Assembly (NCBI RefSeq): GCF_000003815.2
Contig: NC_049993.1
Coordinates: forward strand, 14,761,642 to 14,825,641
Direction: 5' to 3'
DNA: 64,000 nt
DNA from: Branchiostoma floridae
Lineage: Eukaryota; Chordata; Leptocardii; Amphioxiformes; Branchiostomatidae
The notes beneath the pieces were generated by a model, which ran no database searches, was not told the origin of the DNA, and saw nothing but the letters and a program-made list of their open reading frames with translations. The stretch's first letter is position 1; the number at the start of each line of letters is the position of its first letter. Position numbers and translations under genes: made by a program. Positions 1 to 64,000 of this stretch are shown in pieces.

Positions 1-2619
1 GATCCCTAGGATCCTGCGTTGGCATTTTGAGTCAAAGGCATCCAGGCGTTGTTCCTGGGTGCCTGTTAGTGTCCAAGTCTCAGCGCTGTACATAAGAATA
101 GAAAGCACAAGGCTGTTGTACAGTCTGATCTTTGTTTGAGTGGAGAGTTTCCTGTTGGACCATACGTTGTCCAGGCTAGCCATCGCGGATGCGGCGCGGC
201 CGATACGGATCTGGATATCAGCATCACTCTTGCAGTCGGACGTAATTGTGCCGCCGAGGTAACAGAACTTGTCCACAACTTCAACAGGATGGGAGTTGAT
301 GACAAGTCCTGCTGGGGGGGTCTTGAAGTCACTGAGGCTTTGGGCCTTGGTCTTGTCCCAGCTGACCATCAGGCCAAGAGGCTGAGTTTCTGCATCCATG
401 GCCTGCAGAGCAAGTTGGAGAACTTCCATGGCTTCGGCCAGGATTGCCACATCATCTGCATAGTCCAGATCTGTGATGGTGACATCGCCGAAGCTGGCTC
501 CGCACGCACACTGGGCCACTGTTCTCCCCATGACGTGGTCGATAGCTGTGTTGAACACTGTCGGGGCCAGGACACAGCCCTGCCGGACTCCACTGTTGAT
601 GTTGAAGTTGTCGGATAGCAGCCCATTGACTCTCACACAGGAAGAGGTGGCAGAGTACAGGAGGGAGAGAAGGTTGATCAGCTTGCCCGGGACACCAAGG
701 ATTCTGAGGATCTTCCAGAGAGCCGGTCTGTCCACAGAATCGAATGCCTGTTTCAGGTCTACATAGGCTGCATAGAGTGGTTTCCTGAACTCCCTTCTCT
801 TCTCAGCCAGCAGACGGAGGGTCAGGATTCTGTCGACGGTGGAACGCCCTGGCGTGAAGCCGCTCTGTTCCTTTCTCTGCTTGCGTAGAAGGAGAGGACG
901 GAGTCTTGCAAGTATGACATTAGCGAACACCTTTCCTGGGACACTCAGAAGAGTGATGCCTCTATAGTTGCTGCACACATCTTTCGGGCCCTTCTTCCAG
1001 AAAGGGAGGATGACACCTTGGAGCCAGTCGGCTGGGACGGTCTCCTCCCTCCAGATAGTAGCAAACAGGTGATGAAGCTGATCTGCAACCGTGGGTCCAC
1101 CATGCAGTAGCAACTCTGGGGTGATGCCGTCGGCCCCTGCAGCCCGGCCAGGCTTTAGCTTCCTAATGGCCTTGACAACTTCCTCTAGAGACGGGGGAGC
1201 TGTTGGGACAGAGTCGTCCTCCATGGCCGAGGCCGCTAGTGCTTCCAGCTGGGGAGAGGGGGGAGGTGCTGGGCGGTTCAACAGACTCTGAAAGTGTTCC
1301 CTCCATCGTGCCAGCTGTTCTGCCGGGGTGTCTGGGATGGTACCGTCCAGGGCTTTTACACAGGAAGTAGGTGGTGTGGTTTTCCCGGAGAGGGTTCTTA
1401 GGGTCCTGTAGAGGGAGCCTTGGTCGCCTCTGCGGGCAGCCGCCTCAGCTTCCACCGCAAGGTTATCAACCCAGTTCTGTTTATCCTTGCGGAGCAGGTG
1501 GTTGCGTCTGGCGTTGAGTCTTCTAGATTCCATGTGGTTACCTTCCAGTCTAGCTTTCCTCCTTGCCTCCACAACGCTGAGGGTTTCATCTGACAGGAAG
1601 GCCTTCTTCTTCTTCTTTCTCCTGGGCCCAAGCACCTTGGCTGCAGCGGAGGTGATGTTTTCCTTAAGGTTCTCCCAGAGCTTCTCTGGGCTGTCCTCGT
1701 CTGTGTCCGTAGATGTGTCAGTGTCTAGGACAGCGAAGCGGTTGTGAAGTTCCAGTTGAAAACTGGCTGCAACTTCTGGCGACCTCAGTTTGGACACATC
1801 CACCCTGCGCTGGACTTTGGCTGCGGGATCCCTTTTCAGTCGGAGGCAGACTGTCATGGCAAGCAGCCTGTGATCGGAATTCCCCAGCTCCGCACTGCGG
1901 TAGACACGGCAGTCGGTTGAGGTGTGCCAGCGACGGCTGGTAAGGATGTGGTCCAATTCTTTTCTGGTGCGGCCGTCGTTGCTGATCCAGGTCATGCTAT
2001 GAATTAGCTTGTGCTGGTAGAAGGAGCGCTCCGATCGTAAGCGGAAGTTGGAGCAGAATTCTAGGAGCCTTAGGCCGTTGTTATTGCAAGTACCGGTTCC
2101 ATGAGGGCCCAGGGCATTCTCAAACCCAGATCTGTCTGACCCGATTGTGGCATTGAGGTCGCCGAGGATCCAAACTATGTCATGCCTGGAGATGTCAGCC
2201 GTGAGTGATGACAGCTGGGTGAAAAACTCGTCTTTTTCCTCATCTGCTGCCATGTTGGTCGGTGCATAGGCTACAATGATGGTGATTCTGCCGTAGCTGT
2301 GGCGTAGACGGGCGAGAAGCAGTCTATTGTTCACTGGTTTCCAGTAGACTAAAGCTCGAGAGGCATCTGGCGCTAGGGCGAGTGCAACTCCTTGGCGATG
2401 CTGGCCGTCGTCCCTGCCAGACCAGTGGTAGCTGTAGTCATTTGATACGTGGGTGCCAGAACCAGGCCAGCGCACTTCCGTGAGGCCTGCTACTGAGACG
2501 CTCAGTCGAGACAGCTCATTGGCGACAAGCTCAGCTGAGCCTTCCCTGTTCATGGACAATACATTCCAAGTTGCGACTCTTAATGAAGCAGTTCTGCTAG
2601 GCTTATTTCGTAAGTCCAT
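1..2619 (-). CDS. LINE endonuclease-reverse transcriptase ORF, open at window edge
   Basis: Reading the minus strand in one frame gives 873 codons from ATG at 2619 to the edge with no stop; the nearest upstream in-frame stop is at 2695-2697. The N-terminus begins the endonuclease fold soon after the start (RVATWNV). GDLNA (2149-2163) and SDHR (1867-1878) match conserved endonuclease blocks. The reverse transcriptase follows with NYRGITLLSV, SGFTPGRST, VDLKQAFDSV, SGVRQGC and the catalytic YADD at 451-462. The ORF continues with a thumb-like region (YSAETWTL) near the edge. It has no frameshift in the part seen, so it may encode an active enzyme. Plus-strand ORFs here are antisense shadows. 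Confidence 0.9.
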   Translation of the reverse strand, partial: MDLRNKPSRTASLRVATWNVLSMNREGSAELVANELSRLSVSVAGLTEVRWPGSGTHVSNDYSYHWSGRDDGQHRQGVALALAPDASRALVYWKPVNNRLLLARLRHSYGRITIIVAYAPTNMAADEEKDEFFTQLSSLTADISRHDIVWILGDLNATIGSDRSGFENALGPHGTGTCNNNGLRLLEFCSNFRLRSERSFYQHKLIHSMTWISNDGRTRKELDHILTSRRWHTSTDCRVYRSAELGNSDHRLLAMTVCLRLKRDPAAKVQRRVDVSKLRSPEVAASFQLELHNRFAVLDTDTSTDTDEDSPEKLWENLKENITSAAAKVLGPRRKKKKKAFLSDETLSVVEARRKARLEGNHMESRRLNARRNHLLRKDKQNWVDNLAVEAEAAARRGDQGSLYRTLRTLSGKTTPPTSCVKALDGTIPDTPAEQLARWREHFQSLLNRPAPPPSPQLEALAASAMEDDSVPTAPPSLEEVVKAIRKLKPGRAAGADGITPELLLHGGPTVADQLHHLFATIWREETVPADWLQGVILPFWKKGPKDVCSNYRGITLLSVPGKVFANVILARLRPLLLRKQRKEQSGFTPGRSTVDRILTLRLLAEKRREFRKPLYAAYVDLKQAFDSVDRPALWKILRILGVPGKLINLLSLLYSATSSCVRVNGLLSDNFNINSGVRQGCVLAPTVFNTAIDHVMGRTVAQCACGASFGDVTITDLDYADDVAILAEAMEVLQLALQAMDAETQPLGLMVSWDKTKAQSLSDFKTPPAGLVINSHPVEVVDKFCYLGGTITSDCKSDADIQIRIGRAASAMASLDNVWSNRKLSTQTKIRLYNSLVLSILMYSAETWTLTGTQEQRLDAFDSKCQRRILGI

Positions 2620-2945
2620 CCGGTCCGAGGTCGAGGTTCCAGTAAGATCCGTCCTATTTGAGTTCTGTATGCGAGGATTCGTAGCAGGCTTGTTTTATGT
2701 GGTGGGTTGCTAGCCCGACGCACAACCCCGGCTGAATTTGTATACCGCCCATCGAGGACTGAGGCGGTGCAGGTGCTATTGGCCAGCTGCAGCTCCCCTG
2801 GGAACCGTCCCATCATGGTTGAACCTGCCAGGGGTGAGGGAGCACCACAGGTGAACCTGCTGGTGCTCCGCCCAACCCCCGATGGTATCGCAACCCAGGG
2901 TCATTGCAGCAGCCGTTGTCCGGGGAAAACCGACTAGGAGGTTAG
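1..2945 (-). mobile_element. Non-LTR (LINE) retrotransposon, 5' end and most of ORF, cut by window edge
   Basis: The minus strand encodes an apurinic-type endonuclease followed by a reverse transcriptase, the order found in APE-type LINEs. The 5' untranslated part runs from about 2945 to 2620; its exact start is not visible to me because the 3' end and target-site duplication lie outside the window. It is inserted, in sense orientation, in an intron of the phosphatase receptor gene, with its apparent 5' end only a few tens of bases past the splice donor at 2981. The inverted duplicate has no counterpart because the phosphatase part is absent there. The intact ORF suggests a fairly recent insertion. 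Which clade (RTE, CR1 or other) I cannot settle by eye. Confidence 0.9.
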
Positions 2946-2981
2946 CACTCTGACTTTTACCACCAAAAGACAAAAACTCAC

Positions 2982-3018
2982 CTTGGGCCGCGATAAACTT
3001 CCTCTCCTCATCGTATCC
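2982..3018 (-). CDS. RPTP exon 21: PTP domain, YIA(T/A)QG strand; last exon in window
   Basis: GYDEERKFIAAQG matches GYxxxxxYIATQGP of classical PTPs. Donor GTGAG at 2981-2977, soon followed by the LINE. The remaining catalytic exons must lie left of position 1. Confidence 0.88.
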
Positions 3019-6000
3019 CTAAAAAGGTGATAGGAAACATCACACATTATGTAATAAAACTATTTCATGTGTATGTTGTCATTATCATAAAAAGTGCAAC
3101 AGTATTCTGCAAGTAGATTTGATACTTACGCCAATGTAGGACGCGTGTATGTAGTCCGAGTCAGGATCTCCCTCGACCGGGGTGAGCACCACTCTGTCAT
3201 TGTCGTCTGCAGAATTAAGCAATAAAAAGTTTTTTAAATGTCCATATGCTATTATTGTGTCTCAAGAACAAGGTATACTTTAAAATAGTGAAACATCTGA
3301 GAAATGCAGTGAAAACTCTTGACGACTATCATACTCCATATTCGTATTAAACATGTACAAAAATAGTTAAGATAAACAAGTCTATTTAACAATAAGGCAA
3401 CGTGGCCTTAAGTGTTGTTATGTGACGCGTATAATTTCAGATATATCAAATTTGTACATGACTATTTTCCAACAATGCTTTTTTGCAACTAATTAACTTA
3501 TTTCACCTGATAAAAAGTGCGCAAAGTTAAAAAAGTGTGATATTCAATTCAGCCCATATAAGATTATTATGATGAACAAATTTTTTTCTAAAGGGCATCT
3601 CACATGCGATCACGTTCTTGAACCTGTTCTTCTCGCCGTTTGCTTTCTTTAAGTACGCCTTCGCATGTGCCATTCCAAGATCTCCCGGAAGTGCCTGAGA
3701 TAGAAAAATATGATAATTCATATCTTTAAAAGGTAAGTTGATAAAATTAAACGCATATAGTAAAAACAAACCAGCTACAATGCATAGAAAACATTAATGT
3801 ACCATTTTTTTTGACAATTTTGCATTTTATACAATACGTGTTCATGTATTTAAATGGAAGCACCACTAGCTATATGTCACCAGAGCCAATGGACTTACAA
3901 AGACTTTCCTGGAGAGAACAGTAAATATCACGGAAGCCTAATGTTTAAAGGCATACTACGCAGTTTTTTGCGCTCAAATTTGAAATATTCTAGAATTAAG
4001 AAATATCAGATTTACTACTACTTTTTGTCACTTTTTGACACTTTTGTGTCATTATTTCACGTTTGCAACGTAAAGGATTAGCCTACAAACATTCCGCACT
4101 AGGCACCCTGTAACCTTGTGTCCCCCCAAGTTAGACCCTCCAGGTCTTGCTTGCCACCGGTAGGTCCCCCGGGGTGGGGTAATCAGTTAGCACATGCATG
4201 GCAGACTGCAGATAAAGAACACAATGGAGATCTTCTTTGGAAACACCTATATCTAATCATTCTAAAATAGCATATAATCATGAACTTATTAGTCTATTTT
4301 GTAGGATATCAACAAGCTAAGGTCATATTCCCTTCAAAACTGCAAGAAACCTTGTACAGAAAGCTAGTCTACTGTACTCAGAGGAACTGTCAACTGGCCC
4401 CCCACTAGGAAGCCAGGCTGATAAGCAAGAAGCAACAACACACAGAGGCAGTAACCAGCCTGTGCCCATCTGTTTCTTGGAAGATCACAATTTTTATACA
4501 TCATGCTTATGTGGTGCATTGATGTCGCAGCATCTCTCCATGAATATTGGTATGCAATGCTATAGGGTTGATTGAGCTAACAATGTAAAGAAAAAGTAGG
4601 AAAAGCTACTTTTTGTTTTGTTCAAAAATCCCGTAGTATGCCTTTAAGGCAACTAAAGTAATATTAGAGAGTTAAAAGTGGAAATGATCTGGATAAGGCA
4701 ATCTGTATGAAATTGATATCTACTGCACTTTATTCCCACATTGACATCATTATAATATTATCTCATACTTTGAGTGCTTAAAACGGCCCAGAAACAGGGT
4801 GCGCTAGGATTCCCTTAATAATGTAACCACAATAATTAGATACGGCGTCCTCCAAATATTTGCTCCTTGAATGTTTGCATGAAATGGAGTTGCTCCAATC
4901 ATGTTACGCATAAAAGTGCCCCAAAAAAGACTTTGATAATCAAAGTTCTACAACCCTGACTCGGGCTAATATTGCTTGGGTCACCATTGAAATATATATT
5001 GTATTCTGTTTCTTAGATCAGAAATGTATAGTTCATCATCTTTGAATAATTTACTGCATAGTATAAATGACGGCACTACCTTTTATCTATTAACTCCACA
5101 TAATGGTTACCTTGTATTCCTCAGTGAACAGTTGATCGTCGTTTGCGTGTCTCTTGGCAAACACCTGCTCCAGACTTCCCACTGGAACAGGCTGGCGATA
5201 GTCTCGGGCAGACGCTGAGGCCGCTGTAGGTTTTGCAGCCACTCCGGTCTTTTTAGGCTCTATCAACGTAAATAAATGGAAATATTGAACATTTTAAAAT
5301 TGTATTTTTACACAAAGATATTTAGTCTCTTACCAACAAGGTTTTAGTTTGTTTTTTGTCCCTTTTCAAGTTTAAGTGACCAAAAGACAAAGTCACACTA
5401 CAAATTAGCAGATTCCCGTTGAACCTACTACGTGGCATAAGGTGGTATCTCACTGCGCTTAGCATGTGGCACCGGTGCGGCACTGTTGGGTTCGAAAGAT
5501 ACTCAAGGAATTTCAGATATCTAAAGAACGAATATTCTTATGCTTTGTGCATTTTGTTGTTTTCTAAGCCATGCTTTTACTCAATATCTAATGATAAAAA
5601 AATGGCGAACGGATATACGAAAACCTTAACAATGTACTGTCCACCGAGGCCAATATATACTGCTATGCAAAAGAGAAGTAGTGTTCTAACAATGTGAAAG
5701 ACACTATGCCACCATATTTTCTGTTATGTTAGATTAGTATACTGTTGTAGATAGTTTGTAGTTGTTAAGAATGCGTTATTTGCAATTGTACCTGTTACAA
5801 TCGTTGCGCAATAAACTTGACTTTACTTGTAGAAACCAAAACCTTTACAAATTAACTTTCGTGCGAATTTAAAATGCCATACAGAACCGTTTCGTAAATA
5901 AATAGACAAACGGCTAGTGCAATGAGTGCAGTGCCTCCTTCTTTTGTCTTTTGAAACTGAAAATGGAAACGTTATACGAGGTTGGCAGGGCATTATTCCT

Positions 6001-9000
6001 GGATTTCTTACTGACACAAGTGTCCTATGGAATTACCTGGTTTCCTAGGTGCTATTGGTGGTTTTGCATGATCCGGGTCCTGATCTGGGGCCAAGTTTTC
6101 CAGCTGAGCAAGGTTGTCGGCCCCACGAGCCGATGATGTTGATGATCCACCCATAGAATCCCTCTTGTTCTGGAACAGTCCCTTTCTCCTTCACATATTG
6201 AAACAGTTTAGATTTCAGTACATCTTTAATTAGATATTCATACCATATATCTCATTTTGGCTTTGATTTTAACAAATCACACTTTGAATTTTACAGCCTT
6301 GCCATATCGGCACTATTTTTTTGATCAAATTACATTCACCATTCATTCTAATCTCTTTCGTGTTTGGGGTTTTGTGTGTGTTAGTTGACAGCATAATTTG
6401 AAAAAAGTGTAGTTTGGTCGTTGTGTAAATTGGTACTGGACTGACAATACAAAGGATAAAATCTATTCTGTGCATCCTAGTGGTAGTTTTGACACTGCAA
6501 GCAACAGAACGTATGAATTTCGTATCTTGTCTTAAGCAGTCAAAGGCGTATGCTGTCTATTACATTGAAAACACTGGCCTTTGATTAGTTTAGATAAAAT
6601 ATAAACAGTCTAACCTTGCAACGATGATTCCCGCTACTATGGCTGCAACAACAATCACACCCACGATAGCTCCGACCACCGGTCCAGTAGCTCCCGGGCC
6701 ACCACCACCATCATCATTACCACCTGTTACATTCATTGTTAGGGCATAATTTCCTTTCAAAATATATACTAATACTAATACTAAAATTTCCTTTCAAAAT
6801 AGTTAGAGCCTAACGTAGTACACAATACTTTATTGCAAAGAAATAGATTAAATGCATGTACTCTGAACAAACGAGCTCATTTATTAACGTTGAAATGGTG
6901 TTTCCAGGTATAGTTGTGAGAAAAAAATCACCTACCTGTTTGCTGGGGTGGAATGAATTGACTGGAGGTGAACGTCTAAAATGAACAAAAGAAACTGTTA
7001 ATGAATCTATTCGTATTCTAAACTCTATTGACACCTTATATTAAGGCCTAGTGTGTAGGCAAAGCAGGTTTTTTTTTCTAAATAAAGTCTCATACACAAA
7101 GTATTTGCCAGGATCGACATGTATAAATGAACAACTTACATCGGATCCAGATGCTGTCTGCCTTCTACGCCTCCCGTTTGAACACGTACTGAACGCTCGA
7201 ACTGTGACTGTGTACTTGGTGTTTGGCGCCAGCGGCTTGTTGTAGACATTCCCGTCTGGGTGACCGGTTGGTCCGATGGTGCAGCAGGTATTGTCACAGG
7301 CGTCTTCGTTACCAACAGTTATGGAGTTGGTAAACTTTTCACTGCAACGACAACCGGTTGAACTGTAAGGTAACTAAACTGGAAACACGTGTCACTGACT
7401 CTACAAACTCTCATGTGTGAATGGCTCTTTTAATTCCCACCTCTCGAGACTTACTTAAAGGATAAGACACACCCATAGGAACTCAAGCTTCTTCATCGCC
7501 ATGAATACGAGTCCAGTGGGAGATCGGGTTCCTATATCACGATGTAATCGATTTATAACAGTTTCCAACCCAATGGAAATAGGAAGCTTTCAGGTCTTTG
7601 TATAAACGGTCCATATTAAAACATAATGTATAAATCAACAGAATGTTTGGTAGAGTTGTCGGTTTTAAAGCTTCTACGGGCCTGGACGACAGTGGAAATG
7701 ACGCCGGCACTGGGTTTAGTAATTACATTGCAATGTGCATATTCAGATTCCACTAGTACCCTTTAACTATAGTCTCAATATGTAAAGAGTAAAGCATAGT
7801 TGTACCTTGAGAAGGCGTCTGCTACATACGGCAACTCACGACCTCTAATAGCGTTGACATCATTACTGGTCAGTACTCTCGCCTCACTCAGGCCGATGGA
7901 CCGCAGGGTGTCAAGGGTCTCATCATGTTTCATGGGCACCACGATGATCTGGTAGCAACTGTAATGACATACAATATATACACAGATGTTTAAATCTTGG
8001 AAGAATCAGTCTATACGTTGTATTACGTACTACTTTTTTTCTTATGGTTAGATTGATTTATGTGAATGTAAGTTCCATTCACCCACTTCACTGCATTTCA
8101 GAGTTCAATGTAGGTTATAGTAAACTATAATATTCTCATTTTACAGATTGATTATAGTTGTAGTATACAATAGTCAATTTATGTAAAGCATCCACTACAA
8201 CAATGCAATTTTAGAACGAAAGTTTACACATTTATAATACGGTGACATATACACACAGACACACAGACACAAACACACACAAACACAGAGAGTGAGAGAG
8301 AGAGAGACACATATATATATATATATTTACATATAGAGATAGATTGATTGATTGATAGATTGATAGATAGATAAATAGATTGTTCATTATTAGTTTATGG
8401 AGGTATACGTCATTTTAATACCTACCAGATCGGACCGTTCTCCGATGACGCCCGCTGGATGTCCATTTTGAAAGTAGACGAAGTGATTCCATCTTGTGGA
8501 ATACCGGGAACTGGTAATGGCGGAGGTGGTGCTATGAAGGAAAAGAAAAAGAAAAAGATTAAAACAGAATATAACACCTATATTGTCAACATAAAGAACA
8601 TGTATTGACGACCTTTGATAAAATGTATTGCCCAATAGGTTGAAGGATTCAATCACTCATTGGCAATGGTAAGTGTTAATGGCATTTGTTCCTCTCCAAA
8701 AGAAAATATTGTAGACATATTGCACTGAAATTGGTTCAGGGCATATAAAGAGCACCTTAATACTGAATTAAAGGTAGATATTTGATTGATATGTAATGCC
8801 AACGAGCACGGTCTTAACTGGTGTGCCTGCTATAATGTGAAATGGAAATACATATGTATCAATCAATGGCATGAATAAGAAATTAGCTTAAAGGAACCTG
8901 GTTCCCCGTGCAAATTCTGCACTACTTTACAATGAACCAATGTGCATTGTGAACAGAAAGAAATATTCTACCTGTGGCAGGGTTGATACAGATGAATTCC

Positions 9001-12000
9001 AGCTCCTCTGAAGGTTCGCCTTCGTAACACGTTGATGCGGCCACTCTGACGCTGAGCTTCTTGTTCGGACCTACCTCCTTTGTCATAGTCATCGTGTCTA
9101 TCATCACTGTGTCACTCGTAATGCTTTCTATCTCATTCTCACTGGGGTATTCAGGAACTTGGTTCCATGTCCATCGGTAGAGTATCTGTTATGCGACACA
9201 GCATCATCGTTATTGTATTTTGTATCATATTCTATTCCATTTCTTCGGAGCCTTCTGGAGTGGCGGTGCTATCTTTTTGCACTACAATGAAGAATTATCG
9301 ACATCATTAAGTCCACATTCTCAACTGTTTTGCTTTGATTTTTGTTGTTGCTGTAATTGTTGGTAGACAATAGTCTCCTTCGCAAACATTTTTTTGGGAG
9401 TGGGGGCGCTGATTTACGATTTTCAACATTGGCTTTTCTTCATGCTGGGAATGGTAGTTTTGCCACATTAGTCAATGTTGAAAATCACAAATCACCACTC
9501 CTTCCCCAAAAATTGCTGGTGCCACTGAAGTCTGCTAGGGAGTCTATAACTTACCACAGCAAAAAAACAAAACAAAAACACGTAAATTTAATAATCGTTG
9601 AAATCTGCATCATAGTGATGTATTGCCTGTTGTGTTTAACGTATGGTTGTCTGTCATGTTAATGTTGCATCAACCTGTCTTTTGTGCTGTATTGATATGA
9701 CTCCATTGCACAACAATTGTACATGGCAAAATGTATGGCAACGAGAAGGTACAAAATAGAGGTTATATAAGACCACAGTAATAATAGATGGTTATAAAAG
9801 AAGCAAATTGTGGATCAAAATAAAAGTAAAAAAGTAAAAAAAAATGAAGTACCTTATAGTTTGTAAGATCCCCATTAGTCACAGCAGGTGCATTCCATGT
9901 AATGGTGCAACTGACAGCGGAAGTATTTGAAGATTTGACAGCATTTAAATTTGTTGGAGGACTCGGGCCTAAAGTATTGACAAAGAAAATAGTAACATTT
10001 TCATAGTAAAAATAGTCAATGAATTCTCGTAGATTATCATAACTTAAAGTATGATGCTGTTGGATTTTGCTATTAATTGACTGATGTAAAAATATTGAAT
10101 TTCTCATGTACTTACATCCATCAGGGGTGTAAACTATTGCTGGGTCACTTTCGGTCCCGGTGAAAATTGAATTGTAAGCGGCCACCTGTAATATGCGAAG
10201 AAACGTCACAAGTGATTTATTACGCGTAATTTACATTGTGGACATATCTACTTCAAGGAGCTACAACCTGCGTCATCAAAATGGCGGCATTAGAGCAGCG
10301 ATAATTTGTTAGGCGTTCAAACTCTCACACTTCAGCATCTTTCAGGGAAGTTTAGTTTTGAAATACGACCTAATCCATGAAGTGTTAATTTTATTTTAGA
10401 ATTATTTAATGCCAAAAATTAGCACAATGTCTTTAAATTGAGTCAAGACAATGGGACTAATATCTTAGAAGAGCGATCATCCGAATCGTATCTATCAAGT
10501 TAAACAATCGCCAACGCCACGTTTGCCGATATTTTATAACATAATAACATAATGATGATGTTTTGCGTTCGATGTTCCTGACATCCTGGTACATAAAATG
10601 CTATGTTGGAGGAAGACGTTTTGGTTAACCTACCATCACTTGCTGTTTATTACCGCCATTTAAAAAAGGTATAATATTTAAAAACAATTTAAAAAGAGAA
10701 AGCAAGCTTACCGTCACAGTATACTTTGAGTCCGGTTCAAGATTTTCGAGTTGTCCAGTTAGGCCTCCGGTCGTTACGGTTTCCCGCTGTCCACCTGTTT
10801 CGCCACGGAAGTAGTAAATGTGGTATCCCATGACGTCACCATTGTCTCCTTCCGGTGCATCCCACGTCACTGTCGCTGTGGCTTTGTCCGTAACGTCGCC
10901 GGTCACGCAGGCACAGCGTCTAGCGTTAATGACGTCGACGCTTGTTGGTGGATTTGGGACTGAAAAAGCATTATAATATGAAACATACACCGATCTTGAC
11001 TCACAACCAAAAAGTTTCAAGTAAAATGTGCCAAAAATATTGGAAAATTTTGAGCTTCAGTTTTTCCTTGAAAAAATAGCAATATTGCATAAAGCAAAAA
11101 GTAGTAAAAAGCAAACAGCAGAATAGATCTATGATTTGATGTCAGAGTTTACTTTTCTCTTGCATAAAGCAAAAAGTAGTAAAAAGCAAACAGCAGAATA
11201 GATCTATGATTTGATGTCAGAGTTTACTTTTCTCTTGCATAAAGCAAAAAGTAGTAAAAAGCAAACAGCAGAATAGATCTATGATTTGATGTCAGAGTTT
11301 ACTTTTCTCTTGCATAAAGCAAAAAGTAGTAAAAAGCAAACAGCAGAATAGATCTATGATTTGATTGTCAGAGCAAAGTAAACTCAACTTACTGGGTTGA
11401 ATCACAATCGTCTTCGTTTCTATCTCACCGGCCCCTGCGGATGTCACTCCCCAAACTTGAATAATGTAGGTACTGCCAGCTGTTATGCCATTCAGTACAT
11501 ACATTGTCTGGTTACCGACGGTAGTCTGTGGGGTTCCCATGGAAGCTTCGCTGGTCCCGTAGGCAACTTTGTAGTGTAGGATGATTCCCTTTGGTTTGTC
11601 CGGATCAGGCGAATCCCAGGTCAGTGTTATGTCTATCAGTGAACCTGATACTGATCCTTCTGTTCGAAGATTTCGAACTTTTCCTGGAGCTGGAGAATAA
11701 AATTTTTTTTTAGTAAATGCAAATTATAAAAGATGTTGGAACATTCGTCGTTTGCTGTCTCAAAAGACGAAATCCCAGCAAAATTATCTCGGTCTATATT
11801 CTGTAAATGTAGAATAATATAGGAGTAGCTATTTTTATACTTTATTATTAGCTTCCATTCTGAAAAATAATGCTACAGGTTTTTGCAATTGGCCTTTCCG
11901 CATGTATTTGCAATTTAATCATCATTATTAAGACTTATCAGTCCTTATCTGCTTGTGCGAGGATATTAATATATCTTAGTGTTCTTGTTTCCTTTTCCAT

Positions 12001-15000
12001 TTGTAACGTTGAATTTTTCATGATAAACGTTATTGGCAACTTAAAAGGCTTCGTTCTATCCATTGTTCAGATATCACCGACAACACTATTGCTTCGTAGT
12101 AGTTGTCAGGGTGTCCAAAACATTGACATGCCTATATCGCAGTTTGAATTTAGATTCATTCGAAAAGTGTTAAAAAGGCACTTACTTGATTCTCCCGTCT
12201 GCACATTGACAGCCTCAGACAAATCGCTGAATCCCCGGTCGTTTTCCGCGGATATCGTTATACTATATACGGTGAATGGGTCCAGTCCCGTGATGTCGTA
12301 GTTATCGGGATTACCAGTGAGAGGAACCGTTGTCCATGCACCACTTTGTGCCGTCCGTTCCCGATACTGTAGTTGTACTTGTATGATCGGTAGGTTGCCG
12401 AGGTAAGGGTAGGTCCACGTGACCGCTATGGAAGAGCTTGTTGTGGCTAGGCCGCTGTCAATAATTGGAGGATCTGGTCTTTCTGTAGAAGAAATAAAAA
12501 AAAATGTATTGTAAAATTGTATGAAAAGTCTATTTGAACCAATGACAATGCTATCATATTGCAATTTGAAAAATATAATTTTACATTGAATTGGCACTAC
12601 AAAGCTGATTGTAGTACGTTTGTACCGTAGGCAAACTGTATAGTGCATTCTAATAAATATTTCTCGATAAAAGTTACAATAGGAAAACGAAAGAAGAAAA
12701 TAGAAGCTGTTAGGTTATTGTATGTCATATGTCCAGAAAGATTAGCTGAGTACAGTTCTTTTTGTATGTCAGCTAATGGACTAATAAAGTATCAAAAGCA
12801 CGTGTATGTCCATCTTGTATATCGCGGCGAGAAGCATAACTAGAAAGCTCTGAGGAAGAGATCTGACAGCCATCGAAACGATAGTAGGTGAGATTAACTT
12901 GTTGTGTAAAAGAAAATTCTACTTTCCAATCTTGTTAACAAAACTTACCGTAAACTGTCAATGAGAACTTTGCTATTTCGTAACCTCCGATGTTACTGGC
13001 TGCGCAGCTGTAGGCCCCATTGTCGCCACGACTCACAGAGTTAATAAAGAGGATACTTTTAGTGTGCTGGGCTCCTGACTCCGTTTCTGTTGTACTCGTG
13101 GTGGTAAGTTCGTCCCTGCCGTGCCACCACGTGATGGTCGGTAAGGGGTCTCCTGTTGCTTGGCAGGTCCAGGTTAAGGGTTGCCCTGCATTTCGGGTTT
13201 CATCTGTGGGAGTTGGTTGACGAAATTGTGGTGGGATTGATACTGGAAAATATAAACGCCATTAAAACAACAATTTGGGCTGCTTGATCAGTTCACAGAA
13301 ACGATGCTATGATGGTTGCCTTTTTATGCACAAAAACATATGCTTGCTCTACAAATGAAAACATAATCTACTACGTATACATATACCATGCCCTTTTCAC
13401 GTACAGCGTTAATCAAATATACTAGTAGAATACAGTGCTCATTAGACAGTTGAATATGTTGGCTGTGAAAGTGTTAATGTTATGCCAGGTTGGTTACTGG
13501 TAACGAAGACAATGGCACGCCGCACAGAAGACAACGAAACACACAAAAAAATAAAATTAAAAATTAAAACAAATTCACGAGCATAGGTTGTATAAAATTT
13601 CTATAAAAACATTTTTATCAGACTATGAATAACCATGGGAAACACGTCGACTAAAATTATCAGAAAGCATAGATCACATTGCAAGACCAGCTTTGACAAC
13701 CGTAACTTTTCTCACAATATAAGGCATTTGATGTTATCTCTCAAAGCTATAAGGATATAATACATCCATGAAGGCCATTGCTAAAGAAGTTGTGTTATTT
13801 TTAAACAAACTAAAATTCATCAAACCAACACGGGAAGAGTTTTCCTCCGACTCCGTCTTCTTCGATCTAGGAATGGACACTACTACTACAGCTTCCGCGA
13901 AGTTACTTCGAAAACACGTGACTGCAGTAGAGGATCGTAAGTGCAAGATAAATTGTGTCGTCCCCCATCTCTGTTCAGAGTTGGATGGTGGGCAGGACGT
14001 CCCTTTCCTGCAGATGCATTTTTTTGTCCACTTCGCGAACAAGGCTGACGACGTCGGCCGAAAATTTGGGTACTCCCAACTCTTATCGTGTTGGTAAGAG
14101 AAAGATTAACTTCATAACTTAGTTCAACAACACAGATGAACTCTCATGCCAGGTGTGTTCTAATTAGCAGAAGAGTTCCAAGAACACGTACCTGTCTGGC
14201 AGTCGTTCCCCGCCAAGCCTTCAACACATCCGCCTAAGCACGCACCGGTCACTTGGTTACAGGAGGCGTTTCCGTATAGACACTGACACGTTTCAGAGCA
14301 GGTCGGTCCGAACATTCCATCTGCGCAAACTGGAAAAATAATATGATGTCCCATTATAATAATATTGTAGTATAGTATAAATCATTCCTTTACAAATTGA
14401 ATATCAAGCATGAAGATCGAAGAGTATTTGCAATTCGTCATTATATCAATAAATGACACAATAATCAGCATTAGAGTAATCGTATGATGACTAGTGACAA
14501 GCATGAAAACAAACAAATGAATAAGTAGTGAAAAACACTTACTTGGAAAGTTATCCGACCTAATTTTTAGTGAAGTCATCTTTAAGTTGTAAGTAAAACC
14601 CCTCCACAGTTCCCAGTGAACGCCCTGTGCTCTACCCGAGTCGTTGTATCGTCCGTTCAGCATTGCCCGCCCACAGCTGGGTGGAAACCACCATCCCCCA
14701 TCTCCAAAAGTACTTGCACAATTAGATTGAGTATTTCGGTCATTGTCATTGTCTGAAGTCGTAAACTTTTCACCGTCGATATTGAAACGACTTCCGCTGC
14801 CACCACTAGTAAGACCGTCTCTGGCATCACCCGTATAGCCGCTAATGCTGACCTGATAGTCCGTGCCACTGGCCCCAACACTAAAGCTGCTGTACGTTGC
14901 GTACCGAAATTGGTTTTCCCAATCTCCCAAATCTACACGCAAGCTATACGTCTTCTGTCCCGTGATTTGGTTCTGTTTGCTCAGTCCTAGCCAGTGTTCT

Positions 15001-18000
15001 CCATCGAGGTTACCAAACCCCTGCTCGTAGGCTGCCCAGTTGTTAGCGAAGTCCACGGACCCGTCCTGTCGCCGCTGTAGCAGGGTCCACCCGCCGCCGT
15101 GGTTCCTCATGTCGCAGTACACAAAGATTCGGGGATCGCTGACGGCGTTGATTCCGCTTTCTATGATCCCATCTTCGTACAGGTCAGCACAGTCCTTTGG
15201 CGTGTCTGACCCTAATTTGAGACAGGTTTCATTGTTATAATATGTTACAGTATGTTCTCGTCGTTCAATATGTCCCTAGATACTACACTAGAGTGCGAAA
15301 AGAAGTGAAAGCAAAGTAGAGACTACATGAAGAACAGCGAAGAACCGGTCATAGTCATCAGCAAATTACGGCGCGACTTTACTGTTCTAATCATCAACAA
15401 CATATCAAATCTGTTGATAGATCGTTTTCACAATGACGTCACAGTCGCGTTCGAACGTTCGAACGGCCATGTTGGATGATAAGCGGCTCGATCTCCACAC
15501 GGCTGTGTGTGCACGTGGTGGACTCGTACGTGGAAAGAAGCCTTTTTTTTATTCAGAAACAGACTGGATGTTTGCCGTGCTAACTGCGAGTTACATAAAC
15601 ACAGGATACGGCCTACTCGCCGTTTCTATTCAACAATATTACCTACAGTCCGGCGTCTTTTCAATAACTTGATTAAACCACTCTCCTACCAGCCCACCAA
15701 CAGTAGCCCTGCCGCGGAGTTTGTGCATGCTTTCTTTGATTTTTTGGGAGATAGTTGGTGTCTGGTACAGGGTATGTCATGGACGTATACCATGTTACAC
15801 GAAAATGTCAGCAAGCTTGTTCTATTTCTTCTTCATAAAACACGGCACATCGAGTCCTGAGCTGTGAATGATATTTTCACCAGTACTGCCCCCGATGTTC
15901 TGTCGATAATCAAGCGAGGATTAAAAATTGTTTGGCTTGTTCACGAGGAACGAAATTCAAACTTTTTTTACCCACGATTGTGTAGCTGGTAGGACAAAAC
16001 AAAAATTTCTTCAGTCGCAAACTTTGCCTAAGGCAAGACAAAACATGTCAATACAACCCTCACGCGCATCTCAATCGTTGTGTCAGTTTTACGCTCAGCA
16101 CGGCCCAGTACGCTTACCTAAGTAAGTATGAGGTGAGGCGTGTATTGTGCATACGACTGGTACATGATCATATGAAGAAAAATGTCAATACGGACCTCAT
16201 ATGGACTTGATATATACGTTCGTGTGACTGCACCTGAAGGATGCGGTCACACATGCGTATACATTCAAGTCCGTATGAGGTTCGTATGAAATTCTTAGCC
16301 CCCACCGTGCTCCACAGGTCGCTGGGAAAATAAAATTGGACAAATATATGCAGATAACATGCCAGAGGAGTTAGCTAGGTCGCAAACATACTCCCTCGGC
16401 CAACTAACTTCTCTAGCATGTTATCTGAGTGTCTATATTTGTTTAATTCCTGCTTTTTCCCAGTGAGATATGTGAAGCCTGATAGAGACAAATAGTCCAT
16501 AGGGACCTCATATGAACTTTGATAAAGATTCTTTATTGAGACACGACAAAGGTACAGAGACTTTCGTAAGGTCTACATGTACAACAGATATACGCACGTG
16601 TGACGGCACCCCTACACAAAACTTTGACCGAATCTCGCACGATTTTAGTATTGAATCGACAAAGTGTGGTGTGTCTTCCAGCGAGCTTTGCGCTTGTGGC
16701 GAGGGAAGTTTCTATAAGTCTGGTCGAGTTCTGTCACCTCCATGCCGCGAGGGGCACTAAACGCAATTTGGCATCTGACTAAACATGTGCTAAGCATTCT
16801 CAGAGTTTGAATTTTCAGTATTAAGTGCAACGTTACAGTCTGTCGCAATAACGTCAGCGCTAGCAGCCCTGATTCGTATGTTTAACTTTATTTGATCAAC
16901 TGAGTTGTAATTTTGTAAACAGACCTTTCTAATACACATGTTGACAAAGCCAAAATACGGAAAAAAGACGCGCGCACGAACTTATTTAATACCACTATCC
17001 CGCTGGTCCCCACTATCCGATTGCCTCACGGAGTTAGGGTCGGGGAAGCGCTAAATCTTGCCCCTTGTTAGGCAAGTGGACACTGAGGGCCAGCTCGTGC
17101 GCGCATGCGGTGGGGATTGTTATCTATTCCTCTGCACGTGGCCTGTCAGCAAAAAAATATCACCCAGGGCAGCGGGCCAGGTACAGTGAATGATCGCGGT
17201 TTTTGCGAGGCCGCTTCACCGCGAACTCTAAACCACCGCGAACACTCCATTTCCCGCTACCGCAAAAGTAAATCCTCGCGATCGGCACCAGCATTAGATC
17301 GTTGAAAAAATTGCCATTTTAAAAGTTTATAAATCAAGACGTATTATTGCAACTTTGCCCTGATTATTGCAACCTTGGCTACATCACTTAATGATTCACA
17401 GAATGGAGACAAAACAGCACACTTGAACCCGCAAGTTAAACTTTGACAGCGCCGTTCTGTGTTCTAGTCATCCAGGTTATCATCCAACATGGCGCCCACG
17501 CGTGATCGAACGGTTTTCGAACGTTCTGTGAAAACGATCTATACCTATATTTAAGAAGGACTGTCTATTTACCTGTGAAATCAGCAGGTCTGATCATGAT
17601 AGTTGTTTTCTTCAGGGAGTACCCTGTGCCTCCCCAACTAGACCAGACAACACCTTGTGAAGCGTCACAAGAGACCGAACTAAGGTGGCAGTTATACCTT
17701 CCGTTCAGAAAGGACTGTCCACAATTTAGCGGGTACCACCAACCACCTTGGCTGTAGGAAGACGCGCAATCACCACTGTTTCCGTCATTGTCGCGATCAT
17801 CTGTAGAAAACATTCTTCCGTTGATGTTAGGTCGACCATTGTTGGTTAAACTGTCCCCGGCATCTCCTGTGTATCCAGAAATGGACACCACATAATTACC
17901 ACTGGAATTCCCGACTGAAAACGTGTTGTATCGCGCGTACCTCCTTTCTCCATCAAAGTCCTCCAGCTCAATCTGAAGAATGTTGTTACTCTTTGCCGCT

Positions 18001-21000
18001 GTCAGCGCGTGGATTTTGTCCAGCCCTAGCCAAAACTCTCCGCCCAGGTCGCCGAACCCTTGCTGATATTCCTCCCAAGTCTTGGCGAAGTCTACGGATC
18101 CGTCTTGGCGGCGTTGAAGGACTGTCCAGCCGCCTCCGAGGAAGCTCATGTCGCAGTAGACCTGGTACGGGCTGGGCTCGCCGACTGTGTAGGTGCCGCT
18201 CTGTCGGGTGCCGGTGGCGAACAGGTCCGCACAGTCTTGCGGCGGGGTTGTGCCTGTATAGGAGAAAACGCAGGTTATCACATGTTAGACAATGTGCTCC
18301 GCCCCATTGGTGTCGCCAAAAACAGGGTATTATCTCTCCCTTAAGCTTCATACTTAATATTTGTGTCTTTTAATGATACCTATATACGTCCAACAGAGAC
18401 TATGTATACTATACTCGACATGGGTTTACATTAATTGCTCCGCCCTTGGGGCGTCGGCAAAAATCAACACTAACATCTATCCTTCCACATTTATTTGAAG
18501 CCCCACACATTTATGCGCTATATCATTTCCGTCCTCCTACGGTAAAAAACAATCCACTGCATATGTACAAGAGAGCGTCGCCAAGGCCTGATCTATCAAT
18601 TTATGTTTGAAGCCCTAATTAACCTTAGTGTATCTTATACCCCTCCTTAAAACTTGAACAGTACCCAACCATTCATCTGGTGTAAAAAACGTGGTGTACT
18701 TGAAATCCCACACCTTAAGGCGTTGTAGTTATACTACCAAATAAAAGACTAGTATGAATTTACGCGGATTAAGTACTCCACACCTGTGGTGTCGCCAAAA
18801 TTCACAACTTGACTTCTAACGTTATTCTTGAAACCCTACACCGTAGAAATCAGATTTCATACTCTGCGTCCTGATAGGCTATTTGCAAGCTTGAAGACTA
18901 TGTAAATAGGGCAAATTTTTAGTAAGAAAGACGGATTCAATGGCTGAAAGGAAGTATGTGGGTCTATTTCCTCCAGCGTGTTCTATCAAAACAATAGAGA
19001 AGTTCACGCTATATGAGGTAGACTACAACAACAATACAAGAACAGGATGTGGGGAGCGGCTTTACTAAGAATAGAAACACGTATGCATAACAAATGAATT
19101 TCCTAGTATTGGAATGGAAACCACGATGACGAAACACCTCCTCTAGTCTGTGCAACTAAGAACAATAATCAACTGGGTCATAGACGAATGCGTAGAAAAC
19201 AAATTTACTCCTAGAAGAGGTTACGGCGATGCGTGTGTGTGTGTCTGTGTGTGTGTGTGTGTCTGTGCGTGTCTGTGTTTGTGTTTGTGTGTGTGTGGGG
19301 GGGGGGGGGGGGGAGGGGGGGGGGTTCTTTGGCAGAAGTGGTCTCAATTACAAGCGCGGCCACTAACGCTACTACCCACCCCGGGTTAACCTCTGCTGGG
19401 AGAATATAAAATATAATCCATTTTTAAGAAGTCGCACTTAACCTGAAAATCATGTGGAATAAAGGATTGAAAATCAAGGGAATGATAGAAAGTCTTATAA
19501 AAAAGCATACATGTTTTGCCCAAAACCCTGGGTTCGAATCCTTTCATGCTACTGATTTTGTGACCTCTGAAAAAGTACCCTATCCGACTTTCTTCAGTTC
19601 ACGCCAGGGTTAAACGAGTACCTAATTTCGGTTAGGAAAGTAAAGCGTATTTGGAAGAAATGAACCACCGCCTTTCAATACCGTGCCCTAGACGTTGTAT
19701 ATAACAATTCACTGCCCTTAAAACCTCTTTTATGCGTTGTCGGTAGTTGGTTAACAATGAGGCTTTATTCTTTATGTACATAACCAACGCCCAACTCAGT
19801 CAGTCGTGACTCTTACAATGTAAACACGACAATGTTTTGACTACGAGTATTGGCTCCACCGTTGGACGCAAAAGCGGGGAGGGTGGTGTAACACTATAAA
19901 CCTTACTATTATAATAGCTGCAAAACTACCGAAGTCACGGGTTCCTCTCTCAGCACTCGATGTCCAGTGCGGAAAGTGCCTTCCTTAATCCGCAGGGTAA
20001 CCTATATCCGTTTTTTTAACAGTTCATATTGGGATATTCATTCGACGGGCGGTGCATACACAAATTGTAAACTACAATACATTTATGTATATTTAAAAAA
20101 TGAAGATTAAAACCACCTTGCGTCAACTTGATATACGAGAGAGAGACAGAGGGGGAGACCCCTTAATATTGGGATCACCTATGTATCACGTTAAATTCAA
20201 GGTAACCCAAAAATGTCCAACCCCATCATCAAACGAGACAAGCATGATTTACAAAGGTATTTTTCTTCCACTTCAACTTGCCTCATACCTTCTTAGAAAG
20301 CACCATGTTGTTTACATTTCTGTGCTGTGGCGGTACTTACACCCTATATAACCATGGCGGTGACCTTGCTTTGACCTTTGAAAGATCACAGAATAAAATT
20401 CGAAGAAGAAACTAGAAATGGAACATTTGCAGAAAAATGCTGAACGTTTCCTCCGCAGTCTACACAATACTATACCATTAGGCTTGCCCTATAGTCCTGT
20501 GTGCAAGTAAAAATGCTTTGCTATCATAAACTTGCAAACAGTCATACTTATGTTACACAGGTCATATGCTATCGTAGTTCTATGCTCTGAGTGGTTTACA
20601 GTATACGTAGTTCTAAGCTCTGAGAGGCTCCGGACAAAAGAATGATAAAGAAGAACAAAGTAACGACAAAGAAGAAAAACACATCAGCAAAAACAAATTA
20701 TACTTTTCCTATCGAATGAAAAAAAAAGTAACGGAGATGGCATCTGGTGTTTTTGTTTTTAGTCACACTTGTTACATTTTGCATTGTATTTCAATTATGA
20801 AGTCGATTCATTCAAATTCGTCATCTAGCTGCCGACAGAAGGTCTTGGAAGAAACTTACAGTCGCCTGCGCCGCAGCCGACCGATGATGATGATATGAAG
20901 TCGAAGCTTACACAAATATAATTGAGGTCACAGATATAGCTCCCTATTATAACGATCAGCATTTGTTTTCATGACCACATTATGCATAATTTATGAATTC

Positions 21001-23358
21001 CACTTTTGTTACTATGGACGGTAAATGTCAGGAGCCCGGGGCGTTTAATCTCTTTCGGGGTTTCGTTGGGCAAACGTATATATGGTGCAAGCTATATCCA
21101 CAGTTTTATGTGCCCTATACACCCTCCTTGCATTGGATTTTGAAACGTCCCATTTTAATGCCAAAGAACAACAAAAGAACAAGGAAGTCGCCTTTCCAAT
21201 CATCTTCCCGACTCACAATGCAACTCCAATAAAGGAACGAGAACTTGTGCAACACGTATGATTGGTTGTAACGTTACCACACTGTTGTCAGGAAAGGAGT
21301 GTCGATCAATAATTCTGCAGTACTTAAAATTAATGCTACGGTACGCCCCTAAAACAATGTTCTATCAGAATCTCAATTACTGCACACATGCCAATATTCA
21401 AACAAATCCATTAAAATGATCTTGACAGAAAGACAGACAGAAACCGTACCTCCGTCAGAAGTAAATCTCATTTTCGTACTATGTACAAGTAAACGATCGT
21501 GTTACACCTTTTGTACACTTTGTAATATGTCAAGTTGTCTCTAGTGGCTGAGAAGTTACATGTAGTCTAGCCGCTATCGTATTCGTCATTGAAAGCTTCT
21601 TGGTTTAATTCCCAGCTAGAATTCGGAGCTGTGCGGCTTGCCTTACTCCACAAAGGTGCAAAAACACCCAACATTACTTTCCTTATTGAGTTATACTCCA
21701 TCCAGGTGTGAAAAAGGGAACCTGCTTTATTTCGGTCATGTGGGTATAAAAGTCGGTAGAAAGAGACAGGTGGGCACTACATTACAATACCGTGTCATAG
21801 ACTCAGTGGATAAAAACCCACTCACCTGCGGCCCCCAAAAGGCTTTGAGATTGATAAATTGTGATCCCGATTAAATAATATTTCCCAACCTTATCCAGGT
21901 AATATAAAACGAGATACGCTTTGTCCTAGAGTGTTCACTGTACAAGCCCTGCGCAATACATTCGTTAATGCTACACAATTCATGTAGATGAAAATATGCA
22001 CATCTGACGAAAGAAGATATGTTCAAAATCTTAGGTCATCATCTGACCACGATAAACTGGAAAATCTTTGTAAGTTTGTCAACACATGTTTTAGGAAGAG
22101 AGAAGATGCATGTAAACTATAATATATGTATAACTTGTTGTATCAAACTGACTGCATTTACCTCCAATGGGGCATTAATATGCAATAAACTTGATTGTCT
22201 TTGTCATATATTCTTGCTTCTAGTATACGGCATGTAAGAGCTATCATCCACTAAAAAAAAGCTACGTCATACATACCGATCACGAGATATCAAAAAGGGA
22301 AGTTTTGCAACAATTTCTTAGAAAGCCGTCAGGAGGCTTGAATTTGACTTTCATTTTCCCGAACCCCTACTTAAGTATGATATATCATAAGTATCCATTT
22401 ACAGATTCTCGAGTTATGCTGTCAACAGGCAAACAAAATTAAACTGTACCGGAAACATAATTTTCTCGGCGAAGATTGAATGATTTTAACGACACTTGTT
22501 ACTGTTTGTGACTGTGCACTTGTGACCTTACGTGACCTTACAGCTGTGATCATTAATCCACGGGACACATGCACTATGCCACCGCTTCATATCTTAACCT
22601 TGTAATACTAATATAGCTACTTTTTCCCAATAAAATAAATTGTACGATGAGGGCAGTGAAACAGAACAACAAACGTAACGCCGCAGTATTGTCAATGCAA
22701 TAAACAAGTGTAAAACTTTTATTCCTAATTTTTGTTTTCATGGACCTAACCCCCTCCCCCCTTTCAAGCCGTTCCAACAAGTGAAGAAAGCTTTTAAAAC
22801 GTTTGCGTCTTCTTACCAGGTGATAATACTACATACTACATCATCTAAGCATTAAAAGGTCGAAGAGACTAAATTTAATACGTATTAGTGCTTTGTTACT
22901 GTAGATGCTACTTTCATTTTCATAAATTAATTAACACCGAATAGTATTACACACAAACAAACACAGAAAAACAAAATGTTACAGTTTGCTAGTACAATAC
23001 AAAGAATTTGCAATCCTTGATATATACATAGAGAGAGACCGTTTGATAACATGTTGAGACATCTTTTACGTTGCATTTGCCTTGCTTTACTGTTTCAAAC
23101 ATGACACACTTCGCATAAATATATCAAAAATACACAGTAATGTGTATCTAACATCATGTTTCGCCTTCTAACTCATTTTTAGTGTCATTCTGAACCATTC
23201 TGACATTATTATACCGCATCAAGTTGCCATTGAACAATCTATGTGACTTTGCCTGGTAAGAAAAGCAACTAAGAACATGTCCTCTTACCTACAACACAGG
23301 CGATCACACCGAACCAGGCGGTAACAACCAGCGGGAGTACTCGTTCTTTTCGCCGCAT
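2982..23358 (-). CDS. Receptor-type protein tyrosine phosphatase with FBG-FBG-EGF-Ig-FN3x4 ectodomain (21 exons, 3' part outside window)
   Basis: Twenty-one exons joined at GT/AG borders give 1394 in-frame codons, still open at the last exon seen. Order: signal peptide (about 1-23), FBG1 (24-250), FBG2 (251-473), eight-Cys EGF-like (474-519), Ig (520-617), FN3 at 618-716, 717-815, 816-921 and 922-1031, RPTP-type membrane-proximal region (1032-1198) with an RRRR site, transmembrane helix (about 1211-1233), Pro-containing linker, then the start of a PTP domain with NRFKNV, a YDNDRV block and SDYIHASYIGGY. These match the N-terminal motifs of classical PTP domains. The catalytic HCx5R loop must lie to the left of the window. 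The family dephosphorylates phosphotyrosine at the plasma membrane; the ligand here is unknown. EGF-Ig-FN3 recalls Tie receptors, but the enzyme is a phosphatase, not a kinase. The start is the only Met before a hydrophobic stretch and is conserved in the plus-strand copy. Confidence 0.92.
3130..3206 (-). CDS. RPTP exon 20: PTP domain, phosphotyrosine loop
   Basis: YDNDRVVLTPVEGD then SDYIHASYIG corresponds to the YINA substrate-recognition loop (with H for N). 77 nt, phase 0 out. Confidence 0.9.
3604..3694 (-). CDS. RPTP exon 19: PTP domain, NxxKNRY block
   Basis: Ends EKNRFKNVIA followed across the splice by YD, equal to the conserved NRYKNILPYD-type motif of classical PTPs. Ninety-one nucleotides, phase 1 out. 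Confidence 0.88.
3949..4643. mobile_element. Non-autonomous DNA transposon with TTAA target duplication
   Basis: Inverted ends AGGCATACTACG (3949-3960) and CGTAGTATGCCT (4632-4643) are perfect, and each is flanked by TTAA (3945-3948, 4644-4647), the target duplication typical of piggyBac-type elements. 695 bp, no ORF of note. It lies in the intron between PTP exons 18 and 19. Confidence 0.75.
5111..5259 (-). CDS. RPTP exon 18: wedge and start of PTP domain
   Basis: Encodes YRQPVPVGSLEQVFAKRHA and DDQLFTEEYK, the helix-turn-helix lead-in that precedes the first catalytic domain of RPTPs. 149 nt, phase 1 in and phase 0 out. Confidence 0.88.
5437..5610. repeat. Truncated copy of GGTGGTATC-ended inverted-repeat element
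   Basis: Shares about 170 bp (GGTGGTATC, CACCGGTGCGGCACTG, TTCGAAA, AACGAATATTCT, TTTTGTTGT) with the left part of the complete element at 37524-37772 but lacks the right inverted end. Intronic in the RPTP gene. Confidence 0.6.
6037..6161 (-). CDS. RPTP exon 17: cytoplasmic linker
   Basis: Acceptor chosen at 6162 because it keeps frame on both sides: DSMGGSSTSSARGADN ... HAKPPIAPRKPG. PIAPRK fits a class II SH3-binding PxxPxK. Acceptors slightly upstream give a frame that runs into a stop. Confidence 0.72.
6615..6723 (-). CDS. RPTP exon 16: transmembrane segment
   Basis: Gly-rich lead followed by GPVVGAIVGVIVVAAIVAGI, a helix with small-residue GxxxG-like spacing that could favour helix pairing. 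Phase 1 in, phase 2 out. Not similar to the plus-strand transmembrane exon. Confidence 0.85.
6936..6975 (-). CDS. RPTP exon 15: stalk before membrane
   Basis: Forty nucleotides encoding TFTSSQFIPPQQTG. This is the last exon shared with the plus-strand gene; beyond it the two genes are unrelated. Confidence 0.82.
7140..7341 (-). CDS. RPTP exon 14: membrane-proximal region with furin-type site
   Basis: Contains FTNSITVGNEDACDN, NKPLAPNTKYTVTVRAFS and then GRRRRQ (RRRR at 7161-7172). Many RPTPs are cut by furin-type proteases in this region and stay as two-chain receptors. 202 nt. Confidence 0.87.
7806..7958 (-). CDS. RPTP exon 13: membrane-proximal region
   Basis: Continues YQIIVVPMKHDETLDTL and RELPYVADAFSR, matching the RPTP region just outside the membrane. 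153 nt; the plus copy has one extra codon (156 nt). Confidence 0.87.
8240..8385. repeat. Compound microsatellite (CA, GA, TA, GATT/GATA)
   Basis: Runs of CACA, GAGA, ATAT and GATT/GATA follow one another. Roughly accounts for this intron being 467 bp against 301 bp in the plus gene. Confidence 0.85.
8426..8531 (-). CDS. RPTP exon 12: proline-rich hinge and start of membrane-proximal region
   Basis: APPPPLPVPGIPQDGIT is a proline hinge; the exon ends SENGPI, the conserved start of the membrane-proximal region of RPTPs (xGPIxxYQVVVV). 106 nt, phase 2 out. Confidence 0.85.
8972..9185 (-). CDS. RPTP exon 11: fibronectin type III domain 4, second part
   Basis: Begins ILYRWTWN, then a stretch of beta strands ending LSVRVAASTCYEGEP and ICINPATG. 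214 nt. The two cysteines probably pair within this domain. Confidence 0.85.
9389..9514. repeat. Intronic foldback element, left copy
   Basis: Imperfect inverted repeat: TTGGGAGTGG ... GATTTTCAACATTGGC on the left pairs with GTCAATGTTGAAAATC ... CCCCAAAAATT on the right. The same element sits in the matching intron of the plus gene (31828-31952), so it predates the duplication. Confidence 0.65.
9853..9968 (-). CDS. RPTP exon 10: fibronectin type III domain 4, first part
   Basis: Encodes PSPPTNLNAVKSS and CTITWNAPAVTNGDLTNYK, the A-C strands of an FN3 domain. 116 nt, phase 1 in and phase 0 out. Confidence 0.87.
10116..10185 (-). CDS. RPTP exon 9: fibronectin type III domain 3, last strands
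   Basis: A 70-nt exon encoding VAAYNSIFTGTESD and a short linker. Phase 0 in, phase 1 out; donor GTAAGT. Same length as the plus copy, and the preceding intron is 526 bp in both genes. Confidence 0.87.
10712..10959 (-). CDS. RPTP exon 8: fibronectin type III domain 3, first part
   Basis: NPPTSVDVINARR, VTWDAPEGDNGDVMGYHIYY and LENLEPDSKYTVT are typical FN3 strands. 248 nt, phase 1 in and phase 0 out; the domain is finished by the next exon. It carries an unusual extra Cys pair (RRCACV). Confidence 0.9.
11086..11370. repeat. 75-bp tandem repeat, about four copies, beside a splice donor
   Basis: TGCATAAAGC recurs at 11086, 11161, 11236 and 11311. On the minus strand the unit resembles the first 75 bases of the same intron in the plus gene (shared ATTCTGCTGTTT), so it is an expansion of donor-proximal intron sequence. 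The three extra units explain most of the difference in length (433 against 194 bp). Confidence 0.9.
11393..11689 (-). CDS. RPTP exon 7: fibronectin type III domain 2
   Basis: FN3 with LTWDSPDPD, YKVAYGTSEAS, YVLNGITAGSTYII and VTSAGAGE. 297 nt. By hand alignment 92 of 99 residues equal the plus-strand copy. The donor lies next to a 75-bp tandem repeat array. Confidence 0.9.
12186..12482 (-). CDS. RPTP exon 6: fibronectin type III domain 1
   Basis: FN3 with RPDPPIIDSG at the start, the core Trp in VTWTYPYLG, YDITGLDPFTVYSI and ISAENDRGFSD. 297 nt, one codon longer than the plus copy in the loop after YRER. Confidence 0.9.
12949..13242 (-). CDS. RPTP exon 5: immunoglobulin domain
   Basis: Ig domain of the I-set type: WTCQATGDPLP carries the first cysteine, WWHGRDEL the core tryptophan, and DNGAYSCAASN the DxGxYxC strand F. 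294 nt, phase 1-1. Confidence 0.92.
13760..14153. repeat. Copy of an inverted-repeat element also found at 51.7-52.0 kb
   Basis: CACGTGACTGCAG, the CATCTCTGTTCAG block, TCCCAACTCTTAT and the flank ACAGATGAACT all recur, in reverse complement, at 51692-51895. Located in the EGF-Ig intron of the RPTP gene and not seen in the plus gene. The ORFs across it are not convincing. Confidence 0.5.
14192..14329 (-). CDS. RPTP exon 4: EGF/laminin-like module
   Basis: Forty-six residues with eight cysteines in the pattern FGPTCSETCQC...CNQVTGACLGGC...C, as in the EGF-like repeats of Tie, SREC and MEGF proteins. 138 nt, phase 1-1, the same length as the plus-strand copy. Confidence 0.9.
14543..15211 (-). 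CDS. RPTP exon 3: fibrinogen C-terminal domain 2
   Basis: A second complete FBG domain (669 nt): DCADLYEDG, CDMRNHGGGWTLLQRRQDGS, HWLGLSKQNQ, acidic loop SDNDNDRN, GGWWFPPSCG, MLNGRYND. The acidic loop keeps the DxDND pattern that binds calcium in fibrinogen-type domains, unlike the plus-strand copy. Confidence 0.93.
16183..16290. repeat. Palindrome nested in the 2.1-kb element
   Basis: ACGGACCTCATATGGACTTG near the left pairs with CAAGTCCGTATGAGGTTCGT near the right, with arms of about 45 bp and a short loop. A third related half lies near 16505. Confidence 0.7.
16321..16466. repeat. Second palindrome nested in the 2.1-kb element
   Basis: CTGGGAAAATAAAATTGGAC and GCAGATAACATGCCAGAG pair with CTAGCATGTTATCTGAG and TTTCCCAGTG, with arms of roughly 60 bp. 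Confidence 0.65.
17180..17292. repeat. Fragment of a TACTGTAAAT/CGCGGTGG-type MITE
   Basis: GCCGCTTCACCGCGAACT, CCACCGCGAACA and CCGCTACCGCAAAAG match the complete element at 54543-54739. Confidence 0.5.
17573..18253 (-). CDS. RPTP exon 2: fibrinogen C-terminal domain 1
   Basis: One exon holds a whole FBG domain of about 227 residues. Visible hallmarks are DCADL, YCDM, GGGWTVLQRRQDGS, FWLGL, the calcium-type acidic loop DDRDNDGN, GGWWYPLNCG and LNGRYN. The exon is 681 nt, phase 1-1. The plus copy is 9 nt longer, with a three-residue insertion before the acidic loop. Confidence 0.93.
19231..19324. repeat. GT microsatellite followed by poly-G
   Basis: Interrupted (GT)n grading into a run of G. 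Predicted ORFs on both strands across it are low-complexity artefacts. Confidence 0.95.
19440..19665 (+). repeat. tRNA-derived SINE-like element
   Basis: Contains a B-box (GGTTCGAATCC at about 19532-19542) followed by a tail region GACTTTCTTCAGTTCACGCC and ACCTAATTTCGGTTAGG, the layout of V-SINE-like elements. The A-box is not clear. Confidence 0.5.
21540..21880 (+). repeat. tRNA-derived SINE-like element, second copy
   Basis: A-box-like TAGTGGCTGAGAAG (21544 on), weak B-box GGTTTAATTCC, then ACTCCATCCAGGTGTG and a CTTTATTTCGGTC block as in V-SINE tails. Confidence 0.5.
23289..23358 (-). CDS. RPTP exon 1: signal peptide
   Basis: The exon encodes MRRKERV followed by a hydrophobic core, then donor GTAAG at 23288. 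It is 70 nt, phase 1 out, and mirrors exon 1 of the plus-strand gene in length and sequence. Confidence 0.85.
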
Positions 23359-24210
23359 GTTTCCTTTCACGGGCCCGATGAGTCCAAACGTATCTGCCCC
23401 TCCTCAGCAAACTTCAATACCAAGACACAGAAGTGACAGACTTCCTCCTAAAAGCGCCAAGTTCGTCGTGACAAGTCAAAAATCCAAGTGGGCGAACTAC
23501 TTCCTCGTTCTACTTCCTGCTGCTGGTGCCAACTAAGGTCAAGGGTGACACAATTGAGGGGGGCACGATCCAGTTTACAGCACATTTTTTACGTGACGAG
23601 AGATAGATTAGCATTCCTTCAACACATAACATACAAAAAACGTGATGTGGGGAAAAACTAATATAGGTATAAATTATAGGTATATTTTGGTACACAAAGT
23701 AATGGGTGTACTCGCAAAATGGCTTGTTGTCGCTCTACTAGTTTTCAAAAGGGTTGTAGTATCACTTTCACCGGCGAACCGGTGTGCTTTTGTATGGGGC
23801 GTGGCTCATATTACCTACATGACGTCACCCTTCCAACAGGTCCCCTGGGGGAGATAAACTCCAAGCAGATGTAAGGGGGTCGGCTTGATGTTATACACGA
23901 GTTTTCAAAGGATTTTTTTATTGTAATATCACAATTTTTTAAGCCGTATGTTAAATCAAAACTACTTTATATTATAGATTGACAAATGAAATGTGCTATA
24001 ACTAGAGCGTACCCCCTCGATTCGTGTCACCCTTGACCTTATTTGGCGATTGAGGAAGTAAAATTACCACGCTCGCCAAAGGAAAGATATTTGACTCGTC
24101 ACAAAGAACGCGGCACTTTTAGGAGGAAGTTTGCTGCTTTTTAGTGATCTTGAAGTGTGTTCTGAGAAGGGGGAGGTACTTGTTAACTTTCCGGATCCGT
24201 GAAAGAAAAC
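23359..24210. promoter_or_regulatory. Shared divergent promoter region between the two receptor genes
   Basis: Only 852 bp separate the two start codons. Blocks next to each gene mirror each other: the GTCAAGGGTGACAC block at about 23541 matches its reverse complement at about 24021-24036, and the CTTCCTCCTAAAAG block at 23441 matches CTTTTAGGAGGAAG near 24117. The unpaired centre (about 23576-24004) holds a palindromic CRE, TGACGTCA, at 23820-23827. Co-regulation is inferred. No transcription start can be read from sequence alone. Confidence 0.5.
23820..23827. promoter_or_regulatory. Palindromic CRE (TGACGTCA) in divergent promoter
   Basis: Full CREB/ATF consensus close to the midpoint between the two start codons. 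Because it is palindromic it could serve both genes. Such octamers also occur by chance and in the satellite at 36.4 kb. Confidence 0.4.
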
Positions 24211-24280
24211 ATGCGGCGAAAGGAACGAGTGACCCTGCTAATTTGTAGCACCTGGCTCGGTCTGATGGCAAGTGTCGTAG
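24211..24280 (+). CDS. Paired receptor exon 1: signal peptide
   Basis: MRRKERVTLL and a hydrophobic run, donor GTAAGG at 24281. Length and first seven residues equal the minus-strand exon 1. A TTG microsatellite starts a few bases into the intron. Confidence 0.85.
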
Positions 24281-27200
24281 GTAAGGTTTGTTGTTGTTGT
24301 TGTTGTTGTTGTCATAGACTTGTTAACCGCGTTACAGTCCATATCTGGTCGTTACAAGGGCTTCGTGGTGTGCGACGTACTAGTATACGGCAACATTTAA
24401 AAGTTTAGACGCACACTGAAATGAATCACAATGTATTACGTGTTTTGAATAATAATTACTTTCACGGTAGTTTCAATGTTATAAGTGTAAAGTTTATCAT
24501 GTAGAACGGTGTCACCTGACGCTATATACGAAGTTAAAACTTATATCAGCATTTTACCCTTAGCGTATAGGGTTACATTTGCTCCTGTATTTCACTCGTT
24601 AAGTTAATAACCTTACGTCTGTGGGACACTATTTACTAACATATTATAAGTACATATTGGCAAAGTTCATTGAAAAAAAGAATGGTGAGGGTACATTTCC
24701 TTAGTCCAATTTATGCTCGGTCATAGGTTGGTCATATCCTCTCTAACTCTAAGCAAGCTGGAGGTCAAGAGCATAAACTTGCAACGGTTGAGACATATTT
24801 TAGGGTATTTATAAGTACCGTCGCTGCACAAAAATGTTACACACTTAGTACTCATTTGATTAGGATTATGTTGACATACAAGCACGTTGGAGTGGAACAA
24901 AAACACTTGAGTAAACCACGTGTGATATGAAATAATGCCTATATAATTTTACTGGTGTAATAAAGTTTCTGTGCAGCTTTGTACATAGAGCATAGGCACG
25001 TACATGATCGTTAATGCCGCTAGATCTTGCTTATTTGCCATCTTTGAATTAAGCAAAATACGTAGGGCCTCTCCTGAATACATCGTTGAGCTTTTCGAAT
25101 AGACACCCCCCCCCCCCCATGCAGCCCCTTACTGAATTTCGCCAAGGTCACTACAAGGTCATGACGCACTTTACTTGTACACGTCGTTACGCTCACTTGA
25201 TTATAATCTACAGGCGTTTTCATGCGTATACTGCAAACAATAATACTGTCGACAACATAAGGTTTTCTAAGATGAAAACTGAAATATTGCAGGTTTGTTA
25301 TGATTTACCCCCACTCCCTTCATTGTCGGTTAACTGCGGTATCAATAGTCAAACAACGTCTGTGATGAATTGGCGCTGTTTCTATTGTTAAGTTCGCTGC
25401 TGATAGCTTTGGTGTTGGCAATGTACACAGTTCACAAAAAAACGGCTTGTAATTACATCTTATAGTTGCTACCTCTATACACTTGTTTATTTTTCAACTG
25501 GTTCCCTGCCTTGAGTTTCTTCACTCACAGCAGATTTTTAAGGACATTTTTCAACGTTTGGAATAAAAAGGAATTTTATCATCCCCAAGAAGAGGTTGTA
25601 TTGTTGTTTTCTTGTCTATGCGGCGTATAAGAAAAAGGTCAAGACTTGCCCTATCAACTTTTGCTTGGAGAGTTAAATGAAGTGGCTGTAAAGCTCAGGA
25701 TCTAATTTTTTGGCGACACCACAGGGGTGGAGTAATTTCTCTGACATTTGAAAACTCCCCTGTCCTTCGTTACAGGCACAAACCCGCCGCAGGACTGTGC
25801 CGACCTGTTCGCGACCGGGACCCGACAGAGCGGCACCTACATGGTCGGTGAACCCTTCCCGTATCAGGTCTACTGCGACATGAGCTTCCTTGGCGGCGGC
25901 TGGACAGTCCTTCAACACCGCCAGGATGGATCCGTAGACTTCGCCAAGACTTGGGAGGAATATCAGCAAGGGTTCGGCGACCTGGACGGAGAGTTTTGGC
26001 TAGGGCTGGACAAGATCCACACACTGACAACGGCAAAGAGTAACAACATTCTTCAGATTGAGCTTGAGGATTTTGATGGAGAAAGGAGGTACGCGCGGTA
26101 CGGCACATTTTCAGTCGGGGGTTCGAGTGATAATTATTTGGTGACTATTGATGGGTACACAGGAGACGCAGGGGACAGTCTGACTAGCACTGGGAATGAT
26201 GGACGAAACAACATAAACAGACAAAAGTTTTCTACGAAAGATCTGGACAATGACGGAAACATTGGTGATTGCTCGTCTACATTCGGCCAAGGTGGTTGGT
26301 GGTACCCGCTTGCATGTGGACAATCCTTCCTACACGGAAAGTATAACTGTCATCTCAGCTCTTCCTCCTGTGGTAGATTAAACGGAGTCCTTTGGACGGG
26401 ATGGGGAGGAGAAAATCACTTCTTGAAGAAAACAACAATCATTATCAGGCCTGCTGACTTTACAGGTAAAATAAACTTTAATATTTTTCCACAAAATTTA
26501 TATTCAGTTCAGTGTTGTATTGAGCAACGAATTGGTCCTGCCTTGTTGTTTGTTTAGTCAAAGACACTTGTTAGTAAGTCGTGTATGTGTAGTCCCGATT
26601 GAACTTTTACTTACTTTGATTGGTGTAGCGCCTATAACTTACACAAAGAAGTCTGAAACATACTGATACAGCGATACCCCTTCAAAACCAGGCTCTGACG
26701 CGCCTCAGGACTGTGCCGATCTATACGAAGACGGGATCATAGAAAGCGGAATCAACGCCGTCAGCGATCCCCGCGTCTTTGTGTACTGCGACATGAGGAA
26801 CCACGGCGGCGGGTGGACCCTGCTACAGCGCCGACAGAACGGGTCTGTGGACTTCGCTAAGAACTGGGCAGACTACGAGCAGGGGTTTGGAAACCTCGAT
26901 GGAGAGCATTGGCTCGGACTGAGCAAACAGAACCAAATCACGGGGCAGAAGACATACAGCTTACGTGTAGACTTGGGAGATTGGGAAAACCAATTTCGGT
27001 ACGCGACGTACAACAGCTTTAGTGTCGGTGGCAGCAGTACGAACTACCAGGTTAGCATCAGCAGCTACTCAGGTGATGCTGGTGACAGTCTCGCAAGTGG
27101 GGGAAACCGTTTTAGCATTAACGGTATAAGTTTCACGACCTCAGACGACAACAATGGTCCAAATACTGCAAACTGTGCGGGCAACTTTGGTGGGGGTGGA

Positions 27201-30200
27201 TGGTGGTTTCCAGACAGCTGTGGGCGAACAATGCTAAATGGGCGGTACAACGACTCGCGAAGAGCACAGGGTGTTCATTGGGATACATGGAAGGGGTGGA
27301 GTTACACTTTAAAGATGACATCACTCAAAGTAAGGCCAAATAACTTTCCAGGTAAGTGTTTCCACTTTCAGTTCCTGTTTTTGTTTCTTTAAATTCATTG
27401 CTTGTCAATTTTTCATCTCACCTCACACTTGTCGATCACGAGTGCGGACTAATAGTTATGCTGAAGTAGCATTTGCTTTTGAAGCGCGATATTCTATTAT
27501 TCAACACATGAATGTTGCCAGCATACAATGCTACAACGTTAATATTATGTGATCTTTTGTTATTTTACCCAGTTTGTCCAAATGGTACGTTCGGATCGTC
27601 CTGCTCTGACACATGTCATTGTCTGAACGGAAACGCCTACTGTAACCACGTGAGTGGTGCATGCTTAGGCGGATGTGTGGACGGGTGGGCGGGGAGCGAC
27701 TGTCAGACGGGTAGGTGTCCACACAACTTTGCTAGCTATATATGCATGCCTGCTTTAGAAATAAATCGAATGTTTTGTATTTTTAGACTGTGCAATAGTA
27801 TCAAATGTCTTACGTTGTGAGATAGTTCAGGGTTCAAAGTTTGTAAAATGAGATAAGTACTCACGAGTATTTTTTTCTTCTTTTTCGTTGTCTTCTGTGT
27901 CATAGACTTTCTTACCGCAAACTACCCGACCGAGCACCGGTTGGGAAAATGTGATCATAGCATAATATCGATGCTTTTAGCCTAATTATCCAACCGCGAT
28001 ATCAAAGTGTTTAAATTTGCAAAATCATGCCCGAAGCCTAACTGCACAAGGAATAAGAGAAGTAGATAGTGTGATACATAAAACAATTGTCTAATTAACT
28101 ATATGATACAATGAATACTATTGTCGGGTTTGACTTCTTCTTCGAAGGCAGTGGTTGATGAACTGTCCGCGTTTTGTATGATGGTGGGATTTTGTGCTTT
28201 TAGTAGAAATATAGTCAGCACTGTATTCTGCTTTACGCTATGCGGTAAAACGGCATTGTGTGCGTAATGGCCCAGACTAAGTTTCGTTTGTAAATCAGAT
28301 AAATGTACAGATAAATGCGCAGAATTAGAAGAAAAGTCAATCATAACATCGTTACTGCGAACTGACGAATCAGACATCCCACATTGTTGTTTTGACGTCG
28401 TTATATGTTTTTCCAGTATCAGTCCCACCACAATTTGGTCAACCAGCTCCAACAGATGAAACCCGAAATGCAGGGGAGTCCCTAACCTGGACCTGCCAAG
28501 CAACAGGCGATCCCTTGCCAACTACAACTTTCTGGCATGAAAGGGACGACCTTTCCGCCACAAGTACAACAGAAACTGAGTCAGGCATCCAGTACACCAG
28601 AAGCATCTTCTCCATAAACTCTGTAAGTCGTGGCGACAACGGGGCCTACAGCTGCGCAGCCAGTAACATCGGAGGATACGTAATAGCAAAGTTCTCCTTG
28701 ACAGTCCACGGTAAGTATTGTTGACACGGTGTGTTGACATACACAAGCAATACCCTTAATTGCAGGCTCAATAGCAGTGATGTAATGTTAAACGGTAACA
28801 GGTGAATTTTGCCTCTATTTTCTCATTTTATCTTCCTAATGTAACTTTTTAGCGACAACCATTGTTATACAGTACACAATGTGTCATTAATACATAAAGC
28901 TCTGTCTCACAAACTCCATTGCTAACTTTTATACCGGTAAATGACTTTATACATGATGAGGTGAACATTGTCATTTGTTAGAATTTTCTAAAAACAATAT
29001 TGATTTTCTTCGCAGAAAGACCAGACCCTCCCATTATTGACAGCGGCCTCACCACAACAAGTACTTCCATAGCGGTCACGTGGACATTTCCGTACTTCGG
29101 CAACCTACCGATCATACAAGTACAGCTACAGTATCGGGAGGCGGCACCAAGTGGTTCATGGATAACGGTCACTCTTCCGGACAGTCCGAGTGATTACAAC
29201 ATCACGGGATTGGACCCATTCACCTTGTACAGTATAAGGATATCCGCGGAAAACGACCGTGGTTTCAGCGACTTCTCTGATCTTGTCAATGTGCAAACAC
29301 CTGAATCACGTAAGTGCTATAACATTTTCCTATTCCGTGTAGTTAGACCCTAAAACTTATACTTTCATAATTTAGTCTATAGTCAAATTTCGAGATGTAC
29401 ATGTTAAATGTGTTGGAAACCCTTACAACTATTATGTCGATGGCATGCCAACAAACGCTTTGAACGAACGGTTTAAAAACAACTCGGGACTTTAGATTTT
29501 CAATAAATGTTATCACAAAAAAATCTGCTAGAAAAGGGACAGAATTATTCAATTTTAATCAAAACGTAAATCATCTACTTTTCTCTTACAATAAGGGTAT
29601 GGCACCCCGTAAAGGGCGGTATAACCTCACCGGTGTTGTAAAACACCGTATAACCATTACAATGACAAGCACACCAAGACTAGAACGATTTTATTACAAA
29701 TACCGAAGGATAATTTCAGAAAAATGTAATAATGATGTAAGAATAATAGTTTTCTACTTACCAGATCAAATGCAACATCTTAAATACAGATCAAGATACT
29801 TTGATTTGTTTGAGTTACTTAATCTATTGAAGCAGTGGTAGGCTAAGTAATCTTCTAATTCTATATTCTATTTTATTTTTATTTCAGCTCCAGGAAAAGT
29901 TCGAAATCTTCGAACAGAAGGATCAGTATCAGGTTCACAGATAGACATAACACTGACCTGGGATTCGCCTGATCCTGAAAACCCAAAGGGGATCATCCTA
30001 CACTACAAAGTTGCCTACGGGACCAGCGAAGCTTCCATGGGAACCCCACAGACAACCGTCGGTAACCAGACAATGTATGTACTGAACGGCATAACAGCTG
30101 GCAGTACCTACATTGTCCAAGTTTGGGGAGTGACCTCCGCAGGGGCCGGTGAAAAAGAAACGGAGACAATCGTGATTCAGCCCAGTAAGTTTAGATTACT

Positions 30201-33200
30201 TTCTTCTGACAACCCTATTCTAAATCCATTCTGCTGTTTTGCTATTGATTTTTATCGAAAAACCGAAGTTTCAAGTGTTCAAGTATTTTCCGGCGCACTT
30301 TATTTCTACCTTTTGGTTATGAGTAAAGAACGGTATATCAGGGCGATATATGTTCAATATCAGAATGTTTTTTTTCAGTCCCAAATCCACCATCAAGCGT
30401 CGACGTCATTAATGCTAGACGCTGTGCCTGTGTGTCCGGCGACGTTACGGACAAAGCCACAGCGACAGTGACATGGGATGCACCGGAAGGAGACAACGGT
30501 GACGTCATGGGATACCACATTTACTACTTCCGTGGCGAAACAAGCGGAGGGCGGGAAACCGTAACGACCGGAGGCCTAACTGAACAACTCGAAAATCTTG
30601 AACCGGACTCAAAGTATACTGTGACGGTAAGCTTGCTTTCTCTTTTTAAGTTGTTTTTAAATATTATACCTTTTTTAAATGGCGGTAATAAACAGCAAGT
30701 GATGGTAGGTTAACCAAAATGTCTTCCTCCAACATAGCATTTTATGTACCAGGATGTCAGGAACATCGGACGCAAAACATCATCATTATGTTATTATGTT
30801 ATAAAATATCGGCAAACGTGGCGTTGGCGATTGTTTAACTTGATAGATACGATTCGGATGATCGCTCTTCTAAAATATTAGTCCCATTGTCTTGACTCAA
30901 TTTAAAGACATTGTGCTAATTTTTGGCATTAAATAATTCTAAAATACTTCAACACTTCATGGATTAGGTCATATTTCAAAACTGAACTTCCCTGAAAGAT
31001 GCTGAAGTGTGAGAGTTTGAACGCCTTACAACTTATCGCTGCTCTAATGCCGCCATTTTGATGACGCAGGTTGTAGCTCCTTGAAGTAGATATGTCCACA
31101 ATGTAAATTAAGCGTAGTAAATCACTTGTGACGTTTTTTTCGCATATTACAGGTGGCCGCTTACAATTCAATTTTCACCGGGACCGAAAGTGACCCAGCA
31201 ATAGTTTACACCCCTGATGGATGTAAGTACATGTGAAATTCAATATTTTTACATCAGTAAATTAATAGCAAAATCCAACTGCATCATACTTTAAGTTATG
31301 ATAATCTACGAGAATTCATTGACTATTTTTACTATGAAAATGTTACTATTTTCTTTGTCAATACTTTAGGCTCGAGTCCTCCAACAAATTTAAATGCTGT
31401 CGAATCTTCAAATACTTCCGCTGTCAGCTGCACCATTACATGGAATGCACCTGCTGTGACTAATGGGGATCTTACAAACTATAAGGTACTTCATTTTTTT
31501 TTATACTTTTTTACTTTATTTTGATCCACAATTTGCTTCTTTTATAACCATCTATTATTACTGTGGTCCTATATAACATCTATTTTGTACCTTCTCATTG
31601 CCATACATTGTACCGTGTACAATTGTTGTGCAATGGAGTTCGTCATATCAATACAGCACAAAAGACAGGTTGATGCAACATTAACATGACAGATAACCAT
31701 ACGTTAAACACAAAAGGCAATACATCACTATGATGCAGATTTAAACGATTATCAAATTTACGTGTTTTTTTTTTTTTTTTGCTGTGGTAAGTTATAGACT
31801 CCCTAGCAGACTTCAGTGGCACCAGCAATTTTTGGGGAAGGAGTGGTGATTTGCGATTTTCAACATTGGCTAATGTGGCAAAACTACCATTCCCAGCATG
31901 AAGAAAGCCAATGTTGAAAATCGTAAATCAGCGCCCCCACTCCCCAAAAAATGTTTGCGAAGGAGACTATCGTCTACCAACAATTACAGCAACAACAAAA
32001 ATCAAGGCAAAACAGTTCATGATGTCGATAATTAAAAAAAATAGCACCGCCACTCCAGAAGGCTGCGAAGAAATGGATAGAATATGATACAATATACAAT
32101 AACGATGATGCTGTGTCGCATAACAGATACTTTACCGATGGACATGGAACCGAGTTCCTGAATACACCAGCGAGAATGCGATAGAAAGCATTACGAGTGA
32201 CATAGTGATGATAGACGCGACGACTAAGACAAAGGAGGTAGGTCCGAACAAGAAGCTCAGCGTCAGGGTTGCCGCATCAACGTGTCACGAAGGCGAACCT
32301 TCAGTTGAGCTGGAATTCGTCTGTATCAATCCATCCACAGGTAGAATAATTCTTTCTATTCAAAATGCACATGTGCATTGGTTTATTGTAAAGTAGTGCA
32401 GAAGTCGCACAGGGAACCAGGTTCCTTCAATTAAGTTATCCATGCCGTTGATTGATACATTTGTTCTACCATTTCACATTATAGCAGGTACACCGGCAGT
32501 TACGACCGCGCTCCTCGGCGTCACATATCAATGAAATGTCGACCTTTAATTCAGTAATAAGGTGCTCTTTATATGCCCTGAACCAATTTCAGCGCAATAT
32601 GTCTACAATAATTTGTATTTTCTTTTGAAGAGGAACAAATGTCATTAAGACATACCATGCCAATGAGTGATTGAATCCTTCAACATTTTGGCCAATACAT
32701 TTTATCAAAGGTTGTCAATGCGTGTTCATTATTTTTACAATATAAATGTTATAATCTGTTTGTTATCTCCCCTTTTCACAGCACCACCACCGCCTTTACC
32801 GATTCCTGATATTCCACAAGATGGAATCACTTCGTCTTATTTTAAGATGGACATCCAGCGGGCGTCATCAGAGAACGGTCCGATCTGGTAGGTATATGCA
32901 TCACCGCATTATGCATGTGTGGAATTACCTCCTAAAATTGTGAAATTGTAGACTTTTACACATAAGTAAAAAGCTTTAAGAAATTCTATACGATAAAGAA
33001 CTTTTTGAAGGAGCATATAACTGTTAACAACTTACACTGAACTCTGAAATGCGGTGAAGTGGGTGAATGGAACTTAGATTCACATAAAACAATCCAACCA
33101 TAAGAAAAAAAAACAGTACGTAATACAACGTATAGACGGATTCTTCCAAGATACAAATATTCTGTGTATTTCGTATATGTTACTTCAGTTGCTACCAGAT

Positions 33201-35393
33201 CATCGTGGTGCCCATGAAACATGAGGAGACCCTTGACACCCTGCGGTCCATCGGCCTGAGGGAGGCGACAGTGTTGACCAGTAGTGATGTCAGCGCGGCT
33301 ATTAGAGGTCGTGAGTTGCCGTATGTAGCAGATGCATTCACAAGGTACAGATATGCTCTTTTATACATATATAAGACTATAATTTCAAAAGTTGGAAATT
33401 AAGTGGACGGTGCACTGTACAACATACTGTAAAAAGTAAGTTCCGGAATCTCACCTACTGCCTAGGCCCATAGAAGCCTGAAAAGCAATAAGTCTACCTA
33501 ACATTCTCATTCTGTTGATTCATACATTATGTTATGATATGGACCGTTTATGATCATACTGAGAAATTCATATTTCCATTGTGTCGGAGACAAAAGTTTT
33601 CATTGTGACTGAGGGGCTTAAGCAAACTCCCAATGGACTAATATTCATACCGATAAAGAATGTCGAGTTCCTTATTGCGTCGTATCTCTTCAATCAGTCT
33701 CTGAATATTGAGAGGTGAGAATTCATATGGCCTTAGACGCTAGCCAGAGTCTCTTCTGTCCTCTCCTCAAATACTTGCGGAGAGGACAGAAGAGACTCTG
33801 GAGCTATAATATGGCTAGATACCTGGCTACTTAGACGCATGGACGTTTGTTACTTAAATTGTCTTAATGTTATTAGAAACTCCTTAGAATCAATGATACA
33901 TGGTTCCAGTTTAGTTACCTTACAATTCAAACTGTCTCCGTTGCAGTGAAGAATTTACCAGCTCCATAACTGTTGGGAACGAAGACGCATGTGACAATAC
34001 CTGCTGCACCATCGGACCAACCGGGCACTCAGACAACAATGTTTACAACAAGCCACTGGCGCCAAACACCAAATACACAGTGACAGTGCGTGCATTCAGT
34101 GTGTGTACAGACGGGAGACGGAGGAGGCAGGCAACACTTGGATCAGATGTAAGTTATTCACTAATACATGTAATAATTATTTGTAATTCCTGGATAAAAT
34201 TGGTCAGTCTTGCTTGATATAAAAAAAAACTGATTAACTTATACATTAGACTATGCTGATTATTATTATTTGTAATGTATTCCTGTTTTTTTAGACGTTC
34301 ACCTCCAGTCAATATATTCCACCGCAGCAGACAGGTAGGTGAAAAGAATTCCTGTTGCAATCAAGATAATTGCTCTGTAAATTTCCAAAAGAATGCAATC
34401 TACCCCAAATGACGAATCAGCTTATTGCAATAAACGGACGGTAATGTTTAAACTATGATTTGAGCTTATGTTTGATAACGTTTTCAATCCACTATCCGCC
34501 AGGGTCGATGGTGGGCCATAGGGAGGAGGTGGTGACGTGGGCAGTACCAGTGTCCATCATGGCAGCCGTTCTCATTGTGTCACTTTTGGCCAATGTTTTC
34601 TTCATCATCAAACGTAGAAGGTTTGTGTCCCATACAACGAGTGTAAACTTTAACTTTAGCATGCCAAGTCCACTCAGTTCTATAAAAAGTGAGTCGATGA
34701 AATTTTTTCTTAGACAGTGTAAAATCACTTGCATATACATCACTGGTAAAACCTAACCATGAATATGCTGCAACAGTATGGGATCCGTATACAAAGAAAG
34801 ACAAGGATAAACTGGAAAGGGTGCAGAACCAAGCTGCCAGATTATGTACAAACAACTACAACAGGGATTCTAGTGTTATACCGGCTATATTGATACAGAT
34901 ACAGATACAGATACACGACTAAAAAAAAAGTACGATTGTGCAGTGGCATATTTTGTAGGTTATATGTCAAAGGTGAAGACCCCTGACACATATGCAAAAC
35001 ATGCCAAGGGACTATTAATCAAGACAATGGTATTAAGAAACTCTTAACAAGTTAGGGGTCGACGATATGATTTTCTAATCGGATACTTTCAATAGGGCTG
35101 CGAAAGAGCCAACAACCCCCACTCATGCGCACGACATGATCGAACCAGGAATCTCCAATGACAACTACGACATGGTCGACACTCAGGATTCTCGCTCCCC
35201 GGCCAGGAGTCCACGAGCCCCGGCAACAGTTCCTTCTCCATCCGGAGTCTCTGGAACCCAGTCAGACTCTGACTACCAGGCACTGGACCCTAGAACCATG
35301 TGTAGCACCGAATACACGAGCCTGAACCATGTGCACACCCATGTAATCGACCCAGTCTATGTAAACGACCCTGAATATGTAGAACTATTCTAA
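24211..35393 (+). CDS. Paired FBG-FBG-EGF-Ig-FN3x4 receptor with short tyrosine tail, no phosphatase (17 exons)
   Basis: Seventeen exons joined at GT/AG borders give 1337 codons including the stop (1336 residues). The ectodomain repeats the minus-strand receptor exon for exon: signal peptide (1-23), FBG1 (24-253), FBG2 (254-473), EGF-like (474-519), Ig (520-617), FN3 at 618-715, 716-814, 815-920 and 921-1030, RPTP-like membrane-proximal region with an RRRR furin-type site (1031-1198). Then come an unrelated transmembrane helix (about 1210-1232), KRRR stop-transfer, and a 99-residue tail. The tail has tyrosines at about 1262, 1298, 1311, 1326 and 1332 and no catalytic domain. It is probably a plasma-membrane receptor that signals through docked SH2 proteins. 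The exact transmembrane-tail splice is the least certain join. The start is supported by the mirrored exon 1 of the neighbour and by the signal-like hydrophobic core. Confidence 0.9.
24281..25775 (+). other. Intron 1 of the plus-strand receptor
   Basis: Starts with a TTG microsatellite (24286-24312) and has a poly-C run near 25107. The last 70 bases (GGCGACACCACAGGGGTGGAG) mirror sequence just upstream of FBG1 in the minus gene. No coding signal seen. Confidence 0.7.
25776..26465 (+). CDS. Paired receptor exon 2: fibrinogen C-terminal domain 1
   Basis: Complete FBG domain, 690 nt: DCADLFATG, YCDMSFLGGGWTVLQ, FWLGLDK, acidic loop KDLDNDGN, GGWWYPLACG, LHGKYN. The first half is almost the same as the minus copy; the second half is strongly changed. 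Confidence 0.93.
26692..27351 (+). CDS. Paired receptor exon 3: fibrinogen C-terminal domain 2
   Basis: Complete FBG domain, 660 nt: DCADLYEDG, MRNHGGGWTLLQRRQNGS, HWLGLSKQ, GGWWFPDSCG, MLNGRYND. The acidic loop reads SDDNNGPN, one residue short and without the DND order seen in the minus copy, so calcium binding here is doubtful. Confidence 0.93.
27573..27710 (+). CDS. Paired receptor exon 4: EGF/laminin-like module
   Basis: Eight-cysteine module: CPNGTFGSSCSDTCHC, CNHVSGACLGGC, GWAGSDC. 138 nt, phase 1-1. Confidence 0.9.
28417..28710 (+). CDS. Paired receptor exon 5: immunoglobulin domain
   Basis: WTCQATGDPLP, then FWHERDDL and DNGAYSCAASN give the two cysteines and core Trp of an I-set Ig fold. 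294 nt, phase 1-1. Confidence 0.92.
29016..29309 (+). CDS. Paired receptor exon 6: fibronectin type III domain 1
   Basis: RPDPPIIDSG, VTWTFPYFGNLP, YNITGLDPFTLYSI and ISAENDRGFSDF. 294 nt; contains an N-glycosylation sequon at NIT. Confidence 0.9.
29888..30184 (+). CDS. Paired receptor exon 7: fibronectin type III domain 2
   Basis: LTWDSPDPE, YKVAYGTSEAS, NGITAGSTYIV. 297 nt. The sequence NQT is a potential glycosylation site shared with the minus copy. Confidence 0.9.
30379..30626 (+). CDS. Paired receptor exon 8: fibronectin type III domain 3, first part
   Basis: NPPSSVDVINARR, VTWDAPEGDNGD, YHIYYFRGE, LENLEPDSKYTVT. 248 nt, phase 0 out. Only about five residues differ from the minus copy. 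Confidence 0.9.
31153..31222 (+). CDS. Paired receptor exon 9: fibronectin type III domain 3, end
   Basis: VAAYNSIFTGTESDPAIVY plus linker; 70 nt, donor GTAAGT at 31223. The protein segment equals the minus copy. Confidence 0.87.
31370..31485 (+). CDS. Paired receptor exon 10: fibronectin type III domain 4, first part
   Basis: SSPPTNLNAVESS and ITWNAPAVTNGDLTNYK; 116 nt, phase 0 out. Confidence 0.87.
31828..31952. repeat. Intronic foldback element, right copy
   Basis: Mirror copy of the element at 9389-9514, with the same arms around GATTTTCAACATTGGC. Flanked by a poly-T run at about 31766-31780. Confidence 0.65.
32127..32340 (+). CDS. Paired receptor exon 11: fibronectin type III domain 4, second part
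   Basis: ILYRWTWNRVPEY ... KKLSVRVAASTCHEGEP ... VCINPSTG. 214 nt, phase 1 out, same length as the minus copy. Confidence 0.85.
32782..32887 (+). CDS. Paired receptor exon 12: proline hinge
   Basis: APPPPLPIPDIPQDGIT followed by SENGPI. 106 nt, phase 2 out. The splice to the next exon makes CCYQ. Confidence 0.85.
33189..33344 (+). CDS. Paired receptor exon 13: RPTP-like membrane-proximal region
   Basis: YQIIVVPMKHEETLDTL and RELPYVADAFTR. The RPTP-type region persists although this gene encodes no phosphatase, which supports descent from an RPTP. Confidence 0.87.
33744..33801 (+). repeat. Perfect 23-bp stem hairpin in an intron
   Basis: Arms 33744-33766 and 33779-33801 are exact reverse complements (CCAGAGTCTCTTCTGTCC...), with a 12-base loop. 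The matching intron of the minus gene lacks it. It could be a tiny foldback repeat or a miRNA-like precursor. Confidence 0.85.
33947..34148 (+). CDS. Paired receptor exon 14: membrane-proximal region with furin-type site
   Basis: SITVGNEDACDNTCC, NKPLAPNTKYTVTVRAFS, GRRRRQ (RRRR at 34116-34127). 202 nt, as in the minus copy. Confidence 0.87.
34295..34334 (+). CDS. Paired receptor exon 15: stalk before membrane
   Basis: TFTSSQYIPPQQTG, 40 nt, one residue different from the minus copy. Last exon of shared ancestry. Confidence 0.82.
34503..34620 (+). CDS. Paired receptor exon 16: transmembrane segment
   Basis: HREEVVTWAVPVSIMAAVLI then VSLLANVFFIIKRRR: one hydrophobic helix with a basic stop-transfer. 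No charged residue inside the helix, so it does not look like an adaptor-pairing receptor. Donor GTTTGT is weak; reading through it would give a short alternative tail ending at 34756. Confidence 0.82.
34755..34873 (+). pseudogene. LINE reverse transcriptase C-terminal fragment
   Basis: Translates to YAATVWDPYTKKDKDKLERV and QNQAARLCTNNYNRD, the signature after the thumb domain of many LINE reverse transcriptases (YAAPVWNPYTxxDIxxLERVQ). It lies between the transmembrane and tail exons of the plus receptor, at the place where the two receptor genes stop being alike. Confidence 0.75.
35096..35393 (+). CDS. Paired receptor exon 17: cytoplasmic tail with ITAM-like tyrosines
   Basis: The acceptor at 35094-35095 keeps frame and gives 99 residues to the TAA at 35391-35393. 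Tyrosine motifs in order are NYDMV, SDYQAL, TEYTSL, VYVND and EYVEL. YQAL and YTSL are nine residues apart, inside the 6-12 window of ITAMs. SDYQAL also fits the ITIM consensus, and YVN fits Grb2 SH2 binding. A Ser/Pro/Arg-rich stretch lies between the first and second tyrosine. The C-terminus ELF could meet a PDZ domain. No similarity to the minus-gene linker or PTP domain. Confidence 0.75.
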
Positions 35394-36109
35394 AAACATT
35401 CGTGAAAAAGATATATACTAATTTTTGATACAGATTGTGTCAGTAAACAGGGACAGATAATGGCTAAAAAAACTAAATTGAAAATGTATATAAAAATTAT
35501 TGTATATGGGTATGAAAATAGCATCATGATTATCTATATACTCTTTGATTTTTTATCTTAGCATTGTCCATAACGATGGACTGTATGTACAAATGAAAAC
35601 ATCATCAGGTTAATGCAGTAATTGTTTTGGTGTTGTGAAGCTTGTAACTAAGTAAATGTCATGTACATCAATGTTAAGCAATTTCTCTATTCGATACAGT
35701 GTATTTTTTCACTTCTAAGCATATAGGGTTTACAACATCATACTCGTAGAAATAAGCAACATGATTAAGTTAACAAAGGCACATGGCAGGCACTTATCCG
35801 CCTAATATATCCTGTGATATATGGAATTTACTTTGTATAGTACCTTTCTATGTAAAGACTGGAATGTAGGTTTCTTTGCTATAAAAAAATAAAGATTTTC
35901 ATACTGTCTTACAAGAAATGATTTAAAAATCAACTTGCGCAAAAGTTGTTTCCCAAAAGCCTTGAATTTGGCTGATTCTGTGAAATCAAAATAGTTTTGA
36001 AACATATATTGTTCTCCAGACCTTCTTACATGCAATTTTATCCTAAGTATCATTACATCAAACGTAGGTTTCCTCAAGTCTAGTTCATTAGCTGTAGAAA
36101 TGTGAGATG
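35394..36109 (+). other. 3' flank of the plus-strand receptor
   Basis: AT-rich, probably 3' UTR and spacer. Only a candidate poly-A signal was seen. Confidence 0.5.
35888..35893 (+). terminator. Candidate polyadenylation signal AATAAA
   Basis: First AATAAA that I see after the stop codon of the plus-strand receptor, implying a 3' UTR of about 500 nt. AT-rich sequence makes chance hexamers likely. Confidence 0.25.
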
Positions 36110-37045
36110 AGCGTCTAGTATTCGCATCGCATTGTATGCATTAAATTGTCCCCGGAGGTATACAAAGAAGGCAACATGTTGGTGAGCGCTATCTGGTAAG
36201 AACTGCAATTTTAGCAACATCAAACATGCTATTCTCTTGGAACGGTTTGTCTACAGCCAAATGCTATTGATGCTAATGTCTTTTGGCAACAAATGCAACA
36301 CTATTACATTAGGTGGATGAGAAATGAAATCCTTTAAAGCGACATCTTATATAATGTTCAGCTAAAGCCCCAGATAAACAATCAGTATATATTTGTATGA
36401 TTAGATATGTCAATGTATTACCTAAAATGACGTCAGCCATCGCATCACATTGTATATATCATATTGTATCAATCTGATACTTTGCAAAACCGCACAAGAC
36501 GTATACAAAGAAAGTACATGTTGGTTAGCGCTGTCTGGAGAAAAACGTAAAAATGCTCGTTTATCAACATAAAAAATTGCGGTTCTCTTGGTGCAGCTTT
36601 TCAACTGCCAAGTGTTATTGATGCTAATGCATTTTGGCAACAAAAGACACTATTGCATTAAGTAGATGAGAAATGAAATCGTTCAAAGCGACATCTTATA
36701 CAATGTGCAGCCAAAGCCCCAGATAAACCATCAGTAGATATTTGTATGATTAGTTATATCAATGTATTACCTAAAATGACGTCAGCCATCGCATCACATT
36801 ATAAATATCACATTGTACCAATCTGATAGTTTTTAAAACCTCACAAGACGTACATGTATACAGAGAAAGTGCATGTTGGTGAGCGCCATCTGGCGAAAAA
36901 GGTACCAACTGCACTTTTATCAACATCAAACATTGCGTTCTCTTGGCGAAGCTTTCTTGCTGCCAAATGTTATTGATGCTAATGCCTTTTGGCAACGAAA
37001 GCCACTATCATATTAGGTGGATGAGAAATGAACTCCTTTAAAGCT
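36110..37045. repeat. Satellite of about 349 bp, nearly three tandem copies
   Basis: GACGTCAGCCATCGCATCAC starts units at 36429 and 36778 (349 bp apart); a diverged unit begins near 36110. Shared marks are CATGTTGGT(G/T)AGCGC, ATTGATGCTAATG and TTTTGGCAAC. Units 2 and 3 carry TGACGTCA. Minus-strand ORFs repeated in it come from the repeat itself. Confidence 0.9.
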
Positions 37046-37523
37046 CCCGCCTTTTGCACAGGTGGATTAAGTAAACCCGAGATAAACCATATCTGGGGAT
37101 TAGTATTGGATACGGAACAAATAAGGGTGTATTATTGCAATATGGAATGATAAATTGCACAGGATCCAGCATATATGTGGTACATGATGACATTTCATTT
37201 GAAGTTGCTTCATAAATCATATTTTGGAAAGTTGGCGACAAATCTTATTATATTTTGCTGTGTTTTCTTTTTCATATGTCTCATTGTGCTCCACACTATT
37301 CAATTGTATTTGAACATTTCATATTGTAATTGCTGTGGCTTTTGTATGGATTAGGATATTTAACGTCGAGATTTTTTGTCCGTGCACCCTTTCCTAATGT
37401 GTCGTAAGATATCGATTTCATATCAATATTGTGTTTTTTAAACCAGGGCACTATTTCTTTTCAATGTAGTTTTATCAATGTGTGTCATAGATTGTACAGA
37501 TTATAATTCGGTATTGATGACGC
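37046..37523. other. AT-rich spacer
   Basis: No gene or clear repeat recognised. Confidence 0.4.
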
Positions 37524-37772
37524 AAGGTGGTATCACAGTGTACTTGGGTCACCGGTGCGGCACTGCGGGGTTCGAAATATCACTCAGAGACAAAGAACGA
37601 ATATTCTAACGTTTTGTGTATTTTGTTGTCTTCTCTAGTCATACTCTGTCATATTTTGCGCAATATCTAATTTATAAAAATCGGCAAAAATAACACAACA
37701 GTGCCGCAGTGAACAAACCCCGTAGTGCTGCACCGGTGCCCCAAGTGCAGTGAGATACCACCATTACAAAGT
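37524..37772. mobile_element. MITE with long inverted ends (GGTGGTATC...)
   Basis: The left AAGGTGGTATCAC ... CACCGGTGCGGCACTG pairs with the right GTGCTGCACCGGTG ... GAGATACCACCATT over at least 50 bp. The internal AT-rich part matches 5437-5610. Confidence 0.75.
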
Positions 37773-39497
37773 AGAATACCTATGATATAAGACGGTACCA
37801 ATGACAAAGTAGTTACCCAGTAGTAGAGACTAGTTTGTTATTCTTGGTGATTTTCCTTCCCACAAATGGCTGAATCTTTCACCCCATCTGTTAGAACAAT
37901 TCGTCCGAGCACGATCCATTTTCCATTATAATTAGTAATTTTCCCATAAAAGCCCCGCCTTTATTCTTCCCTCCGCTGGGATGCGTTCAACACATTGAAA
38001 ATCGAAATTTAATTTTCTTTACAAGAAATCCATTTGCCTGTTACGACCTGTGTGATAAAAGAAAAAAAAAGAACTTGCTTAGTAAGACATTAATCTCTAT
38101 CGTCACTTTCCACAAAGTACCAGAAAGAATTGTAAGTTTTTGGTGATGCAGGTAATGCAGGTTTGCATATTTAATGGAAAATTATTATTCTCTGTCGACC
38201 ATGATATGACGTTGTTCTATCTGACCGCTTTGTGGATTTGACGTAAAGGGAAACTACGATATACTTGAATATTGTAATTTTATAATTCTTCATACAGACG
38301 ATATACACACGGGGTGCGTTAGTAAAAATATAATCGCAATGATTCTAATTCTTTTTTCATTGTTAAATGTTCTAATTATAGCTTGTTTTCGGCATTTCCA
38401 CAAAGATATTTGTTTATTAGTGTAGGGTAATAACAAATGAAAGGATTTTTTTTACCAATAAGCCTTTGTTAGAACAAGCTTGTTGAACTCGTTGTTACAA
38501 TACGCTTGAGAACAGCATCGCTAGTTAGTTCATTGATTTCTAATAATGTAATCTAAGGAAGCAATGAAAGCTGTAAAACTTATTGTATAAACCATTAATT
38601 GGTGCTCCTTTCTATCACCCAACCGATAGCATCACCCTACCGAATACAGCAAATGGTACATCCCAAATGATTGACAGCTTGGGTGTTGATGAGATCTAGA
38701 AGCATCTCCGTCATGATTGGCTGAGTGATAAAGATGGTGTTGATTTCTCATTATCGTCCAATCAGCGCTAATCAGAAAGCGTGATTTTCCCATCTCTATG
38801 TGATTAACCCGCCTTGACATCGCATATGTCTCTGTAGTCAACCAGATTCTCTTCATTTGTCATTGGTCATGGCAATGAGTTAATTACTTATTGTGACACA
38901 AAACTCTCTAAAATGTTTGGTTCTAGCGAGACGTACATTGTTTGTAGTAGAGGTATTGTAGTTACAGCAGTATTGTAATTGCTAACTTCTGTGATAATAT
39001 TGCGAAAACAAGTGCATATGGCACCATTGTTTCGAAAGAACAATCATGTTGAAAGCAAGACACTACTTTGAAAAATATAAAAATAAAACAGAGCTTATAT
39101 AGTACAAGTATGGTTCAAACAAGCATAGTACAAGTATGGTTCAAACATATCATAGATACCATAAACATTTTTCTATTTATTAAAAACAACAACAACAATG
39201 GTACGTTTGTCATCCACTAAGACTAGTGTTTGTACAGTCGAGTACTATTGCACATGGAGGGATAAAATATACTGGTGTGTCTGGATGAATAACATGTGTA
39301 ACTTAACATGCAGTACATGTGCAGTGAAACAGTCAGGAAAGACAAATACATGTAGTACATTTGTAAAAATACTGGGAACCTAAGGAATATGTACAGTCTG
39401 TTACTACACTATGATCAAACATGGAGTAGTCTAACAATAGGTGGGGTTCATGCCAAAATGTCAATAGTAAATTTGTACAATCAATCTACATTGGCTG
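37773..39497. other. AT-rich spacer without recognised genes
   Basis: Only short duplications, such as AGTACAAGTATGGTTCAAAC twice near 39100-39146, and short ORFs without family resemblance. Confidence 0.4.
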
Positions 39498-39725
39498 TCA
39501 GTCTACTATTGTCCGTTCTTCGAAATCCTTTTTAAAGACATTAAAGAGGTTAGTTATGCACAGGTGTGGGTCTTTTCTATGCCAGATCCAAGTTTTAAAG
39601 ATTGTCCATTTAGCCACAGTAACAGTAAAGGTTCTATTTTTCTGGTCTTTAGCAGTTATTAAATGATCATTTTTTCCAAATAAAACCTCCTGAAAAGTAA
39701 TTTTTATGTTGGGCATGCGATGCGA
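39498..39725 (-). pseudogene. LINE ORF remnant (C-terminal part)
   Basis: The minus strand reads NIKITFQEVLFGKNDH ... VAKWTIFKTWIWHRKDP ... NLFNVFKKDFEER, which resembles the extreme C-terminus of L1-type LINE ORF2 (pattern of a 'lGK-fI-k' block before a final helix). Only the 3' end of such an element remains. Confidence 0.45.
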
Positions 39726-40618
39726 TGGATTTACATGAGGTGCAAAATGGATGCACAATGAAACATGAACTAGTGCACAATACGAAAAAATGTGGTTCAA
39801 AGTCTGTATTTGTATATGAACTATGTTTGCAACCGATACAAAAACAGACTCACAACACATAGCATGAATTATTGCACACCACTGATGATGACGTTCAAGG
39901 TGTAACATCTGCCTAATGAAATAAGTCTGCAAGCGGTTCAAAGGAGATGCACAAAGCGTAGACTAAATCAATCCGTATGATGAAAAAACTTTGCTTGCGA
40001 CGCAAAAATGACGCACAAATCATAACATAAATCAAATGGAATGCTTATCATTGATGATGTTGTACAATATCTAGATACTGCACAATGAATCATAAGAAAA
40101 CGTTTGCATAACTAGAAAGGCCGACATTTGCTTAGGAGCAAATACAGCATATTTCAGCCATAGCTTTTCCCATACAACATTTAACTGTCTCAAATAACCC
40201 CTGCTCGAAAATGGAACATTTAGGGGCACACCCCAGTTTCTCGCCCCCATTGAAACGTATAGTTAAGAGACTATTTTCAACGACGCCGTATTTCCAAACA
40301 AAATTTTCCCCGGGAACTACACCTATACAGTATACAGGAAGTAAAAATGTACCATCTGGTCTAACATATCTGATTTGCAAGAAAATTGTAGGACCTAAAA
40401 TCTCACAATATCCTAATGAATTTCGAAAGCCCGTAGCGATGACATTATCGGTCAAGCTGCCCGGGGTGCTTCACTGTTTGCGTCCTCGGAGCGATACCCG
40501 GAAGCCAAGATGTGTCGACAAAAACTTACCAAAAACAACATATAGGGGTCGAAGTTTATACTAGCAGCGGATCGATCCGCTACGCTAATTTTACACTGAG
40601 TAACTGGGCACTAAGGGA
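39726..40618. other. Region of TGCACAA-rich degenerate repeats and spacer
   Basis: The words TGCACAA, GATGCACAA and CACAACA recur between 39740 and 40090 and again at 43000-43110, as if one repeat tract were split by inserted material at about 40.1-42.99 kb. Confidence 0.3.
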
Positions 40619-40635
40619 CTGGTCGATATTTAGCG

Positions 40636-40755
40636 GGGGGGGGGCGGTCGTCGGGGGGGGGGTATGGGCCTAGGAAAAAAAAATTGAGCCAGGGGGAGGG
40701 CCTAGGAAAAAAAATTTGAGCGGGGGGGAGGACCTAGGAAAAATTTTTTGCTCGG
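40636..40755. repeat. G-rich tandem repeat (about 30-bp unit)
   Basis: GGGGGAGGGCCTAGGAAAAAA-type units repeat three times (GCCTAGGAAAAA near 40667, 40700 and 40731) after two poly-G runs. Confidence 0.75.
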
Positions 40756-42007
40756 ACTATCAGTGAAATTTGTTCGTCAAAATGCCAGAAATGGCGTTTC
40801 GGAGGGTCAAGATTTCAAAATTTCCCGGGCCTCAACAAGCTTGAGACGCCTCGCGCCCGAGTTCGGCGCCCGGCAAGGCAAAAAAAAGTTGGAGGCTTCG
40901 GCGCTCCACATGCTGAAATTTCGCTCAGTATTCACTCAGTAATATTTTCCTGCCGCGCCTTTGACTCTATCTCTGTTAAACACCGCTACAACGTTGTAAA
41001 ACTATTGATGTTACTATAGTATTTACCGTTTAAACGCTGGTATAAAGGTGGACGGAGAAAATATCAGTCAAATTTGTTTACCTTTCTTTTGAAGCTGGCG
41101 CGGCAAAGACATGAAGCCGAAGTTCATACCGGACGTGGTAGACTATTTTCAGAGTTCTACTGTATGGTATAATAAGTTCTCGATAAAGTTACCAAAATGC
41201 GACGTAAAAAGTGTACTTCCAGTTTGCAATGCCACCATTCAGTCACGGTGACAACATTCAGCGCCTTAGAAAAACTTGCATATCTTGCCAACATCTGTGC
41301 TCCAACACATGTCGGTATTTTCCTAAGATTTTACCGAAAAAATGACAGGAAAAAGCCTCTTTTCTTTCATAATTTTGAACGCTCTGGAAGACGACTGGTG
41401 AAAAAGTAAGTGCACGTGCTGTTTGTAAAACCGACGGTGAGAATAAATAGTATCATAACATTTCTTTTGTCATGCTTGTTCATTTGCTTACGCGCCTTCA
41501 ACAATAAAAGTGGCATAATACAGACATAAAGTTATCATGTTGCTGCAACATCGTGCTGGCAAAATGTATGTTTATTCATATAAACATTGCACAGGTAACA
41601 CAATTGTTTAGATTTACAGTTCAAAACATTCTAACGATAAATATTGATGAGGAAATAATCATTCTCGCCATTGTTAAACTTACTTATCAAATCTAAACTG
41701 GCCAATTTTCCCGCGATTTCCGCCAAGTAACATTTCCTCGATTGTCTCAACTTACCTGCCAAAGTAAAATCTGCCGAAAATGATTGATATTGCTACGCGG
41801 AATGTTGGCAAATTCATCGACAAAGACATGTACTCTGACGTTCAAGGAACGCGTACCTTCTGCTACCGTCCAAATGACCTTGTCGTTAACTCCAAATCTT
41901 CGCAAAAAAACTATTTTATATATACATGTATATAAAACCGGGCGTAAGGTGACATTCGTCCGCTGTGTTGTCAAGATATGCACGTGTTTCTATATAAACG
42001 GGGTTGG

Positions 42008-42650
42008 AAGGCCCCGCTATTGAATATTAATTAGACTTCGTCTTCCTTTTCGCTGATTGGCTGGCTCGTTAAATTCATTTAACTTGCACGTGCGGGGCTC
42101 TGCGGGGTGACGTCACGGCAAAAGGCCGAAAGAAAACCATTTTTCCCTCAGAAAAGTGCTGAAATTTACTGTATATAGTAAAGCGCTGGTTGCAAGTTAG
42201 CAATTTACGTGTTTGTAAGCATAAGTCCGTGAGATTTCTGAAACAACAGCAGTTCTGTGATAAACGGAACCTTCTAAAAACGTACGGAGCTAACAGCGCA
42301 GGGAAAATATACCATCGCATCACAGAAATGCCCCTAAAAACTGATACAATAAGCCTTCTGAATAGCCCAAAGTGCAAGAGTTTCCCCCAACGGGGCTCTG
42401 CCCCTGGACCCTGCCGGGCCGGGGCCTTCGGCGTTCGCCCCGTGTGCCGACGCTGTAAAAAATTCTGGCGGGAACACTGCAGTATATGCGGAATCGTGAG
42501 GCCCCGCTTATGAATATTAATTAGCCTTCGCCCTCTTCGCGCACAGGTGTGCGCTCCGTGCGGGGTCACGGAAGGTCACGTCAGGAGGCCAAAAGAAAAC
42601 AAATTTCCCATCAGAAAAGTGCCAAAATTAATCATTTTAAAGTAGTTCAT
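42008..42650. repeat. Direct repeat pair of a dispersed element
   Basis: The block CCCCGCT(A)TTGAATATTAATTAG, CTTCG, CGTGCGGGG, GTCACG and AAAAGAAAAC occurs at about 42010-42160 and again at 42499-42630. The spacer has a GC-rich tract (GGGCCGGGGCCTTCGGCG). The ORFs on both strands here follow the repeat. Confidence 0.65.
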
Positions 42651-42990
42651 GTCAAAACTTTTACTTGGATCATTTTACCAACTATCTAATGCCTATCTAC
42701 ACCAAATTTCAGCTCATTCGGTTATAATACCAGGGTACAGGGGGCCCAAATATACAGTTTTGGTCTTAAGATGACCCAAAAACCTTAATAAAATCATTTT
42801 AGAGACAGATATGGGGAAAATGAAAAAAACGTCCGAGGGTATTGGCCCACTCTACCCTTGTGCCAAATTTCAAGTCATTCGGTTGAGGAACAACGGAGAT
42901 ACCGTGTTCTGAAGATTTGACAGGAGAAAGAAAGAAAGAAACATTACGAATACAATATATTTCACCATACCTATGGTATGGCTGAAATAT
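42651..42990. repeat. Dispersed repeat tail (AAATTTCA(A/G)NTCATTCGGTT motif twice)
   Basis: ACCAAATTTCAGCTCATTCGGTT at about 42709 and GCCAAATTTCAAGTCATTCGGTT at about 42862, followed by AGAAAGAAAGAAA and an ACCATACC-TATGGTATGG palindrome (42964-42978). It looks like the end of a common mobile element; the class is not settled. Confidence 0.4.
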
Positions 42991-43399
42991 AATGAACTGT
43001 CAGAACAACAATGATGCAGAAAAATTGCTTGAATCACTGCACGACACATATGAAGTGCACAAGCAGCATAATAAACAAGGTTGCGTGTGGTGAAAATGGT
43101 GCACAAATTGCATATTGTATATGAAACAACACTCATGCTGGTAATTGTCTTCTTTGTTAGCACAATCCGTCTAATAAGATGAGAACGAAACCTGCAACCC
43201 CTGACTGTTGGCCGAACACACTACAACATAACACGATTAGCACCAACCGTTGCTTCCATCAAAGGCAGATAAAAAGCGCCGTTTTATGTATAAGTGGTGA
43301 CCCCCTTGGGAGAGGTAAATGGGAGAACCGTTCTAGAAAACTTGTAGGGTTAATGGGACGTCTGACCCGGACTGCTTCTAATTACTTCCAGGCTATTTG

Positions 43400-43745
43400 T
43401 CTGAGATTCGGTCATGACATTGTCACCCTCTGTCTGACAAGCGACAAAGGAAATAAAAGGCAATTCTAAACGAGAGATGCTTGGCTGAGATGGTATGTGT
43501 CGTGAAGTATGGGTAATGTCTAGCACAAATTCGTGTGAAAATTTCGATGTCGTCGAATTTTAGTAGCTAGGGTGTCGCAGATTCGGACATTGTCACCCTC
43601 TGTCTGGCAATTCGAACGAGAGATGCTTGGCAGAGATGGTATGTGCCTTAAAGTGATGGGTAAGTCTGGCACAATTTCGTTGGAGGCTGTGCGAAGTTTT
43701 CGATGTGGTACAATTCTAGCAGGCTGTGGCGGATTCAATCGCTGA
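43400..43745. repeat. Two tandem copies of a unit of about 167-170 bp
   Basis: GTCACCCTCTGTCTG, ACGAGAGATGCTTGGC, GAGATGGTATGTG and GGGTAA recur at about 43420 and 43590. Confidence 0.8.
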
Positions 43746-44124
43746 TGCTAAGGCAACGGTCACATGGGTGCGGACATTCAAATCTGTATACCGTAAACTG
43801 AGTTCTGTATGTATTGAATTTTACATTGAACTTTATTTAGGTAAAGTTTCAGCCGCAAAAGTAGTCTTTTTGCTTCGATAGCCAGGCTGTATAGTACTTC
43901 TTCCCCGTAAACGTTTCCCCAACCAAAATAATTTCACTGCACAACCAATACGCACCCATGTAATTGCTCACTACTTTCCACGTTGTAAATTGTCGTCGCC
44001 TGTTTGTTTGTTTATTGACAGAGGCCGTTGACTTTTTCCATGTGTTAGCAAGTTCCGCCAGTTTAACTGTATTAGTCCAATAGATTTTTAACGATCCTTT
44101 TTTTAAATTTCTTAAACTTATCAT

Positions 44125-47079
44125 AGAATTATCCTAAAATAACATTTAATATTTTAACGATACTTCATTTAGGTTTTGCTTCTGACCACATTTCAAAAAA
44201 TGCGACATATATGGCGACCGCCGTTTTGAAAGGGGACAACCCTTAAAAAGACTGAGACGCGCTTTGCAGACCGTGATTTAAGAAATCCTTAATAATAAGA
44301 CAGCTAACTCTCAACACGACTGTTACAAGAATGCATTCGGTTTGGCATTGTACGACGATTACACAACGTATGCGATAAGCCCCAAGAGTTGTAGGCTTCC
44401 ATTTTGTTCACACAAGCCGTCATAACTAGAATAGGGTAGCTTTTAGGGTGCTGGTATTTTCTATGGTCACAAAGGCTGAGAATATCTCACGCATCCTTAC
44501 CTTTAAGTTACAAAAGTTAGTCACAACGCCATCCATCTTAACACCATGTAACTATTTCAAATTCCACAAAAGTGACACTTTGGCTCAAGCAGGGATTTAA
44601 GGATACAGCTGATAACACACAGAGTTTTATCTTCTACTCAAACGCCATTCATAAAACAGTCATGTTTACGCCTCTACTGATAACGAAGCTAGCTAAAGCT
44701 GGCCCGTAGTTTGATCTTGATGTCTCGGTTGAAGCGAATGCGTGTGTACAGGCAGACTTCCTTGTATGAATGTGTTTGACGACGATAAGCATGGGCAACG
44801 GAAAGGAGCTTAAATAGTCTATCATGTTATCAGAATGTTTTGGCTTAAGTCAGACTGACCGAAGAATACAAAAGAAACTTTCCCGTAATTGAATACAGTT
44901 TATGCTAGAATCAGCCTGAATTGCTAAGTTGTTATGATTCTCCTTAATTGCTTTGGTATATTGATTGTGTTACTTTTTTCTATTGTTATTACAAGATTTA
45001 CAGAAACATCTCGGTTTGAATAATCAGATTTACTGGTCCATATCAATAGGATTCGGGTGTTTCCAAATTGTCCTGAATAAAAAGGTGTTGGTCATCAAGC
45101 TTCTGAGGTACTATTGGTAGAAGGTCTGCTTAATCTATTTATTTATTCACAGAAAATGTTTCGCGAGGTGTGGGCAACAGGATTTATACGTACTTTACAA
45201 GGACCACACCTCAAGCAACAGTTAAAACTAACTATAGACTAAATAAAATAGGGAAATAAAGGCTAAATACATAACATAAAGATATTCTAACAAAAAAACA
45301 GCAAATACAAAATAATATCCAAACGAAACAACATTAAAAGGGATAAAGATAACAACAAATGAAAATGGGGTAACTAAAGGTTATGTTCATCTAATTAGCA
45401 CTTGCAACAATGGGTCCAAGTGTACATTAGATGAACATCAAATGCTTAGATATTTGCGGAAAAGAAAAGAAAGTGTATTTATCATTAACTAAACATACAC
45501 GAATTATGCTCTTGGGTAATTTTTGGTGCGATTTACGTTTTTTGTCTCTTTTTATCATCCTTTTTTTTTTCAGAACTGTCCGACCGGGCCCGGGCATTTT
45601 TTTTTATGTGACCCTAGCATAAGTCAGTTGAGTAAGTTGTTCTGTTTAGCAAAGTTGATTTGAAGCAGTTCTTGCTTGGATGATTGTACCAACCATCTGT
45701 TTCCCCTCAGAGGTACCATCCCACTCCTATCTCTTACCATTAGATCCTCTGCAATTTTGTTTTCTTATCTTCAATCCTATTAAGCCTTTTACTTTTACAC
45801 TCTTTGATGTGTAAAAAACTCTATTATCGTTTAAACTCAGATTGCAAGAAAAACGTCCCTATTAGCATAGTCAGAAATCACCCACGCAGCTGTTCATAAG
45901 GTTTTTCGCCACAGGAGGCAAAAGATAAATAGACTTTGTGCGACTTGGTAACACTTTAAAGCCTTGGTTGAAATTACTTTCCCATCTGCCCAATTGCTTT
46001 CTACTTGCTCTTGGGATATACATCAATCTATACTTAGGTAGACGAAAGGAAAGAGAAGAAAGATCGCCACAGCTGTGGTTGCTGCCTTGCAGATGCTAAT
46101 AGATGCTTTGTAACACTTTGTAGGAATGCTTTACTTTATAACTTCATTCAACACTAAATCTTTCTTGCACATATCTAACGGTGGATGATATGCAAGTTGA
46201 CTGTAAAAGCGTGCAAATCTTTACATTGATTGATACATTAAATCCACATTGGTACACTTTTAGGCATCTATAGTAAGCAGTTGTTATTTTTTTTCATAAA
46301 ACTACCCCTGCAGTGCCTACGAAAGCAGCTAGAGGACTTATGGCACTTCTTCCTAACCAAGACATCCATGTACCAACACAAAATTATACGCATACTTGTT
46401 CAGAGGGCTATTTGTTAAAAATATCCGCTGATTATATTAGATTTATATTAGACCATTAGTTAATACAATGTCATTTCTTCTTTTTACCGACTCTTACCAA
46501 CACACCAAGTATCATCAAACAAAAGCAATGCACACACATCCATTTCTTCGCGAAGGTAAAAGAAACTTTTAAACTCAACTTTGCAAATGTTCTGATAATT
46601 TATTGAAAAAAAAGTTTATTTATATTTATGTTTTTAGCTGATTTCTTGCTACAGCGTGAGCTTGCTTTATCTTTAAAACATTGCTATAATCATGGTAATC
46701 ATAATTCTTATGGGCTTCAAATAGCCCAAAGCCTTTCCAACAAATCTTGCTGATGCATCGGGCAGACTGCAGGGTTACTATTATTAGAATAACTCTTGGA
46801 GGCAAGCTGTGAATCAGTCGATTGTTGATGAAATTTGCACATTTGTTTAAAATTTATCAAATGTATATAGGATATTTTAGTACTTCCAAGATAACATTTT
46901 AAGGTTTTTCTTATTCTTTATGTAAGAAGCCAAATACTATAGTACAGTTTAACCGTCTCTTTGGTTGACGGGGGACGCCATAAATTTCTCTACAAAATGA
47001 TTTACAGACACATTTGTCCTATTTGCATAACGTTACGTCACAGAACTGGAGGAGTTGCTCATTGCTATATACAGGACGA
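44125..47079. other. Gene-poor AT-rich stretch
   Basis: No convincing ORF, splice-linked exon set or RNA gene was seen. A possible LINE 3' fragment lies near 45130-45240 but is too weak to call. Confidence 0.4.
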
Positions 47080-47935
47080 AGATCTACGTAGCTATGTTTC
47101 CATTGAGGTGGAAGTAATTTTAAAATAATTTGTTTTTTAAAGCCAGTATTGTACGGCAGCGGACAGTTATACCTATCTTATAAACTTAGCAAGTTTTAAA
47201 CTTTGTTTATAGTTGTTACCAATAGATATAAAGAGAATGTTACAACACGTTGAAAGCAATTTTACCATCATTTGATTTTAAAGACATCAGCGTGCAGCGG
47301 TAGACACATTTAGCTATCTTATATAAGCTTTACAATGTTGAAACTTTGTTTCATTGCCGTTAGATACAAAAAAGATGTTACAATGTGTTGAAAGTAATTT
47401 TACAATCATTAAACTTTTAAGCCAGCACCGTACGGCAGCATTCACTTTTAGCAATCCTATAAACTTTACAACTTTGTTTCATAGTTTTTATTTATAAAAA
47501 GAAAGTAGGAAAAGCACGACTTGCAGGCAATGGTAGGTCACTGAAAAATCGTGTAGCAGTGAGATCCAGGACAAAGATCTGATGGGCAATATCTCCATTG
47601 TGTTGGAAGTAATTTTACAAAATAACAAATTTCTTGAAGCCATCAACGTAGAGCAGTAGACAGATTTAGCTAACTTATAAACTTGATAACTTTGTTCTAT
47701 AGTTGTTACATACAAATGTTGGTACGTGCGTGATTTAACTAAAAGATCGTGTTGCAGTGAGATCCAGTGAAAACCACAACTTCGACCACAACCACAACGT
47801 ACAGCAGGAGACAATTCTAGCAATCTTACAAACTTTACCACATTCTTTCATAGTATGCAAAGAGAAAGTAGGAAAACCACAACTTGCCGGCAATGGTACG
47901 TGGTGTCACTGACAAATCGTGTTGCAGTGAGCGGG
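47080..47935. repeat. Degenerate tandem array, unit roughly 135-145 bp
   Basis: GGAAGTAATTTTA(C/A)AA, GTACGGCAGC-like and CTTTACAACTTTGTT(T/C) marks recur around 47110, 47250, 47390 and 47600. A longer submodule (GAAAGTAGGAAAA ... AATCGTGT(T/A)GCAGTGAG) is at 47500 and 47870. Confidence 0.75.
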
Positions 47936-48209
47936 GAGTAACATATGGAACGCCCGAGGGCGACACATCCTTCTTCTCTCTGTGTGGATGAATGCAACTC
48001 CTAAGTGACGAACGGCGTTGTTAACATTGCTTTTGATGAAACAGACGAACACCTGGAGGCTACTAGCATCTGGCGTCTAAGCAAATATTGCTAAAGATTA
48101 GCTTGTCCTGCTTCTTCGAATGAAATAATACAAAAAAATAATACTTTCAGTCTTTTGAGGATAAAAACAGATTAGTAGTACGAAAGGTAGAATGATTAAA
48201 TATAAAATA

Positions 48210-48904
48210 GAGTCCATTCCAAGACACCATGCGGATGTTTGTTGCCATTGTTTAGAATTGATTTTAAAGTTTTGTAATTATATGTCTAGGACATTTGATA
48301 CTTCAGAAATATTTTTAACACTGTTTCAACTTCATAAATATTTCTCTGGTCCTGTAAAACATTGGAAATATTCATGGTGTGGAATTGATACTTCTAATGG
48401 TTTCTAAATAATGATAACAGCATTATACCATTATTTACCATTTTCTACCATTTTTTGTAAATGGTTCAGTGGGCTGGGAAGATAGCAATTCACACATCCT
48501 TGCAAAGCATGGTTGGGTGCCGTGCAACAATGGCCCACCACAAAGGATCCACCAGTGCCCAGCAGTGAAATCTAAAAATATACAGATGCAACAATAGGGC
48601 TTACTTTTATGGGGGCAACAAACTAATTTTACCATTTGGTAAAGTTTACAAATATTTGTAAATATTTGCAAATGTGAAATAATCACACAGAGGTTTCACA
48701 ATTTTTCTAAATAAAGATATTTTTGTACAGTTACTTTCAAAATGTTTCTAAAATATTCAAAGGAATTCAAATAGATGAGTATTTTCTTAGTCAATTTTTT
48801 TAAAAGAATTTAATTAGCGTGGCTCAGATATTCTTTTAATCAAAATAATTCAGACTAATTATAAATATTGCCTAAAAACCCTCATGGTGTCTTGGAATGG
48901 ACTC
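48210..48904. mobile_element. Non-autonomous DNA transposon with TA target site
   Basis: GAGTCCATTCCAAGACACCATG at 48210-48231 is the exact inverse of the end at 48883-48904, and both ends abut TA, as in Tc1/mariner-type insertions. 695 bp. Short ORFs inside resemble no transposase. Confidence 0.75.
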
Positions 48905-49124
48905 TAGCTGTGAGAGATGGTTTATAAGACGCTAAATCTTGCACATTTGTTTCCTTATCTTTAAGGAAGGCATCTCTAGGACATGGAAATGAGTTTTCGC
49001 AACTGGAAATGACCTTAGTGAGAAAAATGTCGCAGGGGATCTGTCAGGTAGTTTATCTCTCACAAACACGCACATAAATTCCTCTGTGTTCGCAAGTAAA
49101 CCCTTGAAGGAACGTCACACCGGT

Positions 49125-49420
49125 TTGACGCTATAAGGCTGTAGACAAAGTTAACAATAATCTTTTACATTGATTTTTCAGCTTATTGAAGACCCGTCCG
49201 CTACCTTAGGCCTAACAACGTTTGAAAGAGCAGTACTTTGAATTTGGCAATTTTTGCAAGCTAACCCTGTAGGAATCGCCACACTGTTTAGCCAATTCCA
49301 CGCTATGTAGACAAATTTAACAACTATCTTTTACATTGATGTTTTTGTCTTTCTGAAGACCTAGTCGGTACCCAAGGCCTTACAACATTTAAGTAAAAAT
49401 ACATTTACCCTTGAGCGGAC
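49125..49420. repeat. Two diverged tandem copies, about 177 bp
   Basis: TCTTTTACATTGATTTTT/TCTTTTACATTGATGTTT, TGAAGACC and AAGGCCTTACAACATTT-like blocks recur about 177 bp apart. Confidence 0.65.
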
Positions 49421-51691
49421 TTTACCCTGTTCTATTAATTAAACCTATTGTGAAAATTGAGAGTGGCATTTAGGACTCCGCAAATGTAGCTTAAAGAAGA
49501 TTTAGATATGCTGAAGCGTTTAAAACAACAACATGCTGAAGTAACTGATATCATGCATTGAATGGCGCTTTATAATAGTACTTGAATGTTGCCTCTGTTG
49601 GTAGAGCACCGCAGAGGGGCGTTGTTATCACGTCAGTTTACTCTGTTCGGGAATAATTCTTACACGTTCTTTGCCAATTTACGTCTACATTTAGCTTTCT
49701 GATAGCAAATATAAACTGGCCTTGGGAGAGACACCTTTTGGAAATTTAAGACTTTGCTGGTTGACTTAGAAATGTTACTCAAGACCTTGTATAACCTGCA
49801 AGCTATACAAACGGATATTTTCTATTTGAATTTCTGTACGGACGATGGGACGGGTCTAAAAAAACTTGTGTTTAAAATCAATTAATCTTTGTTATCAATA
49901 TCTAAATGTAACATCTGGCTCCAAATAATATCTTTGTCACATTGAGTCATTGTAAAGAACTATGCAGTTAGGCCGCTTAACGAGTTACGATGTGTTCACT
50001 TTGGTTTCACTGTATGAAAAAATAGCTTATTTAGCTGCCAATGACGTAGCGTTAGTTATTTGCATATCATTTGCTGTTTGTTTTCCTTAAAAAGTTAGAT
50101 CTGATTATATTTTACCTGCTTTTAGATCTTATCTTAAAACCACCGGGTCCTCAAAGTCTACGCAATGTACAATCCTAAAGCTCGCTTGAACACTTGGATA
50201 CGCTCGTTTCAGCTACAATAAAAAGTGATAAAAATAGAAAAAAAATTAGATTGGAGAACTTACAACCACAATATTCATAAACGACCAAGCAGAGGCAATC
50301 ATAATTTAGGCTATACTATCTACGAATACATTCCGTTCAATGTTGAATTAGCGAACATGTTCTTCTTCGCACTGTAAAATACTGATAAGAGGAACTCTTC
50401 TATGGGGAAGCAGCTGAAAAGATAACAGCTTATGGCCTAGCTCGTCAAGACAGCTCCATTGAGCACATTTGTGTTTGCCATTTCAAAAATGGGATAAGCA
50501 AGCGAATGTGCTGTACAGATAAGACAAAAGAGCGCCGTTCTCTGATTCTGGGGTGTGAACCTAAACTCCGTTTGAGCAAATGAGAAGTCGTGTAGAACAG
50601 GTGGCTGATGATGTAAAAGATTGCCGAAGTGTGTAATATTCTCCACCGCTGTAATACCACCGTTCAACTTGGGTGGAGACTTAATTGGGATTTCTGTAAT
50701 TCTTTACGATATAGAAAGAATGTCAGGAAAAATTTAACACAAGTAAACACACAAAAAGTAAAAAAAGATGGAAAATGTATGAAATCATTCTAGTGAATTA
50801 ACAATATGAATTGACGTTCTTGGCTTTTAAAAAAGTTTTCTGCTTTTTTGGTTGATACACAGGTTTCAAAGTGATGGGTCGAATTAAAAACAAAAACAAC
50901 AATGCAAAAATAAAAATCTTCCCTACAAAATTAACAAAAAAATCAATACGCAAACTACGGATTATTTAATGGTTAATTGGTTGGGCCGACTACTCTATGT
51001 TCTCATCCAGAGGCTGAATTGCGAGCTCGAGGAGCTTACAATAGGCGGGGCTAAATCGCAAGGGTCTGAAGTGGCATCTTGTATACAGCGCTAAATGACC
51101 TCAATACGGCAGCAATTGCCCCAGTTGTGGCAACTGACTGTAGGCTTTGAACTACTCAAATCAGGAAGAACCCTACAACAAATGCAGACGTTTGAATGGG
51201 CCCCATTGGCCAGGAACAACAAGCCAAGTTCCATGGGTCTTGACCGGGAAAAAAGTAAAATGGATATTGCCTCATCTTGTGGCAGGCATATTGGGATCGA
51301 CTTTATACATGCACATCATAAACTGACACATTCAGGTCGTTGTAATGGAAACCATAACAGTGCATGTCATCCATTATATCACTAGAGTCATTCATGTCTG
51401 CTCTTATATTTTTATCACAATAAAGAAGAGAAGAGTTGTCAAATTCACTAAGCTGATTCTTGCAGTAGCTCGACAATGTATATTATATATTAGCAGGGCA
51501 TACGTGAACATGCAACTTGTTTTTTGTTGCGACCTGTAATTAAATACGATGGTCTATATGTACATGACGGTTGTCCATTCATGTATTCATTCATTTATTC
51601 GTCCGTTCTTTCTCTAAACATCTTAAATTTTTTGGACTTTTTTTAATGGTTTACGCAGAACGAATTTACATATATTTGATTTTCCCTGTTA
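49421..51691. other. Spacer with no recognised gene
   Basis: ORFs of 60-96 codons here overlap on several frames and have no family marks or paired splice sites. Confidence 0.4.
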
Positions 51692-52010
51692 GCATGAAAG
51701 TTCATCTGTGTTAGCAAACGACTTTATGGATAAACTAAACTTTAAGTAATCAACACTACAAATAAGTTGGGACGTAGCCAAAATTTGCAAGAGGAGTGAA
51801 GGAGGCTGCAAATATCCACACACACCGTCCATCACTGAACAGAGACGGGGGGCGACACAGGTTATCTGGCATTTACGACCCTCTGCTGCAGTCACGTGTC
51901 TACGACGTCACGTTCCAGAAGCTACAGTAGACGGGTCCAATCTGTAAACAAGGCTGACAGAGTCGGCAAATAATTTGGGGTAAATCCCAACTTATTTGTA
52001 GTGTTGGTTA
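51692..52010. mobile_element. MITE with CAACACTACAAATAAGTTGGGA ends
   Basis: The inverted ends at about 51749-51771 and 51986-52008 face each other; the interior carries CACGTGACTGCAG-like sequence shared with 13760-14153. Confidence 0.7.
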
Positions 52011-52258
52011 GTTAAAGTCTCGTTTGTCCACAGTTGAGGCTCCCTGCTTCGTCAAGTATAAACACGCTGTATACCTCCGCCTTGCTTAGTTTGCAATTGG
52101 CCTACAGGCATATGGTTTTCAAATAAAGTTATTAAGCTCTTCTGCATTGATGTATTCAACGCAGATTCATCAGTGTCTCTTCTAAGGAGCTCATGGCTCA
52201 TTTGATGCGACACTCTTCTACTCGGAACCAAGGAACCGAACTTAGTTCGCACGCCTCA

Positions 52259-52331
52259 CGTCAAAAATAGGTGCTTACAAATTTGTCATACTTTCATAAA
52301 GGTAGTAATCTTTTTCATATTTTTGACGTGA
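52259..52331. repeat. Short inverted repeat (ACGTCAAAAAT)
   Basis: ACGTCAAAAATA on the left pairs with ATATTTTTGACGT on the right around a loop of about 45 bp. Confidence 0.6.
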
Positions 52332-53779
52332 CCCACCTCAAAGGCAGCAGGACGGTTGATGAAGGATGCAAGGTGCAGTGCGTCAAGACGACATCGACAG
52401 GCGAGTGCAGCGGTGGTTTCAGCCGTACATTTATTTCCCAAGGGAGTACAGTTTCTGTGCGCTGGATTTAGCTTCTTATGGCTTATGATGCGATATTAAT
52501 GTACTAGACGCTATCGCAATATAATAATCGGTATCGCGTATTTTTTTTGCACTGACATTCATTAAAAAAAAGAAAGAAATGTAGTCTTAGCCTTGGAAAC
52601 ACAGAATGTTTTAACACGGTGAAAAAGTACTGTTCTGTTATATCTGTCTCAGTCACATATGCGGTAGCGAGCCTTTTAGCTCTATCCTGCCACCTGCTAC
52701 AAAAGTTAGTCTAACAACCTACTGTTACTGATACTTCGTTAGTAACCACGGTAACAGTTGCCTTGTACATGTCAAGCGCAAAACACTAATTTTATTCCAT
52801 TAAGGTAAATATAGCAATAGATTCATGTTGTATCTTGAAGAAATTACATTCATCATTTTATAAGCAAATACTTCAAAAGGATTAATTGCCTTTTACCGCA
52901 GCAAGGAGGTCATTTGTTTCTTTGAAACATACTATTTGGAAAAATTGATAGAAAGCTGTACACTGTACACTGTACACAATACAATAATGATTATAGATAA
53001 ACCTTCAGTGTCATTTGATATATAAGGCTTAATTTTCATAAATAAGGCTTAATTTGTAAGATGGTAGAAATGTACGGATAATCAGACTTAATCACTTCTT
53101 AATTCCTTGACTATCCAAGAAACACAGTTCATCTGCAGCTGTAAACAGGTATAAGGTTGATAAGCCCCTAGATAACCGATTGTTTTAATAAAAATTGACA
53201 CGTCTCTGACCGTCTTTCAACTACCTCAGGGCGATTTGACCAGTTCTTTTGCGCACTACAAGTAGATGTCGCTGCTTACAGATGTGGTCACAACCATAAA
53301 TTCAAAGATGGTAGTACATTGTGTGGTAAAGGAACGCTGTCCCAGAAGTTAGGCACTTAGATACATACATAGATTGCCTTTGCAGACAAAATGTAAATTT
53401 ACGTAGTGACTACGCTGTCCTCTACAAATCCTGCATAGTGTGGCCCCCAAAGAAAGATCATGTAGCTGTCTCTGTTGCTTTGCACTCTGATATAGCTGAC
53501 TAATCATATCATAAGACAGGGCAAACACACAAAAGCTCTTTCAGAACCCACCGAGAGACCGGGGGTTGTCATTGCTGATGAATCTATCTCCAGTACAAAC
53601 AGCGACATTGATGTATTCATTTGTATCTCAACTCCCAAAGGCTGAGTGAAGCTTTTTTGGCTGATTGAGCACCCGGACTTTTAATCATAAGTAAGGCCAT
53701 GTTGGTTGGATTACATGGATGTCAACCTTTGGGTACAAAAAAAAGCAAAACAATATGAGAGTTCGAAACCCAAAGTTTG
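52332..53779. other. Spacer with no recognised gene
   Basis: Only minor duplications (CACTGTACACTGTACA near 52962; AAATAAGGCTTAATTT nearby). Confidence 0.4.
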
Positions 53780-54020
53780 TTAAAAAAATTGATGCTTTGC
53801 TTATGAAGTGGTTAGGAAGGTTGAACCGCTGCCTTAACATACAAAATATGTCATACCAAAAGTTATTTAATGTTGAAGTAGTTCTTTGACGTATTTTATT
53901 AAGAAATAGTTTGAAATATACTTCGTGAGCTTTCGAAACCCAAAGTATGGTCCAAAATGAATCCTTAAGTTACGCAGCCAGAGTGGTCACGAAGGTTGAA
54001 CAGATGACTAAACATGATAA
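53775..54020. repeat. Diverged direct repeat, about 155-165 bp
   Basis: TTCGAAACCCAAAGT and GG(T/A)TGAAC(C/A)G blocks occur at 53782 and 53934, and at about 53820 and 53993. Confidence 0.6.
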
Positions 54021-54139
54021 GTGCGGTTCACAAAAAGGTTTTCATTCCAGTTATTTTACGCAATAAAAAAAATTACAATAGATTATATACATTTCTAAGA
54101 CATTTGATTACTATAGTATCTATTTTCTGCTTTCAGGAC

Positions 54140-54330
54140 AACTAATGGTCTTTGTGCTATAATTTTTTTTACACCTTCCTGACTAATTCTATTCTAAAAT
54201 GAAGGAAACGTTTTTTTAGCTATATTTAAATGATTTTTATGATTTGCAATATTGACATTTGTAGGGGGGGGGGGTAAGAACATTTGTGCCATCGATGTAA
54301 TCAAATCAACATGGCCTAATCTAGATGTTT
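54140..54330. repeat. Dispersed repeat, related to 56130-56290
   Basis: CCTGACTAA(T/C)T(C/T)TATTC(T/C)AAAATGAA(G/A)GAAAC and ATCAAATCA(A/C)CAT(G/T)GCCTAA are shared with the stretch 1.9 kb further right. Confidence 0.55.
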
Positions 54331-54542
54331 GACAAGGGTTCTACCTTGGGGAAAAATGGATATGCTCAGTGCTTTGTTCACTGGCGAGCATCGTGGATTA
54401 GATTGAAGGTTGCCTCGCACAATCATTAATGAAATATATGCAGAGACCTTCGTGTAGTGGATCATCACATGTATGGTGTCATTGGATGAGTTAATTAAAC
54501 TTAGCTGGGGGTAATCCCATGTGTGATCCCATCTGCCGACAG

Positions 54543-54739
54543 ATACTGTAAATGCAGAAACTTTCGCGGTGGTTTAATGTTCGCGGTGGCCGCTTCACAG
54601 CGAACTAAAATCCAGCGCGAACATTTTTCGTTGGCAGTAATAGACTACATTGCTTGGTGAACTAAAAACCACCGCGAAAAGTCTTTTTTTCCGCTACCGT
54701 GAAATCAAACCCCCGCGAACTAAAATGAATTTACAGTAT
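54543..54739. mobile_element. MITE with ATACTGTAAAT ends and CGCGGTGG core
   Basis: Left ATACTGTAAATGCAG and right ATTTACAGTAT are inverse, next to TA. Inside, CGCGGTGGTTT and CCACCGCG, and GCGAACTAAAA, repeat in both orientations. A fragment is at 17180-17292. Confidence 0.75.
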
Positions 54740-54967
54740 ATCGACAGTTAGGGTCGTATTCTGGAGGTCAAATAAGATTCAGGCGACTCTACAGGTCGTC
54801 CTGATGTGTTCAGCGTGTAACTATTTGGCTTAAATAATCACTATATTTATTTCAGAATGTAATAACGTTTGCTACCATAGTGATTATAGGACAGCGTCTA
54901 TTGGTGAACGAATTCCTTTTTTTACTTAATGGTCACCACGTAACAAGACCTACATGCCACTCCAAGG

Positions 54968-55017
54968 TTACGGGTTACATTGTAACTGTAACACGGGTTA
55001 CATTGTAACTGTAACAG
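54968..55017. repeat. 25-bp tandem duplication
   Basis: CGGGTTACATTGTAACTGTAA occurs twice in a row; the unit is itself partly palindromic (GTTACA-TGTAAC). Confidence 0.85.
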
Positions 55018-56447
55018 CATCTCCTCTCCCTAGGTCAGAAACATCATGACCAGCTCAATTGCTCACTATGACTGAGGACTAACGGACCAAATAGGTGCAG
55101 CAGGGGTTACGAAGGCTGCTCGGAAGATTCTCTACCCCATTTTTAATTTCTTGATATTTTTTTTTCACAATCAGTTTTTTTTTAATTCTTTCTTGATATT
55201 TTACTATATATTTTTTTATATTCTATATTTTATATAGAATTCTATCTATATCACATAGATCTGTATAAATGAATTTAGTATGAAAAGTCCATAATGGGCA
55301 TTTTCTTATAAACTGCCAGTATCACTTTGCTATAAATGCCATGTAAAAACAACATGCCTCTATGCCAAATGGTATAGAAATGGAGTGGATAGGCCGCAAA
55401 CTATATAATAAATCATATTAACAACCAAGGATTTTGAAAGGAAATGTCATCTCATCCTCACGTTTTGCAGCGCTCTACCACTTTTTGTCTCATAAAATAT
55501 AGTTTTAACAGGCAAATACGCTATTGGTTCTTTTATGGCCACTTATGGCAGTAGATTATAGACATAAAACTGTCGTAGGGCAGTCTCTATACAGTGTTGG
55601 GCCAAATAAAACGTTATGTTTCCCGTTACCAAATCGAACCTATCCCAAATCTGAAGATCCAAACGTTTCTTTTGCTTGTCCGTTAGCCAAAAATTTCTTA
55701 GCATTGCATCAGAGGGATGAGATTGTAAACTTTTTTGTATTTCATACCTTGTTAACAGATTAGGACTTTGAACAATTATTTAAGAATGTGTAGAAAAAAA
55801 ACACAATCATAAACACTTGTGCTTCTTCGGGGTGAATCATCTATTTGTATATTACTATGTTGTATTGAACATGGTAATGACTGATGTATGTTAGTTTTAG
55901 ATTTAATTCATTGAAATAGTATTGTGATATTAATTCAGCCATAATGTTAAAAATTACAAAGGGAAAAAGACATCCCTATCTACCAACCCCAATCTTTAAA
56001 ACCCTATTTGGAAAAAAAAAATTATTCTGTGATTGATTGATTGAAAAAACGAATTTTTCCAACGAACTAAGTTTTTTGTCAGGATGCTTTAATTAGCAAT
56101 GCTACTCCCTCCCTGTTTGTTATGCAATGTTCTGTGCCTTATGTCATTCTTTGAATTTCCTGACTAACTTTATTCCAAAATGAAAGAAACTTTTTGGCCC
56201 CACCTTTTTATTTGTACGGTCGCATGAGTTTTGAGTGTCATAGTCGATATTATCAACATCATCAAATCACCATTGCCTAAACGGAAACGAAACGTCCTTA
56301 TCCATACGCCTTCGTCTCGCCCTGACCCAGAAAGACTGGCTCTTCTCCATGCATCACAAACTTATGGATATACCGGCGGTCGATGGGTCCAATAATTCCT
56401 CCTGATGGAGGCTACACGGGTGAACAACTCAACTCTAGGCAGAAGGC
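55018..56447. other. AT-rich spacer
   Basis: Very AT-rich near 55140-55260; contains the second copy of the dispersed repeat at 56130-56290. No gene seen. Confidence 0.4.
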
Positions 56448-56731
56448 TAGCCTCCGTCATTGAACCGGGCTGTTTTTGTAGGGGGGGGGGGGGGTGCGGG
56501 TTGTTCGTGATTTTCAATTTGGCTATTAGTAAGTTCTGCTGTGCCGGGAAAGGGACTTTGCTGTGGAAGGAAGTTTGTACTGAATGGGAGTTTCACCCAG
56601 TTTTGAAACGGCACAAGAGAACCTAGCCAACGTTGAAAAGCGCGAAGAACCACCCCTCCCCTCTACCGAAACCCCCAGCCCCCTTCTCACAAAAAGCAGC
56701 CCCGTTCGAAGACTGCAACGGAGGCTATATG
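56448..56731. repeat. Foldback element with AGCCTCCGT ends and G/C runs
   Basis: GCCTCCGTCATTGAACCGGGCTGTTTTTG on the left pairs imperfectly with CACAAAAAGCAGCCCCGTTCG ... AACGGAGGCT on the right. Inner arms resemble the intronic foldback at 9389-9514 (TTTTCAACGTTGGCTA-like). Confidence 0.65.
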
Positions 56732-57632
56732 AAGGCGTGGCTGTGCATATACTGACTTAATTTTTTGTGAATTGTAAATATCACTAGGTCGTTATCCTGT
56801 AAGTCATTGCCTTCTAAAACTTAACATTAGTTTAGTGTAGGTAAGTAGGAATGTGATAAACTTTATGATGATTGTCGTTTGCTTCATTTTTGCAGCATGG
56901 AAGAAAGTTATTATGATTTCTCTACAAAATCTGAAACACCCTTATTGAAATGATACCCTTGAGCTTAAAGATAGTTTCGTCGCAGTTAAATAAAAATGAA
57001 AAAAAATACGATGATTGGAATGTTTAAAATACTAGAGGTTCGTGTATTCAAATGGTACAGGATTATAAGACAAAAACCTGTGGAGAAAATAATAGAATAA
57101 GTGTAGAAGAGTACGCCATTTTTTTTTACATTTTTTACATAATTTTTACTGCAATCAACATGTTAAAGGTTTGTTAGGACTCACGGGAATATGTATCACA
57201 AATATGGGTATGGATTACAAAAAAATGTTAGAAAAATTAATTGCGCAGAAAAATACAAATGATATCTTTAACTTCTGGAAAATATTTTTGATACAAAAGA
57301 AAAAAATAACTAAATAAAAATATATATTTATGACACGTAAAAATACAAATTAAACGCTGAATGCTTAGAAGGAATTGCATCTCCGTCCACAAAATACTGG
57401 TTTGAAGTTCGGAATCAACCGTTGCACGAATGATGGTACACCCCGCGGTGTTATCATCCGTAGCATGAGATCAACATTCTCCACGGCCTCTCATTCCCGT
57501 AATGTTGTTTCCTGGAAGCCAAGGGGGGTGTCGCTGCGGGGACACCCTCAGCGGGCGATAATACCAGACAACAGAGTGCTTCATCATTTATGAAATTACA
57601 TCTTCCCGCAATTGCATACCGTCTGCCTTCTC

Positions 57633-58360
57633 ATCTCCTCTAATTTGGCACAATTACCGCCAGGATCGGTGGCGTGTCACAAGTCATTTCGATCTCACAG
57701 CGGGATGTGAATTCCGGTAATTTCCCTTCTGTGCACTTGGTAGAAGGCGCAATCTGGGCTGATGCGATTCAAAAACACTGCTGCGAAAGGTAGATTCTAC
57801 TTCAAAGTTATAAAAAAAAAGAAGTTTGCGGTGTTGCCTAGAAATGTTATGAAGTAAAATGCAATTATTATCATAGTTTTACATTTGATTACCGTTGCCG
57901 TCCATAATAAAAATTAACGGAAAGTGAAAAAAAACGTTGAAAGTTGATACTAATAAAAACTGAAAAGATACAAAGAAAATTTCTACATACTAACAAATAG
58001 TGATCAAACAAAAATGTAAAATTTGTTTTCTTATTTCAACTCCTCTAATTTGGCACAAATATCATAGTTGAGCATTTGATTATAGTTGAATCCCATGATA
58101 AAATTGAATGGAACGTATGAAACTAGAAAACACAAAAACTCAAAAATATATCAAGAAAATTTGTAAACACTAACAAAAAATAAAAATAAAAGCTTTGTGC
58201 TCTAATTTGGCACAATTACCGCCAGGATCGGTGTCGTGTCACAAGCCATTTCGATTTCACAGCGGGATGTGAATTCCGGTAATTTCCCTTCTGTGCTGCA
58301 CTTGGAGGAAGGTGCAATCTCGGCTGATGCGATCCAACACACTGCTGGGAAAGGAACATT
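57633..58360. repeat. Direct repeats of about 155 bp, 566 bp apart
   Basis: CTCTAATTTGGCACAATTAC, CGCCAGGATCGGTG, CAGCGGGATGTGAATTCCGG and GCTGATGCGAT are nearly the same at 57638 and 58199; a shortened third start is at 58045. Confidence 0.85.
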
Positions 58361-59922
58361 AAACCACCGCGCAGTTAGAGTACTTGATTTCAAAGTTAGA
58401 TAAAAGGGAGTTGACAGTGTTGCCATGAAGTTAAAAGTAATAATCACGACAATTTAGCTTTAAATAGATTATAGTTGTCTTCCATAACAAAAATGAACGG
58501 AAAGTAAAGAGACAAATAAACCTGAAAGCACTCATAATCCCCAACGTATTAGATATTTCACAGATTGTAAGCACTGGCAGAAACTGAACTTTTTATATTC
58601 CAGAATTTCGCATTTCAAGGAGTGTTTTCTTAGAGAATACAGCAACTTAAAAAAAATCGATGTGGGATTGAAAGCTTGATTTCCAAAAAAAGTTACACAA
58701 GAGAATCTGAGATTTCTACTGTATCAGAAATACCCCCCCCCATAAATGTTGATAGTTCAATTCCAGACCTTAATGCGCTGAAGTCAATTTTGTATGAAGT
58801 CCTAAGTTCATATAGACTAATCAAATAAGGCAGCAACAAAAGTGTTTGAGTCACCCAACAAAATCAGATTTTAGACGCTTAAATGTGATTTGTTTGATGG
58901 AATCCAACTGTGACTTCACTTATCCCAACATCTCGGAATGTGACGGTCTGGACTTTTGATGGCTTTCCCCCGGTGACACAGAAACCGGGCAACCCGCCAA
59001 ACTTCTAACGCAATCTGTCTGCGTCTTTTATGGTCGTTACGGATAATAAAAGAAATGGCGAGGAAGGAAAGATGACACATGCAAAATGACAGCATCTTCA
59101 ATACACACTAATAATAGACATATTCTTAGAACCGCAGACAAAGCATTGTCGTTGTATAGATAAAACTGAACAGTTGAATGGTTGGTAGATTGCATTTATT
59201 ATTCATGAAGTACTTTTTGCATTAGTGACACTTATTCCAGATTCACGATATTGTCTCTTCTATTTTCGTCTTGCGCAAATTTCCCGACAAAGCCAGATCT
59301 GCAATCGATGCTGAATTACATCCCTTAGGGCAGTCTACATCGCTGCGCATCCTACAAGCTACTCTTAGTTGCTGATCTCTAGAACATCTTGCCATGCGTA
59401 GACTCTCGCATTAGTAATCTTAAAAGAAATCCTTCCCGGTTTAAAGAGAGAGTCTTTCCATCACTTTGACTAGTCGCGTATCTCCCGTTGTGACGTATGG
59501 GAGCCTGGAAAATCCAGGTGGTACTCCGGTAGAGACCTTTCACACGACCGCACATCCATCATCCATTTACCTGGAGAGGATCTGTCCTTGGTTCTGAAAA
59601 GACAGGGGTTCTACCGAAGATATCTTCCTTCCATTATAAGATTACTCCCTTAGGGTGCGATCTATTTCTGCATCCTTTGACTCTAAATACTGCATTAGAT
59701 GCTTAATACGGTTTCGTGAATTATTTTGTCAAACTTTACAGAGATCAGCTGAGGACACTGCTTTTTATACCATGTTGTCTAAGGGATATCATGTCACTAT
59801 TAGGAAAATTTGAATACCAAATACGAGGAGTTGCATTTCGTGGTGTGTAAAGAAGGATAGACTAAAGTATGATCGTTCATTTGTGTGTTTTTTTTTTCCA
59901 GCAAATTTTCAAAATTATTTCT
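58361..59922. other. Spacer with no recognised gene
   Basis: No repeat or coding pattern that I can support. Confidence 0.35.
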
Positions 59923-60550
59923 TTGTCCCTACGATTTCGATAATAAATACGGGGCAGTGTTTGTGGTGGTGTCTCGACCAAGATCACCCGAGGTCACATA
60001 ATTTGTTTGCATGTTATGTAGCTATTTCAAACTCCCCGTACACAAAATAAAGCGGTTAATAACAAGCTTTTGATCGGTCCTCCGATAATTATCAGGTTTA
60101 AGTGGCACAGAGCCTAAGTCACACATCCAGAACGGAAGTGTGACATGTGTATGTTATTTTTTTTCGTGTCATGTTTCATAACGACCTCTATATCAATGCT
60201 AAAAATATCCCGATGCAAATTACGACGCCATGTATGTAGTGATGTTTACAAAATTGTCTTACGTCACTACTTTCTGTTGTATTTGATTCATGGTATGTTG
60301 CCTGTGATACATTTGTCCCTACTTTTAAGAATTAGACACTAAAAGCACGTTTATGTACGACACGACTTAAAATATGATCGTGCGAGTCCATATTGTCAGT
60401 TTGTATGCTTGTCTTTACTGTCATATTGCGACAATGACCTTGTTCCCTAATACGAAAATTCAACATTAAATGATAAATACGGCGCCATGAATGTGGTGAT
60501 ATAAACATCGCTTGAGGCCACATCATCCGTTTGTATGTTGTGCTCCCCTG
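59920..60550. repeat. Degenerate repeat modules of about 100-130 bp
   Basis: TTTGT(T/C)CCTA, GATAAATACGG(G/C)GC, GTGGTG, GAGG(T/C)CACAT and CGTTTGTATGTTGTGCTC-like marks recur at about 59925, 60155, 60310 and 60440. Confidence 0.5.
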
Positions 60551-60736
60551 TCATGTTATCAAAGGATGACCCCTTTTGCTCCTACTCGGAAGGGGTGAGT
60601 GTCCAGCTCCGGGCTTACATCAGGGAACGGCTGGAGTTATTGACTATCTGTCAGTCTATTTCTCTGCGGTTAGCAACAAGATTCAGTTGGGGTACCTGGC
60701 AGGATATGACAAGAGGCAAAATGTAGGTCTTGGTAC

Positions 60737-60737
<1 letters not shown>

Positions 60738-60780
<43 letters not shown>

Positions 60781-60828
60781 GCACGCACGCACGCACGCAC
60801 GCACGTACACAAACACACACACACACAG
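60738..60828. repeat. CA microsatellite with CGCA block
   Basis: (CA)n, then (CGCA)n, then (CA)n. ORFs on both strands are low-complexity. Confidence 0.95.
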
Positions 60829-62700
60829 TAAAATAAATAAATATAAAAATCTTACAGCTGGTTAATACGAGGTTTTTGAGAGAGAATAAGACATGATATA
60901 ATAATTTCCTAATGGCATAGAAATATTCATTTTTCTTCCATGGTCTTGTGTATCTAACATTTACAATTTTTATATACATACGCATATCCTTAAGTTCTTT
61001 AAGATTAGTCCATGTCTTCGTTTCCTTTCTGTATGGCAAATACTCTGTATGAATATAATGTTTTCAAAATCTCTTTACAATGCTAAGTAAAAATTAATAA
61101 ACAACGTTTTCTTGTGCATCGCCCGGGCCTTGGTAAGATAATTTAAACTTATTGCTATCTTATGGTCCTCCATTTATGCATCAAAACTTGTATGTCCATT
61201 TCAATAGTTATTGGCATCCTTCATATATTCCAAAATCGATAGAATCAATGTGAATTAAAGCATTCAACAGCTTCTTTAATTTTATCCAAACACATCTATG
61301 TAATGTTTTTTTTAATCTATGTTCGTTATTTTGAAGCAAATGCATGGAATAAATAGTTTTTCCTATTGCTTACAAGTAAAAAAAAGAAATACAGTATCAT
61401 AAAGTTGACAAAAAGTTTTGTCTTGCTAATAACCGTGCAGACAATCCATTATAGGAGAACACAGCGTAAAATACTAGTCCGCTCAAGGTGTTTCCATCAC
61501 TCTCTTTATCCCTATCAAAACTCATGGGCTAGATCTAAGTGATCTTCAAGGCATGGCTTGCCGCCCCCTCCATCAATTCATTAACATCCCTGTCTCTTTG
61601 GGGCCCACAAATTGTTACAACTAACAGTAGGAGCATCCAATTTCACACAGTCTCGGTGGGCTGCATGCTGAGATGGTATTTTCACTCATGATCGCGCCCT
61701 TCGCCGGGACGTGAGGTAAAAAGAAATCGATGATATGTCATCCGTGCGCACTTGTCCGTGTGACTTGGTTGTAAGTTTACACCTAGCGTTTCCTGTTACA
61801 TAACACCAGGCGTAAGGCCTTGTTCGTATAATAATAATAATCATCTGGTGTATTTTGCCAGCCAGTAGGTACCCAAAGTATGAGTAATGAGGCTGTTTAA
61901 CGTGGTCGAGGCTCCTCCTCGAGCACGGGACCCCCGTTTTACGTCCCTCCCGGAAGACGATTTCGTGGAAAACTTCGTATGTGTTTTAAAAATAATGGAA
62001 TGAAATTTTCATCCGTGAATGTATAGATAGGATACGTATTCCTTTTCTTTGATAAGCAAGTGATAAGAAAGAAACCTCTGGAGCATCTAATCTCAAAGTC
62101 CTAGTAAAATTGAGGTATTGTTTTTCATGTGTTTGTGCGTGTGTCATAGTGTTTGTGTGTAACTGTATATGTGGTTTGTGTATTAGTGGTGTGTGTGTGT
62201 GAGTGTCTGTGTGTGTGTTTTTCCGGTCGTTTGCCGTCAATTTCACCTAAGAACCTTTAGATGCATTGTTATTATAATGGTGTGTGGACAGTGGCCGAAA
62301 AGATAAAATCCATAGTCGATTTTGTGAACCATATGGAATAATGTTTTGTGTCCGTCATGCTGTCTCAGTGTATTCATTTTCAGCATAACTTACTTACTTT
62401 TCGGTATAGACTCTGACAGGCTACCGATTCTCTCTGGAATTTCTGTACGCCGTTTGATTTTTTTTACAGCGTCAGACGGGTATTGCATTTAAATCATTTT
62501 TTTAAAGAAGTAAAGCTATTGCTCTATTACCAGAAATGCAGACGCACCAGCATATCTCTTCTAATAGACACTAAGAGTAATCGCAGAAAGAAAAATGCTG
62601 CATATGCGGTCAAGATATTTTAATGTAGTATTGCCCTCGTCTGTTGTGCCACCCCACCCTTATCTCAGTCTCTTTATCCGAGATATCTAATCATACAAAA
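60829..62700. other. Spacer up to assembly gap
   Basis: Contains a GT-rich tract (about 62140-62220) and a GC-rich hairpin CGAGGCTCCTCCTCG near 61908 followed by GGGACCCCCGTTTTACGTCC, possibly part of a dispersed repeat. No gene seen. Confidence 0.4.
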
Positions 62701-62800
62701 NNNNNNNNNNNNNNNNNNNNNNNNNNNNNNNNNNNNNNNNNNNNNNNNNNNNNNNNNNNNNNNNNNNNNNNNNNNNNNNNNNNNNNNNNNNNNNNNNNNN
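62701..62800. other. Assembly gap (100 N)
   Basis: A block of exactly 100 unknown bases, a conventional gap of unknown size. Confidence 0.99.
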
Positions 62801-62910
62801 AATGCCGTCGAAGCCGATATTGATCACATAATTTTAATTGACAAATCATAACGCATTATGTTAGATTGCATTGAACCAAATGCCGTCGAAGCCGATATTG
62901 ATCACATATT
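62801..62910. repeat. 78-bp tandem repeat at gap edge
   Basis: AATGCCGTCGAAGCCGATAT followed by TGATCACATA starts at 62801 and again at 62879, so the gap probably hides more units. Confidence 0.85.
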
Positions 62911-63560
62911 TTTTTTTCAATTTGATGAAAAAAGTTTGGTGAAGCGTCAGTCTTGTCTATACTATTAGTGCTTTTGACGGCTACTTCTTTGTTTTATTAG
63001 CAAATATACGATTTTCCACAAACGTTTGCATGTGGGCATATGATCGTTTATTTATAGAATCCCTCAACTTAGGTTTTTATGGTACATGTAATGTTAAGTA
63101 TGTTACCAAATCATTGCTTGAAGAAAACGAGCATTTCCCACGCGCGGGTGTACATATGTGTATGTGTGTGCGCATTTATATGTTTGTGTATCTGTATGTG
63201 TATGCATGTGTTCAAGTGTACCTGTGTGTGTGTGTCTGCGTGTTTCCTTTTTGTATATTGTACATTTGCATCGTGTATGGGTGTACATTTTTGGTGTCTG
63301 TGAATGTATTTCCGTGTGTAAAAAGGCGTATTTTCTGTTATTTTCTCTTGTGTCCCTTTAGTTTTTTGCAATTCGTCCCTTATTCTTATTCAGAAAACAA
63401 AAATCAATCGCAAATAGTATTCTCGGCGTCCAATAAAACGCCCCGTCTCTGTCAGCAGTACTTCTCTCGTCACGCAACCAACTTTCATGCCTAGTCAATT
63501 GATTCCATCCAACCTCGCACACGAGCACGTGACTCCAGCCGATAGGAACCCTCAGCACCC
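62911..63560. other. GT-rich stretch and spacer
   Basis: GTGT/GTAT-rich from about 63150 to 63245. The ORFs overlapping it in several frames on both strands are compositional. Confidence 0.5.
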
Positions 63561-63652
63561 AGCCCTACCGACAGAGATGTTAGCGGGACAGCGAAGAGGC
63601 AAGTCGCAAACGTAGACGCTCCACAACGTATCATCCTCACCAGTCCGTTAAG
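63561..63652 (+). other. Possible 5' non-coding exon of a gene to the right
   Basis: A less AT-rich stretch ending TCCGTTAAG followed by GTAAGC, a good splice donor at 63653. No ORF supports it, and no downstream exon is in view. Confidence 0.2.
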
Positions 63653-64000
63653 GTAAGCTTACTTTGACAATACCATATTGGCTTCCTTGATATCTCAACG
63701 TTGTTTCAAATCGCCGGTTGCACTTTATTGTAGTGGATGTGAATCTAACGTTGCTAACAATAATTTTTTGGAAAATGTTTTAGCAGGAATAGGGACTGAG
63801 TAAGAAAAGTTACGAGCTATATGGAGATTGGAATATTGTTGATATGTACAGTGACTCGCTGGTGAGTAATAGGGCACGTATGTTTGATATGCTGGCTGTA
63901 GAAAAGTGCATTACGATGCCTTTATCGTCGTTTTGGGAGGCGCAGTGCGAACGTAAAGGTCCGGTGCGAGTCTGCGGTGTGTCCGGTAGAATCTGTGGAC

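What the first reader, a model, noticed from the sequence alone, without database searches (positions are those of the whole stretch)
2982..35393. Head-to-head paired receptors: one phosphatase, one tyrosine-tail, with a shared ectodomain plan
Seen: two divergent genes with 15 matching ectodomain exons totalling 3595 coding nt in each, then unrelated transmembrane and cytoplasmic parts. One continues into a PTP domain, the other ends in a tail with five tyrosines. Known: vertebrate immune paired receptors keep similar ectodomains with opposite signalling parts. Inferred: a phosphatase/substrate or inhibitory/activating pair, possibly reading the same or competing ligands. I know of no described FBG-based system of this kind.
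Basis: partly seen in the sequence, partly recalled or inferred. Interest (0 to 1): 0.92.

Follow-up and report, generated by a model that had tools for sequence, protein, structure and literature searches.

The report
Lancelet mirrored phosphatase and tyrosine-tail receptors
In a lancelet, two neighbouring genes that point away from each other encode receptors with nearly the same outside but different insides, one a phosphate-removing enzyme and one a tail built to be phosphorylated, and a third gene puts a kinase under the same outer block, so one kind of signal could be read with different signs.

Summary
Two head-to-head genes share 15 exons totalling 3,595 coding nt in each, with equal phases and GT-AG sites. 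Outside the window the minus gene completes as a 33-exon, 1,886-aa receptor phosphatase with intact D1 and D2 signature motifs. The plus gene ends in its own transmembrane exon and a five-tyrosine tail, homologous to two genes on contig C18 with WSC and CUB domains upstream, so it is a chimera. Its core, YQALDPRTMCSTEYTSL, is ITAM-like.

The ectodomains are 83.5% identical and constrained (dN 0.086, dS 0.356). A 1.5-kb tract including introns is 97% identical, indicating gene conversion. The 852 bp between the start codons hold five GGAAGT words.

A second lancelet ectodomain family is likewise shared by kinases and a phosphatase, 66-74% identical over about 1,000 residues.

Most likely: paired receptors of opposite sign. 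Expression, ligand and signalling are untested. New variant of a known kind.

The parts
24211..24280 (+). plus gene exon 1: start codon and signal peptide (MRRKERV...)
25776..26465 (+). plus gene exon 2: fibrinogen-like domain FBG1
26692..27351 (+). plus gene exon 3: FBG2
27573..27710 (+). plus gene exon 4: EGF-like domain (named by eye; no Pfam match)
28417..28710 (+). plus gene exon 5: Ig domain
29016..30184 (+). plus gene exons 6 (29016-29309) and 7 (29888-30184): FN3 domains 1 and 2
30379..31222 (+). plus gene exons 8 (30379-30626) and 9 (31153-31222): FN3 domain 3
31370..32340 (+). plus gene exons 10 (31370-31485) and 11 (32127-32340): FN3 domain 4
32782..34334 (+). plus gene exons 12-15 (32782-32887, 33189-33344, 33947-34148, 34295-34334): juxtamembrane domain, weak match to PTP_tm of PTPRJ, with an RRRR (furin-like) site
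   Evidence: E 0.00097, below Pfam's cut-off
34503..34620 (+). plus gene exon 16: transmembrane segment, homologous to two genes on contig C18, unlike the minus gene's
35096..35393 (+). plus gene exon 17: cytoplasmic tail, 98 aa, five tyrosines, core SDSDYQALDPRTMCSTEYTSL, stop TAA
23289..23358 (-). minus gene exon 1: start codon and signal peptide
17573..18253 (-). minus gene exon 2: FBG1
14543..15211 (-). minus gene exon 3: FBG2
14192..14329 (-). minus gene exon 4: EGF-like domain (named by eye)
12949..13242 (-). minus gene exon 5: Ig domain
11393..12482 (-). minus gene exons 6 (12186-12482) and 7 (11393-11689): FN3 domains 1 and 2
8972..10959 (-). minus gene exons 8-11 (10712-10959, 10116-10185, 9853-9968, 8972-9185): FN3 domains 3 and 4
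6936..8531 (-). minus gene exons 12-15 (8426-8531, 7806-7958, 7140-7341, 6936-6975): juxtamembrane domain with RRRR site
6615..6723 (-). minus gene exon 16: transmembrane segment
5111..6188 (-). minus gene exons 17 (6037-6188) and 18 (5111-5259): juxtamembrane linker
2982..3694 (-). minus gene exons 19-21 (3604-3694, 3130-3206, 2982-3018): start of phosphatase domain D1; 12 further exons lie outside the window at C15:14759848-14753153 and complete D1 and D2
23359..24210 (.). the 852 bp between the two start codons, presumed shared promoter region, with five GGAAGT words, three facing the minus gene and two the plus gene; the 5' flanks are homologous (edge of the inverted duplication)
30501..32000 (+). 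core of the gene-conversion tract, 97-98% identical to the minus gene including introns (partner stretch about 9310-10840)

Best explanation
A pair of head-to-head paired receptors of Branchiostoma floridae, made by inverted duplication of an FBG-type receptor protein tyrosine phosphatase (shown). The minus copy kept its transmembrane segment and two phosphatase domains with intact signature motifs (shown by sequence; activity not tested). The plus copy lost the phosphatase and carries a transmembrane/tail module also found on two contig-C18 genes with WSC and CUB domains upstream (homology shown; capture by exon shuffling is inferred). Purifying selection (shown) and gene conversion (shown by the identity pattern) have kept the ectodomains alike. 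Inferred mechanism: both copies read the same or overlapping ligands, probably on the same cells because their start codons are 852 bp apart. A Src-family kinase phosphorylates the YQALDPRTMCSTEYTSL core of the tail, which recruits a tandem-SH2 protein and signals. The phosphatase copy, and perhaps competition for ligand, sets the threshold by dephosphorylating the tail or its kinase. A third receptor with the same FBG-FBG-EGF-Ig block and a tyrosine-kinase cytoplasmic part would add a kinase arm.
For: Exact 15-exon match and intact frames. Complete D1/D2 phosphatase. Ectodomain dN 0.086, dS 0.356. Conversion tract: fewest differences in any 700 exonic sites 30, expected 88.5, shuffled minimum 54, 0 of 2,000 shuffles as low; longest identical run 115, reached by 0 of 5,000 shuffles (the shuffles do not keep local rate differences, but introns 8-10 are 97-98% identical too). 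Transmembrane and tail exons homologous to two C18 genes: 3 of the 7 matches at E<=10 (10 candidates scored) have E<1e-20, the window's own and these two. Upstream of both lie WSC and CUB, with a sub-threshold SUEL match in one, and no FBG-receptor match apart from the transmembrane segment. The tail core is identical at 29 of 29 residues between plus and P0004, against 42 of 69 elsewhere (Fisher p 1.3e-5, block chosen after seeing the alignment). An ITAM-pattern match appears in 0.045-0.055% of shuffled tails. Five GGAAGT words in 852 bp; 0 of 610 other windows reach five. Kinase arm. A lancelet Src-family kinase (BbLck) and an amphioxus receptor phosphorylated on ITIM-like tyrosines are published (PMC8211107, passages read).
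Against: No expression, ligand or signalling data. The tail evolves faster in the plus gene: dN/dS 0.77 against L032 and 0.40 against L033, while L032 against L033 gives 0.25; one tyrosine present in L032, L033 and P0004 is lost. In D1 of the minus gene a glycine replaces the aspartate of the YIDGY-type motif that 8 of 8 other lancelet receptor phosphatases keep, so full activity is not certain. The 9-residue spacing between the two YxxL units is longer than in most vertebrate ITAMs (6-8, recalled). FBG1 residues near the FIBCD1-type pocket differ between the copies (SSY..LNC in minus, STF..LAC in plus; pocket assignment recalled), which argues against an identical ligand. The protein search found the tail-type FBG receptor in B. 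floridae alone, 1 protein of 138 candidates and only lengths of about 735-2,340 aa.
Confidence: 0.58

Rival explanations
1. Two ordinary adhesion receptors. After the duplication the copies took up different ligands and tissues; the plus tail signals on its own, and nothing couples the two beyond shared ancestry and chance gene conversion between linked repeats.
For: Residues near the FBG1 pocket differ. FBG1 and FBG2 have diverged well (dS 0.515 and 0.694), while the converted tract covers FN3 domains only. Linked inverted repeats convert without any selection (established knowledge).
Against: Low dN/dS over the whole ectodomain. Start codons 852 bp apart with a GGAAGT cluster between them. 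The same ectodomain block is used again by a kinase, and a second family repeats the pattern.
Confidence: 0.22
2. The plus protein is mainly a partner or brake of the phosphatase: through its near-identical ectodomain it forms mixed dimers with it, or acts as a decoy, and its tail is a built-in substrate or docking site rather than an activating arm.
For: The FN3 domains 3 and 4 are nearly identical. The tail has two ITIM-pattern sites, SDYQAL and TEYTSL. The only amphioxus receptor with tyrosine motifs that I found tested in print is inhibitory (PMC8211107, passages).
Against: The plus transmembrane exon is not of the phosphatase type. The same module sits under unrelated ectodomains on contig C18, so it probably signals without this phosphatase there.
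Confidence: 0.14
3. The plus gene is a dead or mis-modelled copy: the tail exon does not belong to it, or the gene is silent.
For: No transcript evidence was available. P0004, the only database relative of the tail that I found, is a database protein of unknown support with skipped exons and a minus-type transmembrane exon.
Against: 1,336-aa open frame with 16 canonical introns. The exon 16-17 arrangement recurs in two other genes. Ectodomain under purifying selection.
Confidence: 0.06

Closest known systems
SIGLEC11 / SIGLEC16 (human paired receptors; PMC5701461, passages read)
   Same: Two head-to-head genes; homologous ectodomains, about 3 kb highly similar, through gene conversion; different signalling ends.
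   Different: Ig lectins, ITIM against an ITAM-adaptor partner, about 9 kb apart. Here the ectodomain is FBG/EGF/Ig/FN3, one arm carries a phosphatase in the receptor itself, and the start codons are 852 bp apart.
CEACAM1 / CEACAM3-type, CD300 and FcR-like paired receptors (search listing and abstract openings only)
   Same: Similar ectodomains with opposing cytoplasmic parts, concerted evolution, lineage-specific members.
   Different: None uses a receptor phosphatase or kinase as the second arm, in what the listing and recalled knowledge show.
Receptor protein tyrosine phosphatases (R2A type PTPRS/LAR; R3 type PTPRJ/PTPRB)
   Same: Minus gene: FN3-rich ectodomain, juxtamembrane domain resembling PTP_tm, furin-like site; D1 and D2 as in R2A (recalled).
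   Different: Tandem FBG domains at the N-terminus; two phosphatase domains, so not R3. The R3 survey found no R3 orthologue in B. floridae (PMC5336234, passage read).
Angiopoietin / Tie2 / VE-PTP
   Same: FBG, receptor kinase and receptor phosphatase act in one system; the nearest solved FBG domains by sequence are angiopoietin-1 and FIBCD1.
   Different: There the FBG is on a soluble ligand, and kinase and phosphatase have unrelated ectodomains (recalled). Here the FBG block is on the receptors and is shared.
Lancelet FBG receptor kinases (NCBI: uncharacterized LOC118431370, 'FGFR1', LOC109487598) and FBG receptor phosphatases ('PTPRS-like', 'PTPRA')
   Same: The kinases share the FBG-FBG-EGF-Ig block with the minus gene at 73-79% identity over 607-619 aligned positions; the phosphatases share its whole plan.
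   Different: Names given by automatic annotation; in what I searched, no source joins kinases, phosphatases and tail form as one set.

Membership tests
Paired receptors (definition as in PMC5701461) | significant homology of the extracellular domains | tested here: met
   83.5% over 1,201 columns, same exon plan
Paired receptors (definition as in PMC5701461) | opposite roles in signal transduction | tested here: inconclusive
   Sequence types are opposite (phosphatase with intact motifs; tyrosine tail); signalling itself not testable here
Paired receptors (definition as in PMC5701461) | overlapping expression | not testable with these tools
   Only the 852-bp gap between the start codons is seen
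Paired receptors (usual) | same or overlapping ligand | not testable with these tools
   No binding data; FBG1 residues near the pocket differ
Paired receptors (usual, not defining) | gene conversion between the ectodomains | tested here: met
Receptor protein tyrosine phosphatase (minus gene) | signal peptide, transmembrane segment, phosphatase domain with HCX5R and WPD loop | tested here: met
   HCSAGVGRTG and WPDFG in D1, HCSSGAGRTG in D2; one conserved aspartate of D1 is glycine
Receptor protein tyrosine phosphatase (plus gene) | phosphatase domain | tested here: not met
   No phosphatase exon downstream in the window or the next 210 kb, which hold some N
R3-type receptor phosphatase | FN3 ectodomain and one phosphatase domain (PMC5336234 abstract opening) | tested here: not met
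   FBG, Ig and two phosphatase domains
ITAM receptor (plus gene) | [D/E]xxYxx[L/I]-x(6-12)-Yxx[L/I] (relaxed, recalled) | tested here: met
   DSDYQALDPRTMCSTEYTSL; found in 0.045-0.055% of shuffled tails
ITAM receptor (plus gene) | strict spacing of 6-8 residues between the YxxL units (recalled) | tested here: not met
   spacing 9
ITAM receptor (plus gene) | binds Syk/ZAP-70-type tandem SH2 when phosphorylated | not testable with these tools
   needs an assay
ITIM receptor (plus gene) | [S/I/V/L/T]xYxx[L/I/V] (recalled) | tested here: met
   SDYQAL and TEYTSL; binding of SH2 phosphatases not testable
Lancelet FBG-FBG receptor set (kinase / phosphatase / tail) | shared FBG-FBG-EGF-Ig block | tested here: met
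   minus against kinases P0030-P0035: 73-79% over 607-619 aligned positions, 6 of 6

The most novel reading that the evidence does not exclude
Lancelets run a sign-mirrored receptor system. The same ectodomains are mounted on a tyrosine kinase, a tandem tyrosine phosphatase and, in one case, an ITAM-like tail, so one ligand class is read as phosphorylation, dephosphorylation or recruitment at once. Exchange of ectodomain sequence between the arms, seen here between the tail and phosphatase genes and suggested across types in B. lanceolatum, keeps them matched. Kinase and phosphatase would then be two ends of one receptor family rather than two families, at least twice in this animal.
Probability: 0.3. 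Interest if true: 0.92.

Novelty: new variant of a known kind. Interest (0 to 1): 0.8.

Why it matters
Paired immune receptors are treated largely as a vertebrate story of Ig and C-type lectins with ITIM/ITAM ends (recalled). Here the same design appears in a lancelet with a receptor phosphatase as one arm, a tyrosine-tail module shared with other genes as the other, and a receptor kinase reusing the same N-terminal block. It makes testable whether kinases and phosphatases can be paired by sharing an ectodomain, and whether ITAM-like tails with YxxL-x9-YxxL circulated as portable modules before vertebrate immune receptors arose.

Tried and rejected
Considered and rejected: a downstream phosphatase for the plus gene (none found); a pseudogene in either orientation (no early stop or frameshift); P0004 as a third locus of this assembly (one search finds close juxtamembrane exons only at the two window genes, 8 further matches at 52% or less; one search finds no tail closer to it, so a divergent haplotype or a faulty model is likelier, undecided); membership in R3 phosphatases.

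Led nowhere: Pfam on 20 open frames (the only line was E 0.083, taken as chance; I had picked frames that miss the retroelement's long open frame, seen later); Rfam (none); tRNA (none); solved structures for the juxtamembrane domain (none at E<=1). P0003, whose second FBG resembles FBG1, was left out of the second tree; the first tree holds it. The groups tested are natural ones but were tested after the first tree had been seen, so the p-values are lenient.

Paper searches (10 of 10). Nothing listed described this pair, FBG receptor phosphatases in lancelets, or a phosphatase-based paired receptor; some searches listed 20 of 51, 20 of 95, 10 of 41 and 15 of 140 papers, and the library holds open-licence papers only. 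I saw passages of PMC8211107, PMC5701461, PMC5336234 and PMC11788884, otherwise listings and abstract openings.


Full report
Where it is. The genome search places the window at C15:14761642-14825641 of an unnamed 513-Mb genome; C15 and C18 are contig numbers. A 1.8-kb stretch of C15 encodes FBG1 and FBG2 of P0034 letter for letter. NCBI files P0034 under Branchiostoma floridae, and C15 has the contig length given for it. I therefore take the window to be B. floridae (inference).

The two genes. Plus gene: 17 exons, 24211-35393, 1,336 aa. Minus gene: 21 exons in the window and 12 more in the adjoining stretch, C15:14759848-14753153, with GT-AG introns and a terminal TAG, giving 33 exons and 1,886 aa. 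D1 carries HCSAGVGRTG and WPDFG, D2 HCSSGAGRTG (the meaning of the motifs is recalled). In D1 the aspartate of YIDGY-type motifs, kept by 8 of 8 other lancelet phosphatases examined, is glycine. Pfam finds two fibrinogen domains, Ig and four FN3 stretches in each gene, a weak PTP_tm in each, and Y_phosphatase in the minus gene only. Exons 1-15 total 3,595 nt in each.

How alike, and why. Ectodomain dS is 0.356 and dN 0.086 (ratio 0.24). By exon, dS is 0.44-0.69 in exons 2-6 and 0.00-0.16 in exons 7-11; of the rest, exons 1, 12, 14 and 15 have 0.33-0.46 and exon 13 has 0.12. Introns 8-10 are 97-98% identical, the others 63-88% with many gaps. In 300-base steps the stretch 30501-32000 of the plus gene is 97-98% identical to the minus gene, its neighbours 87-94%, the first three steps from 29001 76-86%, and the five from 32901 82-87%. 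This is the mark of gene conversion, not of a uniformly young duplication. The 852 bp between the start codons hold five GGAAGT words, oriented with their nearer gene; 0 of 610 overlapping 852-base windows elsewhere reach five (highest three). The two 5' flanks are homologous (local score 122; highest of 200 shuffles 28). Reading GGAAGT as an ETS site is recalled.

Where the plus tail came from. Searched over the whole genome, the tail gives 7 matches at E<=10 among 10 candidates: itself, two on C18 at E 8.6e-34 and 4.0e-23, and four weak ones. Both strong relatives have a similar upstream transmembrane exon (WAVPVSIMAAVLLVS... and WAAPVSVLGAVLLVS...) and KRRR boundary. The open frames upstream match WSC and CUB in both, and in one also SUEL lectin and sushi below Pfam's cut-offs; none of the gathered FBG receptors matches there, apart from the plus gene's own transmembrane segment. 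Part of one fetched stretch read N, so that ectodomain is incompletely seen, and these gene models were not built. Of the four weak matches, three (L034-L036) repeat the spacing YQxL-9-YTxL in other tails; the fourth (L037) does not. So the tail looks like a module that sits under different ectodomains. Its core is strictly kept, the rest is not. The plus copy is the least constrained (dN/dS 0.77 and 0.40 against the two relatives, 0.25 between them), which counts somewhat against an essential role of the outer tyrosines.

The third arm. A search with FBG1-FBG2-EGF returned 835 proteins at E<=1e-30 among 7,982 scored, 120 listed. The five best are lancelet receptor kinases, 79-81% identical over 98-100% of residues 1-520, ahead of the phosphatases. 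Pfam finds a tyrosine kinase domain in the three kinases scanned (P0030, P0031, P0034) and SAM in two of the three, not in P0034. In this genome only three places carry this type of FBG1 at 82% identity or more to the minus gene: the two window genes and C15:8303936 (86%); the other 9 of 12 matches at E<=1e-60 are at 56% or less (150 of 560 candidates scored). Kinase exons matching P0034 follow 3-5 kb downstream on the same strand in four pieces at 86-98%, one of which reads through a stop, presumably intron. Synonymous distances to the kinase are 0.64-0.90, against 0.52-0.69 between plus and minus; dN/dS is 0.10-0.22 in all six comparisons. The shared block ends after the Ig domain (about residue 617); the kinases then have EGF-like repeats instead of FN3.

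A second case. Of the 144 proteins gathered plus the two window proteins, 9 carry the phosphatase signature and 16 were taken as kinases by motif, 13 of them with HRDLAAR. The B. lanceolatum phosphatase P0096 and the kinases P0036, P0068, P0073, P0077 and P0082 are 66-74% identical over 1,008-1,085 aligned positions that include the transmembrane segment of P0096. P0077 lacks HRDLAAR but has the precomputed kinase family. So kinase and phosphatase ends were exchanged under one ectodomain more than once. In B. floridae, juxtamembrane matches near C15:8376521-8377330 and 8459098-8459277 are followed by kinase exons within 2 kb, and one at 8487108-8487281 by phosphatase exons within 3 kb; these gene models were not built.

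Exchange between arms. In a tree of 12 FBG-FBG blocks the B. lanceolatum phosphatase groups with the three B. lanceolatum kinases (90/92, not starred), and phosphatases as one clade are rejected (p-AU 0.0125). Kinases as one clade are borderline (0.0515) and tails as one clade are not rejected (0.306). The B. floridae rows do not form one group, the window's two genes pair only weakly (79/77), and one branch of nine is starred. So exchange across types is suggested for one species, not shown in general. P0004, a B. floridae database protein, has a plus-like exon 1 (22 of 23) and tail (70 of 97) but a minus-like transmembrane exon (37 of 38, against 8 of 37 to plus). If it is an allele of this locus, conversion has carried the phosphatase's transmembrane exon into the tail gene there.

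Exon cassettes. P0004 (tail type) and P0005 (B. belcheri, phosphatase type) both lack nearly all of exons 4-7 and all of exons 10-11, in-frame blocks by phase. Two database proteins from two species with the same gaps suggest real short isoforms, without proof.

What is shown and what is not. Shown: gene structures, intact motifs, selection on the ectodomain, conversion pattern, homology of the tail module, existence of a kinase gene with the same block. Inferred: capture of the tail by exon shuffling, co-expression, same-ligand reading, phosphorylation and SH2 recruitment, action of the phosphatase on the tail.

Noticed in passing
window 1-2945, minus strand: A frame open for 898 codons to the window edge, with sequence that looks like endonuclease plus reverse transcriptase of a non-LTR retrotransposon (ATWNV, YADD; recalled motifs), lies in the intron between the phosphatase exons 21 and 22 of the minus gene, in sense orientation.
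   Followed up: partly
window 15417-17542: The large second intron of the minus gene (2,361 against 226 bp in plus) has inverted 16-base matches at its two ends, like a DNA transposon or MITE insertion.
   Followed up: partly
P0004 and P0005 against exons 4-7 and 10-11: Tail-type and phosphatase-type database proteins from two lancelet species lack the same in-frame exon blocks (EGF-Ig-FN3-FN3 and an FN3), as if a short ectodomain isoform were shared.
   Followed up: partly
L032-L036: A tail motif YQxLxPxT...YTxL (YMSL in L032) with 9-residue spacing (11 in L033) recurs in lancelet genes with WSC/CUB upstream or with EGF-, mucin- or sushi-like surroundings (these three by eye): a possible lancelet ITAM-like module.
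   Followed up: partly
C15:8.30-8.50 Mb: Matches to SAM/kinase, RPTP juxtamembrane and phosphatase exons are interleaved over about 200 kb: a likely cluster of kinase and phosphatase receptors.
   Followed up: no
window 20,000-23,200 and 36,000-64,000: No gene recognised: no match to the receptor families, none in Rfam, none in the few open frames scanned with Pfam; direct repeats at 36.1-37.0, 42.1-42.6 and 57.6-58.3 kb and short tandem arrays.
   Followed up: partly
P0003 (B. lanceolatum 'PTPRA'): Its second FBG domain resembles the FBG1 type (64-70% to FBG1, 56-59% to FBG2 exons of the window), as if FBG1 had been copied over FBG2.
   Followed up: partly
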